DNA of 64,000 nucleotides from Flavobacteriaceae bacterium MAR_2010_188 (lineage in GTDB: Bacteria > Bacteroidota > Bacteroidia > Flavobacteriales > Flavobacteriaceae): positions 496,001-560,000 of the forward strand of contig LT629302.1 in assembly GCA_900104375.1 (NCBI GenBank), in the 5' to 3' direction. The position numbers and the translations under genes were made by a program. Shown in pieces: positions 1-64,000 of this stretch (positions are counted from its first letter, which is position 1; each line of letters begins with the position of its first letter). Below the pieces are notes generated by a model that made no database searches, was not told the DNA's origin, and saw only the letters and a list, made by a program, of their open reading frames with translations.

Positions 1-474
1 AAAGAAGGTAATTTCGATACTAAAAAACTTATATCTGAAGTATCCAAGATTCACGAAAAATTTCCCGATAAAAAATTATTGATTGTTGCCAATAAAGCCG
101 ACCAGCTTTCTGAAGATGAAAGAATTAAATTGAAAACTGCTTTAAATTCAATCGGCAATGCAGAAAACTTATTCCTTTCTGCCAAAACTAAAGAAGGATT
201 GGAAGAATTAAAAAATCGCCTTGGGGATTTTGTAAATACCGGTGCACTTCGAAATAATAATACTATCGTAACTAACAGTCGCCATTTTGATGCATTGCAA
301 AAAGCATTACAAGAAATTTACGAAGTCCGTTCTGGATTGGACGAAAACAAATCTGGTGATCTTCTCGCAATCGATATCCGGCAGGCACTCTTTCATTTTG
401 GCGAAATAACCGGGGAAATCAGCAATGATGAGTTGCTAGGCAACATATTTGCTAATTTCTGTATCGGGAAATAA
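1..474 (+). CDS. mnmE: tRNA modification GTPase MnmE, C-terminal part
   Basis: The reading frame is open from base 1, so the gene begins outside the window. The visible 157 codons contain the G4 motif NKAD (guanine recognition) near residue 31 of the fragment and end in FCIGK. CIGK is the conserved C-terminus of MnmE, whose cysteine lies in the tRNA-modification site. MnmE works with MnmG to place the carboxymethylaminomethyl group on wobble uridine of certain tRNAs. The last 18 bases double as an integration site, and the element inserted there keeps the natural end of the protein. The identification is firm. Confidence 0.95.
   Translation, partial: KEGNFDTKKLISEVSKIHEKFPDKKLLIVANKADQLSEDERIKLKTALNSIGNAENLFLSAKTKEGLEELKNRLGDFVNTGALRNNNTIVTNSRHFDALQKALQEIYEVRSGLDENKSGDLLAIDIRQALFHFGEITGEISNDELLGNIFANFCIGK
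457..474 (+). other. attL attachment site in the mnmE 3' end
   Basis: The bases are TTCTGTATCGGGAAATAA and coincide with the last codons and stop of mnmE. They match at every position the consensus TTCTGTATYGGKAARTAA that I recall for Salmonella genomic island 1 and relatives in trmE. A 15-bp core of this site (one A/G difference) recurs at 15379-15393, and a shorter core recurs at 17434-17451. An integrase gene starts 150 bp downstream, which is the expected arrangement for an integrated element. Confidence 0.8.
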
Positions 475-573
475 TATTGGTTTCCTTTGATGTTATTTTA
501 TGTTCTTTTCGTTGACTGTCAATTAATTAAGTAAAATAATTCTTTCTCTCTATTTCCTTATTTATTATATTTG

Positions 574-622
574 GTACTACACATGTACTACGTTATTAAA
601 TTATGTAGTACAAACGTACGAC
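574..622. repeat. GTACTAC repeats upstream of integrase, candidate arm-type sites
   Basis: GTACTAC occurs at 574-580 and 585-591 (11 bp apart, one helical turn), in inverted form at 605-611, and as a degenerate copy at 616-622 directly before the integrase start codon. The same heptamer occurs at 15330-15336 beside the right att copy. Repeats shared by both ends of an integrated element and lying outside the core are typical of integrase arm-binding sites. The cluster would also place the int promoter under Int or Xis control. Confidence 0.5.
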
Positions 623-625
623 ATT

Positions 626-1762
626 ATGAAAATATCTCTAATTGAAAGGAAATTGCCTAGTGGCAAAATTAGCTTGATAATTGATTACTATAAGGGTTCG
701 GAAATTTCATCGGAAGGAAAGAGAAAACATATACGAGACCGTGAAAATCTAAAATTGTATTTATTTAGTGAACCTAAAAATGCTGTTGAAAGAAAAGAGA
801 ATAAACAGACAATGGTATTAGCCAAAAAAATACTGTCGATTAGGGAAGCAGAATATTACCAAGGTAAGTTTGATTTAAAAAATACAGCAAAAGGCAAAAG
901 ACGATTTTTGGATTTCTTTAGTGAGAAAGTGGAAGAGAGGTCTGAAAGTGCTAAAAACTATGGCAACTGGACTGCCGCATTCATTCATTTGCAGCGTTGT
1001 ATTTCGGCGAATACTATGTTTGACGAAATTGATGAAAATTTTGTGAACCGCGTACGTAAATATTTTGACAAGAAAGCGCATACTAAGAGTGCTTTACCGT
1101 TATCCCTCAACTCTAAATATTCATACTTCAATAAATTTAAGGCCTCCTTAAGAGCCGCTTTTGATGAAGGTTATTTGGCACTTAACTATGCCACAAAAGT
1201 GAAGTCTTTTGAACAAGCAGAAAGCCAAAGAGAGTATCTTACTTTCCAAGAGTTACAAATTTTGGTTAATACTGAATGCAAATATGAAGTCTTAAAACGT
1301 GCTTTTTTATTCTCATGTCTATCGGGTTTAAGATGGTCAGATATCAGTGCGATGAGTTGGTCTGAAGTGCGAGATGAGGATAACACGAGCCGTGTCAACT
1401 TTAGACAAAAGAAAACTGATGGAGTAGAATATCTTTATATCTCGAACCAAGCACGTGAACTGTTAGGCGAACGACACTCATCAGATGATAGGGTATTTAC
1501 TGGTCTAAAATATTCAGCAGTTTACAACAATGAAATAGTTCGTTGGTGCAATCGGGCAGGAATTTCGAAGCACATAACTTTTCATAGTGCAAGACATACC
1601 AACGCAGTTTTGTTATTGGAGAATGGCGCAGATATTTATACGGTTTCCAAACGATTAGGACATAGAGAGATAAGAACTACTCAAATTTATGCTAAAATTA
1701 TTGATACTAAAATGAAGGAAGCGGCAAACTGTATTCCTGTCTTAAATTTCTCAATCAATTAG
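626..1762 (+). CDS. tyrosine recombinase / site-specific integrase
   Basis: This 378-residue protein has an N-terminal SAM-like DNA-binding region (about residues 95-200) and a C-terminal phage-integrase catalytic domain (about 205-370). The catalytic set is visible: R236 (GLRWSD), H320-x-x-R323 (HSARH), H346 (LGHRE) and nucleophile Y355 (TTQIYA). It resembles integrases of Bacteroidota mobilizable and conjugative transposons. Its place next to the att site in mnmE indicates that it integrates and excises the element. The gene carries GTACTAC repeats immediately upstream, which suggests autoregulation. The ATG start at 626 follows the repeats with no better upstream start. Confidence 0.93.
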   Translation: MKISLIERKLPSGKISLIIDYYKGSEISSEGKRKHIRDRENLKLYLFSEPKNAVERKENKQTMVLAKKILSIREAEYYQGKFDLKNTAKGKRRFLDFFSEKVEERSESAKNYGNWTAAFIHLQRCISANTMFDEIDENFVNRVRKYFDKKAHTKSALPLSLNSKYSYFNKFKASLRAAFDEGYLALNYATKVKSFEQAESQREYLTFQELQILVNTECKYEVLKRAFLFSCLSGLRWSDISAMSWSEVRDEDNTSRVNFRQKKTDGVEYLYISNQARELLGERHSSDDRVFTGLKYSAVYNNEIVRWCNRAGISKHITFHSARHTNAVLLLENGADIYTVSKRLGHREIRTTQIYAKIIDTKMKEAANCIPVLNFSIN

Positions 1763-2040
1763 AATTTCTGCGTTTTAAAATCCTGAAAAAGATAAAATAT
1801 TCATTTATTATTGTTAATAACTCAAAATATATCTCAAAATCATCATTATTTGGCAATTTGATTTAGTTTAATTTGATGCTTAATATATCCTAAAAAAATT
1901 TCTGGTAAATAATTCCATTCTAAATGATTCTAAATGAATTAATACGCTGTTTACCAAATCTTTGTGTATAACTTACTTCGATTCTTTTTCCTTTCATTAG
2001 CCTCTTTTTATATTTTTATTTCCATAGTCCCATAAGGGAA

Positions 2041-2058
2041 AACAAAAGCGCTTTTGTT
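2041..2058. promoter_or_regulatory. perfect 18-bp palindrome, candidate operator
   Basis: AACAAAAGCGCTTTTGTT is a perfect inverted repeat centred 35 bp before the start of the HTH gene at 2085. It is the only clear structure in the 322-bp AT-rich interval (1763-2084) between integrase and that gene. It could be an operator for the HTH protein or another element regulator. There is no T-run typical of a terminator. Confidence 0.45.
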
Positions 2059-2084
2059 CATTTTAATCATTAAAATAATTAGAA

Positions 2085-2372
2085 ATGGACAATTCATTGA
2101 TATTAGAACGATTCAATCGTTTAGAAAAAATGTTAGCAGGTCAAAAAGAAGTCTTGACCTTTAACGAAGCCTGTGATTATACCGGCATATCCCGAAGTTA
2201 TCTTTACAAACTGACATCTTCAGGAAAAATTCCACATTCTAAACCAAACGGCAAGATGCTTTTTTTTGAGAAGAGAAAACTTGTAGAATGGTTACTTCAG
2301 AACAAACGTAAGTCGCAAGATGAGATTGAGGCAGAAGCCGTGGCTTACACCATGAACAAAAAACCACGTTAG
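2085..2372 (+). CDS. helix-turn-helix DNA-binding protein, excisionase family
   Basis: A 95-residue protein. Residues 20-70 read as a winged-helix/MerR-like HTH_17 domain: FNEACDYTGISRSYLYKLTSSGKIPHSKPNGKM is the recognisable stretch, spanning roughly 22-54. Proteins of this kind in Bacteroidota mobile elements act as recombination directionality factors or as regulators of excision and mobilization genes. It lies between integrase and primase-helicase, 20 bp before the latter, so the two are probably cotranscribed. Assignment to the family is good; its specific role as Xis is inferred from position. Confidence 0.8.
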   Translation: MDNSLILERFNRLEKMLAGQKEVLTFNEACDYTGISRSYLYKLTSSGKIPHSKPNGKMLFFEKRKLVEWLLQNKRKSQDEIEAEAVAYTMNKKPR

Positions 2373-2392
2373 ACAGACTTCCCGAAAATCTT

Positions 2393-3598
2393 ATGAAACA
2401 AACACCATATATACGTGTGGGAACTTCCTATTATAAAAATGTCAAGGCACCCACTATTGCAGGACACTTTAACGAGATTTTAGTTCATTGGAATATGGAA
2501 ACCATTAAGCACGACCACGGCAAAAACCATATATGTAAAATTCCTAAATATGATGGTTTTACCTGTATGCCCAGCCATTTGAACTTTCAGCAGGAATTTC
2601 TAGGGTTCTACAATGTGTATTCGCCATTGGGGAAATTGCCGAAAGAGGGCGATGTTTCTCTTTCCCTAAAATTTGTAAGGCATATTTTTGGAAACCACTT
2701 TGAACTGGGCCTGGATTATTTGCAACTTCTCTATACGAAACCCATCCAGATTCTTCCAATTTTATGTCTGATATCCAAAGAACGTTCAACAGGGAAAAGT
2801 ACATTTTTAAAATGGTTGAAGGAAATCTTTGACAACAACCTGACCTATCTAACCAATGATAGTTTTGGAAGCCAGTTCAACGCAGATTGGGCAAACAAAC
2901 TTTTGATTTGTGTCGACGAGGTACTGTTCAACAAGGAAGAGCTCACAGAACGCATTAAATACTTAAGCACGACCAATATCCATAAGCTGGAAGCCAAGGG
3001 GAAGGACAAGCACGAGGTTGAATTCTTCGGAAAATTTATCCTATGCAGCAACAATGAAGAAAGCTTTATAAAGATTGATGCTAATGAAACCCGATTTTGG
3101 GTCACAAAAGTTCCAGTATTGGAAGAAGAGGATATCCGCTTTTTGGAAAACCTCATTACTGAAATCCCTGCATTTATGCATTTTTTGGCGAACCGGAAAC
3201 TGGCTTCCAAACATTTGACCAGAATGTGGTTCACGCCACAGCAAATCAAAACCAAGGCTCTGACAAAACTGGTACAGAACAACCGTAATCGGGTTGAAAA
3301 GGAACTTGCAAGCATTTTATTGAGTGTCATTGAAAAGTTTGATTTGCAATCCGTTGACCTCTGTCCCATGGATGGGCTTTTGGCCCTCAACAAGACCAGG
3401 GTCAAAACTGACCTTACACAATTGAGAAGATTATTGAAGCGCGATTGGAAATTAAGCAATCAGGACAATTCCAATAGTTACCAAAAATTTGTGATCTGGA
3501 CCGATGGAGAAATCAACTTGATTGATGCCAAGGGACGCTATTTTACTGTCGAAAAAACTTTCCTGACCCAAAATTTTGATGAATCGATGACAGACTGA
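2393..3598 (+). CDS. primase-helicase family ATPase (DUF5906-like)
   Basis: A 401-residue protein with a Walker A motif STGKST around residues 131-137 and a Walker B-like segment LLICVDEV around 170. It resembles the SF3-type primase-helicase proteins (DUF5906) carried by phages, plasmids and integrative elements, which unwind DNA at the element's own origin. It lacks an obvious N-terminal primase domain, and a separate CHC2/Toprim primase is encoded downstream at 3806. A TGATGA-rich iteron region covers its last codons and the spacer. Together these suggest the element replicates as an excised circle. Confidence 0.75.
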   Translation: MKQTPYIRVGTSYYKNVKAPTIAGHFNEILVHWNMETIKHDHGKNHICKIPKYDGFTCMPSHLNFQQEFLGFYNVYSPLGKLPKEGDVSLSLKFVRHIFGNHFELGLDYLQLLYTKPIQILPILCLISKERSTGKSTFLKWLKEIFDNNLTYLTNDSFGSQFNADWANKLLICVDEVLFNKEELTERIKYLSTTNIHKLEAKGKDKHEVEFFGKFILCSNNEESFIKIDANETRFWVTKVPVLEEEDIRFLENLITEIPAFMHFLANRKLASKHLTRMWFTPQQIKTKALTKLVQNNRNRVEKELASILLSVIEKFDLQSVDLCPMDGLLALNKTRVKTDLTQLRRLLKRDWKLSNQDNSNSYQKFVIWTDGEINLIDAKGRYFTVEKTFLTQNFDESMTD

Positions 3599-3779
3599 CG
3601 AAACTACTGTATTTACTGATGTTAAAGCCGTCATCATTTATTCATCATTTTGTCATCAAAAATAATACTGATGACAGACAAGAGAGATATATAACCAAAA
3701 TTGATGAAACGATGATAAATTGATGACTTTGTTAGACCAATGATATTAGGGCTTTCAAAGGAAAATCATCAAATCATCA
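3577..3779. repeat. TGATGA/TCATCA iteron-like cluster, candidate replication origin
   Basis: The hexamer TGATGA or its complement occurs at 3577, 3631, 3642, 3653, 3669, 3702, 3721, 3766 and 3774. The copies change orientation in blocks (one TGATGA, three TCATCA, three TGATGA, two TCATCA). GATGACAGAC is repeated at 3586-3595 and 3670-3679. The spacer is AT-rich and lies between the primase-helicase and primase genes. That position and repeat density resemble an origin with initiator-binding iterons. It might instead be a regulatory or oriT region. Confidence 0.45.
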
Positions 3780-3805
3780 AAAAAATACTAAAATGACATT
3801 GGCTT

Positions 3806-4666
3806 ATGAAAAGAAAAATAAATTGTGAAACAGCCAGAGATTTTCCCATCGAAAAAGCGCTGGCAAAACTCGGGCACTTTCCCGAAAAGACAGCGGAAAA
3901 AGAAGCTTGGTTTATGAGTCCTTTCAGGTCAGAAACCCAAGCCTCTTTTAAGGTTTCCAAAACAAAAAACCGATGGTACGACCATGGCGAAGGTGTAGGA
4001 GGAAACGTGATAGATTTGGTCTGTAAGATTTTGAAATGTCCAGTTGAAGAAGCTTTGGAGTTCCTGAAGGAAAGTGTACCAATAAATCCCATAACGAAAA
4101 ACGAGTTTTTAAATGAGAAAGATTTAGGTATTGTTGTCACAGGCGTTAAGAAGATTACACATCCTGCATTGACCCAATATCTTAAAAGTAGATGTATTCC
4201 ATTGCAAATTGCTCATACCTATTGTAAGGAAGTCTGGTACACTTATAAAAACGCCAATTTTTTTGCAATTGGTTTAAGGAACGACAAAGGTGGCTGGGAA
4301 CTGCGAAACAAGATTTTTAAAAATAGTTGCAGCCCAAAATCTTACACACATATCAAAAGAAAAAAGAGTCAATTAATCATCTTGGAAGGGATGTTCGATT
4401 TATTATCCTCGGCAATTATGAATGAACCTTTAATGAACATTTCAGATGTAATGGTTTTGAATTCGATTTCATTTATAAAAAATATTGAGATACAAATTCC
4501 AAATTATGAATCTGTTCATCTCTTTTTGGATTGTGATAATGCCGGACGAAATGCCACACGGTATTTAAAAACAAAATACAGTCATGTTATTGATAAAAGT
4601 AGCCTCTATAAAAATCATAAAGACTTAAACGAATTTTTGTGCTATGAGAGAAAAGAATTTCATTAA
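3806..4666 (+). CDS. CHC2-type zinc finger / Toprim DNA primase
   Basis: A 286-residue protein. Residues 25-85 match the primase zinc-binding region (SPFRSETQASFKV, RWYDHGEGVGGNVIDLV). The C-terminal half has Toprim features: IILEGMFDLLS with an acidic glutamate near residue 195 and LFLDCDNAGRNATRYL near 238-253. DnaG-like primases lay RNA primers; short versions such as this are common in Bacteroidota mobilizable elements next to mobilization genes. The cysteine/histidine set of the zinc finger is incomplete to my eye. Its end overlaps the start of the MobC-like gene by 23 bp, indicating a translationally coupled operon. Confidence 0.78.
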   Translation: MKRKINCETARDFPIEKALAKLGHFPEKTAEKEAWFMSPFRSETQASFKVSKTKNRWYDHGEGVGGNVIDLVCKILKCPVEEALEFLKESVPINPITKNEFLNEKDLGIVVTGVKKITHPALTQYLKSRCIPLQIAHTYCKEVWYTYKNANFFAIGLRNDKGGWELRNKIFKNSCSPKSYTHIKRKKSQLIILEGMFDLLSSAIMNEPLMNISDVMVLNSISFIKNIEIQIPNYESVHLFLDCDNAGRNATRYLKTKYSHVIDKSSLYKNHKDLNEFLCYERKEFH

Positions 4667-5156
4667 ACCGGATGATGAAAAAAAGCAATATCTAAAGATT
4701 CCTACCGAATTGCTCAAACATTCTGACAGTCTGGATTTAGATTTGGAAGCGGATTCAACTGAAAAAAAAATTATTCTGGGTAGGAATTCAAGATGTGTGT
4801 CTGTGGACACATTCTTGTTTGCTCCCGAAGGTCGCAAAGAAAAAAAAGGAGTGTTTAAGGGGAAAAATGCTCTCGTTAAATTTAGATGTTCAGTCTACGA
4901 AAAGAAACTTCTAAACGTCAAAGCGTCGAGTTGCGGAATGACATTAAGTGAGTACATACGTCGTACCATATTTGAAAAGGAAATCACGGAGCGATTTACA
5001 GATGATCATATCCAGCTCTATAAAATGCTGCTTAAATATCATAATAATTTTAAGTCCATTGGGAACATGTATAGAAATCGAAATCCAAAATTGACCGAAG
5101 CAGTTTATGAATTGGCGAATGAAATAAAAGCACACCTTAAAAAGTTTCAGGAATGA
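4644..5156 (+). CDS. plasmid mobilization relaxosome protein, MobC-like
   Basis: A 170-residue protein with a ribbon-helix-helix-like segment at about residues 72-112 (VKFRCSVYEKKLL ... GMTLSEYIRRTIFE), the usual MobC signature. A helical C-terminal part follows. MobC proteins bind oriT and help the relaxase nick. The gene overlaps the primase before it and overlaps the relaxase after it by 4 bp, the classic mobC-mobA arrangement. A long charged N-terminal extension (about 65 residues) precedes the RHH domain. The origin of transfer should lie nearby but I could not identify it. Confidence 0.8.
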   Translation: MREKNFIKPDDEKKQYLKIPTELLKHSDSLDLDLEADSTEKKIILGRNSRCVSVDTFLFAPEGRKEKKGVFKGKNALVKFRCSVYEKKLLNVKASSCGMTLSEYIRRTIFEKEITERFTDDHIQLYKMLLKYHNNFKSIGNMYRNRNPKLTEAVYELANEIKAHLKKFQE

Positions 5157-6010
5157 TAGGGAAGGGCAAGAGCATATCGCACACCAAGGCATCCATGTCG
5201 TACGGATGGAATCAGGAGAAAAATGCAGAAGTCGTACTTAAGGAATTTCTGCATGGGGATTCCGCTGCGGAGATTACCCAAGAATTCAAGATGCTCCAGG
5301 ACCAAAACTATCATTGCACTAAGAACACCTTGTCATTCGTCATCAGTCCCACAATCAAAGACGGGAAGAAATTGGATAATATGAAATTGCAGGACATAAC
5401 AAAACAGTTCATTCTTGAAATGAAACTTGGAGAACGACAAGCCATTGCTTTTGTGCATCAGGACAAAGAACATAAACACATCCATTTATATGTCAACAGA
5501 ATTGATTTTAGAGGTGTTGCTTATAACGATAGCTTTATAGGTAAGAGAAGCCAGTTGGCAGCAAAGAAAGTAGCTGAACGAATGGAATTGACCACCGTAA
5601 AACAGGTTCAATTTGAAAAGGAATTCAATCTGAGGGACATTCGAACAGAAATTAAGCGGCGTCATGATTTGAGCATGACACAGTTCAAGCCTAAAGCATT
5701 TGATGCTTACATAAAAGCTATGGAAACAAATGGTGTCAAAGTGGTTCCGACGATAAATAAGCAAAACAACTTGCAGGGATTCCGTTTCAAATTTGATGGT
5801 CATAACCTAAAAGGCAGTGAAATTCATCGCAATATGTCAATTGGAAATATAGGCAAACAAATGGGAGGACTTGGAGATGCGAAGATTCTGAAAGGAAACA
5901 CGGTCGGAGTGAAGCTGGCAGGAAAAGTAGTGAGCCTAACACCTAACTTAACTTTAAAACTAACCAAGTTCATTATCAAAAAAGTAATACAACAAGGACT
6001 CTCTTATTAA
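5153..6010 (+). CDS. relaxase / mobilization nuclease (MobA family)
   Basis: A 285-residue relaxase domain protein. The metal-binding three-histidine motif is clear as H107-K-H109-I-H111 (EHKHIHLYVNRID), and Y17 (ASMSYGW) is a candidate nicking tyrosine. Such enzymes cleave oriT and pilot the strand into the recipient through a conjugation channel supplied by another element. The start ATG overlaps the end of the MobC-like gene. The length is that of a relaxase domain with no helicase or primase fusion. It defines the element as mobilizable rather than self-transmissible. Confidence 0.88.
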   Translation: MIGKGKSISHTKASMSYGWNQEKNAEVVLKEFLHGDSAAEITQEFKMLQDQNYHCTKNTLSFVISPTIKDGKKLDNMKLQDITKQFILEMKLGERQAIAFVHQDKEHKHIHLYVNRIDFRGVAYNDSFIGKRSQLAAKKVAERMELTTVKQVQFEKEFNLRDIRTEIKRRHDLSMTQFKPKAFDAYIKAMETNGVKVVPTINKQNNLQGFRFKFDGHNLKGSEIHRNMSIGNIGKQMGGLGDAKILKGNTVGVKLAGKVVSLTPNLTLKLTKFIIKKVIQQGLSY

Positions 6011-6021
6011 AAATATCGATT

Positions 6022-6348
6022 ATGACAAAACTGGAGGAACTTACAGCTCTATTAGTCAATGAACTTACAGATTTTAAAAATGACGTTGAGAAATTAGAGA
6101 AAATCAATGGACAACTAAATGACACAAAAATCAAGATGGATTTAGCGGAATATAAAACGATTATCGAATCACATCAGCAGCAGATGACATCTTGTATCAA
6201 GGCGATGGAGAATTTTGAAATCCGTTTTGAAAATAAGATAAAACAGGCTAAAATTTATCCAACTTGGGCTGTGGTGTTTTTTATTGTGAGTCTGATATTC
6301 GGGATTGGTGGAGTGATATATGTGATTATGTTTTCTCATTGGATTTAA
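6022..6348 (+). CDS. small coiled-coil protein with C-terminal membrane helix, mobilization operon
   Basis: This 108-residue protein begins 12 bp after the relaxase. Residues 1-78 are highly helical with heptad-like leucines and charged residues. Residues 81-104 (WAVVFFIVSLIFGIGGVIYVIMF) form one transmembrane helix, cited here in outline. Comparable small proteins often follow relaxase genes in flavobacterial mobilizable elements, and I think of the DUF6730 type, but I cannot confirm the family. It may anchor the relaxosome to the membrane. No enzymatic motif is visible. Confidence 0.7.
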   Translation: MTKLEELTALLVNELTDFKNDVEKLEKINGQLNDTKIKMDLAEYKTIIESHQQQMTSCIKAMENFEIRFENKIKQAKIYPTWAVVFFIVSLIFGIGGVIYVIMFSHWI

Positions 6349-6443
6349 TACGAATTTTTAGTGTACTAAATAAACATTCAATTATCATAATTCACGGTAA
6401 CATCATCAATGTCTTTTGCATAACAGTTGCATCCCTATTTTTG

Positions 6444-6451
6444 TATATTTG
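6444..6451 (+). promoter_or_regulatory. Bacteroidota-type -7 promoter element before the metal operon
   Basis: TATATTTG fits the Bacteroidota -7 consensus TAnnTTTG exactly and lies 10 bp before the ATG at 6461. Possible upstream elements (TTG at 6427 or TTTG at 6415) are not at the ideal 19-21 bp spacing, so only the -7 box is claimed. It would separate cargo transcription from the mobilization operon and give a very short leader. Confidence 0.4.
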
Positions 6452-6460
6452 TCAAACTAT

Positions 6461-6856
6461 ATGAAAATATTCGTTTCCATATCGATGTCGTTTCTATTCC
6501 TTTTTCAAGGAATCGCTGCCAATATGGAAGTTTGCGAGCAGATTGAAGAAATATCACATTTTATTGCTCATTATCAAGACCATAAACAAAACGAAGGATA
6601 TTCTTTTTTTGAATATGTTTATGAAGATTATATAAATGATGATGGAAAACCTGACAACCATCATCAAGAGTCCGACCATGAAGATGCCCCCTTACATACT
6701 AGCCATCAATGTTGTCAACATTTTGTATTCTTCGCACCATTTCAGCCAACATTATTGAATGATGGTTCTTCTGAAGAACAAAATCAATATAATTCTTATA
6801 CATTCAACATCAATTCCAGATATCTGGAATCTCTTTTCCAACCTCCAAGGGTTTAA
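6461..6856 (+). CDS. His-rich exported protein at head of metal-efflux operon
   Basis: The chosen ATG gives a 131-residue protein starting MKIFVSISMSFLFLFQGIAA, a good signal peptide, and it follows a promoter-like box. An in-frame upstream TTG at 6416 exists but would bury the signal. The middle is rich in His, Asp and Glu, with HHQESDHED and HTSHQCCQH around residues 68-90. It is likely a periplasmic protein that binds metal ions. It has no domain I can name. The gene precedes the RND pump gene by about 95 bp, and similar short proteins sit ahead of czcA/cusA genes in flavobacteria, so a metal-chaperone role is inferred. Confidence 0.65.
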   Translation: MKIFVSISMSFLFLFQGIAANMEVCEQIEEISHFIAHYQDHKQNEGYSFFEYVYEDYINDDGKPDNHHQESDHEDAPLHTSHQCCQHFVFFAPFQPTLLNDGSSEEQNQYNSYTFNINSRYLESLFQPPRV

Positions 6857-6950
6857 TGAATACCTGCAAAGGCAGGTAGCTTATAAATTATTGCTGACCA
6901 TTCCAATTGTGGTCAACACACTATTATTTATAATTCATTAATACTTTTCT

Positions 6951-9900
6951 ATGCTCAATAACATTATTAGGTATTCCATAACCCATAAGTTGGTTATCGG
7001 TTTACTTACTTTCGGCTTAATTATCACAGGTATATATTCATTGCGCCAGCTTCCAGTGGATGCGGTTCCAGATATTACCAATAATCAAGTGCAGGTCATT
7101 ACGACCTCCCCAACACTTGCTGCGCAAGAGGTGGAACGTTTAATTACCTTTCCCATTGAACTCACCATGGCCACCATTCCACAAATCGATGAAATCCGTT
7201 CATTTTCACGTTTCGGATTATCGGTTGTTACTATTGTTTTCGAGGAAAATGTTGATGTGTACTGGGCAAGACAACAGGTAAACGAACGTCTTGCAGATGC
7301 ACAAGCCCAAATTCCAGAAGGCATCGGCAAACCAGGGATTGCACCATTGACTACAGGACTTGGAGAAATTTACCAATATGTGATTACCACCAAACCTGGA
7401 TATGAAGACAAATATACGGCCACAGAATTAAAAACAATTCAAGATTGGGTCATTAAACGCCAACTTTTGGGGACGAAAGGGGTTGCAGACGTTAGCAGTT
7501 TTGGGGGCTATTTAAAGCAATACGAAATCGCAGTTCGTCCAGAACGATTGAATGGAATGGGTGTTTCCATTTCCGACCTGTTCGAAGCACTCGAAAATAA
7601 TAATCAAAATACAGGTGGTGCTTACATTGAAAAGAACGACAAGGCATTATTTATTAGAAGCGAAGGTCTCGTTGGCTCTATTGAGGATATCAACAATATA
7701 CTTGTCAAGCAGACAGAGAGCGGAATCCCTATTTTGATAAGCGATGTTGCAACTGTACAAACAGGAAAAGCAATCCGTTATGGAGCAACCACCCGAAATG
7801 GCGAAGGCGAAGTGGTCAGTGCGATTGTAATGATGTTGAAAGGCGCAAATTCCGCCAAAGTAATAAATGATGTAAAAGATAGAATTGAAACCATCAGCAA
7901 AACCTTGCCCGAAGGTGTGGTTATCGAACCCTTTCTAGATAGAACAAAATTGGTAGACAACGCCATTGGGACAGTGACCACCAATCTTGTGGAAGGAGCA
8001 CTCATTGTAATTTTTATTTTACTATTGTTATTGGGCAATTGGCGTGCTGGTTTGATTACCGCTTCCGTTATTCCATTGGCATTGTTATTTGCGTTTAGTA
8101 TGATGCATTTGTTCGGTGTTTCTGCAAACCTGATGAGCTTGGGTGCTATCGATTTCGGATTGATTGTAGATGGTGCAGTTATTATTGTGGAAGCGACCTT
8201 ATTTCATTTGGGTGCTTTAAAACTTTCCAGAAAACTGACCCAAGCTGAAATGGATGAAGAAGTCTATCAATCTGCCAGTAAAATCAGAAATTCAGCAGCT
8301 TTTGGCGAAATCATCATCCTAATAGTGTATCTACCAATTTTAGCTTTGGTAGGCACGGAAGGAAAAATGTTTGGACCAATGGCGCAAACGGTGAGTTTCG
8401 CCATCTTGGGTGCGTTTCTATTATCGTTGACATACATTCCTATGATGTCGGCACTCGTCTTGAGTAAGAAAACGGAGCATAAACGGAATATTTCCGACAA
8501 GATAATGGACTTCTTTTACCGTATTTACGAGCCTATAATTCATTGGGCGATGCGGACAAGAGTGTTAGTGGTTGGTGCTACCATTGCGTTTTTTGTTATC
8601 GCGTTTTTGGTGTTTCAAAGTTTGGGTGGCGAATTTATCCCAACGCTTGAAGAAGGAGATTTTGCAGTGGAAACAAGGGTGATTACGGGAAGTTCACTTT
8701 CAAATACGATTAAAGCGACTACCAAAGCTGAAAAAATTCTATTGGATAATTTTCCAGAGGTGGAGCAGGTAGTGTCAAAAATTGGTTCAGGCGAAATTCC
8801 AACAGACCCGATGCCGATTGAAGCTGCCGATTTGATGATTATTCTTAAAGATAAATCAGAATGGGTTTCTGCTTCCAACAGGGAAGAATTGGCAAACAAA
8901 ATGGCAGAAGCTCTTGAAGTGATTCCCGGTGTGACTTTCGGTTTTCAACAACCCATCCAAATGCGTTTTAATGAACTGATGACTGGTGTTCGTCAAGATG
9001 TCGCCATCAAGATTTATGGCGAAGATTTAAACCAACTTTCTACCTATGCAAGCCAGATCGGGAAATTGGCAGGAACGGTTGAAGGTGCGGTGGATGTGTA
9101 TGTTGAAGAAGTTACAGGCGTACCACAAATAGTCATCAACTATAATCGTGGGCAGCTTGCAAAATATGGATTGGATATAAAATCGGTAAACAACACGATT
9201 CAAGCGGCATTTGCTGGGGCTTCAACAGGCTTGGTGTATGAAGGCGAAAAACAATTTGATTTGGTAGTTCGTTTGGAATCAAATAATCGAACAGACCTCC
9301 ATGATGTACAGAATCTATACCTAAATGGCTCCAATGGCCAACAGATTCCATTGCAACAGGTCGCCACAGTTTCTATAAAAGATGGACCGTATCAAATTCA
9401 ACGTGATGATACAAGACGACGTATTATTGTCGCTTTTAATGTTCGTAATCGTGATGTGGAAAGTGTTGTGGATGAAATAAGCACTAAAATCGATTCGCAA
9501 ATCAATCTGGCTCCAGGCTATAATATTTCTTATGGAGGACAATTTGAAAATCTCGTGGAAGCTCGCGAGCGTTTGGCAATTGCAGTGCCCTTGGCATTAT
9601 TGCTCATATTTATTTTGCTTTATTTTACTTTTGGTTCAATCAAGCAGGGTGTATTAATTTTTACAGCTATTCCTTTATCGGCAATCGGTGGAGTATTTTC
9701 CCTGTGGCTTCGTGATATGCCGTTCAGTATTTCCGCAGGAGTTGGGTTTATTGCATTATTTGGAGTAGCAGTATTAAATGGGATTGTGTTGATTGCGGAA
9801 TTTAACCGACTTAAAAAAGACGGAATTTCAGATGTTTTCCAACGTATTTACCAAGGTACAAGAACCCGCTTACGTCCTGTAATTTTGACGGCTTCCGTAG

Positions 9901-10055
9901 CCTCTTTAGGATTTTTGCCAATGGCAATTTCTCAAACTTCAGGTGCAGAAGTGCAGCGACCTCTGGCAACGGTTGTAATTGGTGGTTTGATTACTGCAAC
10001 CTTTTTGACGCTCGTGGTATTACCAATTCTCTATTATTATTCAGAAAAAAATTAA
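6951..10055 (+). CDS. CusA/CzcA family heavy-metal efflux RND transporter
   Basis: A full-length 1034-residue RND pump. It has the N-terminal transmembrane helix followed by the periplasmic porter domain, the characteristic heavy-metal RND motif AIDFGLIVDGAVIIVEA near residues 399-415 in TM4, then a second porter half and the C-terminal helix bundle (about 880-1034). The heavy-metal subfamily exports ions such as Co, Zn, Cd, Cu or Ag from periplasm to outside using the proton gradient. The DFGLIVDGA form is closer to CzcA, but metal specificity is not decided by sequence reading. It forms the tripartite pump with the next two genes, 2 and 1 bp apart. Confidence 0.93.
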   Translation: MLNNIIRYSITHKLVIGLLTFGLIITGIYSLRQLPVDAVPDITNNQVQVITTSPTLAAQEVERLITFPIELTMATIPQIDEIRSFSRFGLSVVTIVFEENVDVYWARQQVNERLADAQAQIPEGIGKPGIAPLTTGLGEIYQYVITTKPGYEDKYTATELKTIQDWVIKRQLLGTKGVADVSSFGGYLKQYEIAVRPERLNGMGVSISDLFEALENNNQNTGGAYIEKNDKALFIRSEGLVGSIEDINNILVKQTESGIPILISDVATVQTGKAIRYGATTRNGEGEVVSAIVMMLKGANSAKVINDVKDRIETISKTLPEGVVIEPFLDRTKLVDNAIGTVTTNLVEGALIVIFILLLLLGNWRAGLITASVIPLALLFAFSMMHLFGVSANLMSLGAIDFGLIVDGAVIIVEATLFHLGALKLSRKLTQAEMDEEVYQSASKIRNSAAFGEIIILIVYLPILALVGTEGKMFGPMAQTVSFAILGAFLLSLTYIPMMSALVLSKKTEHKRNISDKIMDFFYRIYEPIIHWAMRTRVLVVGATIAFFVIAFLVFQSLGGEFIPTLEEGDFAVETRVITGSSLSNTIKATTKAEKILLDNFPEVEQVVSKIGSGEIPTDPMPIEAADLMIILKDKSEWVSASNREELANKMAEALEVIPGVTFGFQQPIQMRFNELMTGVRQDVAIKIYGEDLNQLSTYASQIGKLAGTVEGAVDVYVEEVTGVPQIVINYNRGQLAKYGLDIKSVNNTIQAAFAGASTGLVYEGEKQFDLVVRLESNNRTDLHDVQNLYLNGSNGQQIPLQQVATVSIKDGPYQIQRDDTRRRIIVAFNVRNRDVESVVDEISTKIDSQINLAPGYNISYGGQFENLVEARERLAIAVPLALLLIFILLYFTFGSIKQGVLIFTAIPLSAIGGVFSLWLRDMPFSISAGVGFIALFGVAVLNGIVLIAEFNRLKKDGISDVFQRIYQGTRTRLRPVILTASVASLGFLPMAISQTSGAEVQRPLATVVIGGLITATFLTLVVLPILYYYSEKN

Positions 10056-10057
10056 AG

Positions 10058-11335
10058 ATGAAACCTAATAAAACAGCACTTGTTGTGTTGATGGCATTTC
10101 TCGGAAGTGTCTATTCGATAAACGCACAGACAACTTCAGAAGTCAAAGTCTATCAAAATATTGATGAAGTGATTGAAACAGCATTAAAGAACAATCCGAA
10201 CATCAAAGTGTCGCGTTTGCAGACGGAACAACAACAGGCTTTGAAAGGCAGTAGTTTCGATTTACCAAAGACCGATTTTGATTTGGAATATGGCCAAACC
10301 AATAGCATTGCAGATAATGACACTCGTTTTAGCGTAAGCCAAAAGTTTGCGTTCCCGACACTTTATAGTAGCCAAAATAAATTGGCCAACACCCAAATAC
10401 AGGCAAGTGAACTGAACGAAGCTGTTTTGAAAAATGAATTGATTGCCCAAGTAAAATCCACCTATTACCAACTGTGGTATCTCAAAAGCAAACAAAGGGT
10501 ACTACAAAAGCAAGACAGCATTTATGAACGATTTGCCTATGCCGCCAACTTACGTTACAAAACAGGAGAAAGCAATGCATTAGAGCAAGCGACTGCAAAT
10601 GTAGAGTTGGCTGATATACAAATTATGATTTTGGAAAACGCTTCTGCCCTTAAAAATCATCAACTCCAATTGCAGAATTTGATAAATTCGGATAGTTTGG
10701 TAGATATCAATGTAGAAAATTTGGAAGTAAAAACTGCAATGTTACCTGGGATTAAGGATTCGACGGCAATTGCAAACAATCCAACACTCGCCTTTTACCA
10801 AAAGCAAATAGAACTTGCCGAAAATGAAAAATCTGTGGCTGTTTCCAAAATGTTACCTGATATCACATTGGGTTATTTCAACCAATCCTTTATAGGCAAT
10901 GGAGAAGCCGCAAACGGAACACCAACGGTTTTCGATTCTGGAGATAGGTTCACAGGCGTACAACTCGGTTTGACTATTCCCATCTGGTTCAAGCCACATA
11001 CGGCAAAAATAAAAGCAGCAAAAATCCAAAAAATGGAGAATGAAGCACAATTGGAAGCCGTAAAAAACAAAACCCAAACCCACCTCGAAACTTTATGGGA
11101 AACGCTTCAAACAGAGCAAATCAATCTGGAATCGTACAGAAACAATGCTTTACCACAAGCGGAATTACTGTTGAAAAATTCGCAACGAGGCTTTCAGGAA
11201 GGAGAAGTTGGATATATTGAATACATCCAAGGACTGAACAGGGCATTGACCATTCAAGTGAAATACTTGGATTTTGTAAACAAGTACAACCAAACACTAA
11301 TTCAAATTGAACAACTCATCGCAAATAATCAATAA
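10058..11335 (+). CDS. TolC family outer-membrane efflux protein
   Basis: A 425-residue protein with signal peptide (MKPNKTALVVLMAFLGSVYS, cleavage after INAQ) and the two-fold helical repeats of outer-membrane efflux proteins, e.g. long Gln/Leu/Lys-rich helices around residues 120-200 and 330-420. It provides the outer-membrane channel of the CzcCBA/CusCBA-type pump. It starts 2 bp after the RND gene and ends 1 bp before the adaptor gene, so the three are translated from one transcript. Confidence 0.9.
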   Translation: MKPNKTALVVLMAFLGSVYSINAQTTSEVKVYQNIDEVIETALKNNPNIKVSRLQTEQQQALKGSSFDLPKTDFDLEYGQTNSIADNDTRFSVSQKFAFPTLYSSQNKLANTQIQASELNEAVLKNELIAQVKSTYYQLWYLKSKQRVLQKQDSIYERFAYAANLRYKTGESNALEQATANVELADIQIMILENASALKNHQLQLQNLINSDSLVDINVENLEVKTAMLPGIKDSTAIANNPTLAFYQKQIELAENEKSVAVSKMLPDITLGYFNQSFIGNGEAANGTPTVFDSGDRFTGVQLGLTIPIWFKPHTAKIKAAKIQKMENEAQLEAVKNKTQTHLETLWETLQTEQINLESYRNNALPQAELLLKNSQRGFQEGEVGYIEYIQGLNRALTIQVKYLDFVNKYNQTLIQIEQLIANNQ

Positions 11336-11336
11336 A

Positions 11337-12524
11337 ATGAAGAACATACACATAATAATAGTCTTTGTCGTCACTTTAATGGTAACAGGCTGCAAGGATA
11401 AAGCACAACCAATGGTTGAAGATGACCACCAAGGGGAAGAAAATCAAATTGAATTGACAGATGCCCAAATGGCACAGACCAACATTGTCATCGGTAAAGT
11501 TGAAAAACGAAAAATAGGTCACGAAATCACGGTCAATGGGATGATTGATGTGCCACCACAAGGTAATATTTCAGTGACAGTTCCTTATGGCGGATTTTTA
11601 AAATATACCGAAATGCTTCCGGGTAGTCGAATCAAAAAAGGTCAGGTCATTGCAAGGGTTGAAAATCCAGAGTTTATAGAGTTCCAAAGAGAGTATCTGG
11701 AGGCTTTGGCAAATAATGATTATTTAAAAGCAGATTTTGAACGCCAACAAACCTTGAATGATGAAAATGTCACGTCATCTAAAGTATTTCAAAAAGCAAA
11801 AAGTATGTATTTGACCAATCAGGCCATAATTAAATCACTTGAAAGCAAGCTACGTTTAATAGGCATCAATCCGTCAAGTGTGAAAAATGGGTCTATTTCA
11901 ACGATTGTGAATGTGTATTCGCCCATTAACGGTGTGGTTCGGGAAGTTTACATAAACACAGGTAAATATTTCAATCCGCAGGATGTCCTTATGGATATTA
12001 CAGATGCAACAGATTTACACGTGGAGCTTAAAGTTTACGAAGACGATATTCACTTACTTCGCAATGGACAACGGATCCGTTTTAGATTGGCAAACACACC
12101 TGAAGAATGGATGGAAGCCGAAGTATTCCTTATTGCCAATAACGTTCGTGATGATAGGTCCATTACGATTCACGGTCATTTACAAGACAAAAATGAAGAG
12201 TTGTTGCCAGGTATGTTTGTGAACGCAGCCATTGAAGTGGAAGCGCAAGAGCAATATGCGATTCCAGAAGAAGCCATTGTAAGATTTGAAGCGAAACAGT
12301 ACATTTTTAAATCTCTTGGAAAACGAAAAGAAGGCGAAAACACAATGAACGATTTTGAAATGCTCGAAATCACCAAAGGAAATGAGGAAGAAGGTTTTGT
12401 AGCATTTGATTTTGTAAATGGAACACCAGATATTACTTCTATGGAAATTGTTTTAAAGGATGCCTTTACACTTTTGGCAAAAGCAAAAAATAGTGAAGAA
12501 GAAGGAGGAGGACACGGACATTAA
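11337..12524 (+). CDS. efflux RND periplasmic adaptor subunit (HlyD/CusB family), lipoprotein
   Basis: The ATG at 11337 gives 395 residues starting MKNIHIIIVFVVTLMVTGCK, a lipoprotein signal with lipobox MVTGC. This start is preferred to an upstream frame start inside the TolC gene. A barrel-sandwich/lipoyl half-motif, a helical hairpin (about residues 115-160), and a beta-barrel region follow the membrane fusion protein plan. The C-terminus ends in GGGHGH and the mature N-terminus holds DDHQGEE, both potential metal ligands. It links the RND pump to the outer-membrane channel. Confidence 0.9.
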   Translation: MKNIHIIIVFVVTLMVTGCKDKAQPMVEDDHQGEENQIELTDAQMAQTNIVIGKVEKRKIGHEITVNGMIDVPPQGNISVTVPYGGFLKYTEMLPGSRIKKGQVIARVENPEFIEFQREYLEALANNDYLKADFERQQTLNDENVTSSKVFQKAKSMYLTNQAIIKSLESKLRLIGINPSSVKNGSISTIVNVYSPINGVVREVYINTGKYFNPQDVLMDITDATDLHVELKVYEDDIHLLRNGQRIRFRLANTPEEWMEAEVFLIANNVRDDRSITIHGHLQDKNEELLPGMFVNAAIEVEAQEQYAIPEEAIVRFEAKQYIFKSLGKRKEGENTMNDFEMLEITKGNEEEGFVAFDFVNGTPDITSMEIVLKDAFTLLAKAKNSEEEGGGHGH

Positions 12525-12533
12525 TTATATAAG

Positions 12534-12950
12534 ATGGAAATAATAGAAAAATTTTTAGAGGACAAAAAGGTTCGCCCAACGGCAATGCGCATGCTAATAT
12601 ACAAGTATATGGCACAAAAGGAAATAGCGGTCGCCCTGACCGATATAGAAAATGCTTTCACAAAAGCAGACAGGACTACCTTGTACAGAACCCTTAAAAC
12701 TTTTGAGGAAAATAGTATCGTGCATCAAATTGATGACGGCACGGGAATTTCAAAATATGCCCTTTGCGCAGAAGGTTGCAATTGTGAGATAGAACAGGAT
12801 TTGCACCTTCATTTTCACTGCTCAAACTGCAACGAAACGGTGTGTTTAACGGAGCACAAAATCCCTCATATCAATCTTCCAGAAGGTTACTTGGCAGAGG
12901 ATGTGAATTTGGTAGTAAAAGGAATATGCGAAAAATGTAATGGCGAATAA
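12534..12950 (+). CDS. Fur family transcriptional regulator
   Basis: A 138-residue protein with the Fur fold: N-terminal winged helix (about residues 10-80, RPTAMRMLIYKYM, DRTTLYRTLKTFEEN) and a C-terminal metal-binding dimer domain with HLHFHCSNCNETVCL and a final CEKC. The CxxC pairs indicate a structural zinc. It starts 9 bp after the adaptor gene and lies before the P-type ATPase, so it is probably the metal-responsive repressor of this cargo operon. Which metal it senses (zinc is plausible) cannot be told from the sequence. Confidence 0.88.
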   Translation: MEIIEKFLEDKKVRPTAMRMLIYKYMAQKEIAVALTDIENAFTKADRTTLYRTLKTFEENSIVHQIDDGTGISKYALCAEGCNCEIEQDLHLHFHCSNCNETVCLTEHKIPHINLPEGYLAEDVNLVVKGICEKCNGE

Positions 12951-12991
12951 ATGCACTTCCATTGCATCATATAATTTAAGAACTTGCACTT

Positions 12992-14956
12992 ATGCGAAAG
13001 AAAAAAATAAACCTTCGGGATTTAGACCCAAAAGAACAACAAAGAGAAGATTCGGATTCGGACGGCCACAATCACAGCAATCCTGAAAAACTGGGTAATT
13101 TCAGAAAATATTTACCTGCAATTTTCAGTTTTGTAATGCTCATTGCCGGGATTGCCTTTGATTATTTTGAAACCTTTCCACAATTTTCTGGCTGGATTCG
13201 CATCGTATGGTATTTGGTGGCATATCTTCCAGTAGGTTTTCCTGTAATAAAAGAAGGCTGGAACAGCATTAAAAATGGCGATTTCTTTACTGAATTTCTT
13301 TTGATGTCCCTTGCTACCATCGGAGCATTCGCCATTGGCGAATATCCCGAAGGTGTTGCAGTAATGCTATTTTATGCCGTGGGAGAACTGTTCCAGAATG
13401 CAGCAGTCAATCGAGCTAAAAGCAATATCAAAGCCTTGCTCGATGTACGACCAAATGAAGCTTTGGTGTATCGAAATAACGATTACATATCCGTAAGTCC
13501 AGAAACGGTTGCAATTGGCGAGAAAGTGCAAGTTCGTGTAGGCGAAAAAATTCCGCTCGATGGCGTATTGCTATCGGAAAAAGGCTCATTCAATACAGCA
13601 GCTTTAACGGGCGAAAGCAACCCCGATACCATTGCAAAAGGCGAAAAGGTTTTTGCAGGAAGTATCAATCTGGATGGCGTTATTGAAATTGAGACCACCA
13701 AAGAATTCAAGGACAGTTCCATTGCCCGAATTCTCGATATGGTGCAGAATGCAACAGCTCGTAAATCAAAAACAGAATTGTTCATTAGAAAATTTGCAAG
13801 AATCTATACACCTATTGTGGTATTCTTGGCGATTGGATTGACGTTTTTGCCCTACTTTTTTGTAGATGATTACGTGTTTAGGGATTGGCTATATAGAGCA
13901 TTGATATTCCTTGTGATTTCTTGCCCTTGTGCATTGGTTATTTCTGTTCCTTTGGGTTATTTTGGCGGATTGGGTGCAGCATCCCGAAACGGTATTCTGT
14001 TCAAGGGCGCATCTTTTCTCGATGCAATGACCAAAGTGAACACGGTCGTAATGGACAAAACCGGAACGGTTACCAAAGGGGTTTTCAAAATCAAGGAAAT
14101 CAATTCCATCACATTCGAGGAAGCTGAGTTTATGAAATACCTGATGGCGATAGAAGAGCAATCTACCCATCCTATTGCAAAAGCGATTCTCGAATACAAA
14201 GCAGACGGTTCGGATTATGAAGCAACTAATGTTTCAGAGGTTGCCGGAAAAGGATTGAAAGGAACAGTCAACGGGAAGACGGTGTTGGTAGGCAACAAAG
14301 CTTTGATGACTTCAAACAACATAGAAGTTCCTTCGGAAACGGATGGTATTGTAGAATCAATCGTTATGGTATCTATTGATGGGAAATTTGCTGGCTATGT
14401 AACCATTGCAGATGAACTAAAGGATGATGCCCACCAAGCCATTAAACAAATTCGGGATGCAGGAATTTCCAAGATTATCATGCTATCAGGCGACAAGGAC
14501 TCTATTACGCAACAAGTTGCAAAAGAGTTAAATATTGATTGGGCAAAAGGTGGATTACTACCTGAAGACAAGCTAAACGAAGTTGAAGAACTGAAGAAAC
14601 AACCTGATACAAAAGTAGCATTTATTGGTGATGGCATCAATGATGCACCAGTTTTGGCAGCAAGTGGTGTAGGTATTGCGATGGGTGGTTTAGGAAGCGA
14701 TGTCGCAATCGAAACTGCTGATGTTATCATACAGACAGATCAACCGAGTAAGATTGCAAGAGCGATTTAAATTGGTCGTTCAACTCGAAGTATCGTATGG
14801 CAAAATATTGGTTTGGCCTTCGGTGTAAAAGTAATAGTACTCATTCTGGGTGCAGGCGGTCTGGCAACAATGTGGGAAGCTGTCTTTGCCGATGTAGGCG
14901 TGGCGTTGCTAGCCATATTCAATGCGGTTAGGTTGCAGAAGATGAAGTGGAAATAA
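12992..14956 (+). pseudogene. P1B-type heavy-metal ATPase (ZntA/CadA-like) interrupted by an in-frame stop
   Basis: The frame encodes 592 residues with all cytoplasmic motifs: CPC at 311-313, DKTGT at 355, THP near 390, GDGINDAP at 546. It then meets TAA at 14768-14770. The same frame continues without further stops for 61 codons to TAA at 14954, encoding the last two membrane helices (WQNIGLAFGVKVIVLI; MWEAVFADVGVALLAIFNAV). Relatives usually have a lysine at the stop position (AAA to TAA). The lost part contains the DVG motif whose aspartate helps bind Zn/Cd in ZntA. The N-terminus has a short His/Asp stretch rather than a CxxC metal domain. A sequencing error or readthrough is possible. 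Confidence 0.85.
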
Positions 14957-14998
14957 AATCCATTCAGCACATCCCTCTACATTCCGAAAAAAGCGTCA

Positions 14999-15151
14999 TT
15001 ACAGGCTAAGAGCTTCTCTACATAAATCTTGGACACAATCCCCAATTTCAGCTTTCCATTGCGTTAACTCTTCCCAGTCCCGATAGCTATCGGGACCGGG
15101 AAGGAACACTACATTTCCAAGCCAAAATTGAGAATTAAGTCCGCTTGCTTA
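14999..15151 (-). pseudogene. short protein-like remnant, unknown family
   Basis: On the minus strand a stop-to-stop frame of 49 codons reads with protein-like composition: QFWLGNVVFLPG at the front and DWEELTQWKAEIGDCVQDL toward the end, finishing LCREALSL then stop. There is no start codon in a sensible place, so it looks like the tail of a gene lost at the element's right end. I do not recognise the family. The 34-bp inverted repeat at 15070 lies inside it. It is the only coding-like signal in the roughly 740 bp between the ATPase and the next gene. Confidence 0.3.
15070..15103. repeat. 34-bp inverted repeat with perfect 20-bp centre
   Basis: GTCCCGATAGCTATCGGGAC (15077-15096) is a perfect palindrome, extended by CTTCCCA and CGGGAAG arms with a single mismatched pair. 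Similar CCCGATAGCTATCGGG palindromes are, from memory, frequent in flavobacterial genomes. It might be a REP-like repeat, a protein-binding site or a bidirectional hairpin. No T-run supports a standard terminator. Confidence 0.5.
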
Positions 15152-15329
15152 AGATAGCAATTTTTCAACTCTATATTTCATATATTGGAGCAGTAGGAGG
15201 GATTAGAATTGAAAATTAAATTGTAAATTCAATGGGCAATAATTTTTGGTTTTACATTAATGAAATTGAAATCTAATTTACTCTTGTTGTCTTTTTGTTG
15301 ATTAATTAAACTCTATTTGTATCACATCT

Positions 15330-15336
15330 GTACTAC
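15330..15336. repeat. right-end GTACTAC copy, candidate arm site
   Basis: GTACTAC lies 43 bp left of the 15-bp att core at 15379. The surrounding CTGTACTACACGT resembles the left-end GGTACTACACATG. Both ends also share a GTTGA...TTAATTAA stretch before the motif. The sharing supports 15393 as a true element end. Confidence 0.45.
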
Positions 15337-15375
15337 ACGTCTCGCCTTAATCCCTGTGAATAGAAGGGTATGATA

Positions 15376-15393
15376 TATTGTATCGGGAAGTAA
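15376..15393 (+). other. attR copy of the mnmE attachment core
   Basis: TATTGTATCGGGAAGTAA matches the mnmE site in 15 of 18 positions. One of the three differences is the A/G position that the recalled consensus allows. The last 15 bases fit TGTATCGGGAARTAA without a gap. It is followed by a region with no recombination genes, as expected for the right junction. Confidence 0.7.
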
Positions 15394-15684
15394 TCAATAC
15401 AAAACAAAGATTTACTAAAAAGCATTATTATGGCCTCGATATAATGTCATATCAAATGGAATGGATTACAATGAGCGGTAACCTTGATCTGGATGCTTTC
15501 TAAAAAGAGATGCTCCTATTGAGCAGGGGCAGATACTAAATTGTTTTTTTGGCTATATTTAAATAGGTCAAAGAGCAGACTACCAAGATTTATAAGAATA
15601 ATCCATTATTACCGTTAATGTCAATTTATCGAATAATTTTATGAAATCTTGTTTACTAGAAATGTTAATGTCATTTTTGCCCAT

Positions 15685-15734
15685 TAACCCTAAATCTAGT
15701 GAATATGAAGTCTACGAAATTTTTTCCTGTCATT
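15685..15734 (+). repeat. 50-bp duplicated leader and signal-peptide start, copy A
   Basis: This segment spans 20 bp before the ATG at 15705 and the first ten codons. Its partner is 16268-16317 before the next gene. By hand alignment 44 of 50 bases agree, including TAACCCTAAAT and ATGAAGTCTA. The conservation extends across noncoding leader, so it reflects duplication or recombination rather than selection on the signal peptide alone. Confidence 0.75.
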
Positions 15735-16130
15735 TGCCTGCTCGCTATAGCCCTGGCATTCTCGTCATGTAGTGATGATGATATTGACCCAACTGCCAAA
15801 ATAAGTATAAATGAAGGGCCCGAACCTGGAGATATCGGAGGGGATTTTACCGGGAATGGAGGCAGCACAACAGATACATTTCAATGGCCCAATCAAAGTC
15901 CAACCGCTGACTATAATGCGGATATTACCGCTTCAAGTACGGGCACTTTCCAAATGATAATTAAAGATAACGACGGGATCGTGGTTCTAGACAGAAGTCT
16001 TACAGGGAACCAAGACGTCGATTCTTTTTCTGGTGTTACCTCTAGCGGAGCCCCTGGCACGTGGTCGGTAACTATTTCAGTTCAAAATTTTATTGGAGAT
16101 GGAAGCTTCTCTATTAGCGAGGGTAACTAA
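15705..16130 (+). CDS. small secreted lipoprotein, unknown function
   Basis: Starting at ATG 15705 (an in-frame GTG lies 6 bp upstream) the gene encodes 141 residues: MKSTKFFPVICLLAIALAFSSC, a lipoprotein signal with lipobox, then SDDDIDP. The mature part is Gly/Thr/Ser-rich (GDIGGDFTGNGGST) with a beta-rich second half (TGTFQMIIKDNDGIVVLDRSL, WSVTISVQNFIGDGSFSI in outline). It looks like a small extracellular beta-sandwich. I do not recognise a family. The start was chosen because it aligns with the duplicated N-terminus of the next gene. Confidence 0.7.
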   Translation: MKSTKFFPVICLLAIALAFSSCSDDDIDPTAKISINEGPEPGDIGGDFTGNGGSTTDTFQWPNQSPTADYNADITASSTGTFQMIIKDNDGIVVLDRSLTGNQDVDSFSGVTSSGAPGTWSVTISVQNFIGDGSFSISEGN

Positions 16131-16267
16131 TTATAGCGCTCGATATTAATTTTAAAGTCATTCCGTTTTCAATGTCATTTTGATTGATGCTGTTCTTTAA
16201 GTCTCACTTTACCGATTGTTTTGGTAAGATCTTGTTTTCAAGAAATAATATTGATAATATTGGCTTA

Positions 16268-16317
16268 TAACCCTAAATTTAGTAAACATGAAGTCTAAGA
16301 AATTCTTTTCTGTCATT
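16268..16317 (+). repeat. 50-bp duplicated leader and signal-peptide start, copy B
   Basis: Partner of 15685-15734, covering 20 bp before the ATG at 16288 and ten codons (MKSKKFFSVI versus MKSTKFFPVI). Here the copied signal start is fused in frame to a second, complete lipoprotein signal sequence. Confidence 0.75.
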
Positions 16318-17166
16318 ACCCCAATGGCTATTACTATAAAATACAATATAAAATCAGTACATCGATTACTATGCTGTGGTCTTTTATTGTTAGGCCTCAT
16401 CATATTTGTAAGCTGTTCCAAAGATGATGTCTCTACACAGAAAATAGGAAGTCTGGCAGTCAGTGCAAAGACTAATATAAACAACTCTACAAGCCGCATT
16501 TCTAGCAATAGGATGAACAGCAGCGATGTTGTTATCACAGATTTTCGCTTGAACCTTATTGAGTTTGAACTGGAAATTGATTATGAAGGTTCCAACGACG
16601 AGGACGATGATGAAGACGATATTGACAATGATAATGAAGAAGTCGATAATGACGAAGATGACAATGACCAGGATTGGGATGATGATGGAGATTACGATTA
16701 TGAAGATGAAATAGAATTAGAAGGCCCCTTTGAGTTGGACCTAATGTCAGGTGAAATAACATTTATCGATATCGATATGCCAACTGGTGTGTTCGAGGAA
16801 TTAGAGTTTGAATTTGCCCCTAGCACTGACATTACAAGTGACCTGTTTGGAAAATCAATACTGATGCAGGGTACTATCAATGGTACACCCTTTATCTTTT
16901 GGCATAATTTTGAAGATGAGGTGGAGGTAGATTTTGAAGATAATACGATGAACATTATGGTTTCTAACACTCCGCAGGGAGTTGTTATTCTATTCGATCT
17001 CGACTCTATACTGTACGGAACTAACAGTGTAGATTTAAGTGGAGCCTTAGATGGCAATAATGATGGCATAATCGAAATTAGCCCTAATGATATGGATGGC
17101 AATAATGAGTTAGCAGAGGCAATGAGGATTGCAATTAAAGAGCATATCGATTTATTGGATGATTAA
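16288..17166 (+). CDS. acidic lipoprotein with Asp/Glu-rich stretch (possibly DUF4382-like)
   Basis: A 292-residue protein with an unusual N-terminus. Residues 1-16 copy the neighbouring gene's signal start. A separate lipoprotein signal follows with hydrophobic core LLCCGLLLLGLIIFVSC (about 29-45). ATG at 16324 is an alternative start. Residues 107-145 are almost entirely Asp, Glu and Asn with some Trp and Tyr, which could bind calcium. The C-terminal half (EGPFELDLMSG ... DMPTGVFEELEFEF) resembles the DUF4382 style of beta-sandwich lipoprotein, an uncertain match. Secreted location is well supported; function is unknown. Confidence 0.65.
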   Translation: MKSKKFFSVITPMAITIKYNIKSVHRLLCCGLLLLGLIIFVSCSKDDVSTQKIGSLAVSAKTNINNSTSRISSNRMNSSDVVITDFRLNLIEFELEIDYEGSNDEDDDEDDIDNDNEEVDNDEDDNDQDWDDDGDYDYEDEIELEGPFELDLMSGEITFIDIDMPTGVFEELEFEFAPSTDITSDLFGKSILMQGTINGTPFIFWHNFEDEVEVDFEDNTMNIMVSNTPQGVVILFDLDSILYGTNSVDLSGALDGNNDGIIEISPNDMDGNNELAEAMRIAIKEHIDLLDD

Positions 17167-17433
17167 TCCGTTATGCTTTTATTTATAGAGCCGCCGAAAA
17201 TGACATTTGATAATAACATCCCATTTTAGGTTTTAGACCTTGAATAGGATGTTTCTTTAAGAGTAATTTTCCTACCTACTTTATTTAATAGCTTAAGAAA
17301 TAATAATTATAAGCTTTCTGCACCTAATTTGATATACTTGACAGGTTTGGTAATTTACAGTTGTATTTAATACTATCTGTACCTTATTCATACTTAACAA
17401 CCTTTAAGCCCTTTTAAATACTACAGTATTACT

Positions 17434-17451
17434 TTTTGCATCGGGAAGTAA
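17434..17451 (+). other. third copy of the att core
   Basis: TTTTGCATCGGGAAGTAA agrees with the mnmE site at 15 of 18 positions, with ATCGGGAAGTAA intact. It lies in an AT-rich 790-bp interval (17167-17954) that shows no convincing gene on the plus strand. It may mark an older or longer insertion boundary. Confidence 0.5.
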
Positions 17452-17745
17452 CTCCTTTTCTTTTTCTTGTTATCTGACTGTTTTTCTTTAATTTATAGAT
17501 TTTTATCATCCTTTATTTGTTACTTATTTGCTCTATTTTCATTAAATTTGTTGCATATCTGTTGCCTTTAATACGAATTTGTTGCCCAAATCCGTTGGCA
17601 AAGAGATGAACGAAATGATGCACGATATTGCCCTACGTTGCGCCATTACGCTATATAAAGCACCATTTATGTGCAGTAATTTATATATTCCAAAAACCTG
17701 TCAACATAGCGGTAAGACCTTTACTGCTAGTACAACCGTCACTAA

Positions 17746-17928
17746 TTATTTCGAAGATACCTGTAGTTCTGGTAAAACAGAATCAACAGAAGCTGAATCA
17801 AGAATGCATTCAAATTTCTTGGTATTGGATTTTTGATTGACTTTTTTCTGAATTTTTGCGCTTCTTTTTCTAAAAATATATGCCATAATCAGCAGTATGC
17901 AGGTAAATGAAATTAAGAGCTCCTCCAT
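17746..17928 (-). CDS. possible small single-helix membrane protein
   Basis: A 60-residue frame starts 26 bp downstream of the trkA stop on the same strand. It begins MEELLISFTCILLIMAYIF, one hydrophobic helix followed by a strongly basic stretch (RKRSAKIQKKVNQK), fitting a positive-inside small membrane protein. It could be a third cistron after trkH-trkA. The overlapping plus-strand frames look random. I know no family for it, and it may be a chance frame. Confidence 0.35.
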   Translation of the reverse strand: MEELLISFTCILLIMAYIFRKRSAKIQKKVNQKSNTKKFECILDSASVDSVLPELQVSSK

Positions 17929-17954
17929 GGAAAGTAGTCTTGGAAGAAAGCTGG

Positions 17955-18647
17955 TTATCTTATACTTTCGGTAATAAAGTTCCGCAAATCCTTATTTGAA
18001 CCATAGATAACAAGAATGTCATTCTCGTTCAGAACCGTATCGGATGATGCCACGCCTTGTACTCTATCTTCCTTTCGTATTTTGCCCACTATGCTTTTAA
18101 CTTCGGTCTTTTTGATAGTGGTAAGAGCTAATAGGCTATATTTAGATCGTAGTTCTATTTCCAAAATCGTTTTACCAATGAACTTTTTCGGGATTTCAAT
18201 TTCAATGATGCTATAGTCGTCACTTAATTCGTAGGAGTCCACAACATTGATAAAGCATAATTTTTTTGCCCAGCGTTCCGCAGTTTCTTCTTCGGGATGC
18301 ACAATCTCATCCACCCCAATAGCCAATAGTACCTTTTCGTGCAGAGGATCAATTGCTCTACTGATCAGACGCTTCACTTGAAAATTTTTGAACAAGGCCG
18401 TCGTCATGATATTGGCGCCTTGGTTTTCGCCTATCGCTACGATAACAATATCGGTATCATTTAGCGGCAAACCACCTACCGCCAGTTCATCTGATGCATT
18501 CATACAGATGGTATGCGATATTTTTTCTTTTAACAACTCCACTTTAGTCATACTGCTATCTATTCCGATGACTTCATTTCCTTGGGCAGTCAATTTTTCC
18601 GCTAATGAAGATCCAAAACTTCCTAGACCCACAATGATGTATTTCAT
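17955..18647 (-). CDS. trkA: Trk/Ktr potassium uptake regulatory subunit (TrkA-like RCK protein)
   Basis: A 230-residue protein with an N-terminal Rossmann RCK domain (IIVGLGSFGSSLAEKL, GxGxxG at about residues 6-11; VIGIDSS with the acidic ribose ligand) and a C-terminal RCK_C/TrkA_C domain (about 140-225). The single RCK module length is that of KtrA-like subunits rather than the duplicated E. coli TrkA. It binds nucleotide and gates the membrane partner encoded 11 bp upstream. The pair imports potassium. Confidence 0.9.
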   Translation of the reverse strand: MKYIIVGLGSFGSSLAEKLTAQGNEVIGIDSSMTKVELLKEKISHTICMNASDELAVGGLPLNDTDIVIVAIGENQGANIMTTALFKNFQVKRLISRAIDPLHEKVLLAIGVDEIVHPEEETAERWAKKLCFINVVDSYELSDDYSIIEIEIPKKFIGKTILEIELRSKYSLLALTTIKKTEVKSIVGKIRKEDRVQGVASSDTVLNENDILVIYGSNKDLRNFITESIR

Positions 18648-18658
18648 GTTTATGGTGT

Positions 18659-20407
18659 TTAATTGATTGTAATTTCTTCGCTCGGGTAGCGATAATTATT
18701 ATATTTTATTTTTTTAAAGATTGCTACAAGGATGGATAGCATACTCACCCTTCCGACAAACATAATCGCCACAACTATGAGTTTGCTTGCAGTGCTCAAA
18801 GTTCCTGTGATACCTAAACTCAAACCGACGGTACTATAGGCAGAAAAACACTCAAAAGATATGTTCAGCAAGCCCTTTTCCGGATCAAAAATTGTAATCA
18901 GAATAATTCCGCACCCAATGACGATTAACGATAAGACAATGGTGGCAAACGCTCTTTTTACAGAAATATCTGCTATTTCCCTTCTAAAAACCTCGATACG
19001 CTGTTTTCCTTTGGCCAAACTTAAAATGTTGAGAGTAGCAATGGCAAAGGTACTGGTTTTAATACCACCTCCCGTAGATGCAGGTGATGCCCCAATCCAC
19101 ATCAATAAAAAAGTAATCATCACTGTCGGAAATGCCAACGCGTTCATATCTACTGAGTTAAAACCCGCCGTTCTAGGAGTTGTGGCACCAAAAAGGGCCG
19201 TGACTATCTTTCCGTATACCGAATGCTCCGCCAAGGTGTTGTGATATTCTAATATAAGGAACATTACAAAACCGATGGCAGTAAGCAAAAATGTGGTTAT
19301 AAGAGTGATACGGCTATTGATGTTGAGAATCCAAGGTTTGTGGGCATTGGCTTTAGAATTAAAACGGAAAAAGTTAAGAAATTTATGTTTGAGGTAGTTG
19401 ATAAGATTCACCACAATAGGAAAACCTAAACCACCTAATACAAAGGTGGCCATGATCACCAATTGCAGGTTATAATTGAATCGAAATCCTGTATCATAAA
19501 TACCAGCTGATAAGGTGGAAAATCCGGCATTGCAAAAGGCAGAAATGGCATGAAACAACGAAAAGAAAATTCGGTCGGCAAAAGCAGGGAGCACCTCGCT
19601 GTCTAGAGAAATGAAGATAAAAAGGGCCGCTGTCAATTCTACCGTTACGGTAATTATAATGATGTACTTTAAAGTCTTAAAAACATCTCCTATTTTTTGA
19701 GAGTTCGTCATTTCGCTCAATGTCAATTGGTTTTCGTACGTACTGCCTCCTTTAAAAAAATAACTGAAATAACTCGCAAAGGTCAATATCCCCAATCCAC
19801 CCACTTGTATGAGAAACATAATAATGAACTGTCCAAAAATGGTAAAATAAGTACTTGTATCTACCACAATTAGGCCAGTGACGCATACAGCACTCGTAGA
19901 GGTAAACAGCGCATCAACATAAGAGATGCCATCGTAGGTTGCTTTGGGCAGCATCAGCAAAAAAGAGCCAAGCAGCACAAGGGTCATGAAGCTTAAAATA
20001 AATAATTGTGCAGGGTTGAAATAGGTTCGGTAAAGGTTTAACTTGAGTTCCGAAAATTCACGTATAAACGTCAAAATGACGGCCAAAACTACCCAAAGCG
20101 GGTTTTCTAAAATCAAGTCTGTTTGAAATGCTTCTCCTACAAACAAGTACATATAAAAAATGTACAGGGTGTAGACCACAGAAACCACATCAAAGAGCGC
20201 CGTTTTGAGTTTAAAAAGAATCGGCCTTTCATAATATCTTGCAAACGTCGAGAGTAGGCCTAAAGTAATGACCACAAAATAAAACGCATCAATGAGTTGC
20301 TGAATGTATATGGCCTTCGAAAAACCATAATCAAAAATAAAAGCACATATACCTAGTACACTGGCAAAAAATGCAACTTTATATAATTTACTCAACTCAA
20401 AATTCAT
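18659..20407 (-). CDS. trkH: TrkH/KtrB family potassium transporter
   Basis: A 582-residue multi-spanning protein. An extra hydrophobic N-terminal region of about 130 residues precedes the four M1-P-M2 repeats. Selectivity-filter-like loops are visible as TSTSAVCVTGL near residue 190, SAFCNAGFSTL near 290, ATTPRTAGFNSVD near 400 and SAYSTVGLSLGIT near 530. It forms the potassium channel-like pore and is cotranscribed with the RCK subunit that follows. The long N-terminus is common in Bacteroidota members. Confidence 0.92.
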   Translation of the reverse strand: MNFELSKLYKVAFFASVLGICAFIFDYGFSKAIYIQQLIDAFYFVVITLGLLSTFARYYERPILFKLKTALFDVVSVVYTLYIFYMYLFVGEAFQTDLILENPLWVVLAVILTFIREFSELKLNLYRTYFNPAQLFILSFMTLVLLGSFLLMLPKATYDGISYVDALFTSTSAVCVTGLIVVDTSTYFTIFGQFIIMFLIQVGGLGILTFASYFSYFFKGGSTYENQLTLSEMTNSQKIGDVFKTLKYIIIITVTVELTAALFIFISLDSEVLPAFADRIFFSLFHAISAFCNAGFSTLSAGIYDTGFRFNYNLQLVIMATFVLGGLGFPIVVNLINYLKHKFLNFFRFNSKANAHKPWILNINSRITLITTFLLTAIGFVMFLILEYHNTLAEHSVYGKIVTALFGATTPRTAGFNSVDMNALAFPTVMITFLLMWIGASPASTGGGIKTSTFAIATLNILSLAKGKQRIEVFRREIADISVKRAFATIVLSLIVIGCGIILITIFDPEKGLLNISFECFSAYSTVGLSLGITGTLSTASKLIVVAIMFVGRVSMLSILVAIFKKIKYNNYRYPSEEITIN

Positions 20408-20511
20408 ATTTAAAAAACAAAAATCTCTCTACATATTTAATGCCCAAAGGGGCGATAGGCGCTAATAAATACAAGCATTCCAAGTTTTCTGGAAACAGTT
20501 TATGATCCTAT

Positions 20512-20655
20512 CTACCACTGAAGGCCAAAAGCAAGGGCCAACCATTTTACATCAAAATTTGAAGATACAAAAGTGCCCAGGGCTGGAATGGCCTCATGGG
20601 CTATAACTGAATATGCTGAAAAAATCAAACCAATATAACCAATGATCAGTTCCAT
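20512..20655 (-). pseudogene. truncated membrane-protein N-terminus
   Basis: An ATG-led frame of 47 codons on the minus strand reads as a transmembrane protein start: MELIIGYIGLIFSAYSVIA, then HEAIPALGTFVSSN and KWLALAFGLQW before TAG. It looks like the first helix and loop of a larger permease-type membrane protein whose remainder is missing downstream. It lies in the 335-bp gap between trkH and the next plus-strand gene. A decayed gene is the likeliest reading; a small functional membrane protein is possible. Confidence 0.35.
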
Positions 20656-20763
20656 AAGAAGTGAATAAGAATACAGCAAATGTAATTGTAATTCGATTTA
20701 AAAAAATTTTTATGAATTTCTTAGCACATAAAAGTTTTACATTTGTCTAATAATTTGTTCAAA

Positions 20764-21111
20764 ATGCTTGGCTTTAAGTATTTTATCTGCAGCCTGTTTT
20801 TAGGGCTATACTTCGGCTCTCCACCATCTGTTAATGGAGTTCTCACAAGTATTGATAGCCAGACAGAGATTATTTCTATCACAAGCGACAACCATCATCA
20901 AGCCCTGTTCGTTGATAGACATCTCGAAACACATCAGGCCAATTGGTCTTTTAAAACATTTAAAACACCGTTCATCCCTATTAACGATAAGGTATCGCTA
21001 CCTACGGCCGAAACCTACGATTATAAACTGCTTTATTTAGGGATTGGCAAAACCATTCCTTTAAAATTAACATCAAGTAAGCTCATCTTTCCATTTCATT
21101 CATTCCTGTAG
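20764..21111 (+). CDS. small exported protein of unknown function
   Basis: From ATG 20764 the gene encodes 115 residues beginning MLGFKYFICSLFLGLYFG, a plausible signal peptide or membrane anchor; a TTG seven codons upstream is an alternative start. The rest is polar with several His residues (SDNHHQALFVDRHLETHQ) and no motif I recognise. It lies before the dicarboxylate symporter gene, with about 90 bp between them. A real gene is suggested by the signal sequence, but evidence is limited. Confidence 0.45.
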   Translation: MLGFKYFICSLFLGLYFGSPPSVNGVLTSIDSQTEIISITSDNHHQALFVDRHLETHQANWSFKTFKTPFIPINDKVSLPTAETYDYKLLYLGIGKTIPLKLTSSKLIFPFHSFL

Positions 21112-21202
21112 TTTTTATTTTCCGTTATAGGAGCCAAAAAACCGAAACCTCCCGGTTGGTTGTTTTTGAAGACACATTAAATTTTAAAAATCGAAAAATC
21201 CT

Positions 21203-22546
21203 GTGATTAAAAAACCAATTGCACTACACTGGCAAATCCTAATAGGAATGTTTGCTGGGGTTGTGTTCGCCTTCAGTCTTTCCAAATTCGACTGGGGACC
21301 AGATTTAATAAGGGACTGGATAAAACCCTTTGGGAACATTTTTATTAATGCCTTGAAAATGATTGCTGTTCCCCTAATTTTGGCTTCTTTAATAAAGGGG
21401 GTTTCAGATTTAAAGGATATCTCCAGCCTATCTAAAATGGGCTTACGCACCGTCGTTACTTTTATAGTCACCACAGTAATAGCTGTTTCCATAGGCTTGA
21501 CTCTCGTAAATCTTTTTAAACCAGGCCTAGCTATATCTGAAGAAACTCGGTCAGAGCTATTAAAAAGTTATCAGGAGGATGCCGATTCAAAAATTGAAAT
21601 GGCCTATAACCAGCAAGATGTGGGACCGCTACAGGCTCTGGAAGATCTGGTTCCATCAAATATTTTCGCCGCTGCAGGAGATAACATGAACATGCTGCAA
21701 ATAATATTTTTTGCGCTTTTATTTGGGATAGGGCTTATATTGATTCCCGAAGCTAGGGCGAAGCCGGTCAAGGATTTTTTCGATGGATTTAACGAGGTAA
21801 TACTTAAAATTATAGACCTCATAATGCTCACCGCGCCTTATGGGGTATTTTCTCTTTTGGCCGCTTTGATAGTGGAATCACCTAGTATGGATCTTTTCTC
21901 GGCGTTGGCTCTTTATTCGATAACCGTTTTGATCGGGCTTACCTGTATGATGGGAGTTTATGCTGTCATAGTTTGGTTTAGCACCGGCAAATCTGCTGCT
22001 TTCTTTTTTAAAGGAATCGCACCTGCCCAATTATTGGCCTTTTCTACCAGTTCAAGTGCTGCAACACTGCCCTTGACAATGGAAAGGGTTGAAGACCATT
22101 TAAAGGTACCCAAGGAAGTATCCAGTTTTGTGTTGCCTATAGGAGCCACCATAAATATGGACGGTACCAGCCTGTACCAGGCAGTGGCAGCAGTTTTCAT
22201 TGCCCAAGCCTTTGGTATGGATCTCTCGCTAGGAGTCCAGTTGGGCATTATCGTCACCGCTACCCTTGCCTCTATTGGATCTGCTGCTGTTCCTGGTGCC
22301 GGTATGGTGATGTTGGTTATCGTTCTAGCGCAAGCAGGTATTCCAGAGGCCGGTCTTGCATTGATTTTCGCTGTTGATCGGCCTTTGGACATGTGTAGGA
22401 CAACGGTTAATGTTACGGGCGATGCCGCTGTTTCCATGATGGTAGCCAAATCTATTAAAGAGGTCAAAACTGAAGAAATGGAAAACGAACCTGTGGTTGC
22501 TGTTACCTTAAACAAAAATAAACAGGAAAAAACCATTAAATTTTAA
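21203..22546 (+). CDS. dicarboxylate/amino acid:cation symporter (SDF family)
   Basis: A 447-residue protein, GTG start, in the DctA/GltP family. The signature region is present: serine-rich loop AFSTSSSAATLPLTMERVE (about residues 284-302), the NMDGTSLYQA motif (about 316-325) in TM7 that binds sodium and substrate, and the second hairpin with PGAGMVML. The family takes up glutamate, aspartate or C4-dicarboxylates with Na+ or H+. Substrate cannot be assigned exactly. It is followed 58 bp later by a second sodium-coupled transporter, which may belong to the same transcript. Confidence 0.9.
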   Translation: MIKKPIALHWQILIGMFAGVVFAFSLSKFDWGPDLIRDWIKPFGNIFINALKMIAVPLILASLIKGVSDLKDISSLSKMGLRTVVTFIVTTVIAVSIGLTLVNLFKPGLAISEETRSELLKSYQEDADSKIEMAYNQQDVGPLQALEDLVPSNIFAAAGDNMNMLQIIFFALLFGIGLILIPEARAKPVKDFFDGFNEVILKIIDLIMLTAPYGVFSLLAALIVESPSMDLFSALALYSITVLIGLTCMMGVYAVIVWFSTGKSAAFFFKGIAPAQLLAFSTSSSAATLPLTMERVEDHLKVPKEVSSFVLPIGATINMDGTSLYQAVAAVFIAQAFGMDLSLGVQLGIIVTATLASIGSAAVPGAGMVMLVIVLAQAGIPEAGLALIFAVDRPLDMCRTTVNVTGDAAVSMMVAKSIKEVKTEEMENEPVVAVTLNKNKQEKTIKF

Positions 22547-22604
22547 GTTTATCATTATCCCGGTAGTTACATATGAACGACATAATAAATTTTCGCTTTA
22601 AGAA

Positions 22605-24263
22605 ATGAGTGTAAAAAATGAAGCTTGGGGAAGCCGAATAGGCCTTATCCTCGCTATGGCAGGAAATTCGGTAGGACTGGGGAACTTTCTAAGGTTTCCT
22701 GTGCAGGCCGTTCAAAACGGAGGGGGAACTTTTATTATTCCCTACCTGATTTGTTTTCTTTTAATGGGAATCCCCTTGTTGTGGATTGAATGGTCTATGG
22801 GCCGCTTTGGGGGCCGTAGAGGTCATCATTCTACCCCCTTCATCCTAGGTTCTATGAGCTCCGGTTCATTATGGAAATATGTAGGGGTTTTCGGTATTTT
22901 TACCAATATTGCGGTAGCGGCATATTATTGTTATATCGAGTCGTGGACCCTGTCTTACGCCTTTCACAGCATCAGGGGAACCTTTTCAGGACTGACACAA
23001 ACTGAAGTGGCGCAATATTTTACCAATTACGTTGATATGGCCACATCTTTTTTCGGTGTACCCAATGAAGCCATACTTTTCTTTATCATCTGTATCCTCA
23101 TCAATACCTTCATTCTTAGCAAGGGACTTGCAGGAATAGAACGGGTAGCAAAAATAGGGATGCCTTTACTTATATTATTTGGCGTTTTTCTGGCTGTACG
23201 CGGCCTAACCCTTGGAACTTCTGCCTCATCAGAGGAATTTCCGTTGGCTAACGCCTGGGACGGACTCAATTATCTTTGGACTCCGCAATATGATTCATTG
23301 CTCAGACCGGGAATATGGCTTGCTGCTGCAGGGCAAATATTTTTTACGCTATCGGTAGGTATGGGAACTATCCATTGTTACGCAGCCTATATTGACAGTA
23401 AGGACGATATTGCCTTAAACGCAACTACAGCAGGATTTACCAATGAATTTGTAGAAGTAGTGCTGGGTAGCCTTATTGTTGTCCCGATAGCTGCAGGATA
23501 TTTTGGGCTGGACTGGGTAAAGGAAAACATTGGATTTGGAATGGCTTTTCAATCCATGCCATTTCTTTTTAATCAATGGGGCACTGTTTTGGCTGCACTG
23601 GCTGGCGTTTTTTGGTTCGGACTTTTATTTTTTGCCGGGATAACGTCATCCCTCGCTATGGGAACCCCCTGGATCGGATTTATGCGGGATGAGTTCGGAT
23701 GGAACAGGATAAAAGGTGCTATGTCATTCGGTTTTCTGACGCTATGTTTAGGACTACCCTGTGTTGTGTTTTACCAATTTGGTTTTTTCGACCAATATGA
23801 CTATTGGGCGGGAACAGTTTCCTTGGTTATTTTTGCCCTTGCTGAAACTATTCTTTTCGCCTGGATATTCGGAATCGATCTGGGATGGAAGGAAATCAAT
23901 GACGGCGCCGATATTACGATACCTGGAATTTTTAAATGGGTAATAAAATACATAACACCTTTTCTACTCCTATTTGTATTTACCGGAGCGCTACTTACAC
24001 CTGCAGAAAACAATTGGGTAGAGGCGTTTCATCAGCTATTTAATGGTGAAGGTTGGCCTCTTGACAACGGCTCTTTGATCAATCAACTTAATAATTCGGG
24101 ACTCAAAGAAAAACTGGCTGTCGCTAAAGGAGCTGAACACATTGAACTAATTACTAATCAAATCTTTTTTGCCAATATGGCCAGAACGATTCTGCTCTTG
24201 TTGTTTTTAAGTATTAGCTTTTTAGTTTATTTGGCATATAGAAAAAGAAAAAACAAACTTTAA
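22605..24263 (+). CDS. sodium-dependent transporter, neurotransmitter:sodium symporter (SNF) family
   Basis: A 552-residue protein with about 12 helices. The N-terminal signature WGSRIGLILAMAGNSVGLGNFLRFP (about residues 8-32) contains the TM1 Na+-site and the unwound substrate-binding segment seen in LeuT. The family imports amino acids or related amines with sodium. Some bacterial members (MetP) need a tiny membrane subunit, and a 35-residue membrane ORF follows only 2 bp after this stop. The substrate is not determined. Confidence 0.92.
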   Translation: MSVKNEAWGSRIGLILAMAGNSVGLGNFLRFPVQAVQNGGGTFIIPYLICFLLMGIPLLWIEWSMGRFGGRRGHHSTPFILGSMSSGSLWKYVGVFGIFTNIAVAAYYCYIESWTLSYAFHSIRGTFSGLTQTEVAQYFTNYVDMATSFFGVPNEAILFFIICILINTFILSKGLAGIERVAKIGMPLLILFGVFLAVRGLTLGTSASSEEFPLANAWDGLNYLWTPQYDSLLRPGIWLAAAGQIFFTLSVGMGTIHCYAAYIDSKDDIALNATTAGFTNEFVEVVLGSLIVVPIAAGYFGLDWVKENIGFGMAFQSMPFLFNQWGTVLAALAGVFWFGLLFFAGITSSLAMGTPWIGFMRDEFGWNRIKGAMSFGFLTLCLGLPCVVFYQFGFFDQYDYWAGTVSLVIFALAETILFAWIFGIDLGWKEINDGADITIPGIFKWVIKYITPFLLLFVFTGALLTPAENNWVEAFHQLFNGEGWPLDNGSLINQLNNSGLKEKLAVAKGAEHIELITNQIFFANMARTILLLLFLSISFLVYLAYRKRKNKL

Positions 24264-24265
24264 TC

Positions 24266-24373
24266 ATGAATACTGAACCATTACTTATTATGCTTTTCGT
24301 ACAGCTGGCGGTAACCTCGATAATGCTGTATTGTTTTTGGAAAGTATTGAAAAAACCGGGAAATAAGAAATAG
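24266..24373 (+). CDS. 35-residue membrane peptide, probable small subunit of the SNF transporter
   Basis: The gene begins 2 bp after the transporter stop and encodes MNTEPLLIMLFVQLAVTSIM followed by a short rest ending KKPGNKK. It consists of one transmembrane helix with a basic C-terminal tail. Its position, size and topology match the MetS-type small subunits of methionine/alanine SNF importers and other micro-subunits paired with SNF genes. This is inferred from context; the sequence itself is too short to classify. Confidence 0.65.
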   Translation: MNTEPLLIMLFVQLAVTSIMLYCFWKVLKKPGNKK

Positions 24374-24558
24374 CTTTCCTGACTGGCTTTTTTGCCTACT
24401 GTGGATGTTGTGAAAATAACTTGAAACATCGAGCAAAGGGTGTTAAATAGGAATGAACCAAAAAACGGATGGAAGTAAAACGCTTCAATCTAATCCCAAA
24501 TTTTTTTTATGAAAAAGTTGTCTTAAATTCAGTATCGAGAAATAACTTTATTTAAAGA

Positions 24559-25674
24559 ATGAATTCGAATTTAAGAGCATCCATTTTAAGTGTATTTTTT
24601 GTATCCTTTCTCTTCATTGGATGCAAAAATGACCAAAAGGAACCAACTGACAAACCTCAAGAAGTAGCACAATCCACCACTGCTGAAAGATGGTCTGAAG
24701 AAAAAGCAAATAATTGGTATAAAACGCAACCTTGGTTAAGAGGCGCAAATTTTAATCCAAGCACCGCCATTAACCAATTAGAATTTTGGCAAGAAGCAAC
24801 ATTTGACCCAGAAGCAATTGATAAAGAATTGGGCTGGGCACAAGCTATTGGTCTTAACTGTATGCGGGTTTATCTTCACCATGTTGCCTGGGAAGTCGAT
24901 AAAGTTGGCTTCAAAGAACGAATCGATACTTATTTATCGATTGCCTACAAACATAATATCAAAACAATCTTTGTGTTTTTTGATGATTGTTGGAATCCAA
25001 CCTACCAATCGGGGAAACAGCCAGAACCTAAACCAGGTGTACATAATTCTGGGTGGGTGAGAGACCCGGGTGATTTACTTAACAAATCTGATGATTTATA
25101 TCCTGTTCTTGAAGCCTACGTTAAAGATGTTCTAGAAACCTTCAAAAATGACGATAGAATCATTCTTTGGGATTTATACAATGAGCCAGGGAATTCTGGA
25201 TATGATAATAAATCCTTACCGCTCTTGAAAGAAGTTTTTGCTTGGGCGAGAAGTGTAGATCCACAACAACCTTTATCATCTGGTGTATGGAAAAAAAGTT
25301 TAGAGACTCTTAATAAATTTCAAGTTGAAAATTCTGATATCATTACTTATCATAATTACAATGATGAGGTAGAACATCAATCTACAATCGATTCGCTTAA
25401 AACCTACAATCGACCATTGATTTGTACTGAATATATGGCTCGCAAAAACAATAGCCGATTTAGTAATATTATGCCAATTTTAAAAGAACAGAAGATAGGC
25501 GCCATAAACTGGGGTCTCGTTGCAGGAAAGTCCAATACAAAGTACGCTTGGGACAGTCCGATTCCGGATGGTTCTGAACCTGAGCTATGGTTTCATGAGA
25601 TTTTTAGGAAAGATGGCACGCCCTATAAAGAAGATGAAGTAGAACTTATAAAGAAATTGACCGATAATAATTAA
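24559..25674 (+). CDS. lipoprotein glycoside hydrolase, GH5/cellulase-like TIM barrel
   Basis: A 371-residue protein with lipoprotein signal (MNSNLRASILSVFFVSFLFIGC). It folds as a cellulase-family barrel: NWYKTQPWLRGANFNPS is the first strand region, the acid/base glutamate is E209 in DLYNEPGNSG, and the candidate nucleophile is E291 in LICTEYMAR. The family cleaves beta-linked glycans such as glucans, mannans or xylans. It stands alone between transporter genes and a bidirectional terminator, away from the polysaccharide locus, so its substrate is open. Confidence 0.8.
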   Translation: MNSNLRASILSVFFVSFLFIGCKNDQKEPTDKPQEVAQSTTAERWSEEKANNWYKTQPWLRGANFNPSTAINQLEFWQEATFDPEAIDKELGWAQAIGLNCMRVYLHHVAWEVDKVGFKERIDTYLSIAYKHNIKTIFVFFDDCWNPTYQSGKQPEPKPGVHNSGWVRDPGDLLNKSDDLYPVLEAYVKDVLETFKNDDRIILWDLYNEPGNSGYDNKSLPLLKEVFAWARSVDPQQPLSSGVWKKSLETLNKFQVENSDIITYHNYNDEVEHQSTIDSLKTYNRPLICTEYMARKNNSRFSNIMPILKEQKIGAINWGLVAGKSNTKYAWDSPIPDGSEPELWFHEIFRKDGTPYKEDEVELIKKLTDNN

Positions 25675-25710
25675 CTAAGCTTAGAAATTTAATCTTTTAT
25701 ATAACCATAT

Positions 25711-25746
25711 AAAAATCCTCCTATCAGTGACGATAAGAGGATTTTT
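25711..25746. terminator. bidirectional intrinsic terminator
   Basis: AAAAATCCTC and GAGGATTTTT form a 10-bp stem around a 16-nt loop. A-runs and T-runs flank it on both sides, so it can end the GH5 gene on the plus strand and the DJ-1 gene on the minus strand. Confidence 0.8.
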
Positions 25747-25787
25747 GGTTTTAATATTTTCAACTTTAAATTTCTTGATTAACCGGA

Positions 25788-26471
25788 TTAACTTCCCCAA
25801 AAATTCATCAACGCTTTTGCGGTAGGTCCGGCTGATAAAGGATTTTGACCAGTAATCAATAATCCATCTTCTTCAACATGAGAAATAAATGGAACTACTC
25901 CGCTGTGGTAATCTGCACCTAATTCTTTTAATCGGTCTTGAAGAGTGTAAGGGATATTGTTAGACCTCATTGCTAATTTTTCTTCAGCATTAGAAAATCC
26001 GGTCACTCGTTTACCGGATAATATTGAAGGATTTAATTCTGCAGCCTTAATCAATGCGGCAGGTCCATGACATACTGCCGCCACTGGCTTCCCGCTTTTA
26101 ATAAAATCAAGAATTAATTGTCCACTTTTTTCGTTAAAAGCCAGATCAAAAATCGGTCCGTGTCCTCCTGGAAAAAATACCGCGTCGTAGTCTGAAGCTG
26201 AAATCGTATCTAATTTTTGAGTGTTTGATAAAGCCGCTTGGGCTTCAGGGTCATCTTTAAACCTTCGGTTAGAACCAGTTATGTTCTCGGTCAATTCGCT
26301 CATTTCGTCAATTGGAGGTTTGCCCCCTTTAGGACTTGCGAGCGTAACGATGTGTCCTTCATCCAGAAATTCGTAATAAGGGTCGGTAAATTCTCCAATC
26401 CATAGTCCGGTCTTGCTATCGGTATTTAATAATTCTTGGTGCGATGTAATTATAAAAAGTATTTTTTTCAT
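25788..26471 (-). CDS. DJ-1/PfpI family protein (class I glutamine amidotransferase-like, Hsp31-like)
   Basis: A 227-residue protein with the nucleophile elbow at C134 (AAVCHGPAAL), the conserved glutamate region near the N-terminus (WIGEFTDPYYEF, E27) and FFPGGHGPIFDL near 100-110. Length and motifs fit Hsp31-like glyoxalase III/deglycase relatives, which detoxify methylglyoxal or act as chaperones. It is transcribed alone, divergently from the FAD-dependent dehydrogenase gene. Confidence 0.88.
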   Translation of the reverse strand: MKKILFIITSHQELLNTDSKTGLWIGEFTDPYYEFLDEGHIVTLASPKGGKPPIDEMSELTENITGSNRRFKDDPEAQAALSNTQKLDTISASDYDAVFFPGGHGPIFDLAFNEKSGQLILDFIKSGKPVAAVCHGPAALIKAAELNPSILSGKRVTGFSNAEEKLAMRSNNIPYTLQDRLKELGADYHSGVVPFISHVEEDGLLITGQNPLSAGPTAKALMNFWGS

Positions 26472-26660
26472 GATGTTATGTTGGTTTTCATCAAAAGTAA
26501 GATGAGATATAATTTGAAGGCATCAGTATCCATTTTAATATTAGTCCGTTTAGATAAAATTCTGGGTGATTCGTTATAGGTTGAATATAATTATCAAAAA
26601 TTACAGATAATAATTAGCGAGAATCTAGCCAATTTAAGGTGGTTGATTAATTTTACACCC

Positions 26661-28235
26661 ATGAGTACACTTGTACAGATAATGGTTTTGCCGCATCAGC
26701 AAGAAGACAAAGAGTTGCTGCTTAAAATGGCGCTTGATAAATCACGCATCAAAAAGAAGGATGTTCGTGATTGGAGAATCCGCAAAAGATCTATAGACGC
26801 CAGAAGAGCCCCGGTAAAACTGAATCTTCAGATAGAGATTTGGCAAGGAAATGAGAAAAGGGAAGAAATACAGCCTTTTCTGCCTCAAGCAGTTTCAGAT
26901 TCAAAAAGAATAGCAATCATAGGAATGGGTCCAGCAGGCATGTATGCTGCACTGCGTGCAATTGAGGGCGGAATTAAACCCATAATTTTTGAAAGAGGTA
27001 AAGAGGTGCGCGCCAGAAGAAGGGATTTGGCGAAAATCACCAAGGAGCAAACTGTGAATCCAGAATCTAATTATTGCTTTGGTGAAGGTGGGGCCGGAAC
27101 ATTTTCTGACGGCAAACTCTATACCCGTTCCAAAAAAAGAGGCAACGTTCTTAAAGCGATGGAGTGGTTGGTGAATTTTGGAGCAGATGAAGATATTTTG
27201 GTAGATGCGCATCCACATATCGGTACCAACAAGCTTCCGAAGATAATCAGCAATATGCGCGAGGCGATTATAGAAGCTGGAGGTGAAGTTCATTTTGATT
27301 CAAAATTGACTGATATTAAAGTTGAAAGCAATCAGATTAAACAAATACAGATCAACAACGAATCGTGGTTTCAATTTGAAAATGTTGTACTGGCAACCGG
27401 ACATTCTGCAAGGGATATTTACTATCTCCTTCATTCTAAAAATATAAATATCGAGGCAAAACCATTTGCGATAGGGGTGAGGGTAGAGCACCAACAAGGA
27501 CTCATTGATAAAATTCAATATCATGGAGACGATGATAATCCTTATTTGCCTCCAGCTTCTTATAGTTTGGTGGAGCAAGTAGATAATATGGGGGTTTATT
27601 CGTTCTGTATGTGTCCTGGTGGAGTAATTGCGCCTTGTGCGACGGAACCAGATGAGGTTGTAACCAACGGCTGGAGTCCGAGCAAGAGAAATAATCCTTA
27701 TTCTAATTCGGGAATTGTGGTAAGCGTAGAACCCAAAGATTTACCGAACTATAAAGTTGATGATCCTTTTGTCAGTCTTAATTTTCAAAAGGCGGTAGAA
27801 AAATCCTGTTGGGAAGCAGCAGGAAAAACTCAAAAAGTTCCCGCCCAACGACTCATCGACTTTGTTGAAGGAAGAGTGTCTAAGGACTTTCCTAAAACCT
27901 CGTATCATCCCGGAATTGTAAGTGTTGATTTAACCAATGTTTTGCCTGAACTGTTATCCAAAAGACTGAAAAAAGCTTTTGTTGAATTTGGTAAAAAGAT
28001 GAAAGGTTATTATACCAATGAAGCGGTTATTCACGCACCAGAATCCAGGACTTCTTCAACCATTTTAATACCCAGAGACAATGAAACTTTATCTCACCCC
28101 GATGTAACAGGTCTGTATCCTTGTGGTGAAGGTGCTGGTTACGCAGGAGGAATTATTTCTGCGGCCATAGACGGTATTAACTGCGTTGATGCTATTTTGA
28201 AAAAATACACTGACGAAAAATTGAATTTAAGCTGA
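26661..28235 (+). CDS. FAD-dependent dehydrogenase (NAD(P)/FAD-dependent oxidoreductase)
   Basis: From ATG 26661 the protein has 524 residues; a TTG start six codons earlier is also in frame. After an N-terminal region of about 85 residues comes the dinucleotide-binding motif IIGMGPAGMYAALRA with FERG acidic end. FAD-family motifs VLATGHSARDIY and YPCGEGAGYAGGI follow (the latter near residue 495). The layout matches the uncharacterised FAD-dependent dehydrogenase group COG2509. Substrate and pathway are unknown. No operon partner is visible. Confidence 0.85.
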   Translation: MSTLVQIMVLPHQQEDKELLLKMALDKSRIKKKDVRDWRIRKRSIDARRAPVKLNLQIEIWQGNEKREEIQPFLPQAVSDSKRIAIIGMGPAGMYAALRAIEGGIKPIIFERGKEVRARRRDLAKITKEQTVNPESNYCFGEGGAGTFSDGKLYTRSKKRGNVLKAMEWLVNFGADEDILVDAHPHIGTNKLPKIISNMREAIIEAGGEVHFDSKLTDIKVESNQIKQIQINNESWFQFENVVLATGHSARDIYYLLHSKNINIEAKPFAIGVRVEHQQGLIDKIQYHGDDDNPYLPPASYSLVEQVDNMGVYSFCMCPGGVIAPCATEPDEVVTNGWSPSKRNNPYSNSGIVVSVEPKDLPNYKVDDPFVSLNFQKAVEKSCWEAAGKTQKVPAQRLIDFVEGRVSKDFPKTSYHPGIVSVDLTNVLPELLSKRLKKAFVEFGKKMKGYYTNEAVIHAPESRTSSTILIPRDNETLSHPDVTGLYPCGEGAGYAGGIISAAIDGINCVDAILKKYTDEKLNLS

Positions 28236-28304
28236 AATCATTATTGAGGTAAACCCGCAAAATCAGTCTGATGGGGCTCTTAGACTGTAATCCGTAGATT
28301 TTAT

Positions 28305-28688
28305 TTATAATACATATTTAGAGAAAATATCTTCTAATGCTTTTTCGGGATTACTATCTACTCCTGAATGAGTAAGTGAACTTTGAATCATAGTACTTCT
28401 ACAAGCGGTGAGCCACCCAAAGCGATCCGATAAATCTAATAGGCCGATTTTACCGCTGGATGCATCTCCTTGGCAAATAAGCTTCCAGGCATGTAGATAG
28501 TTTTCTAATACTTCCTTCTTTATTTCGCAGCTAAAGGCCTTCAGCTTAGCTTCATCAATTAGATATCTTATGTCTAGAAACTTTTTTCTTTTGCAAAAAA
28601 GAATCACTCCGATATTAAAGAACTCTTCTCGTTCAACTTTTGGCACAAGCCTTACAATTGTATATTTAAAGGTGAATTTATCTTGCAT
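28305..28688 (-). CDS. DUF3037 family protein
   Basis: A 127-residue protein (KYTIVRLVPKVEREEFFNIG near the start) that fits the DUF3037 family of unknown function. It overlaps the upstream HipA-like kinase gene by 11 bp, and these two families are often adjacent, which points to a joint role. It has no signal or membrane segment. No catalytic residues are evident. Confidence 0.8.
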   Translation of the reverse strand: MQDKFTFKYTIVRLVPKVEREEFFNIGVILFCKRKKFLDIRYLIDEAKLKAFSCEIKKEVLENYLHAWKLICQGDASSGKIGLLDLSDRFGWLTACRSTMIQSSLTHSGVDSNPEKALEDIFSKYVL

Positions 28689-29457
28689 CTTCAGCTTCTT
28701 TAACCAATAAGTCTAGTTTAGAAATCTTGGTAGTTATAAATTCAATATAGGCAGACCTCATTTCGCTAGCACTCAATTTTTCGGTGTCGCTCTCTAACCA
28801 TTCTTCTGGAATAGCAGATATAATATCGAGAATGGTATCCTTAGTTAGCAACTCTTTAATTATATCGGCGGCTTCAGCTAATTTTTCTGCCTTTTTCAAT
28901 AAAACATGATTTTTTATGAGAGGGAAAGTTCTTGATAAATGGTCTTTCCAAGTTTCCCAATTATGGTGAAAATAAAAGCTTGCACCATTATCTATAATCC
29001 ATAATTCTTTGTTCCAATATAAAAGGTTTGTATTCTTATCGGTTCGGTCTATATTACTGATTAAACTATCGAGCATCACAATCTTAGAAGCAGTCACCGC
29101 ATCGACTTGGGTAACTAATGGGTCATAGGTAATTGCAGACGATAAAAAGTGAAGTCCAAGATTTAGACCTACACTAAATTTAAGCAAGTCCTGAATTTCT
29201 TCGTCTGGTTCTGTTTTGCTAAATGATTCATCCAGATTCATAAAGACTAATTCGGGAACTTTAAGACCAATGGCTCGAGCAAGTTCACCTCCGATAAATT
29301 CCGCAATTAGAGCCATTTTACCTTGTCCGGCACCTCTAAATTTAAGCACGTAAAGAAATCCATCATCCGCTTTAACAATGGCTGGCAGTGAACCACCTTC
29401 TCGCAAAGGCTGCAAGTACTGAACAACATCTACGGTCCTAATGTCGATTTCTTTCAT
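28678..29457 (-). CDS. HipA-like kinase domain protein
   Basis: A 259-residue protein with a compact HipA-type Ser/Thr kinase fold. The ATP-binding region includes DGFLYVLKFRGAGQGKMAL (residues about 29-47). The catalytic loop is SNIDRTDKNTNLL (about 134-146), with the Asp and Asn expected for catalysis and metal binding, and the metal-binding DNG motif is in WIIDNGASF (about 152-160). Classical HipA (about 440 residues) has an extra N-terminal domain and a HipB antitoxin; neither is present here. It is coupled to DUF3037. The function could be regulatory, toxin-like or defensive. Confidence 0.8.
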   Translation of the reverse strand: MKEIDIRTVDVVQYLQPLREGGSLPAIVKADDGFLYVLKFRGAGQGKMALIAEFIGGELARAIGLKVPELVFMNLDESFSKTEPDEEIQDLLKFSVGLNLGLHFLSSAITYDPLVTQVDAVTASKIVMLDSLISNIDRTDKNTNLLYWNKELWIIDNGASFYFHHNWETWKDHLSRTFPLIKNHVLLKKAEKLAEAADIIKELLTKDTILDIISAIPEEWLESDTEKLSASEMRSAYIEFITTKISKLDLLVKEAEDAR

Positions 29458-29621
29458 AAATACAAGAATGATAACAAATATAAATCTTGTATCACGGATG
29501 AATGTATTTATTTGAAGAAAGCTGGGATATTAAATAAGATTGAGTAGATGATTGAGTTTGAAGTTTGGGGTTATATGAGGTTTAGGTGTTTGCACTCCAA
29601 GAAAATCTATTCCGATAAAGT

Positions 29622-29765
29622 TTAACCACCTACCTTTACTTCTTCTATTCTGGTAGAAGTGAATTCTTTGTAATCGCGTTTCTCTTTGGTGCTTATCATC
29701 GTTAATCTAACTAGACCATTCGGTACAATGGATTCTATAACGGTTAACTTTTTGTATTCATACAC
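29622..29765 (-). pseudogene. short gene remnant, unknown family
   Basis: A 47-codon minus-strand frame (possible GTG start) reads VYEYKKLTVIESIVPNGLVR at its front and ends TSTRIEEVKVGG. It looks like the C-terminus of a longer protein: beta-rich, no start codon context, preceded by a TAG. It is the only coding-like stretch in the 567-bp gap 29458-30024, which is otherwise AT-rich and holds the promoter region of the regulator gene. I do not recognise the family. Confidence 0.3.
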
Positions 29766-30024
29766 CTATGAAAATGATGATGAGTAAAAAAAATGAAACT
29801 AATTAATAAATAGACTAATTTTCATAATTTGATTTTTAGATTTTTTTTTGAGACTTAACTTTAAAATATTTTGTCATAAAATTAATCTGATTTCTAAATA
29901 GTTAAAATATTTTAATCCAAATTTCCTTAAATTTCAGAACCTTTTAAATGGACTAAAAGGCATACGTATTCAGGCAAAATTCTATATATTGTCTAATGCA
30001 TTTAATTGAGAGCCATTTTTTAAG

Positions 30025-32811
30025 ATGAAATTTCAAAAGACAATCAAACTTATATTCTGTCTGATTGTAGTACAAACCGCTTCAGCACAGTTTACACCTC
30101 CTTTTAAGAATTATAATTTATCCAACCTTAACGCCGGTAATCAAAATTGGGACGTATCCCGTAGTGATGAGGGTGAACTTTATTTTGCCAATCATAAGGG
30201 GCTCTTAGAATATGATGGATTAAGATGGAAACTCTTACAGATTCCCAATAAAACCACCTTACGTTCGGTTTTAGCGCATAAGAATCGTGTATACATTGGA
30301 TCTTATGAAGAATTTGGTTTCTGGGAAAGAGATTCCAAAGGCATACTAAAGTACTTTTCTCTGAGCGAAGGAATGTCGGATAAAATATCTTCGGATGAGG
30401 AAATCTGGCAAATCATAGCTTTCAGTGATAAAATTGTATTCAGGTCATTTAGGAATCTCTATATCTATGATTCAAGCGGAAAAATTGTAAAGAAAACACC
30501 GAATTCCGTAGTTATTTCCTGTAGTGTGGTCAATAACAGATTACTTGTTGCCACTTTAACCCATGGCATATACGAGTTAACCGATTCAGACTATATTGAA
30601 TACTACAATTCCCCTGAACTCAATGGCATCAAGATTATCTCGATTATCGAGAAGAACGATCAACTTTATCTTACTACAGCACTAAATGGCTCCTTCTATC
30701 TTTCAGAAAAGCTTACACCCGATAAGTCCGAAATTAATGAGCTCATTAAACAGCATCAGCTAAACGATTTTTCCACTCTAGAAAATGGAAACATGATTTT
30801 TGGGACCATTAAAAATGGAGTTTATGTAACTGACCCGAAAGGTAAAGTCCTCTATAATATCAATAAAGAAAACGGGCTGGCAAACAATACCATATTGAGT
30901 CAATTTTTAGATGTTGATAATCGATTATGGCTGGGTCTAGATAACGGTATTTCTTCCATAGATCTAGAGAATAAGGTTAGCTTCTACAATGATGTATCAG
31001 GTCGGCTCGGTGCAGTTTATGATGTAATCAAATATCAAAACACCTTTTATATTGGCAGTAATACCGGTTTGTTTTATTTGGACACAAACGGAGAATTGCA
31101 ATTTATAGAAGGCTCTCAAGGGCAAGTATGGAGTTTAGATGAATTAGATGATCAGCTCCTTTGCGGTCATAATAATGGGACATTTTTAGTAAAGAACAAA
31201 TCCTTAGAACCTATAAGTAATTATACTGGTGGTTGGACCATCAAAAAAGTTGTTGACTCTCCAGATAGATATGTCCAAGGAACCTACGCTGGGCTAATCG
31301 GTTTTAAGAACGACGGAGATAATTGGCAGTCCAAATATTTAGGTAAAACTACGATGCCTTTAAAACACATAGCGTTAGAAGACGATCAAACAATCTGGGC
31401 TGCACATACCTATAAAGGAATTTATAAAATTAAAATTGAAGATTCTTGGGATAGTATTAAATCGATATCAGATTATGGGAACACGGGTATAGGGAGCGAT
31501 TATAATGTTAGGGTTTATAAACTTAAGAATGCCATATGTTTTAAAACCAATGAAGGTTGGAAAAAATATGAACCTCTCTTAGATAGTATAGTTTCGCATG
31601 ATTATCTTAATAAAACATTGGGGAAAGACTCTTACATTATTTCAGAGGAGTTTGACGAAAATTTTGTGCTTAAGACATCTGACGATGCCATCTCCTTTAG
31701 AAACTTTAATAAACAGGAATACTTTATAATTGGCAGTGATTTCTTCGATGACCGACTTATAGTAGGATACGAGAATGTTTCTTCAATCGGGGATTCCTTA
31801 TACGCTCTAAATCTTAACGACGGTTTTGCGCTGATAGATAAAAATCTAAAGATTGAAAACAGCCTAAGTGTACCCATACTTCAGAATATTCAGATTAATC
31901 GAGAATATTTGAAGCTTGGTTCTCAAGAGGAAATAAACTTACACTTTAATGATAATTTAAGGTTAGTACTTAACTCTCCAAAATCCTTTAATTACTTTCT
32001 TGAATATCTCTTGTCAGAAAGTGACGATTCTAAATGGACAAAGGTTGAAGGAAATGAGATTTATCTAACAAATCTATCTGCTGGACAGAATAACCTTAAG
32101 GTCCGTAGCAACAACCAACTTGGTAAGTATTCTGAAGCCAAATCAATACTTCTTACAGTTTCCCCGCCATGGTACCAAGATACTGCGGGCTACCTTCTTT
32201 ATTTGTTAGTGGCAATAATGTTAGTCCTGCTCTTCTATTTTCTGCATAAACGCAAAATTGAAAAGGAGCAAGGGTTACTTAAAACTGCTCTAGAAGAAGA
32301 GCAGAAAGAAATATTGAATCAGAAAACCTTAGAAAATGAAAAAAGGATTGTAAACTTGAAGAATGAAGCTTTAAAGAATGAAGTTCAACTAAAGAGTAAG
32401 CAATTGGCTAATACTGCAATGGCATTGGTAAGAAAAAATGAAACCCTCTTGGAAATTAAACAGGATTTGGTAGAAAATAAGAAAGGATTCGATAATTTCT
32501 ATTCTTATAAAAAATTGATCAAAAGGGTAGATAATTCAATATCACATAAAGATGAATGGGAAATCTTTGAGAATAATTTTAATCAAGTTCACGAAGAGTT
32601 TTTTGAAGAGATTAAATTGAAACATCCTAACTTAAACCATAAGGATCTTAAAGTTTGTGCCTACATCAAAATGAACTTATCGTCCAAAGAAATAGCACCG
32701 CTTATGAATATTTCGGTAAGAGGTGTTGAAACTTACAGATATCGCTTAAAAAAGAAGTTAGATTTAGAAAATGACATTTCTATGTCCGATTATTTGATAA
32801 ATTTCGAATAA
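30025..32811 (+). CDS. SusR-like regulator: periplasmic propeller sensor, membrane helix, LuxR-type HTH
   Basis: A 928-residue transmembrane regulator. A signal peptide (IKLIFCLIVVQTASAQ) leads to about 600 residues of two-component-regulator propeller repeats (NQNWDVSRSDEGELYFANHKG and RLWLGLDNGISSID are blades). A Y_Y_Y-type domain follows (about 640-712), then one membrane helix (about 718-740), a coiled coil (about 742-835) and a C-terminal LuxR/GerE helix-turn-helix (about 868-928, SSKEIAPLMNISVRGVETYRYRLKKKL in outline). There is no histidine kinase domain, so it resembles SusR rather than a hybrid two-component system. It probably senses oligosaccharide in the periplasm and activates the susC operon downstream. 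Confidence 0.88.
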   Translation: MKFQKTIKLIFCLIVVQTASAQFTPPFKNYNLSNLNAGNQNWDVSRSDEGELYFANHKGLLEYDGLRWKLLQIPNKTTLRSVLAHKNRVYIGSYEEFGFWERDSKGILKYFSLSEGMSDKISSDEEIWQIIAFSDKIVFRSFRNLYIYDSSGKIVKKTPNSVVISCSVVNNRLLVATLTHGIYELTDSDYIEYYNSPELNGIKIISIIEKNDQLYLTTALNGSFYLSEKLTPDKSEINELIKQHQLNDFSTLENGNMIFGTIKNGVYVTDPKGKVLYNINKENGLANNTILSQFLDVDNRLWLGLDNGISSIDLENKVSFYNDVSGRLGAVYDVIKYQNTFYIGSNTGLFYLDTNGELQFIEGSQGQVWSLDELDDQLLCGHNNGTFLVKNKSLEPISNYTGGWTIKKVVDSPDRYVQGTYAGLIGFKNDGDNWQSKYLGKTTMPLKHIALEDDQTIWAAHTYKGIYKIKIEDSWDSIKSISDYGNTGIGSDYNVRVYKLKNAICFKTNEGWKKYEPLLDSIVSHDYLNKTLGKDSYIISEEFDENFVLKTSDDAISFRNFNKQEYFIIGSDFFDDRLIVGYENVSSIGDSLYALNLNDGFALIDKNLKIENSLSVPILQNIQINREYLKLGSQEEINLHFNDNLRLVLNSPKSFNYFLEYLLSESDDSKWTKVEGNEIYLTNLSAGQNNLKVRSNNQLGKYSEAKSILLTVSPPWYQDTAGYLLYLLVAIMLVLLFYFLHKRKIEKEQGLLKTALEEEQKEILNQKTLENEKRIVNLKNEALKNEVQLKSKQLANTAMALVRKNETLLEIKQDLVENKKGFDNFYSYKKLIKRVDNSISHKDEWEIFENNFNQVHEEFFEEIKLKHPNLNHKDLKVCAYIKMNLSSKEIAPLMNISVRGVETYRYRLKKKLDLENDISMSDYLINFE

Positions 32812-32846
32812 ATACTCTACGATTTTACATATTCCTCGTTTTAAAC

Positions 32847-32955
32847 TACGTCAATACTACGTCAGACTGTTAATTTTTGTCTTAATAAATCATCATTATT
32901 GTAGTTTTATCATACGTCAATCAGCTTTTCTTTCTGCCCCTATTCCTGTGACGTA
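32847..32955. promoter_or_regulatory. four TACGTCA sites upstream of susC, candidate regulator operator
   Basis: TACGTCA occurs at 32847-32853 and 32858-32864 (11 bp apart, same helix face; the extended ACTACGTCA is shared), at 32913-32919, and inverted at 32949-32955. All lie in the 227-bp gap between the regulator gene and susC. Two lie before and two after a promoter-like pair of boxes. The arrangement suits a dimeric HTH activator or repressor. Confidence 0.5.
32876..32909 (+). promoter_or_regulatory. possible susC promoter
   Basis: TTTG at 32876-32879 and TAGTTTTA at 32902-32909 resemble the Bacteroidota -33/-7 boxes (TTTG and TAnnTTTG), with 7 of 8 bases in the -7 box but a spacer of 22 bp, slightly long. 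The tandem TACGTCA sites lie just upstream, in an activator position. Confidence 0.35.
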
Positions 32956-33038
32956 ATCAAAAAGTAAATGAATTCTTAATCTTTCGTTAAGATCATTTTA
33001 TCTTGTATTCAACTAACAATTAATAAAGTCAAATTAAT

Positions 33039-36000
33039 ATGAGAGCAGTAATTAATACATTAATCCTTTTTCTGTTTACATTATTCTCGTTCGCTCAGAC
33101 CCGCACGGTTACCGGTACTGTTACAGGGGCGGAAGATAATATTCCAATACCGGGAGTAAATGTTATTGTACAAGGAACCAGCCGGGGAGTCACCACCGAT
33201 TTTGATGGTAATTACTCCATTGATGTGGCTTCAGGAGAGGTATTGGAGTTCAGCTATTTGGGATACATAACTCAGGCTGTTACCATCGCTTCACAATCGA
33301 ATGTTGATATATCATTTGCTGCGGATGTCCAAAGTCTCGATGAAGTTGTAGTTATTGGTTATGGAACCGCAACCAAAAGAGATTTAACGGGATCTATCGT
33401 GAAGATAGATGGAGATGTAGTGGCAGATAAGCCCGCCACTAACCCAGTTGCTTCCCTACAAGGTCGGGTCTCTGGACTTTCTGTGGTAAACTCTGGAAGA
33501 ATAGGCCAAGAGCCAGATATTAGAATTCGTGGTACCAGTAGTAGGTATAATACCAAACCTTTATTTGTGGTAGATGGTATTTTTGCCGATGATATTAGTT
33601 ATGTAAACCCAAATGATATCGAATCCATTGAAGTATTGAAGGATGCATCCTCATTGGCCATCTTTGGTGTAAGGGGTGCAAATGGTGTTATTATAGTAAC
33701 TACTAAAAAAGCAAAAGCAGGAAGGCTTACCGTAAATTTCAACACGAGTTTAGGCTACAAAACAATGACTGGTGCTCCAGACTTGGCGAACGCCTCATTA
33801 TTCACTGAACTTTATAATGAGAGATTATCTAATGAAGGTCTAGCGCCATTTGTATATTACGACCTTTATACCGCTGATACTGATTGGGTCGACCAGATTG
33901 CCAATCAAGCTGCTTTTCTTCAAACTGATAACTTAAGCATCCAAAGCGCTGGAGAAAAAAATAAAATCTCTTTCGGATTAGGCTACAGAACTGAAGAGGG
34001 TTTGGTTAAAAATGAAAACCTTACTCGAGTTACGATGAACGTGAATGATGAGTTTAAAGTTAACGATGCTATCAAGATTGGAATCAACGCTAATGGTTAT
34101 AAGGACAAGCTTCCAAACCAAGGGGGTTTTGGATCTGCACTCAACGCTACTCCAATCGTTTCACCGAGACACAGAGATTCACGACCAGAGTATGACGGTT
34201 TATATAATCAGTTGCCAATTGAGATTGGTGGTGCACAAATAGCCAATCCTCTGTTGGTAGCTAATGTTTTAAAAAACAAGAATATTTCTGAGCGTTATCG
34301 TTTTGTTGGAAGTGTATTCGGTGAAATAAAATTTTTCAATGATTTTACCTTCCGGGCAAATTACTATGGCGACTATGATACCAACAGAGGAAGATCTTAT
34401 ACCCCTATTGTAAATATTTATACAGCGGAATCCGATGAGATTGTTAGTTTCAATGGTAACCAAATCACCAGGGTTAATCAGAGCACCGGAACTACAATTA
34501 ATTTTCAACAAGAATATTTACTTTCTTATGATAAAAACTTTGGAAACCATGATGTGCAGGCGACCTTGGGTTACACTACTACAGAAACTAAGTTTGAAGG
34601 TTTATCTGGTAGTGTTCAACATGATCCGAGTGTCGGTATAATTCCTAATGACCCAAGATATTGGTATGTGGGTGTTTTTCCTTATGGAGATCCTTCTTCT
34701 AAAACATCATCCTCATCTCAATTTAGTAGAGCCACTACTTCTGTTCTGGGAAGGGTCTTATATAATTATAATGGAACCTACCTTTTAAACGCCTCATATC
34801 GTTTGGATGCAACTTCACAACTTGCTCCTAACAATAGAGAACAGGATTTTTGGTCCTTAGGTGCGGGATGGGTTATTACTAACGAGAGTTTCTTAGAGAA
34901 TTCTGAAACACTCAATTTATTGAAAATCAAAGGATCAATAGGACAGTTAGGAAATCAGTTTGTACCGGTAAACTATCCATTTTATCCAGGTGTTGACCAA
35001 GGTGCAACCGCATTATTCGGAGAAAACGTGATTCCTGGATATCTTCAACGATTTGAGGAAAATCCTAATCTACAATGGGAAACGGTAAGACTATGGGAAG
35101 TGGGGGTAGAAAGCGGATGGTTTAACAATCGTTTATCTCTTAACGCCAATTATTATAATCGTATGACGGAGAACTTGCTTGTATTTGTCAATATAGGGAC
35201 AGCCCAGTTCTTTGATAATTCTGGTGAAATAGAAAACAAGGGATTTGAATTTGAAGGAAGTTGGTCTGATGGAAGTGATTCTGGAGATTTTAATTATTCC
35301 ATAGGTGGTAACCTAACCACTATAACTAATGAGGTGCTTTCAACGCGTGAAAATGCTGCGATTTTTGCCGGTGGAGAGAACAGGTCGAGAACGATTTCGG
35401 GAGAACCTATAGGTCATTTCTACGGTTACGTGGTAGATGGTATTTATCAGACTAATGCTGATATTGCAGAAAATGTCCCTAGTACCTTAGGAAATTATGG
35501 ACTAGGTGACTTTAAATATCGCGACGTTAATAATGACGGGCAGATTACGCCAGATGATAGAACCGTTATCGGTAACCCAACTCCAGATTTTACTTACGGT
35601 TTTTATACAAACGTAGATTATAAGAACTTCTATTTAAATATGGATTTTCAAGGTGTTTATGGCAACGAGATCTACCGTGATTGGGGAAATGGAAACTCTT
35701 TTGCACAATTTAACTATCGTGCCGACCGAGCGGACAGATGGACGCAGGCTGGAAGCTCTAACTGGGAGCCAAGATTATTTGACGCCTCACAATACAATAG
35801 GTTTCCATCTACTTATATGATCGAGGACGGAAGTTATTTCAGGATTAGAAATGTGCAGCTAGGTTATAAATTTAATCCTGAGAGTTTTCAGCAAATAGGT
35901 ATACAACAAATTAAGTTATTTGTAAACGTTCAAAATTTATATACCTATAAGAGCAATTCCGGATTTACTCCTGAGGCTGGGGGATCTCCTATATCATTTG

Positions 36001-36065
36001 GAGTTGACGATGGCGGTTATCCCGTACCCATAATTTCTACCGTAGGTTTGGTTATAACATTTTAA
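33039..36065 (+). CDS. susC: SusC/RagA family TonB-linked outer-membrane transporter
   Basis: A 1008-residue protein. After the signal peptide (MRAVINTLILFLFTLFSFAQ) comes a carboxypeptidase-regulatory-like domain (about 22-105, PGVNVIVQGTSRGVTTDFDGNY). The TonB box region DEVVVIGYG, the plug domain (about 120-230) and the 22-strand barrel follow, ending in the usual aromatic terminus (VGLVITF). It imports glycan oligosaccharides across the outer membrane together with the SusD protein encoded 8 bp downstream. The gene symbol is a family label; the substrate is inferred from the neighbouring glucanases. Confidence 0.95.
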   Translation: MRAVINTLILFLFTLFSFAQTRTVTGTVTGAEDNIPIPGVNVIVQGTSRGVTTDFDGNYSIDVASGEVLEFSYLGYITQAVTIASQSNVDISFAADVQSLDEVVVIGYGTATKRDLTGSIVKIDGDVVADKPATNPVASLQGRVSGLSVVNSGRIGQEPDIRIRGTSSRYNTKPLFVVDGIFADDISYVNPNDIESIEVLKDASSLAIFGVRGANGVIIVTTKKAKAGRLTVNFNTSLGYKTMTGAPDLANASLFTELYNERLSNEGLAPFVYYDLYTADTDWVDQIANQAAFLQTDNLSIQSAGEKNKISFGLGYRTEEGLVKNENLTRVTMNVNDEFKVNDAIKIGINANGYKDKLPNQGGFGSALNATPIVSPRHRDSRPEYDGLYNQLPIEIGGAQIANPLLVANVLKNKNISERYRFVGSVFGEIKFFNDFTFRANYYGDYDTNRGRSYTPIVNIYTAESDEIVSFNGNQITRVNQSTGTTINFQQEYLLSYDKNFGNHDVQATLGYTTTETKFEGLSGSVQHDPSVGIIPNDPRYWYVGVFPYGDPSSKTSSSSQFSRATTSVLGRVLYNYNGTYLLNASYRLDATSQLAPNNREQDFWSLGAGWVITNESFLENSETLNLLKIKGSIGQLGNQFVPVNYPFYPGVDQGATALFGENVIPGYLQRFEENPNLQWETVRLWEVGVESGWFNNRLSLNANYYNRMTENLLVFVNIGTAQFFDNSGEIENKGFEFEGSWSDGSDSGDFNYSIGGNLTTITNEVLSTRENAAIFAGGENRSRTISGEPIGHFYGYVVDGIYQTNADIAENVPSTLGNYGLGDFKYRDVNNDGQITPDDRTVIGNPTPDFTYGFYTNVDYKNFYLNMDFQGVYGNEIYRDWGNGNSFAQFNYRADRADRWTQAGSSNWEPRLFDASQYNRFPSTYMIEDGSYFRIRNVQLGYKFNPESFQQIGIQQIKLFVNVQNLYTYKSNSGFTPEAGGSPISFGVDDGGYPVPIISTVGLVITF

Positions 36066-36073
36066 AAAAAAAA

Positions 36074-37543
36074 ATGAAAAATATGAAGATTTTAAAAAGA
36101 ATATCCATTTTATCCGTGATGGGTCTAGCCCTGCTAATATCATGTGATGATAGTTTTTTAGATCGGCTTCCAGAAGGGGAGGTAGCAAATACAGATGAAT
36201 TAGGTGTTGGTGGACAGGAGACCGCGGTTTTTGGACTTTATTCACAACTGCGACGATCTGCTGTTGGGCAATGGCAACGATATTGGTTTGGGAGTATAAG
36301 ATCTGACGATGCTGCAAAAGGTAGTACACCCGGTGACGGTGCTGCGGATGGCACGGCTTTTAATGACTTCGATTACGTCGCAACTAACCTATTAAGTACT
36401 TCTTGGTGGAATGCCCATTACGAAATTATTTTTGCAAGTAACGAAATAATCAATATTATCGAAGAGACTGGAACAACTGACGAAGGAAGTCTAATAAACG
36501 CCGCAGAAGCAAAAGTAATGAGAGGTTGGATGTATTTCGAGTTAAGAAGAGACTATGGTGAAGTCCCAATAATTACGGCTACTATCGATAATCCAGAAGA
36601 TGCAATTGCTCCTAAAGCAACTGTCGCCGATATAGACGCATTAATTGAATCAGACCTTACTTTTGCTGCACAATATCTTCCTCTTACTTGGCCTAACTTC
36701 CCAGGAAGAGCTACTTCTGGTTTTGCAAATTCGATGTTGGCCAAGTTGTATTTATATCAAGAAAATTGGCAAAAATCCTATGATAAATCAATGGAGGTAA
36801 TTAATTCTGGTGTGTATATGCTTGATCCAGATTTAGTGAATCTATTTGAAATTGGAGGAGATAATGGAGTCGAATCGATATTCGAGATTCAACAATTAGT
36901 TACGGATAATGAGAACTTTGCTGACAATTATTTTCTTTCTCAGGGTGTTAGAGGTGCAGGTGTATGGGATTTAGGATGGGGTTTTAATGTTCCTACCCAA
37001 CAGCTAGTAGATGCATTTGAAGCTGGTGATAAAAGAAAAAATAATACAATACTCTATTCGGGTCAAGATGATAATGGTTTTGGCAGTGGCACATTGCCAG
37101 CGGTACCACCATTACCCCAACCTTATTGGAATAAAAAAGCCTATACAAAGCAGGCAGTCAGAAATGAGTTTAACATGAATTTCAATCGATGGGAGAATAT
37201 TAAAATAGTCCGATACGCCGATATTATACTTATGGCGGCAGAAGCAGCCAACGAATTAGGTATGACTTCCGAAGCTGTAGATTTAGTTAATCAAGTAAGA
37301 AGTCGAGCAGGTTTAGGCTTGATATCAGTTACTGATCAAGCCTCGGTAAGAGCTGCAATCAAGCAGGAAAGACGGGTAGAACTGGCAATGGAAGAATACA
37401 GATTCTATGATTTAGTGAGATGGGGAGACGCTGTATCTGTTTTAGGTAGTCTTGGCTATGAAGCTAAGAACGCACTATATCCTATTCCGCAAGAGGCGAT
37501 TGACCAAGCAGGAGGAGTATTGGTACAGAATCCAAATTATTAA
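36074..37543 (+). CDS. susD: RagB/SusD family nutrient-uptake outer-membrane lipoprotein
   Basis: A 489-residue lipoprotein (lipobox region MGLALLISC, then DDSFLDRLPEGE). It has the TPR-rich helical SusD fold: KVMRGWMYFELRRDYGEVPI around residues 140-160 is the standard family motif, and the C-terminal ERRVELAMEEYRFYDLVRWG around 435-455 is the second. It caps the SusC transporter on the cell surface and binds the glycan. Two neighbouring ATG codons (36074 and 36083) are both possible starts. Confidence 0.95.
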   Translation: MKNMKILKRISILSVMGLALLISCDDSFLDRLPEGEVANTDELGVGGQETAVFGLYSQLRRSAVGQWQRYWFGSIRSDDAAKGSTPGDGAADGTAFNDFDYVATNLLSTSWWNAHYEIIFASNEIINIIEETGTTDEGSLINAAEAKVMRGWMYFELRRDYGEVPIITATIDNPEDAIAPKATVADIDALIESDLTFAAQYLPLTWPNFPGRATSGFANSMLAKLYLYQENWQKSYDKSMEVINSGVYMLDPDLVNLFEIGGDNGVESIFEIQQLVTDNENFADNYFLSQGVRGAGVWDLGWGFNVPTQQLVDAFEAGDKRKNNTILYSGQDDNGFGSGTLPAVPPLPQPYWNKKAYTKQAVRNEFNMNFNRWENIKIVRYADIILMAAEAANELGMTSEAVDLVNQVRSRAGLGLISVTDQASVRAAIKQERRVELAMEEYRFYDLVRWGDAVSVLGSLGYEAKNALYPIPQEAIDQAGGVLVQNPNY

Positions 37544-37563
37544 TTTAAAAATTGTTATGCATA

Positions 37564-39324
37564 ATGAAAAATTTTAAAATTTTAAAATCAATCCCATTTA
37601 TACTGACCTTATTAATCTTGGTATTTAGTGGATGCCAAGATATGGAAGAGCCGCCATTTAGTGATTATCCATTAGATGGTCCGGTTATTACGGTCATAAC
37701 TCCAAGTCCCAGTGGTACAACTACCATACAGTCAAATACTGAAACTGGATCAATAACTTTTGCTTTTAAGGTTGAAGATGATATTGCAATTGCAAATATT
37801 TCTGTAATGGTGGATGGTTCCGAAATATCAAACATGAGTAATTTTGATGATGCAACCACCGTAGAAGTCGATGATTTAGTGTATGATAATCTAACTAACG
37901 GAGAACATACTTTCACTATAAAGGCCACAGATTCCGATGGAAATGTTCAAACTGTATCTATTCCATTTTTAAAAATACAATCAGATCCTTACTTAGGACT
38001 AGACGGTGAGATTTTTTATATGCCGTTTGAAGAATCCTATACCGATATTGTATCTTTTACTGAGGCAACGGTAATTGGAAATCCAACATTCACTGAAGAT
38101 GCAGCCGTAGGTGCCAGCGCTTATAAAGGAGCAGAAGGTTCTTATCTTACTTTCCCAACTGCGGGCTTGCTAGGTGAAGAATTTAGTGCCTCATTTTGGT
38201 ATAATCTTAATGCTGATCCTGATAGAGCTGGAATTTTAGTTGTTGGTCCTGAAGATGTGAATAATGGAAGTTATCCAGATGTTCAAAACAATCGTACTAG
38301 TGGATTTAGATTCTTTCGTGAAGCAGGTGGTGATGGACAAATCTTTAAATTAAATGTTGGTAATGGCACAGGAGATAACTGGTTCGACGGTGGGGCAGAT
38401 GCTTCATTAGCGGCCGATTCTGGTTGGGCTCATATGGCTTTCACTATTTCTGCAGACCACGTTGCTGTTTACATAAATGGTCAGGTTGTTAAAGAAGGAG
38501 ACTTCGGAGGAATTAGCTGGGAAGGTACCGATTTGTTATCAATTATGTCTGGCGCCCCAAGATTTACCGAATGGGGACATATGTCTGACCAAAGTTCTAT
38601 GGACGATCTAAGACTTTTTGATAAAGCTCTTACCGCTGAGGAAGTTTCGGATATTATGTCAATGAGAAGCATGTCTTTTAACATGCAATTCGATGGAAAC
38701 TATACCGATACTGTTAGTGGTATTTCAGCCTCTGTAGTAGGAAATCCAGGATTTGTAGATGGGGTAGAGGGCCAAGCGTACGATGGTACTCCAGGTGCTT
38801 ATCTAACTTTCCCCACTGAAGGATTACTTTCAGACCAATTCAGTGCGACTATGTGGTACAATCTCAATGCAGAACCAGACCGCGCAGGAATTTTGGTAGT
38901 AGGACCAGAAGATACGGCCAACGCAGCCTACCCGGACGTACAAAATAAACGTACAAGTGGATTCAGGTTTTTCCGTGAGGCAAATGGAACTAACCAAATA
39001 TTTAAGTTGAATGTTGGAACTGGGGATGGTGAAAGTTGGTTTGACGGTGGTGCAGCGGCCAGTATACCTTCTACTTCAACTGAGTGGGTCCATTTAGCAT
39101 TTACCATTTCTGAAACCAGGGTTGTTGTTTACATTAATGGAGAAATTGTAAGTGAAGGGGATTTTAATGGAATCAGCTGGGAAGGAAGTGATCTTCTTTC
39201 TATAATGTCTGGCGGTCCAAGATTTTCAGAATGGGGCCATGGATCAGATTCTAGTGAACTAGATGATTTAACGTTTTACAATGTTGTTCTTACTCAAGAA
39301 CAAATTCAAGATATGCTTCAATAA
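37564..39324 (+). CDS. surface lipoprotein with two tandem LamG/concanavalin-like domains
   Basis: The ATG at 37564 (start MKNFKILKS) gives 586 residues with lipobox LILVFSGC. An Ig-like/PKD-type domain (about 30-140) is followed by two closely similar laminin-G-type modules (about 155-365 and 370-585). Each contains AYLTF or SYLTFPT, RAGILVVGPED, TSGFRFFREA and GISWEG(T/S)DLLSIMSG. The modules are so alike that they come from a recent internal duplication. It probably serves as a surface glycan-binding protein, like SusE/SusF-position proteins. It lies 20 bp after susD. Confidence 0.85.
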   Translation: MKNFKILKSIPFILTLLILVFSGCQDMEEPPFSDYPLDGPVITVITPSPSGTTTIQSNTETGSITFAFKVEDDIAIANISVMVDGSEISNMSNFDDATTVEVDDLVYDNLTNGEHTFTIKATDSDGNVQTVSIPFLKIQSDPYLGLDGEIFYMPFEESYTDIVSFTEATVIGNPTFTEDAAVGASAYKGAEGSYLTFPTAGLLGEEFSASFWYNLNADPDRAGILVVGPEDVNNGSYPDVQNNRTSGFRFFREAGGDGQIFKLNVGNGTGDNWFDGGADASLAADSGWAHMAFTISADHVAVYINGQVVKEGDFGGISWEGTDLLSIMSGAPRFTEWGHMSDQSSMDDLRLFDKALTAEEVSDIMSMRSMSFNMQFDGNYTDTVSGISASVVGNPGFVDGVEGQAYDGTPGAYLTFPTEGLLSDQFSATMWYNLNAEPDRAGILVVGPEDTANAAYPDVQNKRTSGFRFFREANGTNQIFKLNVGTGDGESWFDGGAAASIPSTSTEWVHLAFTISETRVVVYINGEIVSEGDFNGISWEGSDLLSIMSGGPRFSEWGHGSDSSELDDLTFYNVVLTQEQIQDMLQ

Positions 39325-39387
39325 AAAGAAAACTCTATCTAAGAGAATCCTTATTGGAGTATGGCTTTTTGAGTAGCCTGTTTTAAA

Positions 39388-39420
39388 TTTTAGCTGCATC
39401 TCGCAGGGATGCAGCTAAAA
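39388..39420. terminator. strong hairpin inside the polysaccharide operon
   Basis: TTTTAGCTGCATC and GATGCAGCTAAAA form a perfect 13-bp stem with a 7-nt loop. It lies between the LamG protein and the first GH144-like gene. It can act as an intrinsic terminator, a partial terminator that makes susCD more abundant than the enzymes, or an mRNA-stabilising end. The base after it is TAATTTAT, a weak U-tract on the plus strand. Confidence 0.65.
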
Positions 39421-39438
39421 TAATTTATACCTTTTTTT

Positions 39439-40827
39439 ATGACAATTAGACTCTACATAACTACAGCAATCCTTGCTTGTTTACTATCCTATGGATGTAA
39501 ATCAGGTCAAGAGGACGAAATTCAACCTAAAGTAGAAAAGGTTGATAACAACGAAACCTTTGCACTGACAGAAAATGACAAAGTTCTGTTGGATACTTTA
39601 CAATTTCAAACCTTTAATTATTTCTGGGAAGGTGCCGAGCCAAACTCCGGAATGGCAAGGGAAAGGCTTCATATGGACGACGTCTATCCTACTTCTCCAA
39701 AGAATACAGTTACTATTGGCGGAAGCGGGTTTGGTCTTATGGCAATCCTTGTAGGTGTGGAGCATGGTTTTATAACACGGGAACAAGCGGTTGATAGATA
39801 TATTCAAATTGTAGATTTCATTAAAAAAGCAGACCGCTATCACGGAGCATGGCCACATTGGTTAAACGGCGAAACTGGTAAAATTGTGCCATTCAGCAAA
39901 AAGGATACCGGCGGCGATTTGGTAGAGTCCGCTTTTTTGGTACAAGGGCTTTTGACGGTGTACGAATATTTTAAGGATGGAAACAACAAGGAGAAAAATT
40001 TAGCTGCCGATATTGATAAGCTTTGGAAGGAAGTAGAGTGGGATTGGTATACCAAGAACGGAGAAAATGTTCTATACTGGCATTGGTCCCCAACCGATAA
40101 TTGGGATATGAACTTCGCAGTCGGTGGATATAACGAATGTCTTATTATGTATGTTCTTGCTGCTGCTTCTCCAACACACCCAATCTCTAAGGATGTTTAT
40201 GAAAAAGGATGGGCGAGAAGTGGCGAAATCGTCTCTAAAGATTCTCTTTACGGGATGCCGTTAGTGCTGGACTATTTTGAGCACGACACTGCCGCGATTG
40301 GTCCGTTATTCTGGGCGCATTATTCTTATTTAGGACTTAATCCTAATGGCCTTACCGACCAATATGCAGATTATTCTGAGTTGACCAAAAATCATGCGAA
40401 AATCCATTATTCATATGCTGTCGATAATCCTGAAAACTTTAAGGGCTACGGCGATTCGTTGTGGGGGTTAACTTCGAGTTATTCTATTAATGGATATGCC
40501 GGACATAGACCTGGGGCCGATTTGGGCGTAATTTCTCCCACTGCGGCACTCTCTTCGTTTCCGTATACTCCAGAAGAGAGTATGAAAATGATTACCTATC
40601 TCTATCAAGAACAGGATAGCCTAATTGGGAAATATGGTCCATACGATGCGTTTAGCCTTCAAGATAATTGGTCTACGCCGAGATATCTTGCAATTGATCA
40701 AGGACCAATTCCAGTTATGATAGAAAATTATAGAACTGGTCTTTTTTGGAAGCTGTTCATGAAAAATGAAGACGTTAAGAAAGGCTTGAATAAACTGGGT
40801 TTTACAACTACATTTAATTCAAATTAA
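39439..40827 (+). CDS. GH144-like endo-beta-1,2-glucanase lipoprotein (glucoamylase-family protein), copy 1
   Basis: A 462-residue lipoprotein (ILACLLSYGC). The body is an (alpha/alpha)6-type enzyme formerly annotated as glucoamylase family (COG5368), a group that includes the GH144 endo-beta-1,2-glucanases. Typical motifs are FNYFWEGAEPNSGMARERL (about 57-75), GGSGFGLMAILVGVEHGF, HGAWPHWLNGETGK, GGDLVESAFLVQGLL and LGVISPTAALSSFPYTPEE. It shares this pattern with the gene that starts 1 bp after it. It likely cuts beta-1,2-glucan at the surface or in the periplasm. Specificity needs assay; the family contains other beta-glucanases. Confidence 0.82.
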   Translation: MTIRLYITTAILACLLSYGCKSGQEDEIQPKVEKVDNNETFALTENDKVLLDTLQFQTFNYFWEGAEPNSGMARERLHMDDVYPTSPKNTVTIGGSGFGLMAILVGVEHGFITREQAVDRYIQIVDFIKKADRYHGAWPHWLNGETGKIVPFSKKDTGGDLVESAFLVQGLLTVYEYFKDGNNKEKNLAADIDKLWKEVEWDWYTKNGENVLYWHWSPTDNWDMNFAVGGYNECLIMYVLAAASPTHPISKDVYEKGWARSGEIVSKDSLYGMPLVLDYFEHDTAAIGPLFWAHYSYLGLNPNGLTDQYADYSELTKNHAKIHYSYAVDNPENFKGYGDSLWGLTSSYSINGYAGHRPGADLGVISPTAALSSFPYTPEESMKMITYLYQEQDSLIGKYGPYDAFSLQDNWSTPRYLAIDQGPIPVMIENYRTGLFWKLFMKNEDVKKGLNKLGFTTTFNSN

Positions 40828-40828
40828 T

Positions 40829-42223
40829 ATGAAAAAAACATCTTTATATATACTCTCTTTTTTATTCCTCATCGCAACTTCTTGCTCTAACGACAGTAGT
40901 CCCACAAATGATAATCCTACCGATCCAGATGGCGAAAACCCAACTGAGGACGACACTCCGCCACCAGTAACTACAATCAGTGATGTGGAATTATTGGATT
41001 TAACCCAAAAGGAAACCTTCAAATATTTTTGGGATTACGCCAATGCTAACTCCGGCGCAGCTAGAGAAAGATATCATCCTAATGACCCTAATCTCAACCA
41101 GAACGTTGTAACGACGGGAGGCAGTGGTTTTGGACTTATGGCGATCCTCGTAGGGATAGAAAGGGGATTTGTTAGTAGACAACAGGCGGTAACCCGGCTT
41201 CAGAAAATTTTGAACTTTTTTGAGAATGCTGATAGATTTCATGGTGCTTGGCCTCATTGGATTGATGGTGGCAATGGATCTGTTTTACCATTTAGTACCG
41301 AAGATAATGGAGGCGATTTGGTAGAAACTGCCTTTTTAGCTCAAGGTCTAATCTGTATAAAAGAATATTTTAAAGATGGGTCAGATGAAGAAAAAGTCCT
41401 TTCCGCTCAAGCTGATAGCTTATGGAAAGGTGTAGAATGGAATTGGTACACTCAAAATAAAGATGGGTTATATTGGCATTGGAGCCCTAATTATGGATTC
41501 AGCATAAATTTAGAGCTCGTAGGCTATAATGAAACTCTAATCTCGTATGTGTTAGCTGCTTCTTCTCCCAATTTTCCAATTACCAAAAGTGTTTATATCG
41601 GAGGATGGGCGAGCAATGGTACTATTGTTTCTGGCAACTCTAAATATGGTTATCCTCTAATTTTAAGGCATGCAGGATCCCCAGAATACGGCGGACCACT
41701 ATTTTTTTCCCACTATTCCTTTCTGGGATTGAATCCTACTAATCTTAGGGATGATTATGGACACTTTGGAAATGTGGTAAAAAATCATACCAACATCAAT
41801 TATGAATATTGCGTAGATAATCCAAATAATTTTAGGGATTACGGACCGGATTGCTGGGGACTTACCGCTAGTTATTCTAGAAATGCTGACGGTTCTCTTG
41901 GATATATGGCGCATGAACCAGCAAACGACATTGGCGTGATTTCTCCGACTGCAGCAATTAGTTCGATACCCTACACTCCAGAAAAATCATTGGCTGCGAT
42001 GCATTATTTCTATGAGCATAAAGATAAATTACTGGGGCCAGCTGGTTTTTACGATGCCTTTTCTCCAAGATTCAGTTTTTGGGTGGCAGAAGCATATTTG
42101 GCAATAGACCAAGGTCCACAGATTATTATGATTGAAAATTATCGCTCTGGATTGCTTTGGAATCTATTTATGCAGAATGAAGATGTTAAGAAAGGTTTAG
42201 ACTTACTTGATTTTAATTATTAA
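40829..42223 (+). CDS. GH144-like endo-beta-1,2-glucanase lipoprotein, copy 2
   Basis: A 464-residue paralogue of the preceding gene with lipobox LIATSC and a Pro/Asp/Thr-rich linker (PTNDNPTDPDGENPTEDDTP) before the catalytic domain. Motifs FKYFWDYANANSGAARERY, GGSGFGLMAILVGIERGF, HGAWPHWIDGGNG, GGDLVETAFLAQGL and IGVISPTAAISSIPYTPEK align with copy 1. The linker suggests surface display, whereas copy 1 lacks it, so the two may act in different places or on different chain lengths. It lies 1 bp after copy 1 and 2 bp before the esterase gene. Confidence 0.82.
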   Translation: MKKTSLYILSFLFLIATSCSNDSSPTNDNPTDPDGENPTEDDTPPPVTTISDVELLDLTQKETFKYFWDYANANSGAARERYHPNDPNLNQNVVTTGGSGFGLMAILVGIERGFVSRQQAVTRLQKILNFFENADRFHGAWPHWIDGGNGSVLPFSTEDNGGDLVETAFLAQGLICIKEYFKDGSDEEKVLSAQADSLWKGVEWNWYTQNKDGLYWHWSPNYGFSINLELVGYNETLISYVLAASSPNFPITKSVYIGGWASNGTIVSGNSKYGYPLILRHAGSPEYGGPLFFSHYSFLGLNPTNLRDDYGHFGNVVKNHTNINYEYCVDNPNNFRDYGPDCWGLTASYSRNADGSLGYMAHEPANDIGVISPTAAISSIPYTPEKSLAAMHYFYEHKDKLLGPAGFYDAFSPRFSFWVAEAYLAIDQGPQIIMIENYRSGLLWNLFMQNEDVKKGLDLLDFNY

Positions 42224-42225
42224 AA

Positions 42226-43017
42226 ATGAAAATAATTAAGATTTTATTATTCGCATTTCTATTTTCCGCAATTAACCTCAGCTTTGGTCAAAACGATAAT
42301 TTATATCAAAAAGAGATTTTTATTAAGAACGGAGATTCTTTAAGATATAGAATTATGTACCCGGAAGACTTTTCGAAAGATAAGGTTTACCCCATGGTAC
42401 TCTTTTTACACGGTGCTGGAGAAAGAGGAAATGATAATGAATCGCAGCTAATACATGGCAGTGAATTGTTCGCTTCCCTTGAGGCTAGAGATTCTTTTCC
42501 AGCAATCGTGATTTTTCCTCAATGCCCGAATGAAGGTTATTGGGCTAACGTTAAGGTGGACAGGACCACACATCCTCTCACTATCGAATTTCCAGAGGAC
42601 AAACCTGCCACCAAGTCCATGTCTTTAGTAATGTCTTTAGTGAAGGAATATCAAAAGGAAAATTACATAAACAGTGAAAGAATATATTTAGGTGGACTAT
42701 CGATGGGCGGTATGGGAACATTCGAAATTTTGGAAAGAATGCCAGACACCTTCGCAAGCGCATTTGCCATTTGCGGTGGGGATAATGTCGATGCTATTTC
42801 TGCATATTCGGATAAAACACCATTATGGATTTTCCATGGTGCAAAAGACGATGTTGTGGACCCACAACTTTCAGTTGATATCGTTGGAGAGCTCCTAAAA
42901 TTAGGCGCGAATCCAAATTTCAACCTTTATGCAAACGATAATCATAATAGCTGGGATTCTGCCTTTGCAGAGCCAGGTTTACTAAAGTGGTTATTTTCAA
43001 AATCAAAATCGGAATAA
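42226..43017 (+). CDS. exported alpha/beta-hydrolase esterase (PHB depolymerase/phospholipase-like)
   Basis: A 263-residue protein with signal peptide (ILLFAFLFSAINLSFGQ). The fold is shown by MVLFLHGAGERGND (oxyanion strand), the nucleophile elbow GLSMGGMG with serine near residue 157, the acid in HGAKDDVVDP near 207 and the histidine in NDNHNSWDSAF near 242. Similar genes in polysaccharide loci encode carbohydrate esterases. It is translationally close to both neighbours, so it probably removes an ester substituent from the same glucan. The exact ester is unknown. Confidence 0.82.
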   Translation: MKIIKILLFAFLFSAINLSFGQNDNLYQKEIFIKNGDSLRYRIMYPEDFSKDKVYPMVLFLHGAGERGNDNESQLIHGSELFASLEARDSFPAIVIFPQCPNEGYWANVKVDRTTHPLTIEFPEDKPATKSMSLVMSLVKEYQKENYINSERIYLGGLSMGGMGTFEILERMPDTFASAFAICGGDNVDAISAYSDKTPLWIFHGAKDDVVDPQLSVDIVGELLKLGANPNFNLYANDNHNSWDSAFAEPGLLKWLFSKSKSE

Positions 43018-43029
43018 AAAAATATACCC

Positions 43030-45339
43030 ATGGTTAAACGTTTAGCTTTTTCAGTCTTTACCATTTCTTCCTTTCTATGTTTTTCTTTTATGTCTACCGA
43101 CCCAAAGGAAAAAACAACCGATAATCCTGATTATTCCAGGCAAGTAGATTCAATATTGAATCTTATGACCTTGAATGAAAAACTCGGTCAGCTTAATCTG
43201 CCATCTTCGGGAGATATTACTACCGGACAGGCAAAAAGTTCAGATATCGCAAAGAAGATTGAAGAAGGCAAGGTCGGTGGTCTTTTCAACATAAAATCAG
43301 TCGAAAAAATTAGGGACGTCCAGAAAGTAGCTATGGAAAAAAGTAGGTTAAAGATTCCTTTGCTTTTTGGTATGGATGTTATCCACGGATACGAAACGAC
43401 TTTCCCGATTCCTTTGGGGCTTTCTAGTTCTTGGGATATGGATTTAATCAAAAAAACTGCGCAAATGTCAGCCAAAGAAGCTAGTGCCGACGGCATAAAC
43501 TGGACTTTCTCTCCGATGGTAGATATTTCTAGAGATGCTCGTTGGGGACGTATTTCCGAAGGTTCTGGTGAAGACCCATTTTTAGGCTCTAAAATAGCTG
43601 AAGCCATGGTAACAGGCTATCAAGGGGACGATTTAACCTCCAATAACACGATCCTTTCGTGTGTCAAGCATTTTGCTTTATACGGAGCTTCAGAAGCTGG
43701 TAGAGATTACAATACAGTAGATATGAGCCGTATTAAAATGTACAATGACTATCTGCCGCCTTATAAGGCTGCTGTAGATGCCGGTGTAGCCTCAGTTATG
43801 GCTTCTTTCAATGAAATCGATGGAGTACCTGCGACTGGTAATAAGTGGCTACTCACTGACTTGCTGAGAGATCAGTGGAAGTTCGATGGATTCGTAGTGA
43901 GCGATTATACGGGAATCAATGAAATGATTGCCCATGGAGTTGGCGATATTCAAACCGTTTCGGCAATGGCATTAAATGCCGGAGTAGATATGGATATGGT
44001 AGGAGAAGGTCTTCTTACTACTCTTAGTAAATCCTTAGATGAAGGAAAAATTACCATGGCACAGATTGATGAAGCAGTGAAGCGAATTTTAACTTCAAAG
44101 TATGAACTTGGGCTTTTTGATGACCCTTATAAATACTGCGACAGCGACCGAGCGAAATCTGAAATTTTCACAGAAAGCAATAGAGAATTTGCGACAAAAG
44201 TTTCAACTGAATCTATGGTATTGTTGAAGAATGAAAATCAAACTCTTCCACTTAAAAAAACTGGTAAGATCGCATTAATAGGTCCGTTGGGAGATACACC
44301 GGTGAACATGGCAGGTACTTGGAGTGTTGCAACAGTTCAAGACAGGTCTATTTCTGTTTTGGCGGGACTTAAGAAATATCTAGGCAATTCTGCCCAAGTT
44401 ACCTACGCCAAAGGAAGTAATGTTGATTATGATTTAGAATTTGAAAAGAGAGCGACACTGTTTGGAAAAGAAATCCCCAGATCAAATAAAAATGATGATC
44501 AGTTAAGGAATGAAGCTATCGAATTAGCTAGAAATTCTGATATTATTATTGCAGCCATGGGAGAAACCGCCGAAATGAGTGGAGAGAGCAGTAGCCGAAC
44601 TAATTTAAACATACCCGAAGCACAAAAGGAACTATTAAACGAGCTCCTTAAAACCGGAAAGCCAGTGGTTTTAGTTCTTTTCGCAGGCCGTCCTTTAGTT
44701 TTGGTAGATGAAAATGAAACGGTGCCAGCAATTTTAAACGTTTGGTTTCCCGGAAGTGAAGCTGGTACTGCGATAGCCCAAGTTCTTTTTGGTGATGTTA
44801 ATCCATCCGGAAAGCTTACCGCCACCTTTCCTCGTAATGTAGGACAGATTCCAATTTATTATAATCATAAAAATACTGGTCGCCCATTAGGAAACAGTGA
44901 GGGCAATTTTGAAAAATTTAGATCTAATTATTTAGACGTCAGAAATGAGCCATTATTTCCATTTGGTTACGGACTCAGTTATACCAAATTTACGTATAGC
45001 AATCTTATTTTAAGTTCTAAAGAAATGAGCATGGACGGAACAATTGAGGTTAATGTAGATGTGAGCAATACCGGGAATTTTGATGGAAAAGAAGTCGTTC
45101 AGCTTTATATTCGTGATGTCGTGGGCTCTGTAACCAGGCCTGTAAGGGAACTTAAGGGATTTCAAAAGGTTGAAATCAAAAAAGGCGAAACTAAAAAAAT
45201 CACTTTTAAATTGAGTGTTGACGATCTTAAATTTTACAACTATAATCTCGATTTTATTGCTGAACCTGGAGAGTTTCAGGTTTTTGTTGGCACTGACTCT
45301 AATGCAAAATCTATGGTTGAGTTCAATTTGAAGGAATAA
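43030..45339 (+). CDS. GH3 beta-glucosidase (BglX-like)
   Basis: A 769-residue exported enzyme with the three-domain plan of periplasmic BglX: GH3 N-terminal barrel (about 55-370), GH3 C-terminal domain (about 405-640) and fibronectin type III-like domain (about 695-765). The nucleophile is D292 in GFVVSDYTGI. KHFALYGASEAGRDYNTVDMS carries the substrate-binding Lys-His. It releases glucose from the non-reducing end of beta-glucan oligosaccharides. In known beta-1,2-glucan loci a GH3 completes the breakdown of sophoro-oligosaccharides made by GH144. Confidence 0.92.
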   Translation: MVKRLAFSVFTISSFLCFSFMSTDPKEKTTDNPDYSRQVDSILNLMTLNEKLGQLNLPSSGDITTGQAKSSDIAKKIEEGKVGGLFNIKSVEKIRDVQKVAMEKSRLKIPLLFGMDVIHGYETTFPIPLGLSSSWDMDLIKKTAQMSAKEASADGINWTFSPMVDISRDARWGRISEGSGEDPFLGSKIAEAMVTGYQGDDLTSNNTILSCVKHFALYGASEAGRDYNTVDMSRIKMYNDYLPPYKAAVDAGVASVMASFNEIDGVPATGNKWLLTDLLRDQWKFDGFVVSDYTGINEMIAHGVGDIQTVSAMALNAGVDMDMVGEGLLTTLSKSLDEGKITMAQIDEAVKRILTSKYELGLFDDPYKYCDSDRAKSEIFTESNREFATKVSTESMVLLKNENQTLPLKKTGKIALIGPLGDTPVNMAGTWSVATVQDRSISVLAGLKKYLGNSAQVTYAKGSNVDYDLEFEKRATLFGKEIPRSNKNDDQLRNEAIELARNSDIIIAAMGETAEMSGESSSRTNLNIPEAQKELLNELLKTGKPVVLVLFAGRPLVLVDENETVPAILNVWFPGSEAGTAIAQVLFGDVNPSGKLTATFPRNVGQIPIYYNHKNTGRPLGNSEGNFEKFRSNYLDVRNEPLFPFGYGLSYTKFTYSNLILSSKEMSMDGTIEVNVDVSNTGNFDGKEVVQLYIRDVVGSVTRPVRELKGFQKVEIKKGETKKITFKLSVDDLKFYNYNLDFIAEPGEFQVFVGTDSNAKSMVEFNLKE

Positions 45340-45480
45340 ATTAGATTAGACTAATTCAGCCTTAGTTATCTAGTTTCAAGCTAATTCATGGATAATGTCA
45401 AATTCAATTTTTTAAAAATTCTTGATTATGATCTGATTTTTGATTTATCTTGAAATCTTTCAAATTAAAAGAATCTTAAC

Positions 45481-46362
45481 ATGAAACTCAATCTTCATAT
45501 ATTTCTTTCCTTCTTAACTTTTGGCCTCAATGCCCAAAATATAGAAACCGTTACCTATGCTATAAAAGGTAATGACACTTTGGGCCTAGATGTTTATTTG
45601 CCTAAGAATATTAAAGCAAACGAAAAACTCCCCACACTTTTATGGATCCACGGCGGAGGATTTTCTGGTGGCTCTAGAGGAGGTGGTGATTTAGTGAAAA
45701 TGGCAGAACAATTTAACTCTCAAGGTTACGCAGTAGTATCGATATCGTATAGACTATTGAGAAAAGGCACCAAAACCCAATTCAGCTGTGAATGCAGCAG
45801 AGAAGAAAAGATTGAAACTTTTAAACAAGGCGTGATCGATTATATGGATGCTGCAAAATATCTAATGCAGAATGCTGAAAAATATCATATTGATAGAGAA
45901 AGGATCATCGCTGGAGGTAGCAGTGCTGGTGCTGAAGTTGTTTTGGACGCCGTTTATATGCGAGAATATTTTATAGATAATCTTGATGACTATTCTGGGG
46001 TAAAATTTGCGGGTCTATTTTCATTAGCCGGTGCTATGGTGAATGCAGATTACATAACTGCTGAAAACGCAGTGCCAACTGTAATGTTCCACGGGACTGA
46101 AGACAATCTGGTTCCGTTTGCTACAGCGCCACATCATTATTGCAAACCGAGTGATAAGGGTTATTTGTTTTTAGACGGATCTTCCACCATCGCCAAGAGA
46201 TTAAAGGATTTAAAAATGTCCTACTATTTTAATGTAGTTGAAGGGGGTATGCATGAAATTTCTGGGATACCGATTAATAATCTTGATCAAATCCTGGCCT
46301 TCTTTGATCGAACAGTCAAGGAAGATAATATAATTCAGACTAAAGTCATTAAAACTAAATAG
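45481..46362 (+). CDS. exported alpha/beta hydrolase (esterase/lipase, carboxylesterase-like)
   Basis: A 293-residue protein with a probable signal sequence (LHIFLSFLTFGLNAQN). Motifs are HGGGFSGGSRGGG (HGGG oxyanion motif, about residues 56-68), the elbow GGSSAGAEVV (serine near 144), and a late His in EGGMHEISG. It has the hormone-sensitive-lipase/carboxylesterase pattern. It starts 140 bp after the GH3 gene and 1 bp before the sulfatase gene, so it may be a second de-esterifying enzyme of the locus. The stretch FSCECSREEK contains two cysteines likely disulfide-bonded. Confidence 0.8.
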   Translation: MKLNLHIFLSFLTFGLNAQNIETVTYAIKGNDTLGLDVYLPKNIKANEKLPTLLWIHGGGFSGGSRGGGDLVKMAEQFNSQGYAVVSISYRLLRKGTKTQFSCECSREEKIETFKQGVIDYMDAAKYLMQNAEKYHIDRERIIAGGSSAGAEVVLDAVYMREYFIDNLDDYSGVKFAGLFSLAGAMVNADYITAENAVPTVMFHGTEDNLVPFATAPHHYCKPSDKGYLFLDGSSTIAKRLKDLKMSYYFNVVEGGMHEISGIPINNLDQILAFFDRTVKEDNIIQTKVIKTK

Positions 46363-46363
46363 A

Positions 46364-48016
46364 ATGAAATTTCTGCTCTGTTTAATTGTTGTGTTATCTG
46401 TTTTTTCCTGTAAGGAAGAAACTTCCAATAATAACGAGCCTGAAAAATCATCACCTCCTAATATTCTTTTCATAATGGCTGATGACCACGCCTTTCAAGC
46501 AATCAGTGCTTATGGTCATCCTATTAGTAAGCTAGCACCAACCCCAAATATTGATAGGATTGCAATTAATGGTGCAATCTTCAATAAAAACTTTTGTACA
46601 AATTCTATTTGTGGGCCAAGCAGAGCAGTAATACTCACTGGTAAGCACAGCCATATCAATGGTTTTAGAATGAACGGGGATAAGTTCAACGGAGATCAGC
46701 AGACTTTCCCAAAAATTTTACAACAAGGGGGTTACAATACTGCGATGATTGGGAAATGGCATTTATATGGTGAACCTCAAGGGTTTGATTATTGGAGCAT
46801 CCTTAATGATCAGGGTAATTATTATAATCCAGATTTTATAACCTTAAATGAATCGGCTCAAAAGATTGATTCAACGAGAATTGAAGGATATTCTACCGAT
46901 ATTATTACCGAAAAGGGCATCGATTTTTTAAAAAGCGTCAAGGATACGGGCAAACCATTTCTGTTGATGCTTCAACATAAAGCTCCTCACAGAAACTGGA
47001 TGCCAGCACTTAGACATTTAAATAAATATGATTCAATAGAATTTCCCTTACCCGACTCATATTTTACAGATCATACGGGTTCACAATCTTCAAAAGATCA
47101 GCTGCAGACTATTTATAAAGATATGTACGAAGGTCATGACTTAAAAATGTCCGTTAAGAAAGGTAGTACAGAATTGGCGCATAATCCATGGAAGACCGAC
47201 TTTGAAAGAATGACTAAGGAACAAAGAGCAATTTGGGACAGCGCATATTTGCCCAAAAACGATGCTTTTTATGATTTAAACTTGCATGGTGAGGAGTTGG
47301 CAAAATGGAAAGGTCAACGTTATCTGCATGAATATCTTTCAACCATCGCAGCAGTAGACGAGGGTGTTGGGAAAGTTCTTGATTATCTCGATGAAAATGG
47401 ATTAACCGATAATACAATCGTAGTGTATACCTCTGACCAAGGATTCTTTTTGGGCGAAAAAGGTTGGTTCGATAAACGGTATATGTACGAAGAGTCTCTT
47501 AGAATGCCTTTGTTGATAATGTATCCGCCTAAAATTAAAAAAGGGAAGGTCATCGAAGCGCTAACCCAAAATTTAGATTTTGCAGAAACTTTTTTAGATT
47601 ACGCAGGTCTGCCAATTCCAAAAGATATGCAAGGAAAATCTTTGCGTCCCTTACTAGAAGGAAAAGTTAATGATCAGGATTTTAGAAATGCCATATACTA
47701 CCATTACTACGATTACCCAGCATTTCATATGGTTAAGAAAATGTACGGCGTCCGTACTGATCGGTATAAGTTGATTCATGTTTATGATGATATTGATCAA
47801 TGGGAACTCTATGATTTGAAGAGCGATCCCCAAGAATTGACTAATCTTTATGATTCTGCAAGTTATGGAGACATTCAGGCGAAATTAAAGGTGACTTTAG
47901 ATTCACTTCAAAAAGAATATAAGGTGACGGATAAAGAATTCGAACAAGCCGATACAGAAAAGGTTAAGAACGCCTATAAGCAATTTGAAAAATTAAGAGG
48001 GAAGCCGATAGAATGA
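46364..48016 (+). CDS. S1-family sulfatase, lipoprotein
   Basis: A 550-residue protein with lipobox (VVLSVFSC) and the type I sulfatase fold. MADDHAFQAISAYGHP carries the metal-binding aspartates. C83-G-P-S-R87 (NSICGPSRAVILTG) is the formylglycine motif in its cysteine form, which needs the anaerobic or aerobic FGE maturation system encoded elsewhere. GKWHLYG and VYTSDQGFFLGEKGWFDK are further family motifs. It would remove a sulfate ester in the periplasm or at the surface. Sulfatases are not usual in pure glucan loci, so the substrate may be decorated. Confidence 0.88.
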   Translation: MKFLLCLIVVLSVFSCKEETSNNNEPEKSSPPNILFIMADDHAFQAISAYGHPISKLAPTPNIDRIAINGAIFNKNFCTNSICGPSRAVILTGKHSHINGFRMNGDKFNGDQQTFPKILQQGGYNTAMIGKWHLYGEPQGFDYWSILNDQGNYYNPDFITLNESAQKIDSTRIEGYSTDIITEKGIDFLKSVKDTGKPFLLMLQHKAPHRNWMPALRHLNKYDSIEFPLPDSYFTDHTGSQSSKDQLQTIYKDMYEGHDLKMSVKKGSTELAHNPWKTDFERMTKEQRAIWDSAYLPKNDAFYDLNLHGEELAKWKGQRYLHEYLSTIAAVDEGVGKVLDYLDENGLTDNTIVVYTSDQGFFLGEKGWFDKRYMYEESLRMPLLIMYPPKIKKGKVIEALTQNLDFAETFLDYAGLPIPKDMQGKSLRPLLEGKVNDQDFRNAIYYHYYDYPAFHMVKKMYGVRTDRYKLIHVYDDIDQWELYDLKSDPQELTNLYDSASYGDIQAKLKVTLDSLQKEYKVTDKEFEQADTEKVKNAYKQFEKLRGKPIE

Positions 48017-48162
48017 GGAAAATGAATTTAGGGTTGATAAATTCAACGTTTTTCAATCCTAACTTCTAAAGAAATTTCTAAACAAAGGTGGTGAGAGCTT
48101 TTTCTATAATTTTTAATTTGAAGTTTAAAATCTTATATTTTTAACAAAAGAAATTCAACAAG

Positions 48163-48990
48163 ATGAAAAATATATCAATCTTATTGATGTTGATAACCTT
48201 TGCTACGACTGCACAAGAATTATCGGTCATGACCTATAACATTAAACTAGACTATCCGATTGAAGGCGAAAACAGTTGGACCAACAGGAAGCCTATGTTT
48301 ATTGGTCAACTCAATTTTTACGAACCTGATATTTTTGGAGTTCAAGAGGCAATGCCAAATCAGATGAAAGAAATGGATAGCCTTTTACCTAATTATGGTT
48401 TTGTTGGAGTGGGGAGGGATGATGGACAGGACCTCGGGGAATATTCGGCTATTTTCTACAAAAAGAACAAATTTAAAGTATTGGTTTCTTCCACTTTTTG
48501 GTTATCAGAAACACCAGATAAGGTTTCTATGGGCTGGGATGCCGCCTGCAATCGGGTCTGTACTTATGTCAAGTTTGAAGATTTGCAAAACCATTCAACC
48601 TTTTACGTATTTAATACCCATTTTGATCATATTGGGGTAGAAGCAAGAAAGAACAGTTCGAAACTGATAATTAAAAAAATAAACGAAATCAATGTTGAAA
48701 ACCTGCCAGTAATCCTTACCGGCGATTTTAATTTGGAAGAAGATTCAGAAAGTATTAAATATATAAAATCCCAATTGAAAGATTCTAAGGAGATTTCCAA
48801 AGCAGAACCTTTTGGACCAATTGGGACTTTTAATAATTTTGAATTCGACAAACCCGTAAGCCGGCGCCTCGATTATATTTTTGTAAATTCTAGAGTGACC
48901 GTGCAAAAATATGCAGTGCTCAGCGATTCCAAGGATTTACACTATCCTTCAGATCATCTGCCAGTCTTGGTAATGTTAAAGTTGGACTAG
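48163..48990 (+). CDS. endonuclease/exonuclease/phosphatase family hydrolase, exported
   Basis: A 275-residue protein with a signal peptide-like start (ISILLMLITFATTAQE). The EEP metal-site motifs are in order: MTYNIKLD (about 21-28), FGVQEAM (Glu near 63), FNTHFDHIG (about 149-157), LTGDFNLEEDSES (about 185-197), RLDYIFV and SDHLPV near the end. Exported members found in polysaccharide loci are probably phosphodiesterases or phosphatases acting on glycan or lipid substituents rather than nucleases. The gene is 146 bp after the sulfatase and closes the operon. Confidence 0.82.
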   Translation: MKNISILLMLITFATTAQELSVMTYNIKLDYPIEGENSWTNRKPMFIGQLNFYEPDIFGVQEAMPNQMKEMDSLLPNYGFVGVGRDDGQDLGEYSAIFYKKNKFKVLVSSTFWLSETPDKVSMGWDAACNRVCTYVKFEDLQNHSTFYVFNTHFDHIGVEARKNSSKLIIKKINEINVENLPVILTGDFNLEEDSESIKYIKSQLKDSKEISKAEPFGPIGTFNNFEFDKPVSRRLDYIFVNSRVTVQKYAVLSDSKDLHYPSDHLPVLVMLKLD

Positions 48991-49000
48991 TTTTGAATAA

Positions 49001-49181
49001 TGAGTAATAAGTTAAGGGTTAAGAGTTAAGAGTTAAGAGTTAAGAGTTAAGAGTTGTGAGTTAAGAGTTAAGAGTTGTGAGTTAAGAGTTATGAGTTGAG
49101 AGTTAAGAGTTAAGAGTTAAGAGTTAAGAGTTGTGAGTTAAGAGTTATGAGATAAGAGTTATGAGTTTTGAATTAAGAGTT
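49001..49181. repeat. tandem heptamer repeat (GAGTTAA variants)
   Basis: About 180 bp consist almost only of 7-bp units GAGTTAA, GAGTTGT and GAGTTAT repeated in phase, with occasional degenerate units at both edges. It begins 10 bp after the EEP gene and ends 40 bp before rimK on the other strand. Period 7 excludes in-frame triplet coding. It is not a CRISPR array, since there are no spacers. It is likely a variable-number tandem repeat in a converging intergenic region. Confidence 0.9.
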
Positions 49182-49220
49182 TTTATATAAAACCAAAAAC
49201 CAAAAACCAACAACCATATC

Positions 49221-50096
49221 CTAATCTACATTCCTTTCTACATATTTAATAATTAAGGAAGCGATATCCTTACCGGTTGCAGCTTCAATCCCCTCTAAGC
49301 CAGGAGAAGAGTTCACCTCTAATATTAATGGGCCTCTAGCAGACTGCAAAAGGTCGACCCCTGCAATACCTAATCCCATTGCCTTAGCGGCTTTAATGAC
49401 AGCAGTTTCTTCAGCATCGGATAATTCGATTAAACTAGCAGAACCCCCGCGGTGCAAATTGGATCTAAACTCCCCTTCTTTACCTTGTCTTTTCATTGCA
49501 CCTACAACATGGCCATCTATAACGAAAGCCCTAATATCAGCACCTTTAGCTTCCTTAATAAATTCTTGAACGATTACTCTTGCTTGCAATCCATTAAAAG
49601 CTTCAAGAATAGATTCCGCCGAATTCTGATTGTCAGCTAAAACCACACCTAGCCCTTGAGTTCCTTCCAAAAGCTTAATCACTACAGGCGCTCCTCCTGC
49701 TTTATCAATAATAGCACTCACATTTCTAGAATAATTGCTGAAAACTGTTTTAGGCAAACCCAATCCGGCACGAGATAAAACCTGAAGACTTCTTAGTTTA
49801 TCCCTAGATCTAACTAAAGCCTGAGATTCTACTGCTGTAAATACTTTCATCATTTCAAATTGACGAACTACCGCAGTACCATAGAATGTTATTGATGCGC
49901 CAATCCTAGGGATTACACCATCTACTTGTTCTACTTCCTTGCCTTGGTAAATTAATCCCGGTTTTCTTTTTTCGATGATAAGATCACATTTAGAGTGATC
50001 AATAATCTGCATTTCATGACCCTTCTTCTTACCTGCTTCAATCAATCGTTTTGTCGAATAGAGATGAGGATTTTGCGATAGAACTACAATTTTCAT
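49221..50096 (-). CDS. rimK: RimK family ATP-grasp ligase (ribosomal protein S6 glutamate ligase-like)
   Basis: A 291-residue ATP-grasp enzyme. The ATP-binding features [15 protein letters not shown] (about residues 136-150) and the metal-binding end [24 protein letters not shown] (about 250-273, in outline) are intact. [18 protein letters not shown] around 65-82 and IQIIDHS-type N-terminal strand match RimK. The family adds glutamates to the C-terminus of ribosomal protein S6 or to other acceptors. It is a single-gene unit on the minus strand and is unrelated to the polysaccharide operon. Confidence 0.9.
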
Positions 50097-50299
50097 ATTG
50101 AAAGTTTAATTGGATATTTATATAAATTGAGGATGATACTTCGCAAATTGCGAAAGGGCAAAAGATAATATTTATTTAAGAACAAATAATCGTCAATACA
50201 TTTTATGGTTATCTCATTCACTTTTTTTATTTAATACAAAGAACGGCTTTAGAAATAATATTTCGTTCAGAGTTTTTTACCTTTAAATAAAAACCGGAA

Positions 50300-50476
50300 A
50301 TGAACTGGATGTTCGAGGATTTTAAAAGTGACTTAGAGGATTTAAATCCAATGCTGAGAAAAAAGGCTATCGAAATAGCCAACCAGCTTATGGAAACAGG
50401 GGAGTTTGATCAAGAGAAGGCGCTCAGGGAAGGGATAATTAGGGCAGAACAATGGTTTTTTAATCTGGAGGGATAA
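50300..50476 (+). CDS. 58-residue conserved-looking small protein, unknown function
   Basis: The ATG at 50300 opens 58 codons reading MNWMFEDFKSDLEDLNPMLR and then a helical stretch ending EQWFFNLEG. It is rich in Glu, Lys and Leu and predicted to be mostly alpha-helical and cytoplasmic. It starts about 200 bp upstream of mscS in the same direction, with only 34 bp between them, so the two may share a transcript. Composition and reading-frame cleanliness suggest a real gene. The family is not known to me. Confidence 0.65.
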   Translation: MNWMFEDFKSDLEDLNPMLRKKAIEIANQLMETGEFDQEKALREGIIRAEQWFFNLEG

Positions 50477-50510
50477 AGGAATTGTAAAGATCCATTAAAT
50501 TATAAACAGC

Positions 50511-51362
50511 ATGGAAGATTTTAGCACTGTTTTGGAATTCGAGCTTTTGAGAGTTGGAGATTATGTTATAAGCGTATCCACTATAATGCTCATATTTTTG
50601 ATTCTGCTAATTACTAAATTGGTTTTATATGGCTTAAAACGAACATTATTCAGTAAGCGGCGATTAAGGAAAATAAGTGCCGGCAACTCTTATGCCTTAT
50701 TTCAAATTGTTAAATACGTAATCTGGGTTATTGCCATTGGTCTGGTACTGGAGGCCTTGGGGGTAAAAATAACGGTATTGATTGCAGGTTCTGCCGCGCT
50801 CCTAGTGGGAATAGGTTTAGGCCTACAGCAGACCTTTAATGATATAATTTCTGGCATTATCCTACTTTCAGAACGCTCTATTAGGGTAGATGATGTTTTG
50901 GAAATTGATAGCGGCGTTGTAAAGATACAACACATTGGATTAAGGACCTCTAAGGGCCTTAATACAGATGATATTTCCATCATTATTCCTAATTCCTTAA
51001 TTACCACAAATAAAGTCATCAATTGGAGTCATCAATCAGAAAAAATACGTTTTAAGGTAGAAGTGGGTACCTCCTACGACTGCGATATTGACCTTGTGCT
51101 TAAGATATTGGAAGAAAGTGCATTTGAACATCCAGAGAATATCGACAGAGAGGCGACAGAGGCCAGATTGGTGAATTTCGGTAATTCTTCCCTTGATTTT
51201 CAAGTCCTTTTTTTTAGTCGTAATATTTTTAGGATCAGTAAGGTAAAAAGTGACATACGGAGGATAATCTATAAAAAATTCAAGGAGAATAACATTACTA
51301 TTCCCTTCCCTCAAATGGATCTACATCTAAGGTCGAATGACACAAGTGAGCCGAGAGTTTAA
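50511..51362 (+). CDS. MscS family mechanosensitive ion channel
   Basis: A 283-residue protein with three membrane helices and the pore-lining TM3 followed by the MscS beta domain: LIAGSAALLVGIGLGLQQTFNDIISGIILLSERSIRVDDVLEI spans TM3 and the junction (about 84-126, in outline). The C-terminal part forms the cytoplasmic cage. Such channels relieve osmotic downshock by releasing small solutes. The length matches the small MscS type. It starts 34 bp after a small ORF. Confidence 0.88.
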   Translation: MEDFSTVLEFELLRVGDYVISVSTIMLIFLILLITKLVLYGLKRTLFSKRRLRKISAGNSYALFQIVKYVIWVIAIGLVLEALGVKITVLIAGSAALLVGIGLGLQQTFNDIISGIILLSERSIRVDDVLEIDSGVVKIQHIGLRTSKGLNTDDISIIIPNSLITTNKVINWSHQSEKIRFKVEVGTSYDCDIDLVLKILEESAFEHPENIDREATEARLVNFGNSSLDFQVLFFSRNIFRISKVKSDIRRIIYKKFKENNITIPFPQMDLHLRSNDTSEPRV

Positions 51363-51542
51363 AATGGATACCCGATCCAGAACCAATTATGAAATTTCAT
51401 CGGCCTAGTGACCTTCTACCTTTATCTGTAACATCGAATTTCAATTAAGGAAGAAGAAACCTTATTTCTCCGACAATTGTAACGTTCCTTTCTGATAATT
51501 CCATATTTTAGTGAGCGTATTCACTTAATTAACTAACTAACT

Positions 51543-53192
51543 ATGATTGCAATACTTTCCTTTGTCGGTTTTACATTACTTGTGGCCGTAATTGCCTATT
51601 TCGCTACACGCAGTACAGATGAATCTACATCCGATGGATATTTCTTAGGTGGAAGAAGCCTAACTGCAGGAGTTATTGCCGGTTCATTATTATTAACTAA
51701 CTTATCTACAGAGCAAATTGTTGGTTTAAATGGAAGTGCTTTTGCTAACGGTCTATCCGTGATGGCATGGGAAACCTTGGCCGCAATTGCCATTGTTGTT
51801 ACCGCAATTTTTCTTTTACCAAGATATCTTAAAGGTGGGCTAACTACGGTGCCTCAGTTTTTAGCAGAACGTTACGATATTACTACTAAAACCATAACCT
51901 CTGCCTTGTTTTTAACCGGTTACGTGGTGGTGTTGTTGCCAATAATCCTATATTCTGGCTCAGTGGCTTTGAGCGGAATGTTTAATGTTCCCGAATTATT
52001 GGATGTTTCAAATGAATCTGCCATCACTATCTGTGTCTGGGGAATTGGAATTATAGGTTCTATTTATGCAGTTTTTGGTGGACTTAAGGCGGTTGCCGTA
52101 TCAGATACAATCAATGCCATCGGACTTTTAATTGGTGGAATATTGATTCCGGTTTTTGGTCTTTTGATTATTGGCGACGGGAATCTTTTTGACGGACTTT
52201 CGACCTTGATGGATACCAATCCAGAGAAATTCCAGTCCATGGGAAGCGAAACTAGCCCAGTTCCTTTTCATACCTTATTTACGGGAATGATGTTAGTGCA
52301 ATTATTCTATTGGGGTACTAACCAACAGATTATTCAACGTGCATTGGCAGCCAAGAACCTAAAGGAAGGGCAGAAGGGGCTTATGTTAGCTTCATTTATA
52401 AAGATATTAGGTCCGTTAATCGTAGTGCTTCCAGGTATAATTGCTTACCATATGTTTGAAGGCAATTTAGACAACGTCGATTTAGCTTACCCATCCTTGG
52501 TTAATAGGGTTCTTCCGGGTTATCTGTTAGGCTTTTTTGCTGCAGTAATTTTCGGTGCAATTCTAAGTTCCTTTAACAGTGTGCTTAACAGTTCTGTAAC
52601 CTTGTTCGGGATCGATATTTACAAACAGCACATCAATAAAAATGCGGATGAAAGAACAATTGTTCGTTATGGTAAGACCTTCGGAATTGTCTTAGCGTTT
52701 GCAGCGATGTTCATCGCTCCGCTAATTGCAGATGCAGGTAGTTTGTTCGATTATCTTCAAGAAGTTAATGGTATTTATAGTATTCCTATTTTAACCATAA
52801 TTGTTGTAGGCTACACCACTAAATATGTTCCGGCTATCGCGGCGAAAGTTGGGGTAATTTCTGGATCTTTACTTTACATTATAAGTCAGTTTGGGTTACA
52901 ACCTTATTTTAAAGCGCAAGCAGTTAGCGAAGCTACTGCCAATGGCGTAACGGATAGTGTAGAATTGGCTGCAATAGAAGCCGCGGCATATCCGCATTTC
53001 CTAGATGTTATGGCTATATTATTTGTTTTGAACGTACTAATTATGTTGGCAATCGGTAAGTGGAAACCAAGAGCAACACCTTACGTTCAAGAATATACCA
53101 AACAAGTAGATATTGAACCTTGGAAGCATGTAAAATCTGTTGGAATCGCAATTATAGTGGTTGTTATAGGAATCTATATCTACTTTGCTTAA
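51543..53192 (+). CDS. sodium:solute symporter (SSS family), probable sugar importer
   Basis: A 549-residue membrane protein with about 14 helices. Family motifs: SDGYFLGGRSLTAGVIAGSLLLTNLSTEQIVGLNGSAF (about 29-66, in outline) including the Na+ and substrate region of TM1, and FYWGTNQQIIQRALAAKNLKEGQKG (about 256-280). It is closest in style to the SGLT/vSGLT sugar transporters. It stands before GH3 and GH16 genes, so it may import glucose released by those enzymes across the inner membrane. The mscS-to-symporter gap is 180 bp. Confidence 0.88.
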   Translation: MIAILSFVGFTLLVAVIAYFATRSTDESTSDGYFLGGRSLTAGVIAGSLLLTNLSTEQIVGLNGSAFANGLSVMAWETLAAIAIVVTAIFLLPRYLKGGLTTVPQFLAERYDITTKTITSALFLTGYVVVLLPIILYSGSVALSGMFNVPELLDVSNESAITICVWGIGIIGSIYAVFGGLKAVAVSDTINAIGLLIGGILIPVFGLLIIGDGNLFDGLSTLMDTNPEKFQSMGSETSPVPFHTLFTGMMLVQLFYWGTNQQIIQRALAAKNLKEGQKGLMLASFIKILGPLIVVLPGIIAYHMFEGNLDNVDLAYPSLVNRVLPGYLLGFFAAVIFGAILSSFNSVLNSSVTLFGIDIYKQHINKNADERTIVRYGKTFGIVLAFAAMFIAPLIADAGSLFDYLQEVNGIYSIPILTIIVVGYTTKYVPAIAAKVGVISGSLLYIISQFGLQPYFKAQAVSEATANGVTDSVELAAIEAAAYPHFLDVMAILFVLNVLIMLAIGKWKPRATPYVQEYTKQVDIEPWKHVKSVGIAIIVVVIGIYIYFA

Positions 53193-53406
53193 TTGCTTAA
53201 GAAAACACATATTCTATAGTCTACTGTTTCTAGGCCTTCTTAAGTAGTATGTAAAATTAAGATACCACTTTATATGTCACTATAGCGGCAGCAAAAATAG
53301 AATCGATAAATGTCAAAATCTAATCAAGTAATATCAATAAATCAATCAATCTGGAAAGCTAGAATTATATTTTTATTTTGATATTGAATTATTAAATACT
53401 CCCATT

Positions 53407-53567
53407 GAAGTGATTTAAACTTTTAACATTCGCTAAAAAATTGCACCTTTTCGTCCATATCTTGTCTTTCTTTCTCTCCGTAGCGATGCTATGCAAATAA
53501 AGAAAGCCTTCAACTGGCCAAAAAATTTACTAATTTTCGCCTAAATGTTAAAAGTTTAAACCACTTC
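53407..53567. repeat. 161-bp element with 24-bp terminal inverted repeats (MITE-like)
   Basis: GAAGTGATTTAAACTTTTAA with four further bases at 53407-53430 is repeated inverted at 53544-53567, with one visible mismatch. The 113-bp interior has no gene and contains another weak dyad (TTTCTTT ... AAAGAAA). It lies in the 513-bp gap between the symporter and the second GH3. Outside the element the gap shows only AT-rich sequence and no gene. The structure fits a miniature inverted-repeat element or remnant of a transposon end. It could also be a large mRNA hairpin. Confidence 0.6.
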
Positions 53568-53705
53568 CTTTAGAATGCTGTCCATTAAAAATTATTTCTA
53601 TTTAAATATGAAGTTTTTATGGGAAGTAATTATGGTGGAACGCTTGATTAAGCTTTTATCAACTAAACATTTCAGAATAATTATTAAAACTTATACCATT
53701 AGTCC

Positions 53706-56006
53706 ATGAATATAAAAGCTAAAAACAAGAATCTGTTTTATTTAATAATCGTTTTAATCTCAATGGCCAATTTGTCATTTTCCCAAACTCCCATATCCTC
53801 AGAATCCCAATCGAAGGATTCAATTGATATCAAAGTAGAAAGTTTACTTTCTAAAATGACTTTGGAAGAGAAAATTGGGCAGATGAATCAATACAATGGA
53901 TTTTGGGATGTTACCGGCCCTGTTCCAAATGACGGCGATGCAGCGGCTAAATACGATAATTTAAGGAAAGGCCTTGTGGGTTCAATGCTGAACGTTCAGG
54001 GGGTTGAAAATGTAAGAGCAGTTCAGAAAATTGGGGTAGAGGAAACTAGACTTGGTATTCCATTAATAATAGGCTTTGACGTTATCCATGGATATAAAAC
54101 AATAAGTCCCATACCCTTGGCAGAATCGGCCAGCTGGGATTTAGAAGCTATTAGAAGGTCCTCCGAAATAGCGGCTTTAGAAGCATCTGCGGCAGGCATC
54201 AACTGGACGTTTGCACCAATGGTTGACATCTCAAGAGATGCAAGATGGGGTAGAGTGATGGAAGGCGCAGGTGAAGATCCATATTTGGGTTCATTGATCG
54301 CCAAAGCTAGAATTAGAGGTTTTCAAGGTGACGATTTAAGTTCGCCTTCTACTATTGCTGCGTGTGCAAAACACTTTGCTGGATATGGTTTTTCTGAATC
54401 TGGCAAAGATTATAATACTGTAGATGTAGGAACTTCTACACTATATAATATCATCTTTCCGCCATTTAGAGCTTCGGTTGAGGCAGACGTTAAAACGTTC
54501 ATGAATTCCTTTAATGAATTAAATGGAATCCCTGCTACAGGAAATGCTTATTTACAAAGGGACATTCTTAAAGAGAAATGGAACTATAAGGGTTTTGTAG
54601 TTTCAGATTGGGGTTCAATAGGAGAAATGATTGCCCATGGTTACGCTCGAGACGCTTCACAAGCTTCAGAATTGGCTGCTCTTGCGGGCTCGGATATGGA
54701 TATGGAATCTAATATGTACGTTAATCATTTAGCCCGATTAGTTAAAGACGGTAAAGTTGAAGAATCATTGATAACGGATTCTGCTAGAAGGATTCTTAGG
54801 GTGAAATATGAATTAGGTCTTTTTGATGACCCTTATAGATATTGTGATGAAGCTCGTGAAAGGGAAGTGATCGGCAATAAGTCCTATGATGCCGATATGA
54901 TAGATATCGCTAAGAAATCCATTGTTCTCTTAAAGAATGAAAACAATCTTTTACCGCTTAAGAAGACCGCTCAAAAAATTGCGGTAATCGGCGCGCTTGC
55001 TAAGGATAAAACCAGTCCTCTAGGAAGTTGGAGACTTGCGGCTGATGAAGATTCGGCTGTTTCATTATGGGAAGGATTGACCAATTATGGAAGTGATAAT
55101 GAATTATTGTATAGTAAAGGACCAGATTTAGCAACTTCTGATGCTCAATTTATCTATGAGCTTGGAATTAATACGACTGATACTACAGAAATTGCAGCAG
55201 CTGTAACTATGGCTAAAGATGCCGATGTGGTACTAATGGTTTTGGGTGAACATGGTTTACAAACGGGTGAAGCTAGGAGCAGAACTTCTTTAGACCTTCC
55301 TGGCGTTCAGCAACAACTTTTGGAAGCCGTTTTTAAGGTGAATAAAAATGTGGTTTTGGTGTTATCTAACGGTCGACCATTAGCGATTAACTGGGCTCAA
55401 GAAAATATTCCTGCAATTTTAGAAGTTTGGCATTTAGGCTCACAAAGTGGAAATGCCATTGCACAAGTGTTATATGGAGATTATAATCCAAGCGGAAAGC
55501 TACCGATGACCTTTCCGAAGAGCGTAGGACAAATTCCTATCTACTATAATTATAAAAACACAGGCCGGCCTACCAATCCCGGTCAGAATTTAGTGTTTTG
55601 GTCACATTATTCAGATGAATCTAACGAGCCGCTATATCCTTTTGGTTATGGATTAAGCTATACAAATTTTGAATATTCAAACTTGCAAATTTCAGAGCAA
55701 AACGGTAATGAAATTACGGTTACGGTGGATTTACAAAATACTGGAGAGGTCTCAGGGAAAGAAATCGCCCAACTTTATATCCGCGATTTATTTGCGAGTG
55801 TAACTAGACCGGTTAAAGAGCTTAAAGGTTTTGAACTTGTTAACCTTCAGCCTAATGAAAAGAGAACCTTAGAGTTTAAATTAACCGAAAAAGAACTCGG
55901 ATTTTATAATAATCGTGGGGATTTTGTCATTGAGCCAGGCAAATTCCAATTATTTTTAGGAGGAAGCTCCAAAGCTAGTTTACAAACCGAATTCGAATTA
56001 AAATGA
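53706..56006 (+). CDS. GH3 beta-glucosidase, second copy
   Basis: A 766-residue exported enzyme (signal LFYLIIVLISMANLSFSQ) with the BglX plan. The GH3 barrel runs from about 45 to 385, the C-terminal sandwich from 410 to 645, and a fibronectin III-like domain from 690 to 765. The nucleophile is D301 in GFVVSDWGSIGE. KHFAGYGFSESGKDYNTVDVG binds the substrate. It is diverged from the GH3 at 43030. It overlaps the GH16 gene by 4 bp, so the two form a beta-1,3-glucan-type unit. Confidence 0.92.
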   Translation: MNIKAKNKNLFYLIIVLISMANLSFSQTPISSESQSKDSIDIKVESLLSKMTLEEKIGQMNQYNGFWDVTGPVPNDGDAAAKYDNLRKGLVGSMLNVQGVENVRAVQKIGVEETRLGIPLIIGFDVIHGYKTISPIPLAESASWDLEAIRRSSEIAALEASAAGINWTFAPMVDISRDARWGRVMEGAGEDPYLGSLIAKARIRGFQGDDLSSPSTIAACAKHFAGYGFSESGKDYNTVDVGTSTLYNIIFPPFRASVEADVKTFMNSFNELNGIPATGNAYLQRDILKEKWNYKGFVVSDWGSIGEMIAHGYARDASQASELAALAGSDMDMESNMYVNHLARLVKDGKVEESLITDSARRILRVKYELGLFDDPYRYCDEAREREVIGNKSYDADMIDIAKKSIVLLKNENNLLPLKKTAQKIAVIGALAKDKTSPLGSWRLAADEDSAVSLWEGLTNYGSDNELLYSKGPDLATSDAQFIYELGINTTDTTEIAAAVTMAKDADVVLMVLGEHGLQTGEARSRTSLDLPGVQQQLLEAVFKVNKNVVLVLSNGRPLAINWAQENIPAILEVWHLGSQSGNAIAQVLYGDYNPSGKLPMTFPKSVGQIPIYYNYKNTGRPTNPGQNLVFWSHYSDESNEPLYPFGYGLSYTNFEYSNLQISEQNGNEITVTVDLQNTGEVSGKEIAQLYIRDLFASVTRPVKELKGFELVNLQPNEKRTLEFKLTEKELGFYNNRGDFVIEPGKFQLFLGGSSKASLQTEFELK

Positions 56007-56773
56007 AAAAAATCTATCTTTCCTTAATCATCTTATTTTCATTGACAACTAGTTGTCAAAGTCAAGGTGAATTGCTTTGGGAAGAGAATTTTGACGGTTC
56101 TAAATTAAACGAGAGTAATTGGAATTATGAGTTGGGAGACGGTTGCCCAAATCTATGTGGCTGGGGAAATAATGAACGTCAGATATATACTAAAGAAAGT
56201 GCTGCCCTAAAAGACGGTAATCTTATTATCACCGCAACAAAGGATTCATCAACATACCATTCTTCAAAAATAAATACCAAGGACAAATTTGAATTTCAAT
56301 ACGGAACAATAGAAGTCCGCGCCAAACTGGCGACCGGTAAAGGTATTTGGCCGGCAATTTGGATGCTTGGTGCAGATATCGAGGAAGTGGGATGGCCTAA
56401 AACTGGCGAAATCGATATCATGGAATATGTTGGAAAGAATCCACATCAAATCCATACCACCTTACACACACAGGATAGTCATGGGCAATCCAAGAATACA
56501 AATATTATCACCGACGAGACTATAGAAGATGGATTTCATATCTACAAAGCTGATTGGACGTCAGATTCTATAAAATTCTATATCGATAGTAAAATGGTTT
56601 ATGATTTTTCACCTGAAGAGAAAAATGAAAATACTTGGCCTTTCAACAAGCCTTTTTATATCATTTTAAATTTGGCGGTCGGCGGAAATTTCGGAGGTCC
56701 CGAAGTAGATGATTATATTTTTCCACAAGAGTTCATTGTCGATTATGTAAAAGTTTACTCAATTATTAATTAA
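56003..56773 (+). CDS. GH16 beta-glucanase lipoprotein (laminarinase/lichenase-like)
   Basis: A 256-residue lipoprotein (signal LIILFSLTTSC). The GH16 active-site motif is E136-I-D138-I-M-E141 (GEIDIMEYVG), with nucleophile and acid/base glutamates. GIWPAIWMLG and DWTSDSIKFYID complete the jelly-roll pattern. The EIDIME form, with the extra Met, is the laminarinase-like beta-bulge type that cuts beta-1,3(4)-glucans. The preceding GH3 overlaps it by 4 bp and would hydrolyse its products. No carbohydrate-binding module is attached. Confidence 0.9.
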   Translation: MKKIYLSLIILFSLTTSCQSQGELLWEENFDGSKLNESNWNYELGDGCPNLCGWGNNERQIYTKESAALKDGNLIITATKDSSTYHSSKINTKDKFEFQYGTIEVRAKLATGKGIWPAIWMLGADIEEVGWPKTGEIDIMEYVGKNPHQIHTTLHTQDSHGQSKNTNIITDETIEDGFHIYKADWTSDSIKFYIDSKMVYDFSPEEKNENTWPFNKPFYIILNLAVGGNFGGPEVDDYIFPQEFIVDYVKVYSIIN

Positions 56774-56804
56774 CATAGATACGACTTATCCCTCACGTAC
56801 CTAA

Positions 56805-56996
56805 TTGAACATTAAAACTTCTAACATTCAGATTCAATCTGTGTCTTTAATGGACGTCTTAGGAAAGAATGTGATGAACCTAAAGGTAAATTCAACAACA
56901 GTTTCAATTCCTTCAAATTCTTTAACTAATGGGCTTTATTTCGCAAAAGTTAAAACTGAAAATGGAAATGCTTTTCTTAAATTGATAAAGAACTAA
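56805..56996 (+). pseudogene. orphan type IX secretion C-terminal domain remnant
   Basis: The frame, directly preceded by a TAA, reads QIQSVSLMDVLGKNVMNLKV and then SIPSNSLTNGLYFAKVKTEN, ending AFLKLIKN. This is a typical type A T9SS sorting domain (V..ilGk.v, L.nGlYfakV, KlikN). Nothing upstream supplies an exported protein, and the GH16 before it is a complete lipoprotein in another frame. It is most likely the tail of a lost secreted protein. A strong terminator follows at 57015. Confidence 0.75.
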
Positions 56997-57014
56997 ACCA
57001 CATTTATACCTTAT

Positions 57015-57046
57015 AAAAAAGGTAAGCGTTAGCTTGCCTTTTTTTT
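57015..57046. terminator. intrinsic terminator
   Basis: AAAAAAGGTAAGC and GCTTGCC with eight T residues form a stem (one G-T pair) and a 4-nt loop. It lies after the T9SS remnant and would end the GH3-GH16 transcript. Confidence 0.85.
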
Positions 57047-57138
57047 GTTCCTAAATCTTTTCAACTTTAAAGATTTTTTAGACATTATGTACCCCAGATT
57101 ATTTGCCTAATTTTATATTCTATTAATTGTAAAATTAA

Positions 57139-59190
57139 GTGATAAAAAGAGGCAAGGTTACAACTATCGTAGTTTCAAGGATTGAGGGTTTTGATGATTC
57201 TGTTTTAAACGATAAGGAAATGGCGACTGCCATAAATTCTCGTCACATCAGGGTTATTAGAGAAATTGGTCAAGATTCCGGAGCAGAAATCTATGAAGAT
57301 CAGTTAGGAGTTGTTATAGCCCTTTTTGAAAACCCCGCCGATGCCATAGATTTTGCAGTAAACATTCAACAACGGTTTTTAAAACCTCCTTCAATTTCTG
57401 TAAAAGTTGTAGTGAATCAGGGTAGGGTAAGGATTTTAAAAAATGCTCCAAAAGGAAAGTCGATTGATCTTACCGCTAAAATTGCGGACAAATCAAAATC
57501 GGGAAGTGTTCTTATTACTTCAAAAGTAAACCGTTTAATCAGGGATAACACAGATATTCATGCTGATTTCCTAGAAATCTATGAAATTGAAGGATTTGCA
57601 GAGGACGCGCAATTATTTGCTATTACCGATGAGGAACTGGTGGTGCCAGAACCAGACGAGATTAAAGCCGAAATAAAGGATATTGATACAACCACGAAGG
57701 TCAAGAAAAAGTCTAACGTTACTCATATCTTCATTTCACTAACCACTTTAATCGTGGCTTCTGCTTTTTTTGCATATTTAAATGTGTTGGCTAGCGAACC
57801 GGTTATAGATGATTATTCCATTGTAATTCTACCTTTTGATGATCTTGGAAATACCGACGAATCCAAATTAACCAGTGAGGCAATCACCAAGGACTTATTG
57901 CATAATCTTTCACTTTTAGAGGATCTGTATGTTATTTCTAGTTTTACAACCATGCAATATACCGGACTGACAAAGGATAATAAAGAAGTTGCCAAAGAAC
58001 TGGGAGTAGCTTTTATTTTAAGAGGAAAGAGTCATAGGTTCGGAGATAAAATAAGGATTTCGGCAGATTTAATTGAGGTTCAGTCAGGAAAGGTTATTTG
58101 GCAAAACACCTATAATGATGATTATAAAAGTATAATGGTAATTGAGGCAGAGATTTCAAAAGAAATTGTTGATGCCTTAAGGTTGAAATTGAGCTTTGAT
58201 GATATGCAAAATGTCGTTGGCGTCCCAACTTCTAATATTGAAGCTTACGATTGGTTTGTAAAAGGTAGACATGAAGCTGATAAAGGAACCGCTCTAGGTA
58301 ATAAAAATAGTATTGAAGAGTACAGTAAGGCTATAAGATTAGATACTGCTTATGCTGAAGCGTTTGCGGAGATTGCGAGATCTACGGTTAATAAAGTAAA
58401 GTTTAATGAATCTGCTGTAGAGGATGTTGAGAAATTAGCTTTGCTCTATTTAGAAAGGGCAGAGAACATCAATGATCAGTTAGCCCATATTTTTACGGTT
58501 AGAGGCACCATTTATAATCTTCAAGACGACCTTGAAAAAGCGCAGACTTCGCTCACTAAAGCTTTAGAACTAGCGCCGAATGATGTAGCAACGAGATTAG
58601 AATTGGCAGAATACTACCGTAAATCCAATCAGCCCAAAAAGCAAATGCTTCAAAATAAATTGGCCTATCAATTAGATCCCCTAAACTTTGAAACTGCTAA
58701 TGCATATGTTTCGGCATTGATATTAAACAGAGAGTATGATGTAGCTTCTAAATTATTGGCCAACATAAACAAATTACTAACCGAAGTCGATCCCGTTGAG
58801 ATGGATAGGCAGACTACGAAGCTTTATCTGGTACAAAGAAATTATAACGAAGCATTGTTGCCACTTATTAGAATTTCGGCAATAGATAGTACCAATCTTG
58901 GTTCTCTAGGTTACGCCTATGCAAAAATAGGGGACACCCTAAAGGCATACGCCACAATAGAAACTATGCATAAAATGCCCGATTACGATTATAAACACTA
59001 CAGCATTGCAAAAGTTTACAATGCCTTAAAGATGAAGGATAGCGTTTATAAATATTTAGATTCTACTGAGCTGCAGCCTAAATTGGTGAAGGATAGCATT
59101 TATCACTTTTTTGATAATCTAAAGGATGAAAGAAGATTTAAGCGCTTAACTTCTCCTAGTTTGAATTCTAATTTGAGGCAAGCATTGTAA
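57139..59190 (+). CDS. membrane protein with degenerate class III cyclase-like domain, TolB/FlgO-like domain and TPR repeats
   Basis: A 683-residue protein with GTG start. Residues 1-172 follow the adenylate/guanylate cyclase homology pattern (VTTIVVSRIEGF, ALFENPADAIDFAVNIQQRF, GSVLITSKVNRLI). The two metal-binding aspartates appear to be missing (SRIEG where active enzymes have a D, EDQLG in place of GDG). A single membrane helix (about 194-218) follows, then a TolB-like/FlgO-type domain (about 225-345, SIVILPFDDLG, FILRGKSHRFGDKIRISADLIE) and TPR repeats (about 370-640). Active homologues in rhizobia and flavobacteria pair a cyclase with TolB/TPR. This one looks like a binding or scaffold protein. 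Confidence 0.75.
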   Translation: MIKRGKVTTIVVSRIEGFDDSVLNDKEMATAINSRHIRVIREIGQDSGAEIYEDQLGVVIALFENPADAIDFAVNIQQRFLKPPSISVKVVVNQGRVRILKNAPKGKSIDLTAKIADKSKSGSVLITSKVNRLIRDNTDIHADFLEIYEIEGFAEDAQLFAITDEELVVPEPDEIKAEIKDIDTTTKVKKKSNVTHIFISLTTLIVASAFFAYLNVLASEPVIDDYSIVILPFDDLGNTDESKLTSEAITKDLLHNLSLLEDLYVISSFTTMQYTGLTKDNKEVAKELGVAFILRGKSHRFGDKIRISADLIEVQSGKVIWQNTYNDDYKSIMVIEAEISKEIVDALRLKLSFDDMQNVVGVPTSNIEAYDWFVKGRHEADKGTALGNKNSIEEYSKAIRLDTAYAEAFAEIARSTVNKVKFNESAVEDVEKLALLYLERAENINDQLAHIFTVRGTIYNLQDDLEKAQTSLTKALELAPNDVATRLELAEYYRKSNQPKKQMLQNKLAYQLDPLNFETANAYVSALILNREYDVASKLLANINKLLTEVDPVEMDRQTTKLYLVQRNYNEALLPLIRISAIDSTNLGSLGYAYAKIGDTLKAYATIETMHKMPDYDYKHYSIAKVYNALKMKDSVYKYLDSTELQPKLVKDSIYHFFDNLKDERRFKRLTSPSLNSNLRQAL

Positions 59191-59259
59191 AAGTATTAAG
59201 ATGTTTGTAACATTTAAACTTTCTCAGCGTCAAACAAGTAACCATCAATCAAAGAAACC

Positions 59260-59598
59260 ATGAGAGAAGATAAACAACTGATCGTAATGACCCATTTAAG
59301 CCAATTAATAACTTTGGTAACTGGCTTCGGAAGTTTAATCATTCCATTGGTATTATGGCTTACCCAAAAAGATAAGGTATACGAAATGGATGCCCACGGC
59401 AAGCAAATCGTGAACTTTCAATTAAGTATTTTAGTATATGCTCTTTTTTGTATTCCGCTAATCCTGTTATTAGGACTCGGAATTTTAGGCCTTTTGGCCA
59501 TTGCAGTTGTTTCAATAATATTTCCGGTTATAAATGCTATAAAAGCAAGTAATGGTGAAATACCAAAATATCCTTTATCTCTTAAGTTTATTAGTTAG
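59260..59598 (+). CDS. DUF4870 family membrane protein
   Basis: A 112-residue protein of the DUF4870 (Tic20-like) family. MTHLSQLITLVTGFGSLIIPLVLWL at the N-terminus and QIVNFQLSILVYALF in the middle are the recognised pattern, with about three hydrophobic helices. Function is unknown. It follows the TPR protein by 69 bp and is ended by a strong terminator at 59636. Confidence 0.85.
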   Translation: MREDKQLIVMTHLSQLITLVTGFGSLIIPLVLWLTQKDKVYEMDAHGKQIVNFQLSILVYALFCIPLILLLGLGILGLLAIAVVSIIFPVINAIKASNGEIPKYPLSLKFIS

Positions 59599-59635
59599 TT
59601 AACGCTCTTTTTAAAAGAGAAAATAGAGATAATAG

Positions 59636-59665
59636 AAAACGCTCACTTTAAAAGTGAGCGTTTTT
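59636..59665. terminator. bidirectional intrinsic terminator
   Basis: AAAACGCTCACTTT and AAAGTGAGCGTTTT form a long nearly loopless stem with A- and T-tracts on both sides. It separates the plus-strand DUF4870 gene and the minus-strand amidohydrolase gene. Confidence 0.85.
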
Positions 59666-59678
59666 AATTTTTGAAGCT

Positions 59679-61118
59679 TTAATTACCAACTTCATTAACT
59701 GGTGGTGGGCCTTCCGGAATCATCGGTTCATAAACTTCTGCACCTTTGCGTTCTTTGTATTCTGCCTTCACCTTATTAACCAACTCTGGATTTTCAAATA
59801 GGTCGGTCATTGTCATTGCCATTGCTTTGGCGGCATAGACCATTCCTTTGTGACCAATGCTCATTCCGCCACAAGCCACTACCGCCCAAGAATGCCAAGG
59901 CGTATCTTTTGGAGCGACTGTTACACCTAAATTAATATTCGCAACATTCCAGCTAACATCACCAACATCGGTTGATCCACCATCAGGGCTTTCCATTGTC
60001 TCTTGAAGGGGATAAATTTTTGCATCCATCCCAACTTGTTCTTTACCGGTTGATTCTTGAATTTTTTTACCAAATGCTTCTTCTTCCGGGGTGTATTCAA
60101 TTGGCCCGAGTATTTCTAAGTTCTTTTGCATAATCTTTCCGCCTTCACGATTAACCAATGTTTCATAGATACCGGAAATTAAACTGACTTTGTAATCAAC
60201 ATCGGCCAAAATTGCGGCGCCTTCTGCCATTTCTTTTAATCTTTCATAAACTGGTACCATACCAGCTCTGTTGCTGTCCCTAACCCTCATCCAAAGTCGA
60301 GAGTAATCCGGAACTACATTTACCACTTGTCCACCATCTTGAATATGATAATGCATTCTTACCGTAGGTTTCACATGCTCTCGGTAATAATTAACCCCAG
60401 TGGTATATAATTCTAATGCATCAGAAGCGCTTCTTCCATTCCATGGATCTGCAGACGCATGAGCGGCCTGTCCGTAGAATTCAATCTTAAAATCTACTAA
60501 GGCAAGTGTACTTTGTACGTCCGCATTAATTTCTGCGGCTGGATGCCAACTTACGTTGACGTCTACATCATCCCACAGACCGGCTCTTACCATCCAAATT
60601 TTACCGAAGTATTTTTCTTCGCTTGGAGTGCCGAAGAATTTAACGGTTCCTTTTAATTTTCCGGCTTCAATTTGTTCTTTGATTGCGATTGCTGCTCCTA
60701 GGCTAGCCGCGCCAAAAAGATTATGACCACAGCCGTGACCGGCTTCACCTTCCCTCATTGGGTCTTTTGTCGGAGTAGCGTTTTGAGATAAACCGGGTAA
60801 TGCATCAAATTCCCCTAATATACTAATGACTGGGCTTCCACTTCCGTAGGTTGCTACAAAAGCTGTCGGAATTTCGGCGACACCTCTCTCTACGGTGAAA
60901 CCTTGTTTCTCGGCATAGTCTGAAAGAACTTTAGAGGATTCAGTTTCTTCAAAAGCTGTTTCGGCAAGTTCCCATATTTTATCGCTGAGTCCAATGAGAT
61001 TTTGCTCATGTTTTTCTACCGAGGCGATCACGGCTTTTTTGGTTGAATTCATTTTGTTTTGACTAATTGCCGAACAGAAAATCAGCGAAAAGGACAAAAA
61101 AGTAAATAGTTGTTTCAT
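59679..61118 (-). CDS. exported M20 family amidohydrolase (AbgB-like)
   Basis: A 479-residue metallopeptidase with signal sequence (LFTFLSFSLIFCSAISQ). GEFDALPGL around residues 100-108 and GHGCGHNLFG around 129-138 hold the metal ligands, and a long lid domain (about 215-340) follows the M20 pattern. Gene products of this kind (amidohydrolase/AbgB) cleave aminoacyl conjugates such as p-aminobenzoyl-glutamate. It is transcribed alone. The substrate cannot be set. Confidence 0.85.
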   Translation of the reverse strand: MKQLFTFLSFSLIFCSAISQNKMNSTKKAVIASVEKHEQNLIGLSDKIWELAETAFEETESSKVLSDYAEKQGFTVERGVAEIPTAFVATYGSGSPVISILGEFDALPGLSQNATPTKDPMREGEAGHGCGHNLFGAASLGAAIAIKEQIEAGKLKGTVKFFGTPSEEKYFGKIWMVRAGLWDDVDVNVSWHPAAEINADVQSTLALVDFKIEFYGQAAHASADPWNGRSASDALELYTTGVNYYREHVKPTVRMHYHIQDGGQVVNVVPDYSRLWMRVRDSNRAGMVPVYERLKEMAEGAAILADVDYKVSLISGIYETLVNREGGKIMQKNLEILGPIEYTPEEEAFGKKIQESTGKEQVGMDAKIYPLQETMESPDGGSTDVGDVSWNVANINLGVTVAPKDTPWHSWAVVACGGMSIGHKGMVYAAKAMAMTMTDLFENPELVNKVKAEYKERKGAEVYEPMIPEGPPPVNEVGN

Positions 61119-61481
61119 AATGGTTATTTTTTGAAAAAGAAAGATACCATCTTTTAATAAAAGATTAAATGTATCTTGATTTCTTTAATTCAAAATCACC
61201 TTAAAAAAAATTTTTTTACGAATTTGAAATTTGCAACTATCAAAATTTGTACATTTATAATAGTTATCTGTTCGGTAAATTTCCTCACTTCCGAAATCTA
61301 TAACCAGTTCCTCACTAGATATTACTGAAATTTTTTAATTAAAGTCTTTACTGTTTTACGGAGAAGTCTTTCAATTTTTCAAACCGATGTTTGATTGATA
61401 GTTTTTTTCTTGACAATTAATTCTATAATCAATGAATATAGCATTAAAAAGTACTACGGAATATAACATTCACTATGACCA

Positions 61482-61498
61482 CTATCCTTAAAGGATAG
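61482..61498. promoter_or_regulatory. 8-bp inverted repeat upstream of the DUF5602-like gene
   Basis: CTATCCTT A AAGGATAG is a perfect dyad 57 bp before the ATG at 61555. It lies in the 436-bp intergenic interval 61119-61554, which is otherwise AT-rich with no gene seen. It may be an operator. Confidence 0.3.
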
Positions 61499-61554
61499 AT
61501 CGCACATTTCATTTCTAATAATTCAAAACAATCAAGTTCTAAATTCTTTAATCC

Positions 61555-62373
61555 ATGTTACTAAAATTAAAAACCCTCTTAAACTTAAAGTTGATTCTTA
61601 TAGCAATGATTTCAACTTTTATTATCAGTTGCGAACCAGAAAATATTTCAGATTCTCAGCAACTTAATTCTAAAAACCAGACCGACCTTAAGAAAGCAGA
61701 TGTTGGTCAACAGTTTTATGGCCCAACCCAACCTATGGGCAACGGTGTAGTAAGGTCTTCGGTTACGCTAACAAAAGATGGTGTGCCAAGTCAGATAGCC
61801 TTAGTGTTTTCTGAAAAAGCCCTTAGCAAACTTGGTTCAGAATCATTTGAGTTAATGTTGCCGCTTCATAATAAGGCAAATGATTTAGTGATAGATCATA
61901 TTGCTCTTGGTTGGAATCCTATGGGGCACGAACCAGATTTTCTTTATGCAATCCCGCATTTCGACATTCACTTTTACTGGATTACCGAAGAGGAACAAAT
62001 GATGATGACAAATGCAAAAATGGCAGCGGTAATTCCTGCAGATCAATACGTTCCTATGACTTATTTTCCTACTGATGGCTATGTTCCACAAATGGGAAAA
62101 CATTGGTTAAGTGGTGCGGCAGATGAACTTATACCAGGAAATATTTTTGACAAGACTTATATATTTGGTTCTTATGACGGAGATTTCATATTTCAAGAAG
62201 CGATGATTACTAGAGATTATTTCCTTGGAAAAAGTTTTCCTGAAAGTACACCGATTTTTCAACCACAGGATTATGCGATTTCTGGTTACTATCCAACCTC
62301 TTACAGTATAACTTACGATTCGGTTAAAAAACTATACACCGTATCGCTAGATAATTTTGTCTGGAACAACTAA
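61555..62373 (+). CDS. lipoprotein of the DUF5602/TTHB210-like type
   Basis: A 272-residue lipoprotein (lipobox-like STFIISC). The body contains YGPTQPMGNGVVRSSVTL near the start, HIALGWNPMGHEPDFLY and HFDIHFYWI around residues 118-146. The histidine-rich pattern GHEP and HFDIHFYW resembles the TTHB210-like/DUF5602 proteins, a family of unknown function with possible metal ligands. It is a single-gene unit with a terminator at 62381. Family assignment is moderate. Confidence 0.65.
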   Translation: MLLKLKTLLNLKLILIAMISTFIISCEPENISDSQQLNSKNQTDLKKADVGQQFYGPTQPMGNGVVRSSVTLTKDGVPSQIALVFSEKALSKLGSESFELMLPLHNKANDLVIDHIALGWNPMGHEPDFLYAIPHFDIHFYWITEEEQMMMTNAKMAAVIPADQYVPMTYFPTDGYVPQMGKHWLSGAADELIPGNIFDKTYIFGSYDGDFIFQEAMITRDYFLGKSFPESTPIFQPQDYAISGYYPTSYSITYDSVKKLYTVSLDNFVWNN

Positions 62374-62380
62374 AAAAATA

Positions 62381-62405
62381 AAAGCCTCCGAAAGGAGGCT
62401 TTTTT
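62381..62405. terminator. intrinsic terminator with GAAA tetraloop
   Basis: AAAGCCTCC, loop GAAA and GGAGGCTTTTTT form a 9-bp stem with T-tract. It lies between convergent genes and may serve both strands. Confidence 0.9.
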
Positions 62406-62419
62406 ATTTGCATTTTATT

Positions 62420-62779
62420 TTACATGCTGTAAAAAAATTGTTCGCTTGCTATTTTACCATTTTCAACTTGGTAAACACCTATTTCTTCTAATTTTTGCCG
62501 TCCTCTTTTCTTGAAAGTTACATCATAAACCATCTTAGAGGTAAAATGCTTGTCAGCGACAACCGGGTCGCCAATATATTCATCGTGAACTTCTTCCACG
62601 CTTTCTAACCATTCCTTATTCTTGTTCCAGACGTTTTGTTTGCCAGTAGTAACTTCATTAGACATGCCTGGCATTTCTCTACTCGAAACGTTGTCCGAAT
62701 AATATTCATTTATAAAATCAAGGTTTTTACCTTCTTTACACATACTCGCCCATTTCTCGGCTATATCTTTTGTTTCCAT
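62420..62779 (-). CDS. NTF2-like / SnoaL-like domain protein
   Basis: A 119-residue protein with the NTF2-like fold pattern: an N-terminal helix (IAEKWASMCKEGKNLDFINE) and beta strands at VVADKHFTSKMVYDV and IGVYQVENGKIASEQFF, typical of the family. These proteins bind small molecules or act as isomerase-like enzymes; the family name does not fix the role. It is 67 bp downstream of the photolyase gene on the same strand. Confidence 0.75.
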   Translation of the reverse strand: METKDIAEKWASMCKEGKNLDFINEYYSDNVSSREMPGMSNEVTTGKQNVWNKNKEWLESVEEVHDEYIGDPVVADKHFTSKMVYDVTFKKRGRQKLEEIGVYQVENGKIASEQFFYSM

Positions 62780-62846
62780 GTATTGACTAATTTTGATTTA
62801 TAAACTAAAGGTAAGTAGCGGTTAGAATTATGAAACTAATAAAAAG

Positions 62847-64000
62847 TTAATTTACAGCTTCCTTATATACATTTAGAGCACGCTCTCGAGCTTCCTTATG
62901 ATCAACCATTTTCTCTGGATACTTTTCTGTCCCGAATTCTTTAACCCAATGTTTGATGTATTTATAGTCCTTATCAAATTTTTCAATTTGGGTGGTAGGA
63001 TTAAAAATCCTAAAGTATGGAGCTGCGTCAACACCACTACCTGCTACCCATTGCCAATTACCGACGTTACTAGACATTTCGTAATCATGAAGCTTTTCAG
63101 CAAAATAAGCTTCTCCCCATCGCCAATCGATTAGTAAATGCTTGCACAGAAAACTCCCAGCTAGCATTCTTACCCTATTATGCATAAATCCGCTTTCGTT
63201 AAGTTGACGCATCCCCGCATCAACTAATGGATAACCGGTTTTACCCTCACACCACATTTTGAATTCCTTCTCATCATTTCGCCATTTTATCCGGTCATAT
63301 TTAGACTTGTAGCTATTATTAACCGTCTCTGGAAAATGCCATAGAATCTGCATGAAAAATTCTCTCCAAATCAATTCTTGCCAAAAAATCTCGTTCTTTT
63401 CTGAAATCGCTTTTTTCATCATCTTCCTTACACTCACGGTACCAAATCTTAAATGAGGACCTAAATGTGAAGTTGATTCTTGTGCGGGGAAATTTCGAGT
63501 CTTTTGATATTCTTGAATAAGGGTAGGAGTGACGGTATAATCTTTGATGGATTGCGAAGAAATTTGGAAGCTCATATCACTTAATGAAACATTCGGTAAT
63601 CTGGTGTTTTTAATTAAATTCTTGCGGTAGGAATTGGTATAAAAGATTTCCAAATCTTTTTCTTCTGAAAAATTATCCTTCCAAGTCATCATATATGGCG
63701 TATAAACCACATATGGATTCCCATCCTTCTTTACAACCTCATCCTTTTCAAAAATAACTTGATCTTTAAAAGTTTTAAATTCAATACTCTCTTTCTCTAA
63801 GAAATCGGCTATTTGTTTGTCACGTTCTCTAGCATATGGCTCGTAATCGTGATTGGTGTAAACCGCTTTTATCTGGTAATCCTGGATGAGTCGTTTAAAT
63901 ATTTCTTGCGGTTTCCCATAGTACATGGCAAGACTGCTATCTTCTTCATTTTGAAGAATATTTCTCATCTTTTGAAGTTCATCAAAAATGAAAGTGACCC
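62847..64000 (-). CDS. deoxyribodipyrimidine photolyase, N-terminus outside the window
   Basis: The frame is open to base 64000, so the N-terminal part of the photolyase Rossmann domain is cut off. An internal ATG lies at 63966-63968, but the ten codons upstream (VTFIFDELQK) are clearly coding. Visible features include the antenna-domain end (YTNHDYEPYARERDKQI), FAD-domain motifs HLGPHLRFGTVSVR, WREFFMQILWHFPE, GYPLVDAGMRQLNESGFMHNRVRM and NVGNWQWVAGSGVDAAPYFRIFNP. They fit the class I CPD photolyase/cryptochrome family, which repairs UV dimers using light. Confidence 0.93.
   Translation of the reverse strand, partial: VTFIFDELQKMRNILQNEEDSSLAMYYGKPQEIFKRLIQDYQIKAVYTNHDYEPYARERDKQIADFLEKESIEFKTFKDQVIFEKDEVVKKDGNPYVVYTPYMMTWKDNFSEEKDLEIFYTNSYRKNLIKNTRLPNVSLSDMSFQISSQSIKDYTVTPTLIQEYQKTRNFPAQESTSHLGPHLRFGTVSVRKMMKKAISEKNEIFWQELIWREFFMQILWHFPETVNNSYKSKYDRIKWRNDEKEFKMWCEGKTGYPLVDAGMRQLNESGFMHNRVRMLAGSFLCKHLLIDWRWGEAYFAEKLHDYEMSSNVGNWQWVAGSGVDAAPYFRIFNPTTQIEKFDKDYKYIKHWVKEFGTEKYPEKMVDHKEARERALNVYKEAVN

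Follow-up and report, generated by a model that had tools for sequence, protein, structure and literature searches.

The locus at positions 30025-48990 of the window (the whole 64,000-nucleotide stretch of Flavobacteriaceae bacterium MAR_2010_188 DNA that we analyzed) is probably a PUL for a beta-1,2-glucan with ester groups on its glucose units, where sulfate appears to be the most likely ester and phosphate a possible one. A use of beta-1,2-glucan had been proposed in the original prediction. As to the backbone, this proposal is very likely correct, given the residues of two GH144 proteins and the subsite residues of a GH3 protein. However, the proposal left out a dedicated sulfatase and an EEP-fold phosphoesterase (EEP). 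These partners suggest that the food molecule carries chemical decorations and is not a plain glucan.

Gene content and related loci

We determined by computation the protein families, their catalytic residues, the gene order and how the sulfatase and EEP are tied to GH144 in a lineage-specific manner. ORF and family profile searches of the locus found 11 genes in the following order, all on the plus strand:

30025..32811, +, regulator with a C-terminal LuxR/GerE-type HTH (PF00196 at residues 872-918, 25 bits, cut-off 23.5)
33039..36065, +, SusC-type TonB-dependent importer (TIGR04056, 797 bits)
36074..37543, +, SusD-type surface lipoprotein (PF07980, 119 bits; PF14322)
37564..39324, +, LamG (Laminin_G_3) lipoprotein with a lipobox (PF13385, 122.6 bits, two stretches)
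39439..40827, +, GH144a, beta-1,2-glucanase-type (PF10091, 256 bits, cut-off 27)
40829..42223, +, GH144b, of a second GH144 lineage (PF10091, 259 bits, cut-off 27)
42226..43017, +, alpha/beta hydrolase A, esterase-type (PF00326/PF02230; best solved relative 3doh, an esterase)
43030..45339, +, GH3 beta-glucosidase, BglX type (NF011678, 928 bits, cut-off 666)
45481..46362, +, alpha/beta hydrolase B, BD-FAE type esterase (PF20434, 86.8 bits)
46364..48016, +, S1 formylglycine sulfatase, S1_11-like (PF00884, 181.5 bits; Cys83 in CGPSR)
48163..48990, +, EEP-fold phosphoesterase, mannosyl-6-phosphatase BT3783 group (PF03372, 56.1 bits)

For the LamG gene, the ATG at 37564 was preferred over a TTG at 37552. 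All genes that had been named originally lie where they were placed, on the plus strand, and the family profiles bear out the earlier calls of SusC, SusD, GH3, the two alpha/beta hydrolases and LamG, whose domain is matched in two stretches. Three genes had been omitted, namely those for the regulator (30025), the S1 sulfatase (46364) and the EEP (48163). The genes had also been assigned to one operon. This is compatible with the short same-strand gaps (1-146 bases from susC onward, and 227 ahead of susC), and it is from this spacing that we infer a single operon for the whole locus. Scans for promoters (75, versus 64.1 in shuffles, sd 7.7) and for terminators (14, versus 12.9, sd 3.6) were not clearly higher than in shuffled sequences.

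The locus has the features by which a Bacteroidota PUL is recognized, i.e., adjacent susC and susD, catalytic genes and a regulator. The regulator recurs ahead of susC in related loci and is a probable sensor or activator of the locus, and the LamG protein is probably a surface glycan-binding protein. The gene content is beyond chance: SusC, SusD, at least two GH144 genes and a GH3-type gene are found together in 60 of the 80 named loci related to ours. A single protein query gave 109 such loci, of which the best 80 were taken, each with 10 kb of flank, so that the S1 and EEP genes of longer loci may fall outside. Additionally, we used 149 genomes, drawn once from the family and with the window's own genome among them. 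Because this set overlaps the named loci (e.g., G097:C3 with L006, and G011:C20 with L027), the two sets are not independent.

Enzymes acting on the backbone

The two proteins previously described as GH144-like are the only PF10091 matches in the 3.82 Mb genome. For both, the endo-beta-1,2-glucanase CpSGL of Chitinophaga pinensis (5gzh, 5gzk) is among the best solved relatives; it matches over the whole length, with an identity in the alignment of 59% for GH144a and 55% for GH144b. All 152 GH144 sequences, the two window copies among them, share the CpSGL residues D135, D139, E142, E211, F268 and Y330 without change, so that the window copies retain the tested residues; the D400 position is kept in 148 of the 152. 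In CpSGL, E211 is the acid position and E142 a candidate base, and E211, F268 and Y330 are clan-defining, according to a passage of PMC12102758. The GH144 tree, in which CpSGL is the sole characterised enzyme, places GH144a inside the CpSGL set; GH144b, in contrast, belongs to another set (63 rows, SH-aLRT 97). An exo-type GH144 is also on record, and a GH144 homolog in a Bacteroides xylanisolvens PUL adjoins a beta-1,2-galactosidase (PMC11739564), from which it follows that the polymer cannot be deduced from GH144 alone.

Both GH144 proteins had been called lipoproteins, one of them with a flexible linker. GH144b has a lipobox, an acidic stretch after the lipobox Cys (CSNDSS) and a Pro/Asp/Thr-rich linker that accounts for the linker observation. 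The LSYGC of GH144a is outside the simple lipobox pattern, and therefore its status as a lipoprotein is only probable. From its acidic tail, which is of a surface type, GH144b is possibly located on the cell surface. The lipobox pattern matched 21 of 47 GH144a copies and 17 of 39 GH144b copies, with one doubtful match per set and trimmed starts that may be wrong. Among these matched copies, with the same uncertainty as to starts, the tail has on average 0.5 acidic residues in GH144a and 1.6 in GH144b.

The best solved relatives of the locus GH3 are JMB19063, 5tf0, 9urf and 5xxl. It scores 1071-1073 bits to 5xxl-5xxo, which we take to be BT_3567, and 591-594 bits to Lin1840 (4zo6 and others), and the residues of subsite +1 are retained in comparison with both. 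Specifically, the alignment shows that JMB19063 Arg587, Phe598 and Tyr262 are kept, which map to Arg572, Tyr583 and Trp271 at subsite +1 of Lin1840 (PMC4757417). This residue test discriminates weakly, since the Arg also occurs in a second GH3, encoded at 53706. Moreover, Lin1840 and BT_3567 accept laminaribiose about as well as sophorose.

Sulfatase, phosphoesterase and the nature of the substrate

The S1 sulfatase is the only PF00884 match genome-wide. Its scores to solved relatives are 925 bits (9s03), 550 bits (5g2v, presumably BT4656) and 530 bits (7p24), and all three have a Ser, natural or engineered, at the position of Cys83. A Cys-type formylglycine motif, C-x-P-S-R, is present in 34 of 34 high-scoring S1 copies, including the window's. 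Elsewhere, the genome encodes an FGE-like protein with the sequence GGSYLCNASYC, whose two Cys we assume to be the FGE active site; an anSME profile search of the genome gave no match over the cut-off. The window S1 has two candidate S1_11 motifs, GWFDKR, shared by 31 of the 34 high-scoring copies, and H-x-x-K-x-x-YG, shared by 23 of them, and assigning these motifs to the triad is a guess. In S1_11, a His and Asp/Arg triad binds the sulfated sugar at O3 and O4, and the members studied act on 6S-GlcNAc or, in aquatic ones, recognize L-galactose (PMC10154612). Our literature search found no publication on 9s03.

This S1 lineage is a specific partner of GH144 loci. Counting the window's own genome, 23 of 25 places with a high-scoring S1 are within 30 kb of a GH144 gene, versus 2 of 62 for lower-scoring S1s among the matches listed. 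The comparison used 69 of 70 PF10091 rows (G069, below the cut-off, was omitted) and 87 S1 rows; since the S1 search was limited to matches with an E of 1e-100 or lower, and no more than nine candidates were scored per genome, the lower-scoring S1s are undercounted. A linked S1 is absent in 17 of the 41 GH144 genomes of the sample, and thus sulfate is not universal.

The EEP lineage is likewise a specific partner of GH144 loci (10 of 11 places, own included, versus 5 of 56 others). These figures come from 67 places at 200 bits or more, own included, with rows below 200 bits omitted. The solved relatives of EEP are 3g6s, 3mpr and 4c1r, both by sequence and by fold. To 4c1r, the mannosyl-6-phosphatase BT3783, it scores 187 bits, with a fold Z of 35.0 over 252 residues (2.1 A, 40% identity); in contrast to BT3783, the window EEP would act on glucan-linked phosphate. 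Residues N26, E62, H153, D188, N190 and D237 are invariant in 15 of 15 copies, and D264 and H265 occur in at least 90% of the 15, one of which is cut off there; we presume that all eight are EEP motif residues. Wide flanks were opened for 60 of the 67 places, and in 8 of these 60 regions a relative of EEP lies in a GH16 locus. EEP is therefore not specific to beta-1,2-glucan, which weakens it as proof of phosphate. The EEPs of GH144 loci are scattered over the EEP tree, where starred branches force at least three changes, and in 6 of 80 loci a metallophosphoesterase follows GH144 or separates GH144b from hydrolase A. The matches covered by our literature search on EEP in PULs included no link to GH144.

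Based on the lineage ties of S1 and EEP to GH144, the substrate is probably ester-decorated, with sulfate and perhaps phosphate. We infer its decorations, the cell locations, endo or exo roles and the order of steps as follows. SusD and the LamG protein would catch the glucan, GH144b would cut it outside the cell, and SusC would import the products. Once these are in the periplasm, alpha/beta hydrolases A and B could remove acyl groups, S1 could remove sulfate (from position 6, by analogy with S1_11) and EEP could remove phosphate, a role read solely from family resemblance. GH144a would then shorten the chains, and GH3 would release glucose.

Periplasmic or cyclic glucan from other bacteria, as originally proposed, is a plausible source of food. 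Recycling of the cell's own glucan was rejected, as profile searches of the genome for MdoG/OpgG and GH94, the only glucan synthases sought, gave no match. The same result is compatible with a rather unlikely alternative, in which such a glucan is taken up in plain or acylated form, and the sulfatase and EEP represent side activities or serve occasional substituents, e.g., phosphoglycerol. This alternative would explain the GH144/GH3 core, and in the literature passages covered, phosphoglycerol, phosphoethanolamine and succinyl are the substituents named for such glucans, and sulfate is not among them. It would also suit the Bacteroides loci L056, L058 and L059, which pair GH144 with EEP and have no S1 match within 13.4, 21.2 and 7.8 kb, respectively. 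However, the Cys-type motif kept in every high-scoring S1, the FGE-like partner of the sole PF00884 protein and the proximity of this S1 to GH144 argue for a dedicated sulfatase.

It is improbable that the substrate is a heteropolysaccharide in which beta-1,2-linked stretches are combined with other sugars, even though GH2, GH97 and GH43-like genes occur in 18, 13 and 28 of the 80 related loci, such that further sugars may be present on the natural polymer. The GH43-like family has no Pfam catalytic domain, and a predicted model (pLDDT 79) suggests a GH43-type fold (E 2.5e-21, TM 0.44/0.55). The B. xylanisolvens galactosidase would also fit. On the other hand, the window locus lacks all three of these families, its glycosidases being two GH144 and one GH3, and this GH3 falls in a clade of sophorose-cleaving enzymes. 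That clade's acceptance of laminaribiose, together with the LamG domains, could indicate a laminarin locus whose GH144s act off their usual linkage. We regard this as very improbable, because the locus proteins include no GH16 or other laminarinase family, a distinct symporter/GH3/GH16 cluster of laminarin type lies downstream at 51543-56773, and the GH144 residues fit beta-1,2-glucanases.

For our preferred substrate, an esterified beta-1,2-glucan, our literature search found no chemical description of a form that bears sulfate and phosphate esters together. If the substrate is indeed so decorated, it would be a common, chemically undescribed polysaccharide that is testable with defined enzymes, and the dedicated sulfatase and EEP would be tools to find the decorations.

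Published counterparts and exchange of the capture block

Loci of this type (two GH144, GH3, susCD and sulfatase) have already been published, and so has the proposal of a sulfated marine polysaccharide related to beta-1,2-glucan. In the relevant passage, Lapebie et al. 2019 (PMC6499787) describe GH144 PULs with an added sulfatase, and infer a ubiquitous sulfate-decorated marine polysaccharide. Our locus, by its gene content, likewise unites GH144 and a sulfatase in one PUL; that passage does not include EEP, two GH144 lineages, the S1 lineage tie or importer exchange. Similarly, a passage on Maribacter dokdonensis 62-1 (PMC8072126) reports a cluster with one GH3, two GH144 (with about 50% identity to CpSGL of C. 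pinensis), susCD and sulfatase genes, which every Maribacter and Zobellia included in that work carried. The window locus shares these genes, and its EEP and esterases are not part of that passage.

A less expected finding is that the SusC-SusD-LamG capture block has been exchanged repeatedly within an otherwise conserved locus, including in the window. In the SusC tree, the window belongs to clade I, while seven Maribacter and Zobellia loci with full-length SusC belong to clade IV. In a Bacteroides thetaiotaomicron fructan PUL, the importer pair also differs within a shared PUL, and divergent susC/susD changes what is eaten, according to the passage on it in Joglekar et al. 2018 (PMC5967196). 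In contrast to the case described there, the exchange in our loci extends to LamG and is observed across genera. If the capture block is repeatedly exchanged, enzyme content alone cannot predict the form of glycan that a flavobacterium takes up. A tentative and rather doubtful extension is that flavobacteria of this kind share a sulfate- and phosphate-esterified beta-1,2-glucan and specialise on its forms (linear or cyclic, long or short, and by decoration) via exchange of the SusC-SusD-LamG cassette, with the regulator and enzymes kept and EEP having joined more than once.

As a small control for whether importer exchange is peculiar to this locus, eight loci with EEP and GH16 or GH3 were compared, and SusC varied in these as well (0.22-0.75). 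A fixed SusC breakpoint after the N-terminal domain was rejected as a rule, since the similarity of this domain over many pairs was 0.51 between clades I and IV, versus 0.45 against SusCs of other loci and 0.48 against laminarin-type ones, i.e., a slight excess only. The individual SusC pair of L027 and L029 does fit a breakpoint at that point.

Locus content and predicted backbone

The original prediction described a polysaccharide locus in which tandem GH144 genes lie with susCD, LamG, GH3 and esterase genes, and we found all of these on one strand of a genome that is a single contig of 3.82 Mb.

30025-48990, + strand: locus of 11 genes, in this order: regulator, SusC, SusD, LamG protein, GH144a, GH144b, alpha/beta hydrolase A, GH3, alpha/beta hydrolase B, S1 sulfatase, EEP phosphoesterase

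The regulator is followed by a gap of 227 bases, and the remaining gaps are 1 to 146 bases; the short gaps behind the regulator would be compatible with a single operon. The locus belongs to an already known type, because similar loci are described in the accessible text of three papers. GH144 PULs are frequent, and marine ones add a sulfatase, from which an unknown sulfated marine polysaccharide was inferred (PMC6499787); Maribacter carries one GH3, two GH144, susCD and sulfatase genes, with wide occurrence noted (PMC8072126); and deep-sea Bacteroidetes GH144 PULs were interpreted as serving beta-1,2-glucan use (PMC10405439). In the literature searched, i.e., texts without supplementary files and including few subscription papers, neither a tie of EEP to GH144 loci nor an importer exchange in them was found.

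Both GH144 proteins match CpSGL, the GH144 enzyme of Chitinophaga pinensis, and other solved GH144s over nearly their whole length. We aligned 152 sequences: CpSGL, both copies from the window, and 149 others of at least 380 residues from the related loci described below. The CpSGL residues D135, D139, E142, E211, F268 and Y330 are invariant, and the D400 position is kept in 148 of the 152. According to the part of PMC12102758 available, the E211 position is the acid and E142 the likely base, and an E/F/Y trio defines the clan.

GH144a and GH144b are 53% identical to each other, and 59% and 55% identical, respectively, to CpSGL. In the tree of these 152 sequences, GH144a falls in the set containing CpSGL (66 rows, SH-aLRT 99) and GH144b in another (63 rows, SH-aLRT 97); the two therefore did not arise by a recent duplication. 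The a and b labels of other copies were assigned by best hit and fit this tree imperfectly, with 7 changes for each. Acidic tails after the lipobox cysteine are a mark of surface export in flavobacteria. Among copies where the lipobox pattern fired, GH144b tends to such a tail (CSNDSS in the window) and GH144a to a basic or neutral one. Given these contrasting tails, we would hazard the guess that GH144b lies outside and GH144a inside the cell surface. An exo-type GH144 exists, as part of PMC12369401 relates, so either window copy may be endo- or exo-acting.

The best solved relatives of the GH3 protein are JMB19063, 5tf0, 9urf and 5xxl. Sophorose recognition by Lin1840 was tied to Arg572, Tyr583 and Trp271, with Arg587, Phe598 and Tyr262 as the JMB19063 counterparts (PMC4757417, seen in part). 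By our placement on the alignment, NTGRP, EKFRS and SDYTG of the window GH3 are the positions of the three subsite residues, all of which are kept. This favours beta-1,2 specificity, but falls short of proof because the enzyme did not distinguish sophorose from laminaribiose (PMC4757417, same part).

The related loci are the best 80 of 109 candidates from one scan and, judging by title, come mostly from Flavobacteriaceae, plus other Bacteroidota. The window's gene order recurs among them, and SusC, SusD, at least two GH144 genes and a GH3-type gene occur together in 60 of the 80. GH2 is present in 18, GH97 in 13 and a GH43-like gene in 28 (L017:11496-13241 and 27 others); in this last family Pfam sees an F5/8 C domain only, and the predicted fold matches GH43-type enzymes. 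In the family sample, a tandem GH144 pair occurs in 26 of 41 GH144-bearing genomes. In our judgement it is very likely that the backbone of the substrate is beta-1,2-glucan, and to this extent the original interpretation stands.

Probable sulfate and possible phosphate esters

Going beyond that interpretation, we consider it likely that the substrate is ester-decorated, probably with sulfate. The S1 sulfatase has a Cys-type motif, CGPSR, at 83, and its closest solved relatives are 9s03 (925 bits), 5g2v (550) and 7p24 (530). In the accessible part of PMC10154612, S1_11 enzymes (BT4656 and others) are 6-O-desulfating, and the N-acetyl region is missing from about half of S1_11, aquatic members in particular. 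The S1 sulfatase of the locus is the sole PF00884 match in its genome, which encodes elsewhere an FGE-like protein with GGSYLCNASYC; no anSME scored above its cut-off there.

In 149 genomes of the family, we counted genes within 30 kb of GH144 as linked. Of 25 S1 places of at least 789 bits, 23 are linked, counting the window's own genome; of the two exceptions, one sits in a draft of 350 contigs, on a different contig from that draft's GH144, and the other is an additional copy in a genome that already has a linked one. Among the matches listed, 2 of 62 S1 places of 352-608 bits are linked, and a linked S1 occurs in 24 of the 41 genomes with GH144, in one case solely as a lower-scoring match. 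An S1-type match is present in 40 of the 80 related loci, with 33 copies of at least 700 bits.

Phosphate is a possible, more doubtful decoration. By sequence and fold, the EEP protein groups with mannosyl-6-phosphatase BT3783 (4c1r): the fold search gave Z 35.0-35.8 (3mpr, 3g6s, 4c1r), 31.6 (3l1w) and at most 26.1 for all further structures. Motif residues are conserved among 15 aligned copies. Of 11 EEP places with at least 360 bits, 10, among them the window's own, are linked to GH144, and the eleventh sits near a contig end; at 200-326 bits, 5 of 56 are linked. EEP is found in 15 of the 80 related loci and a metallophosphoesterase in 6. Taken as a whole, the EEP and metallophosphoesterase findings hint at substrate phosphate, but no single one proves it.

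A quick tree built from 77 EEPs requires 6 changes for the GH144-linked ones, at least 3 of them forced by starred branches. Bacteroides copies are set apart, and EEPs of GH16 loci (L131, L134-L137, L139, L142, L156) form their own group together with two others. From these scattered positions, EEPs seem to have entered beta-glucan loci more than once, by counts that cannot separate gain from loss.

Proposed exchange of the capture proteins

We compared the window with 60 loci having full-length SusC, SusD and GH144a. SusC identity is 65-77% in four (L006, L027, L049, L068), 46-47% in two (L058, Bacteroides; L063, Parapedobacter) and 30-36% in the other 54. It tracks SusD identity (r 0.93) and is unrelated to GH144a identity (42-76%; r 0.01). 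The four clades of our SusC tree need 16 changes on the GH144a tree, against a shuffled-label mean of 17.4 (24 of 200 shuffles as low). Clade I, to which the window belongs, has 7 rows and requires 7 changes, all of them imposed by starred branches; monophyly of the five flavobacterial rows in it is rejected by an AU test (p 4e-7). These results come from a quick tree with some long rows, and the group was chosen after the SusC tree was viewed.

Mantel comparisons covered L003-L052, L061, L068 and the window (11 to 52 loci depending on gene). Correlation with GH144a is 0.33 for SusC, 0.23 for SusD and 0.44 for LamG, and 0.57-0.87 for the regulator and other enzymes. SusC and SusD nevertheless exceed 999 of 999 permutations, so any exchange is not total.

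Between Pseudozobellia thermophila (L027) and Maribacter thermophilus (L029), the regulator and enzymes are 90-99% identical, whereas identity is 36% for SusC, 24% for SusD and 42% for LamG; DNA similarity ends about 330 bases into susC and returns at the GH144a start. Between the window and L003, L005 and L010 it ends shortly after susC begins, at about 33221-33274, and returns at 39589-39607 in GH144a; with L004 it ends earlier, at 32776, and with L006 it is unbroken through susC and susD into lamG. We read these breaks as repeated exchange of a SusC-SusD-LamG block (33039-39324 in the window; L003-L082) between related loci, with the regulator and enzymes apparently staying. There is precedent in the B. 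thetaiotaomicron fructan PUL, where a divergent susC/susD pair by itself gave inulin use (PMC5967196, in the part available).

Other features of the window

Several features lie outside the locus, with names at 626-14770 taken from ORF reading.

51543-56773, just downstream of the locus: separate laminarin-type cluster encoding a sodium/solute symporter, a GH3 and a GH16
28305-29457, - strand: HipA_2-like kinase adjoining a DUF3037 protein
24559-25674: lipoprotein-like protein, weakly matching a GH2 TIM barrel (30 bits) and alone amid non-glycan genes judging from ORFs
12992-14770: metal-transporting P-type ATPase ORF with an in-frame stop, the C-terminal part continuing in the same frame beyond
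626-12524: integrase- and mobilisation-like genes, then an RND-type efflux set; this may be a mobile element
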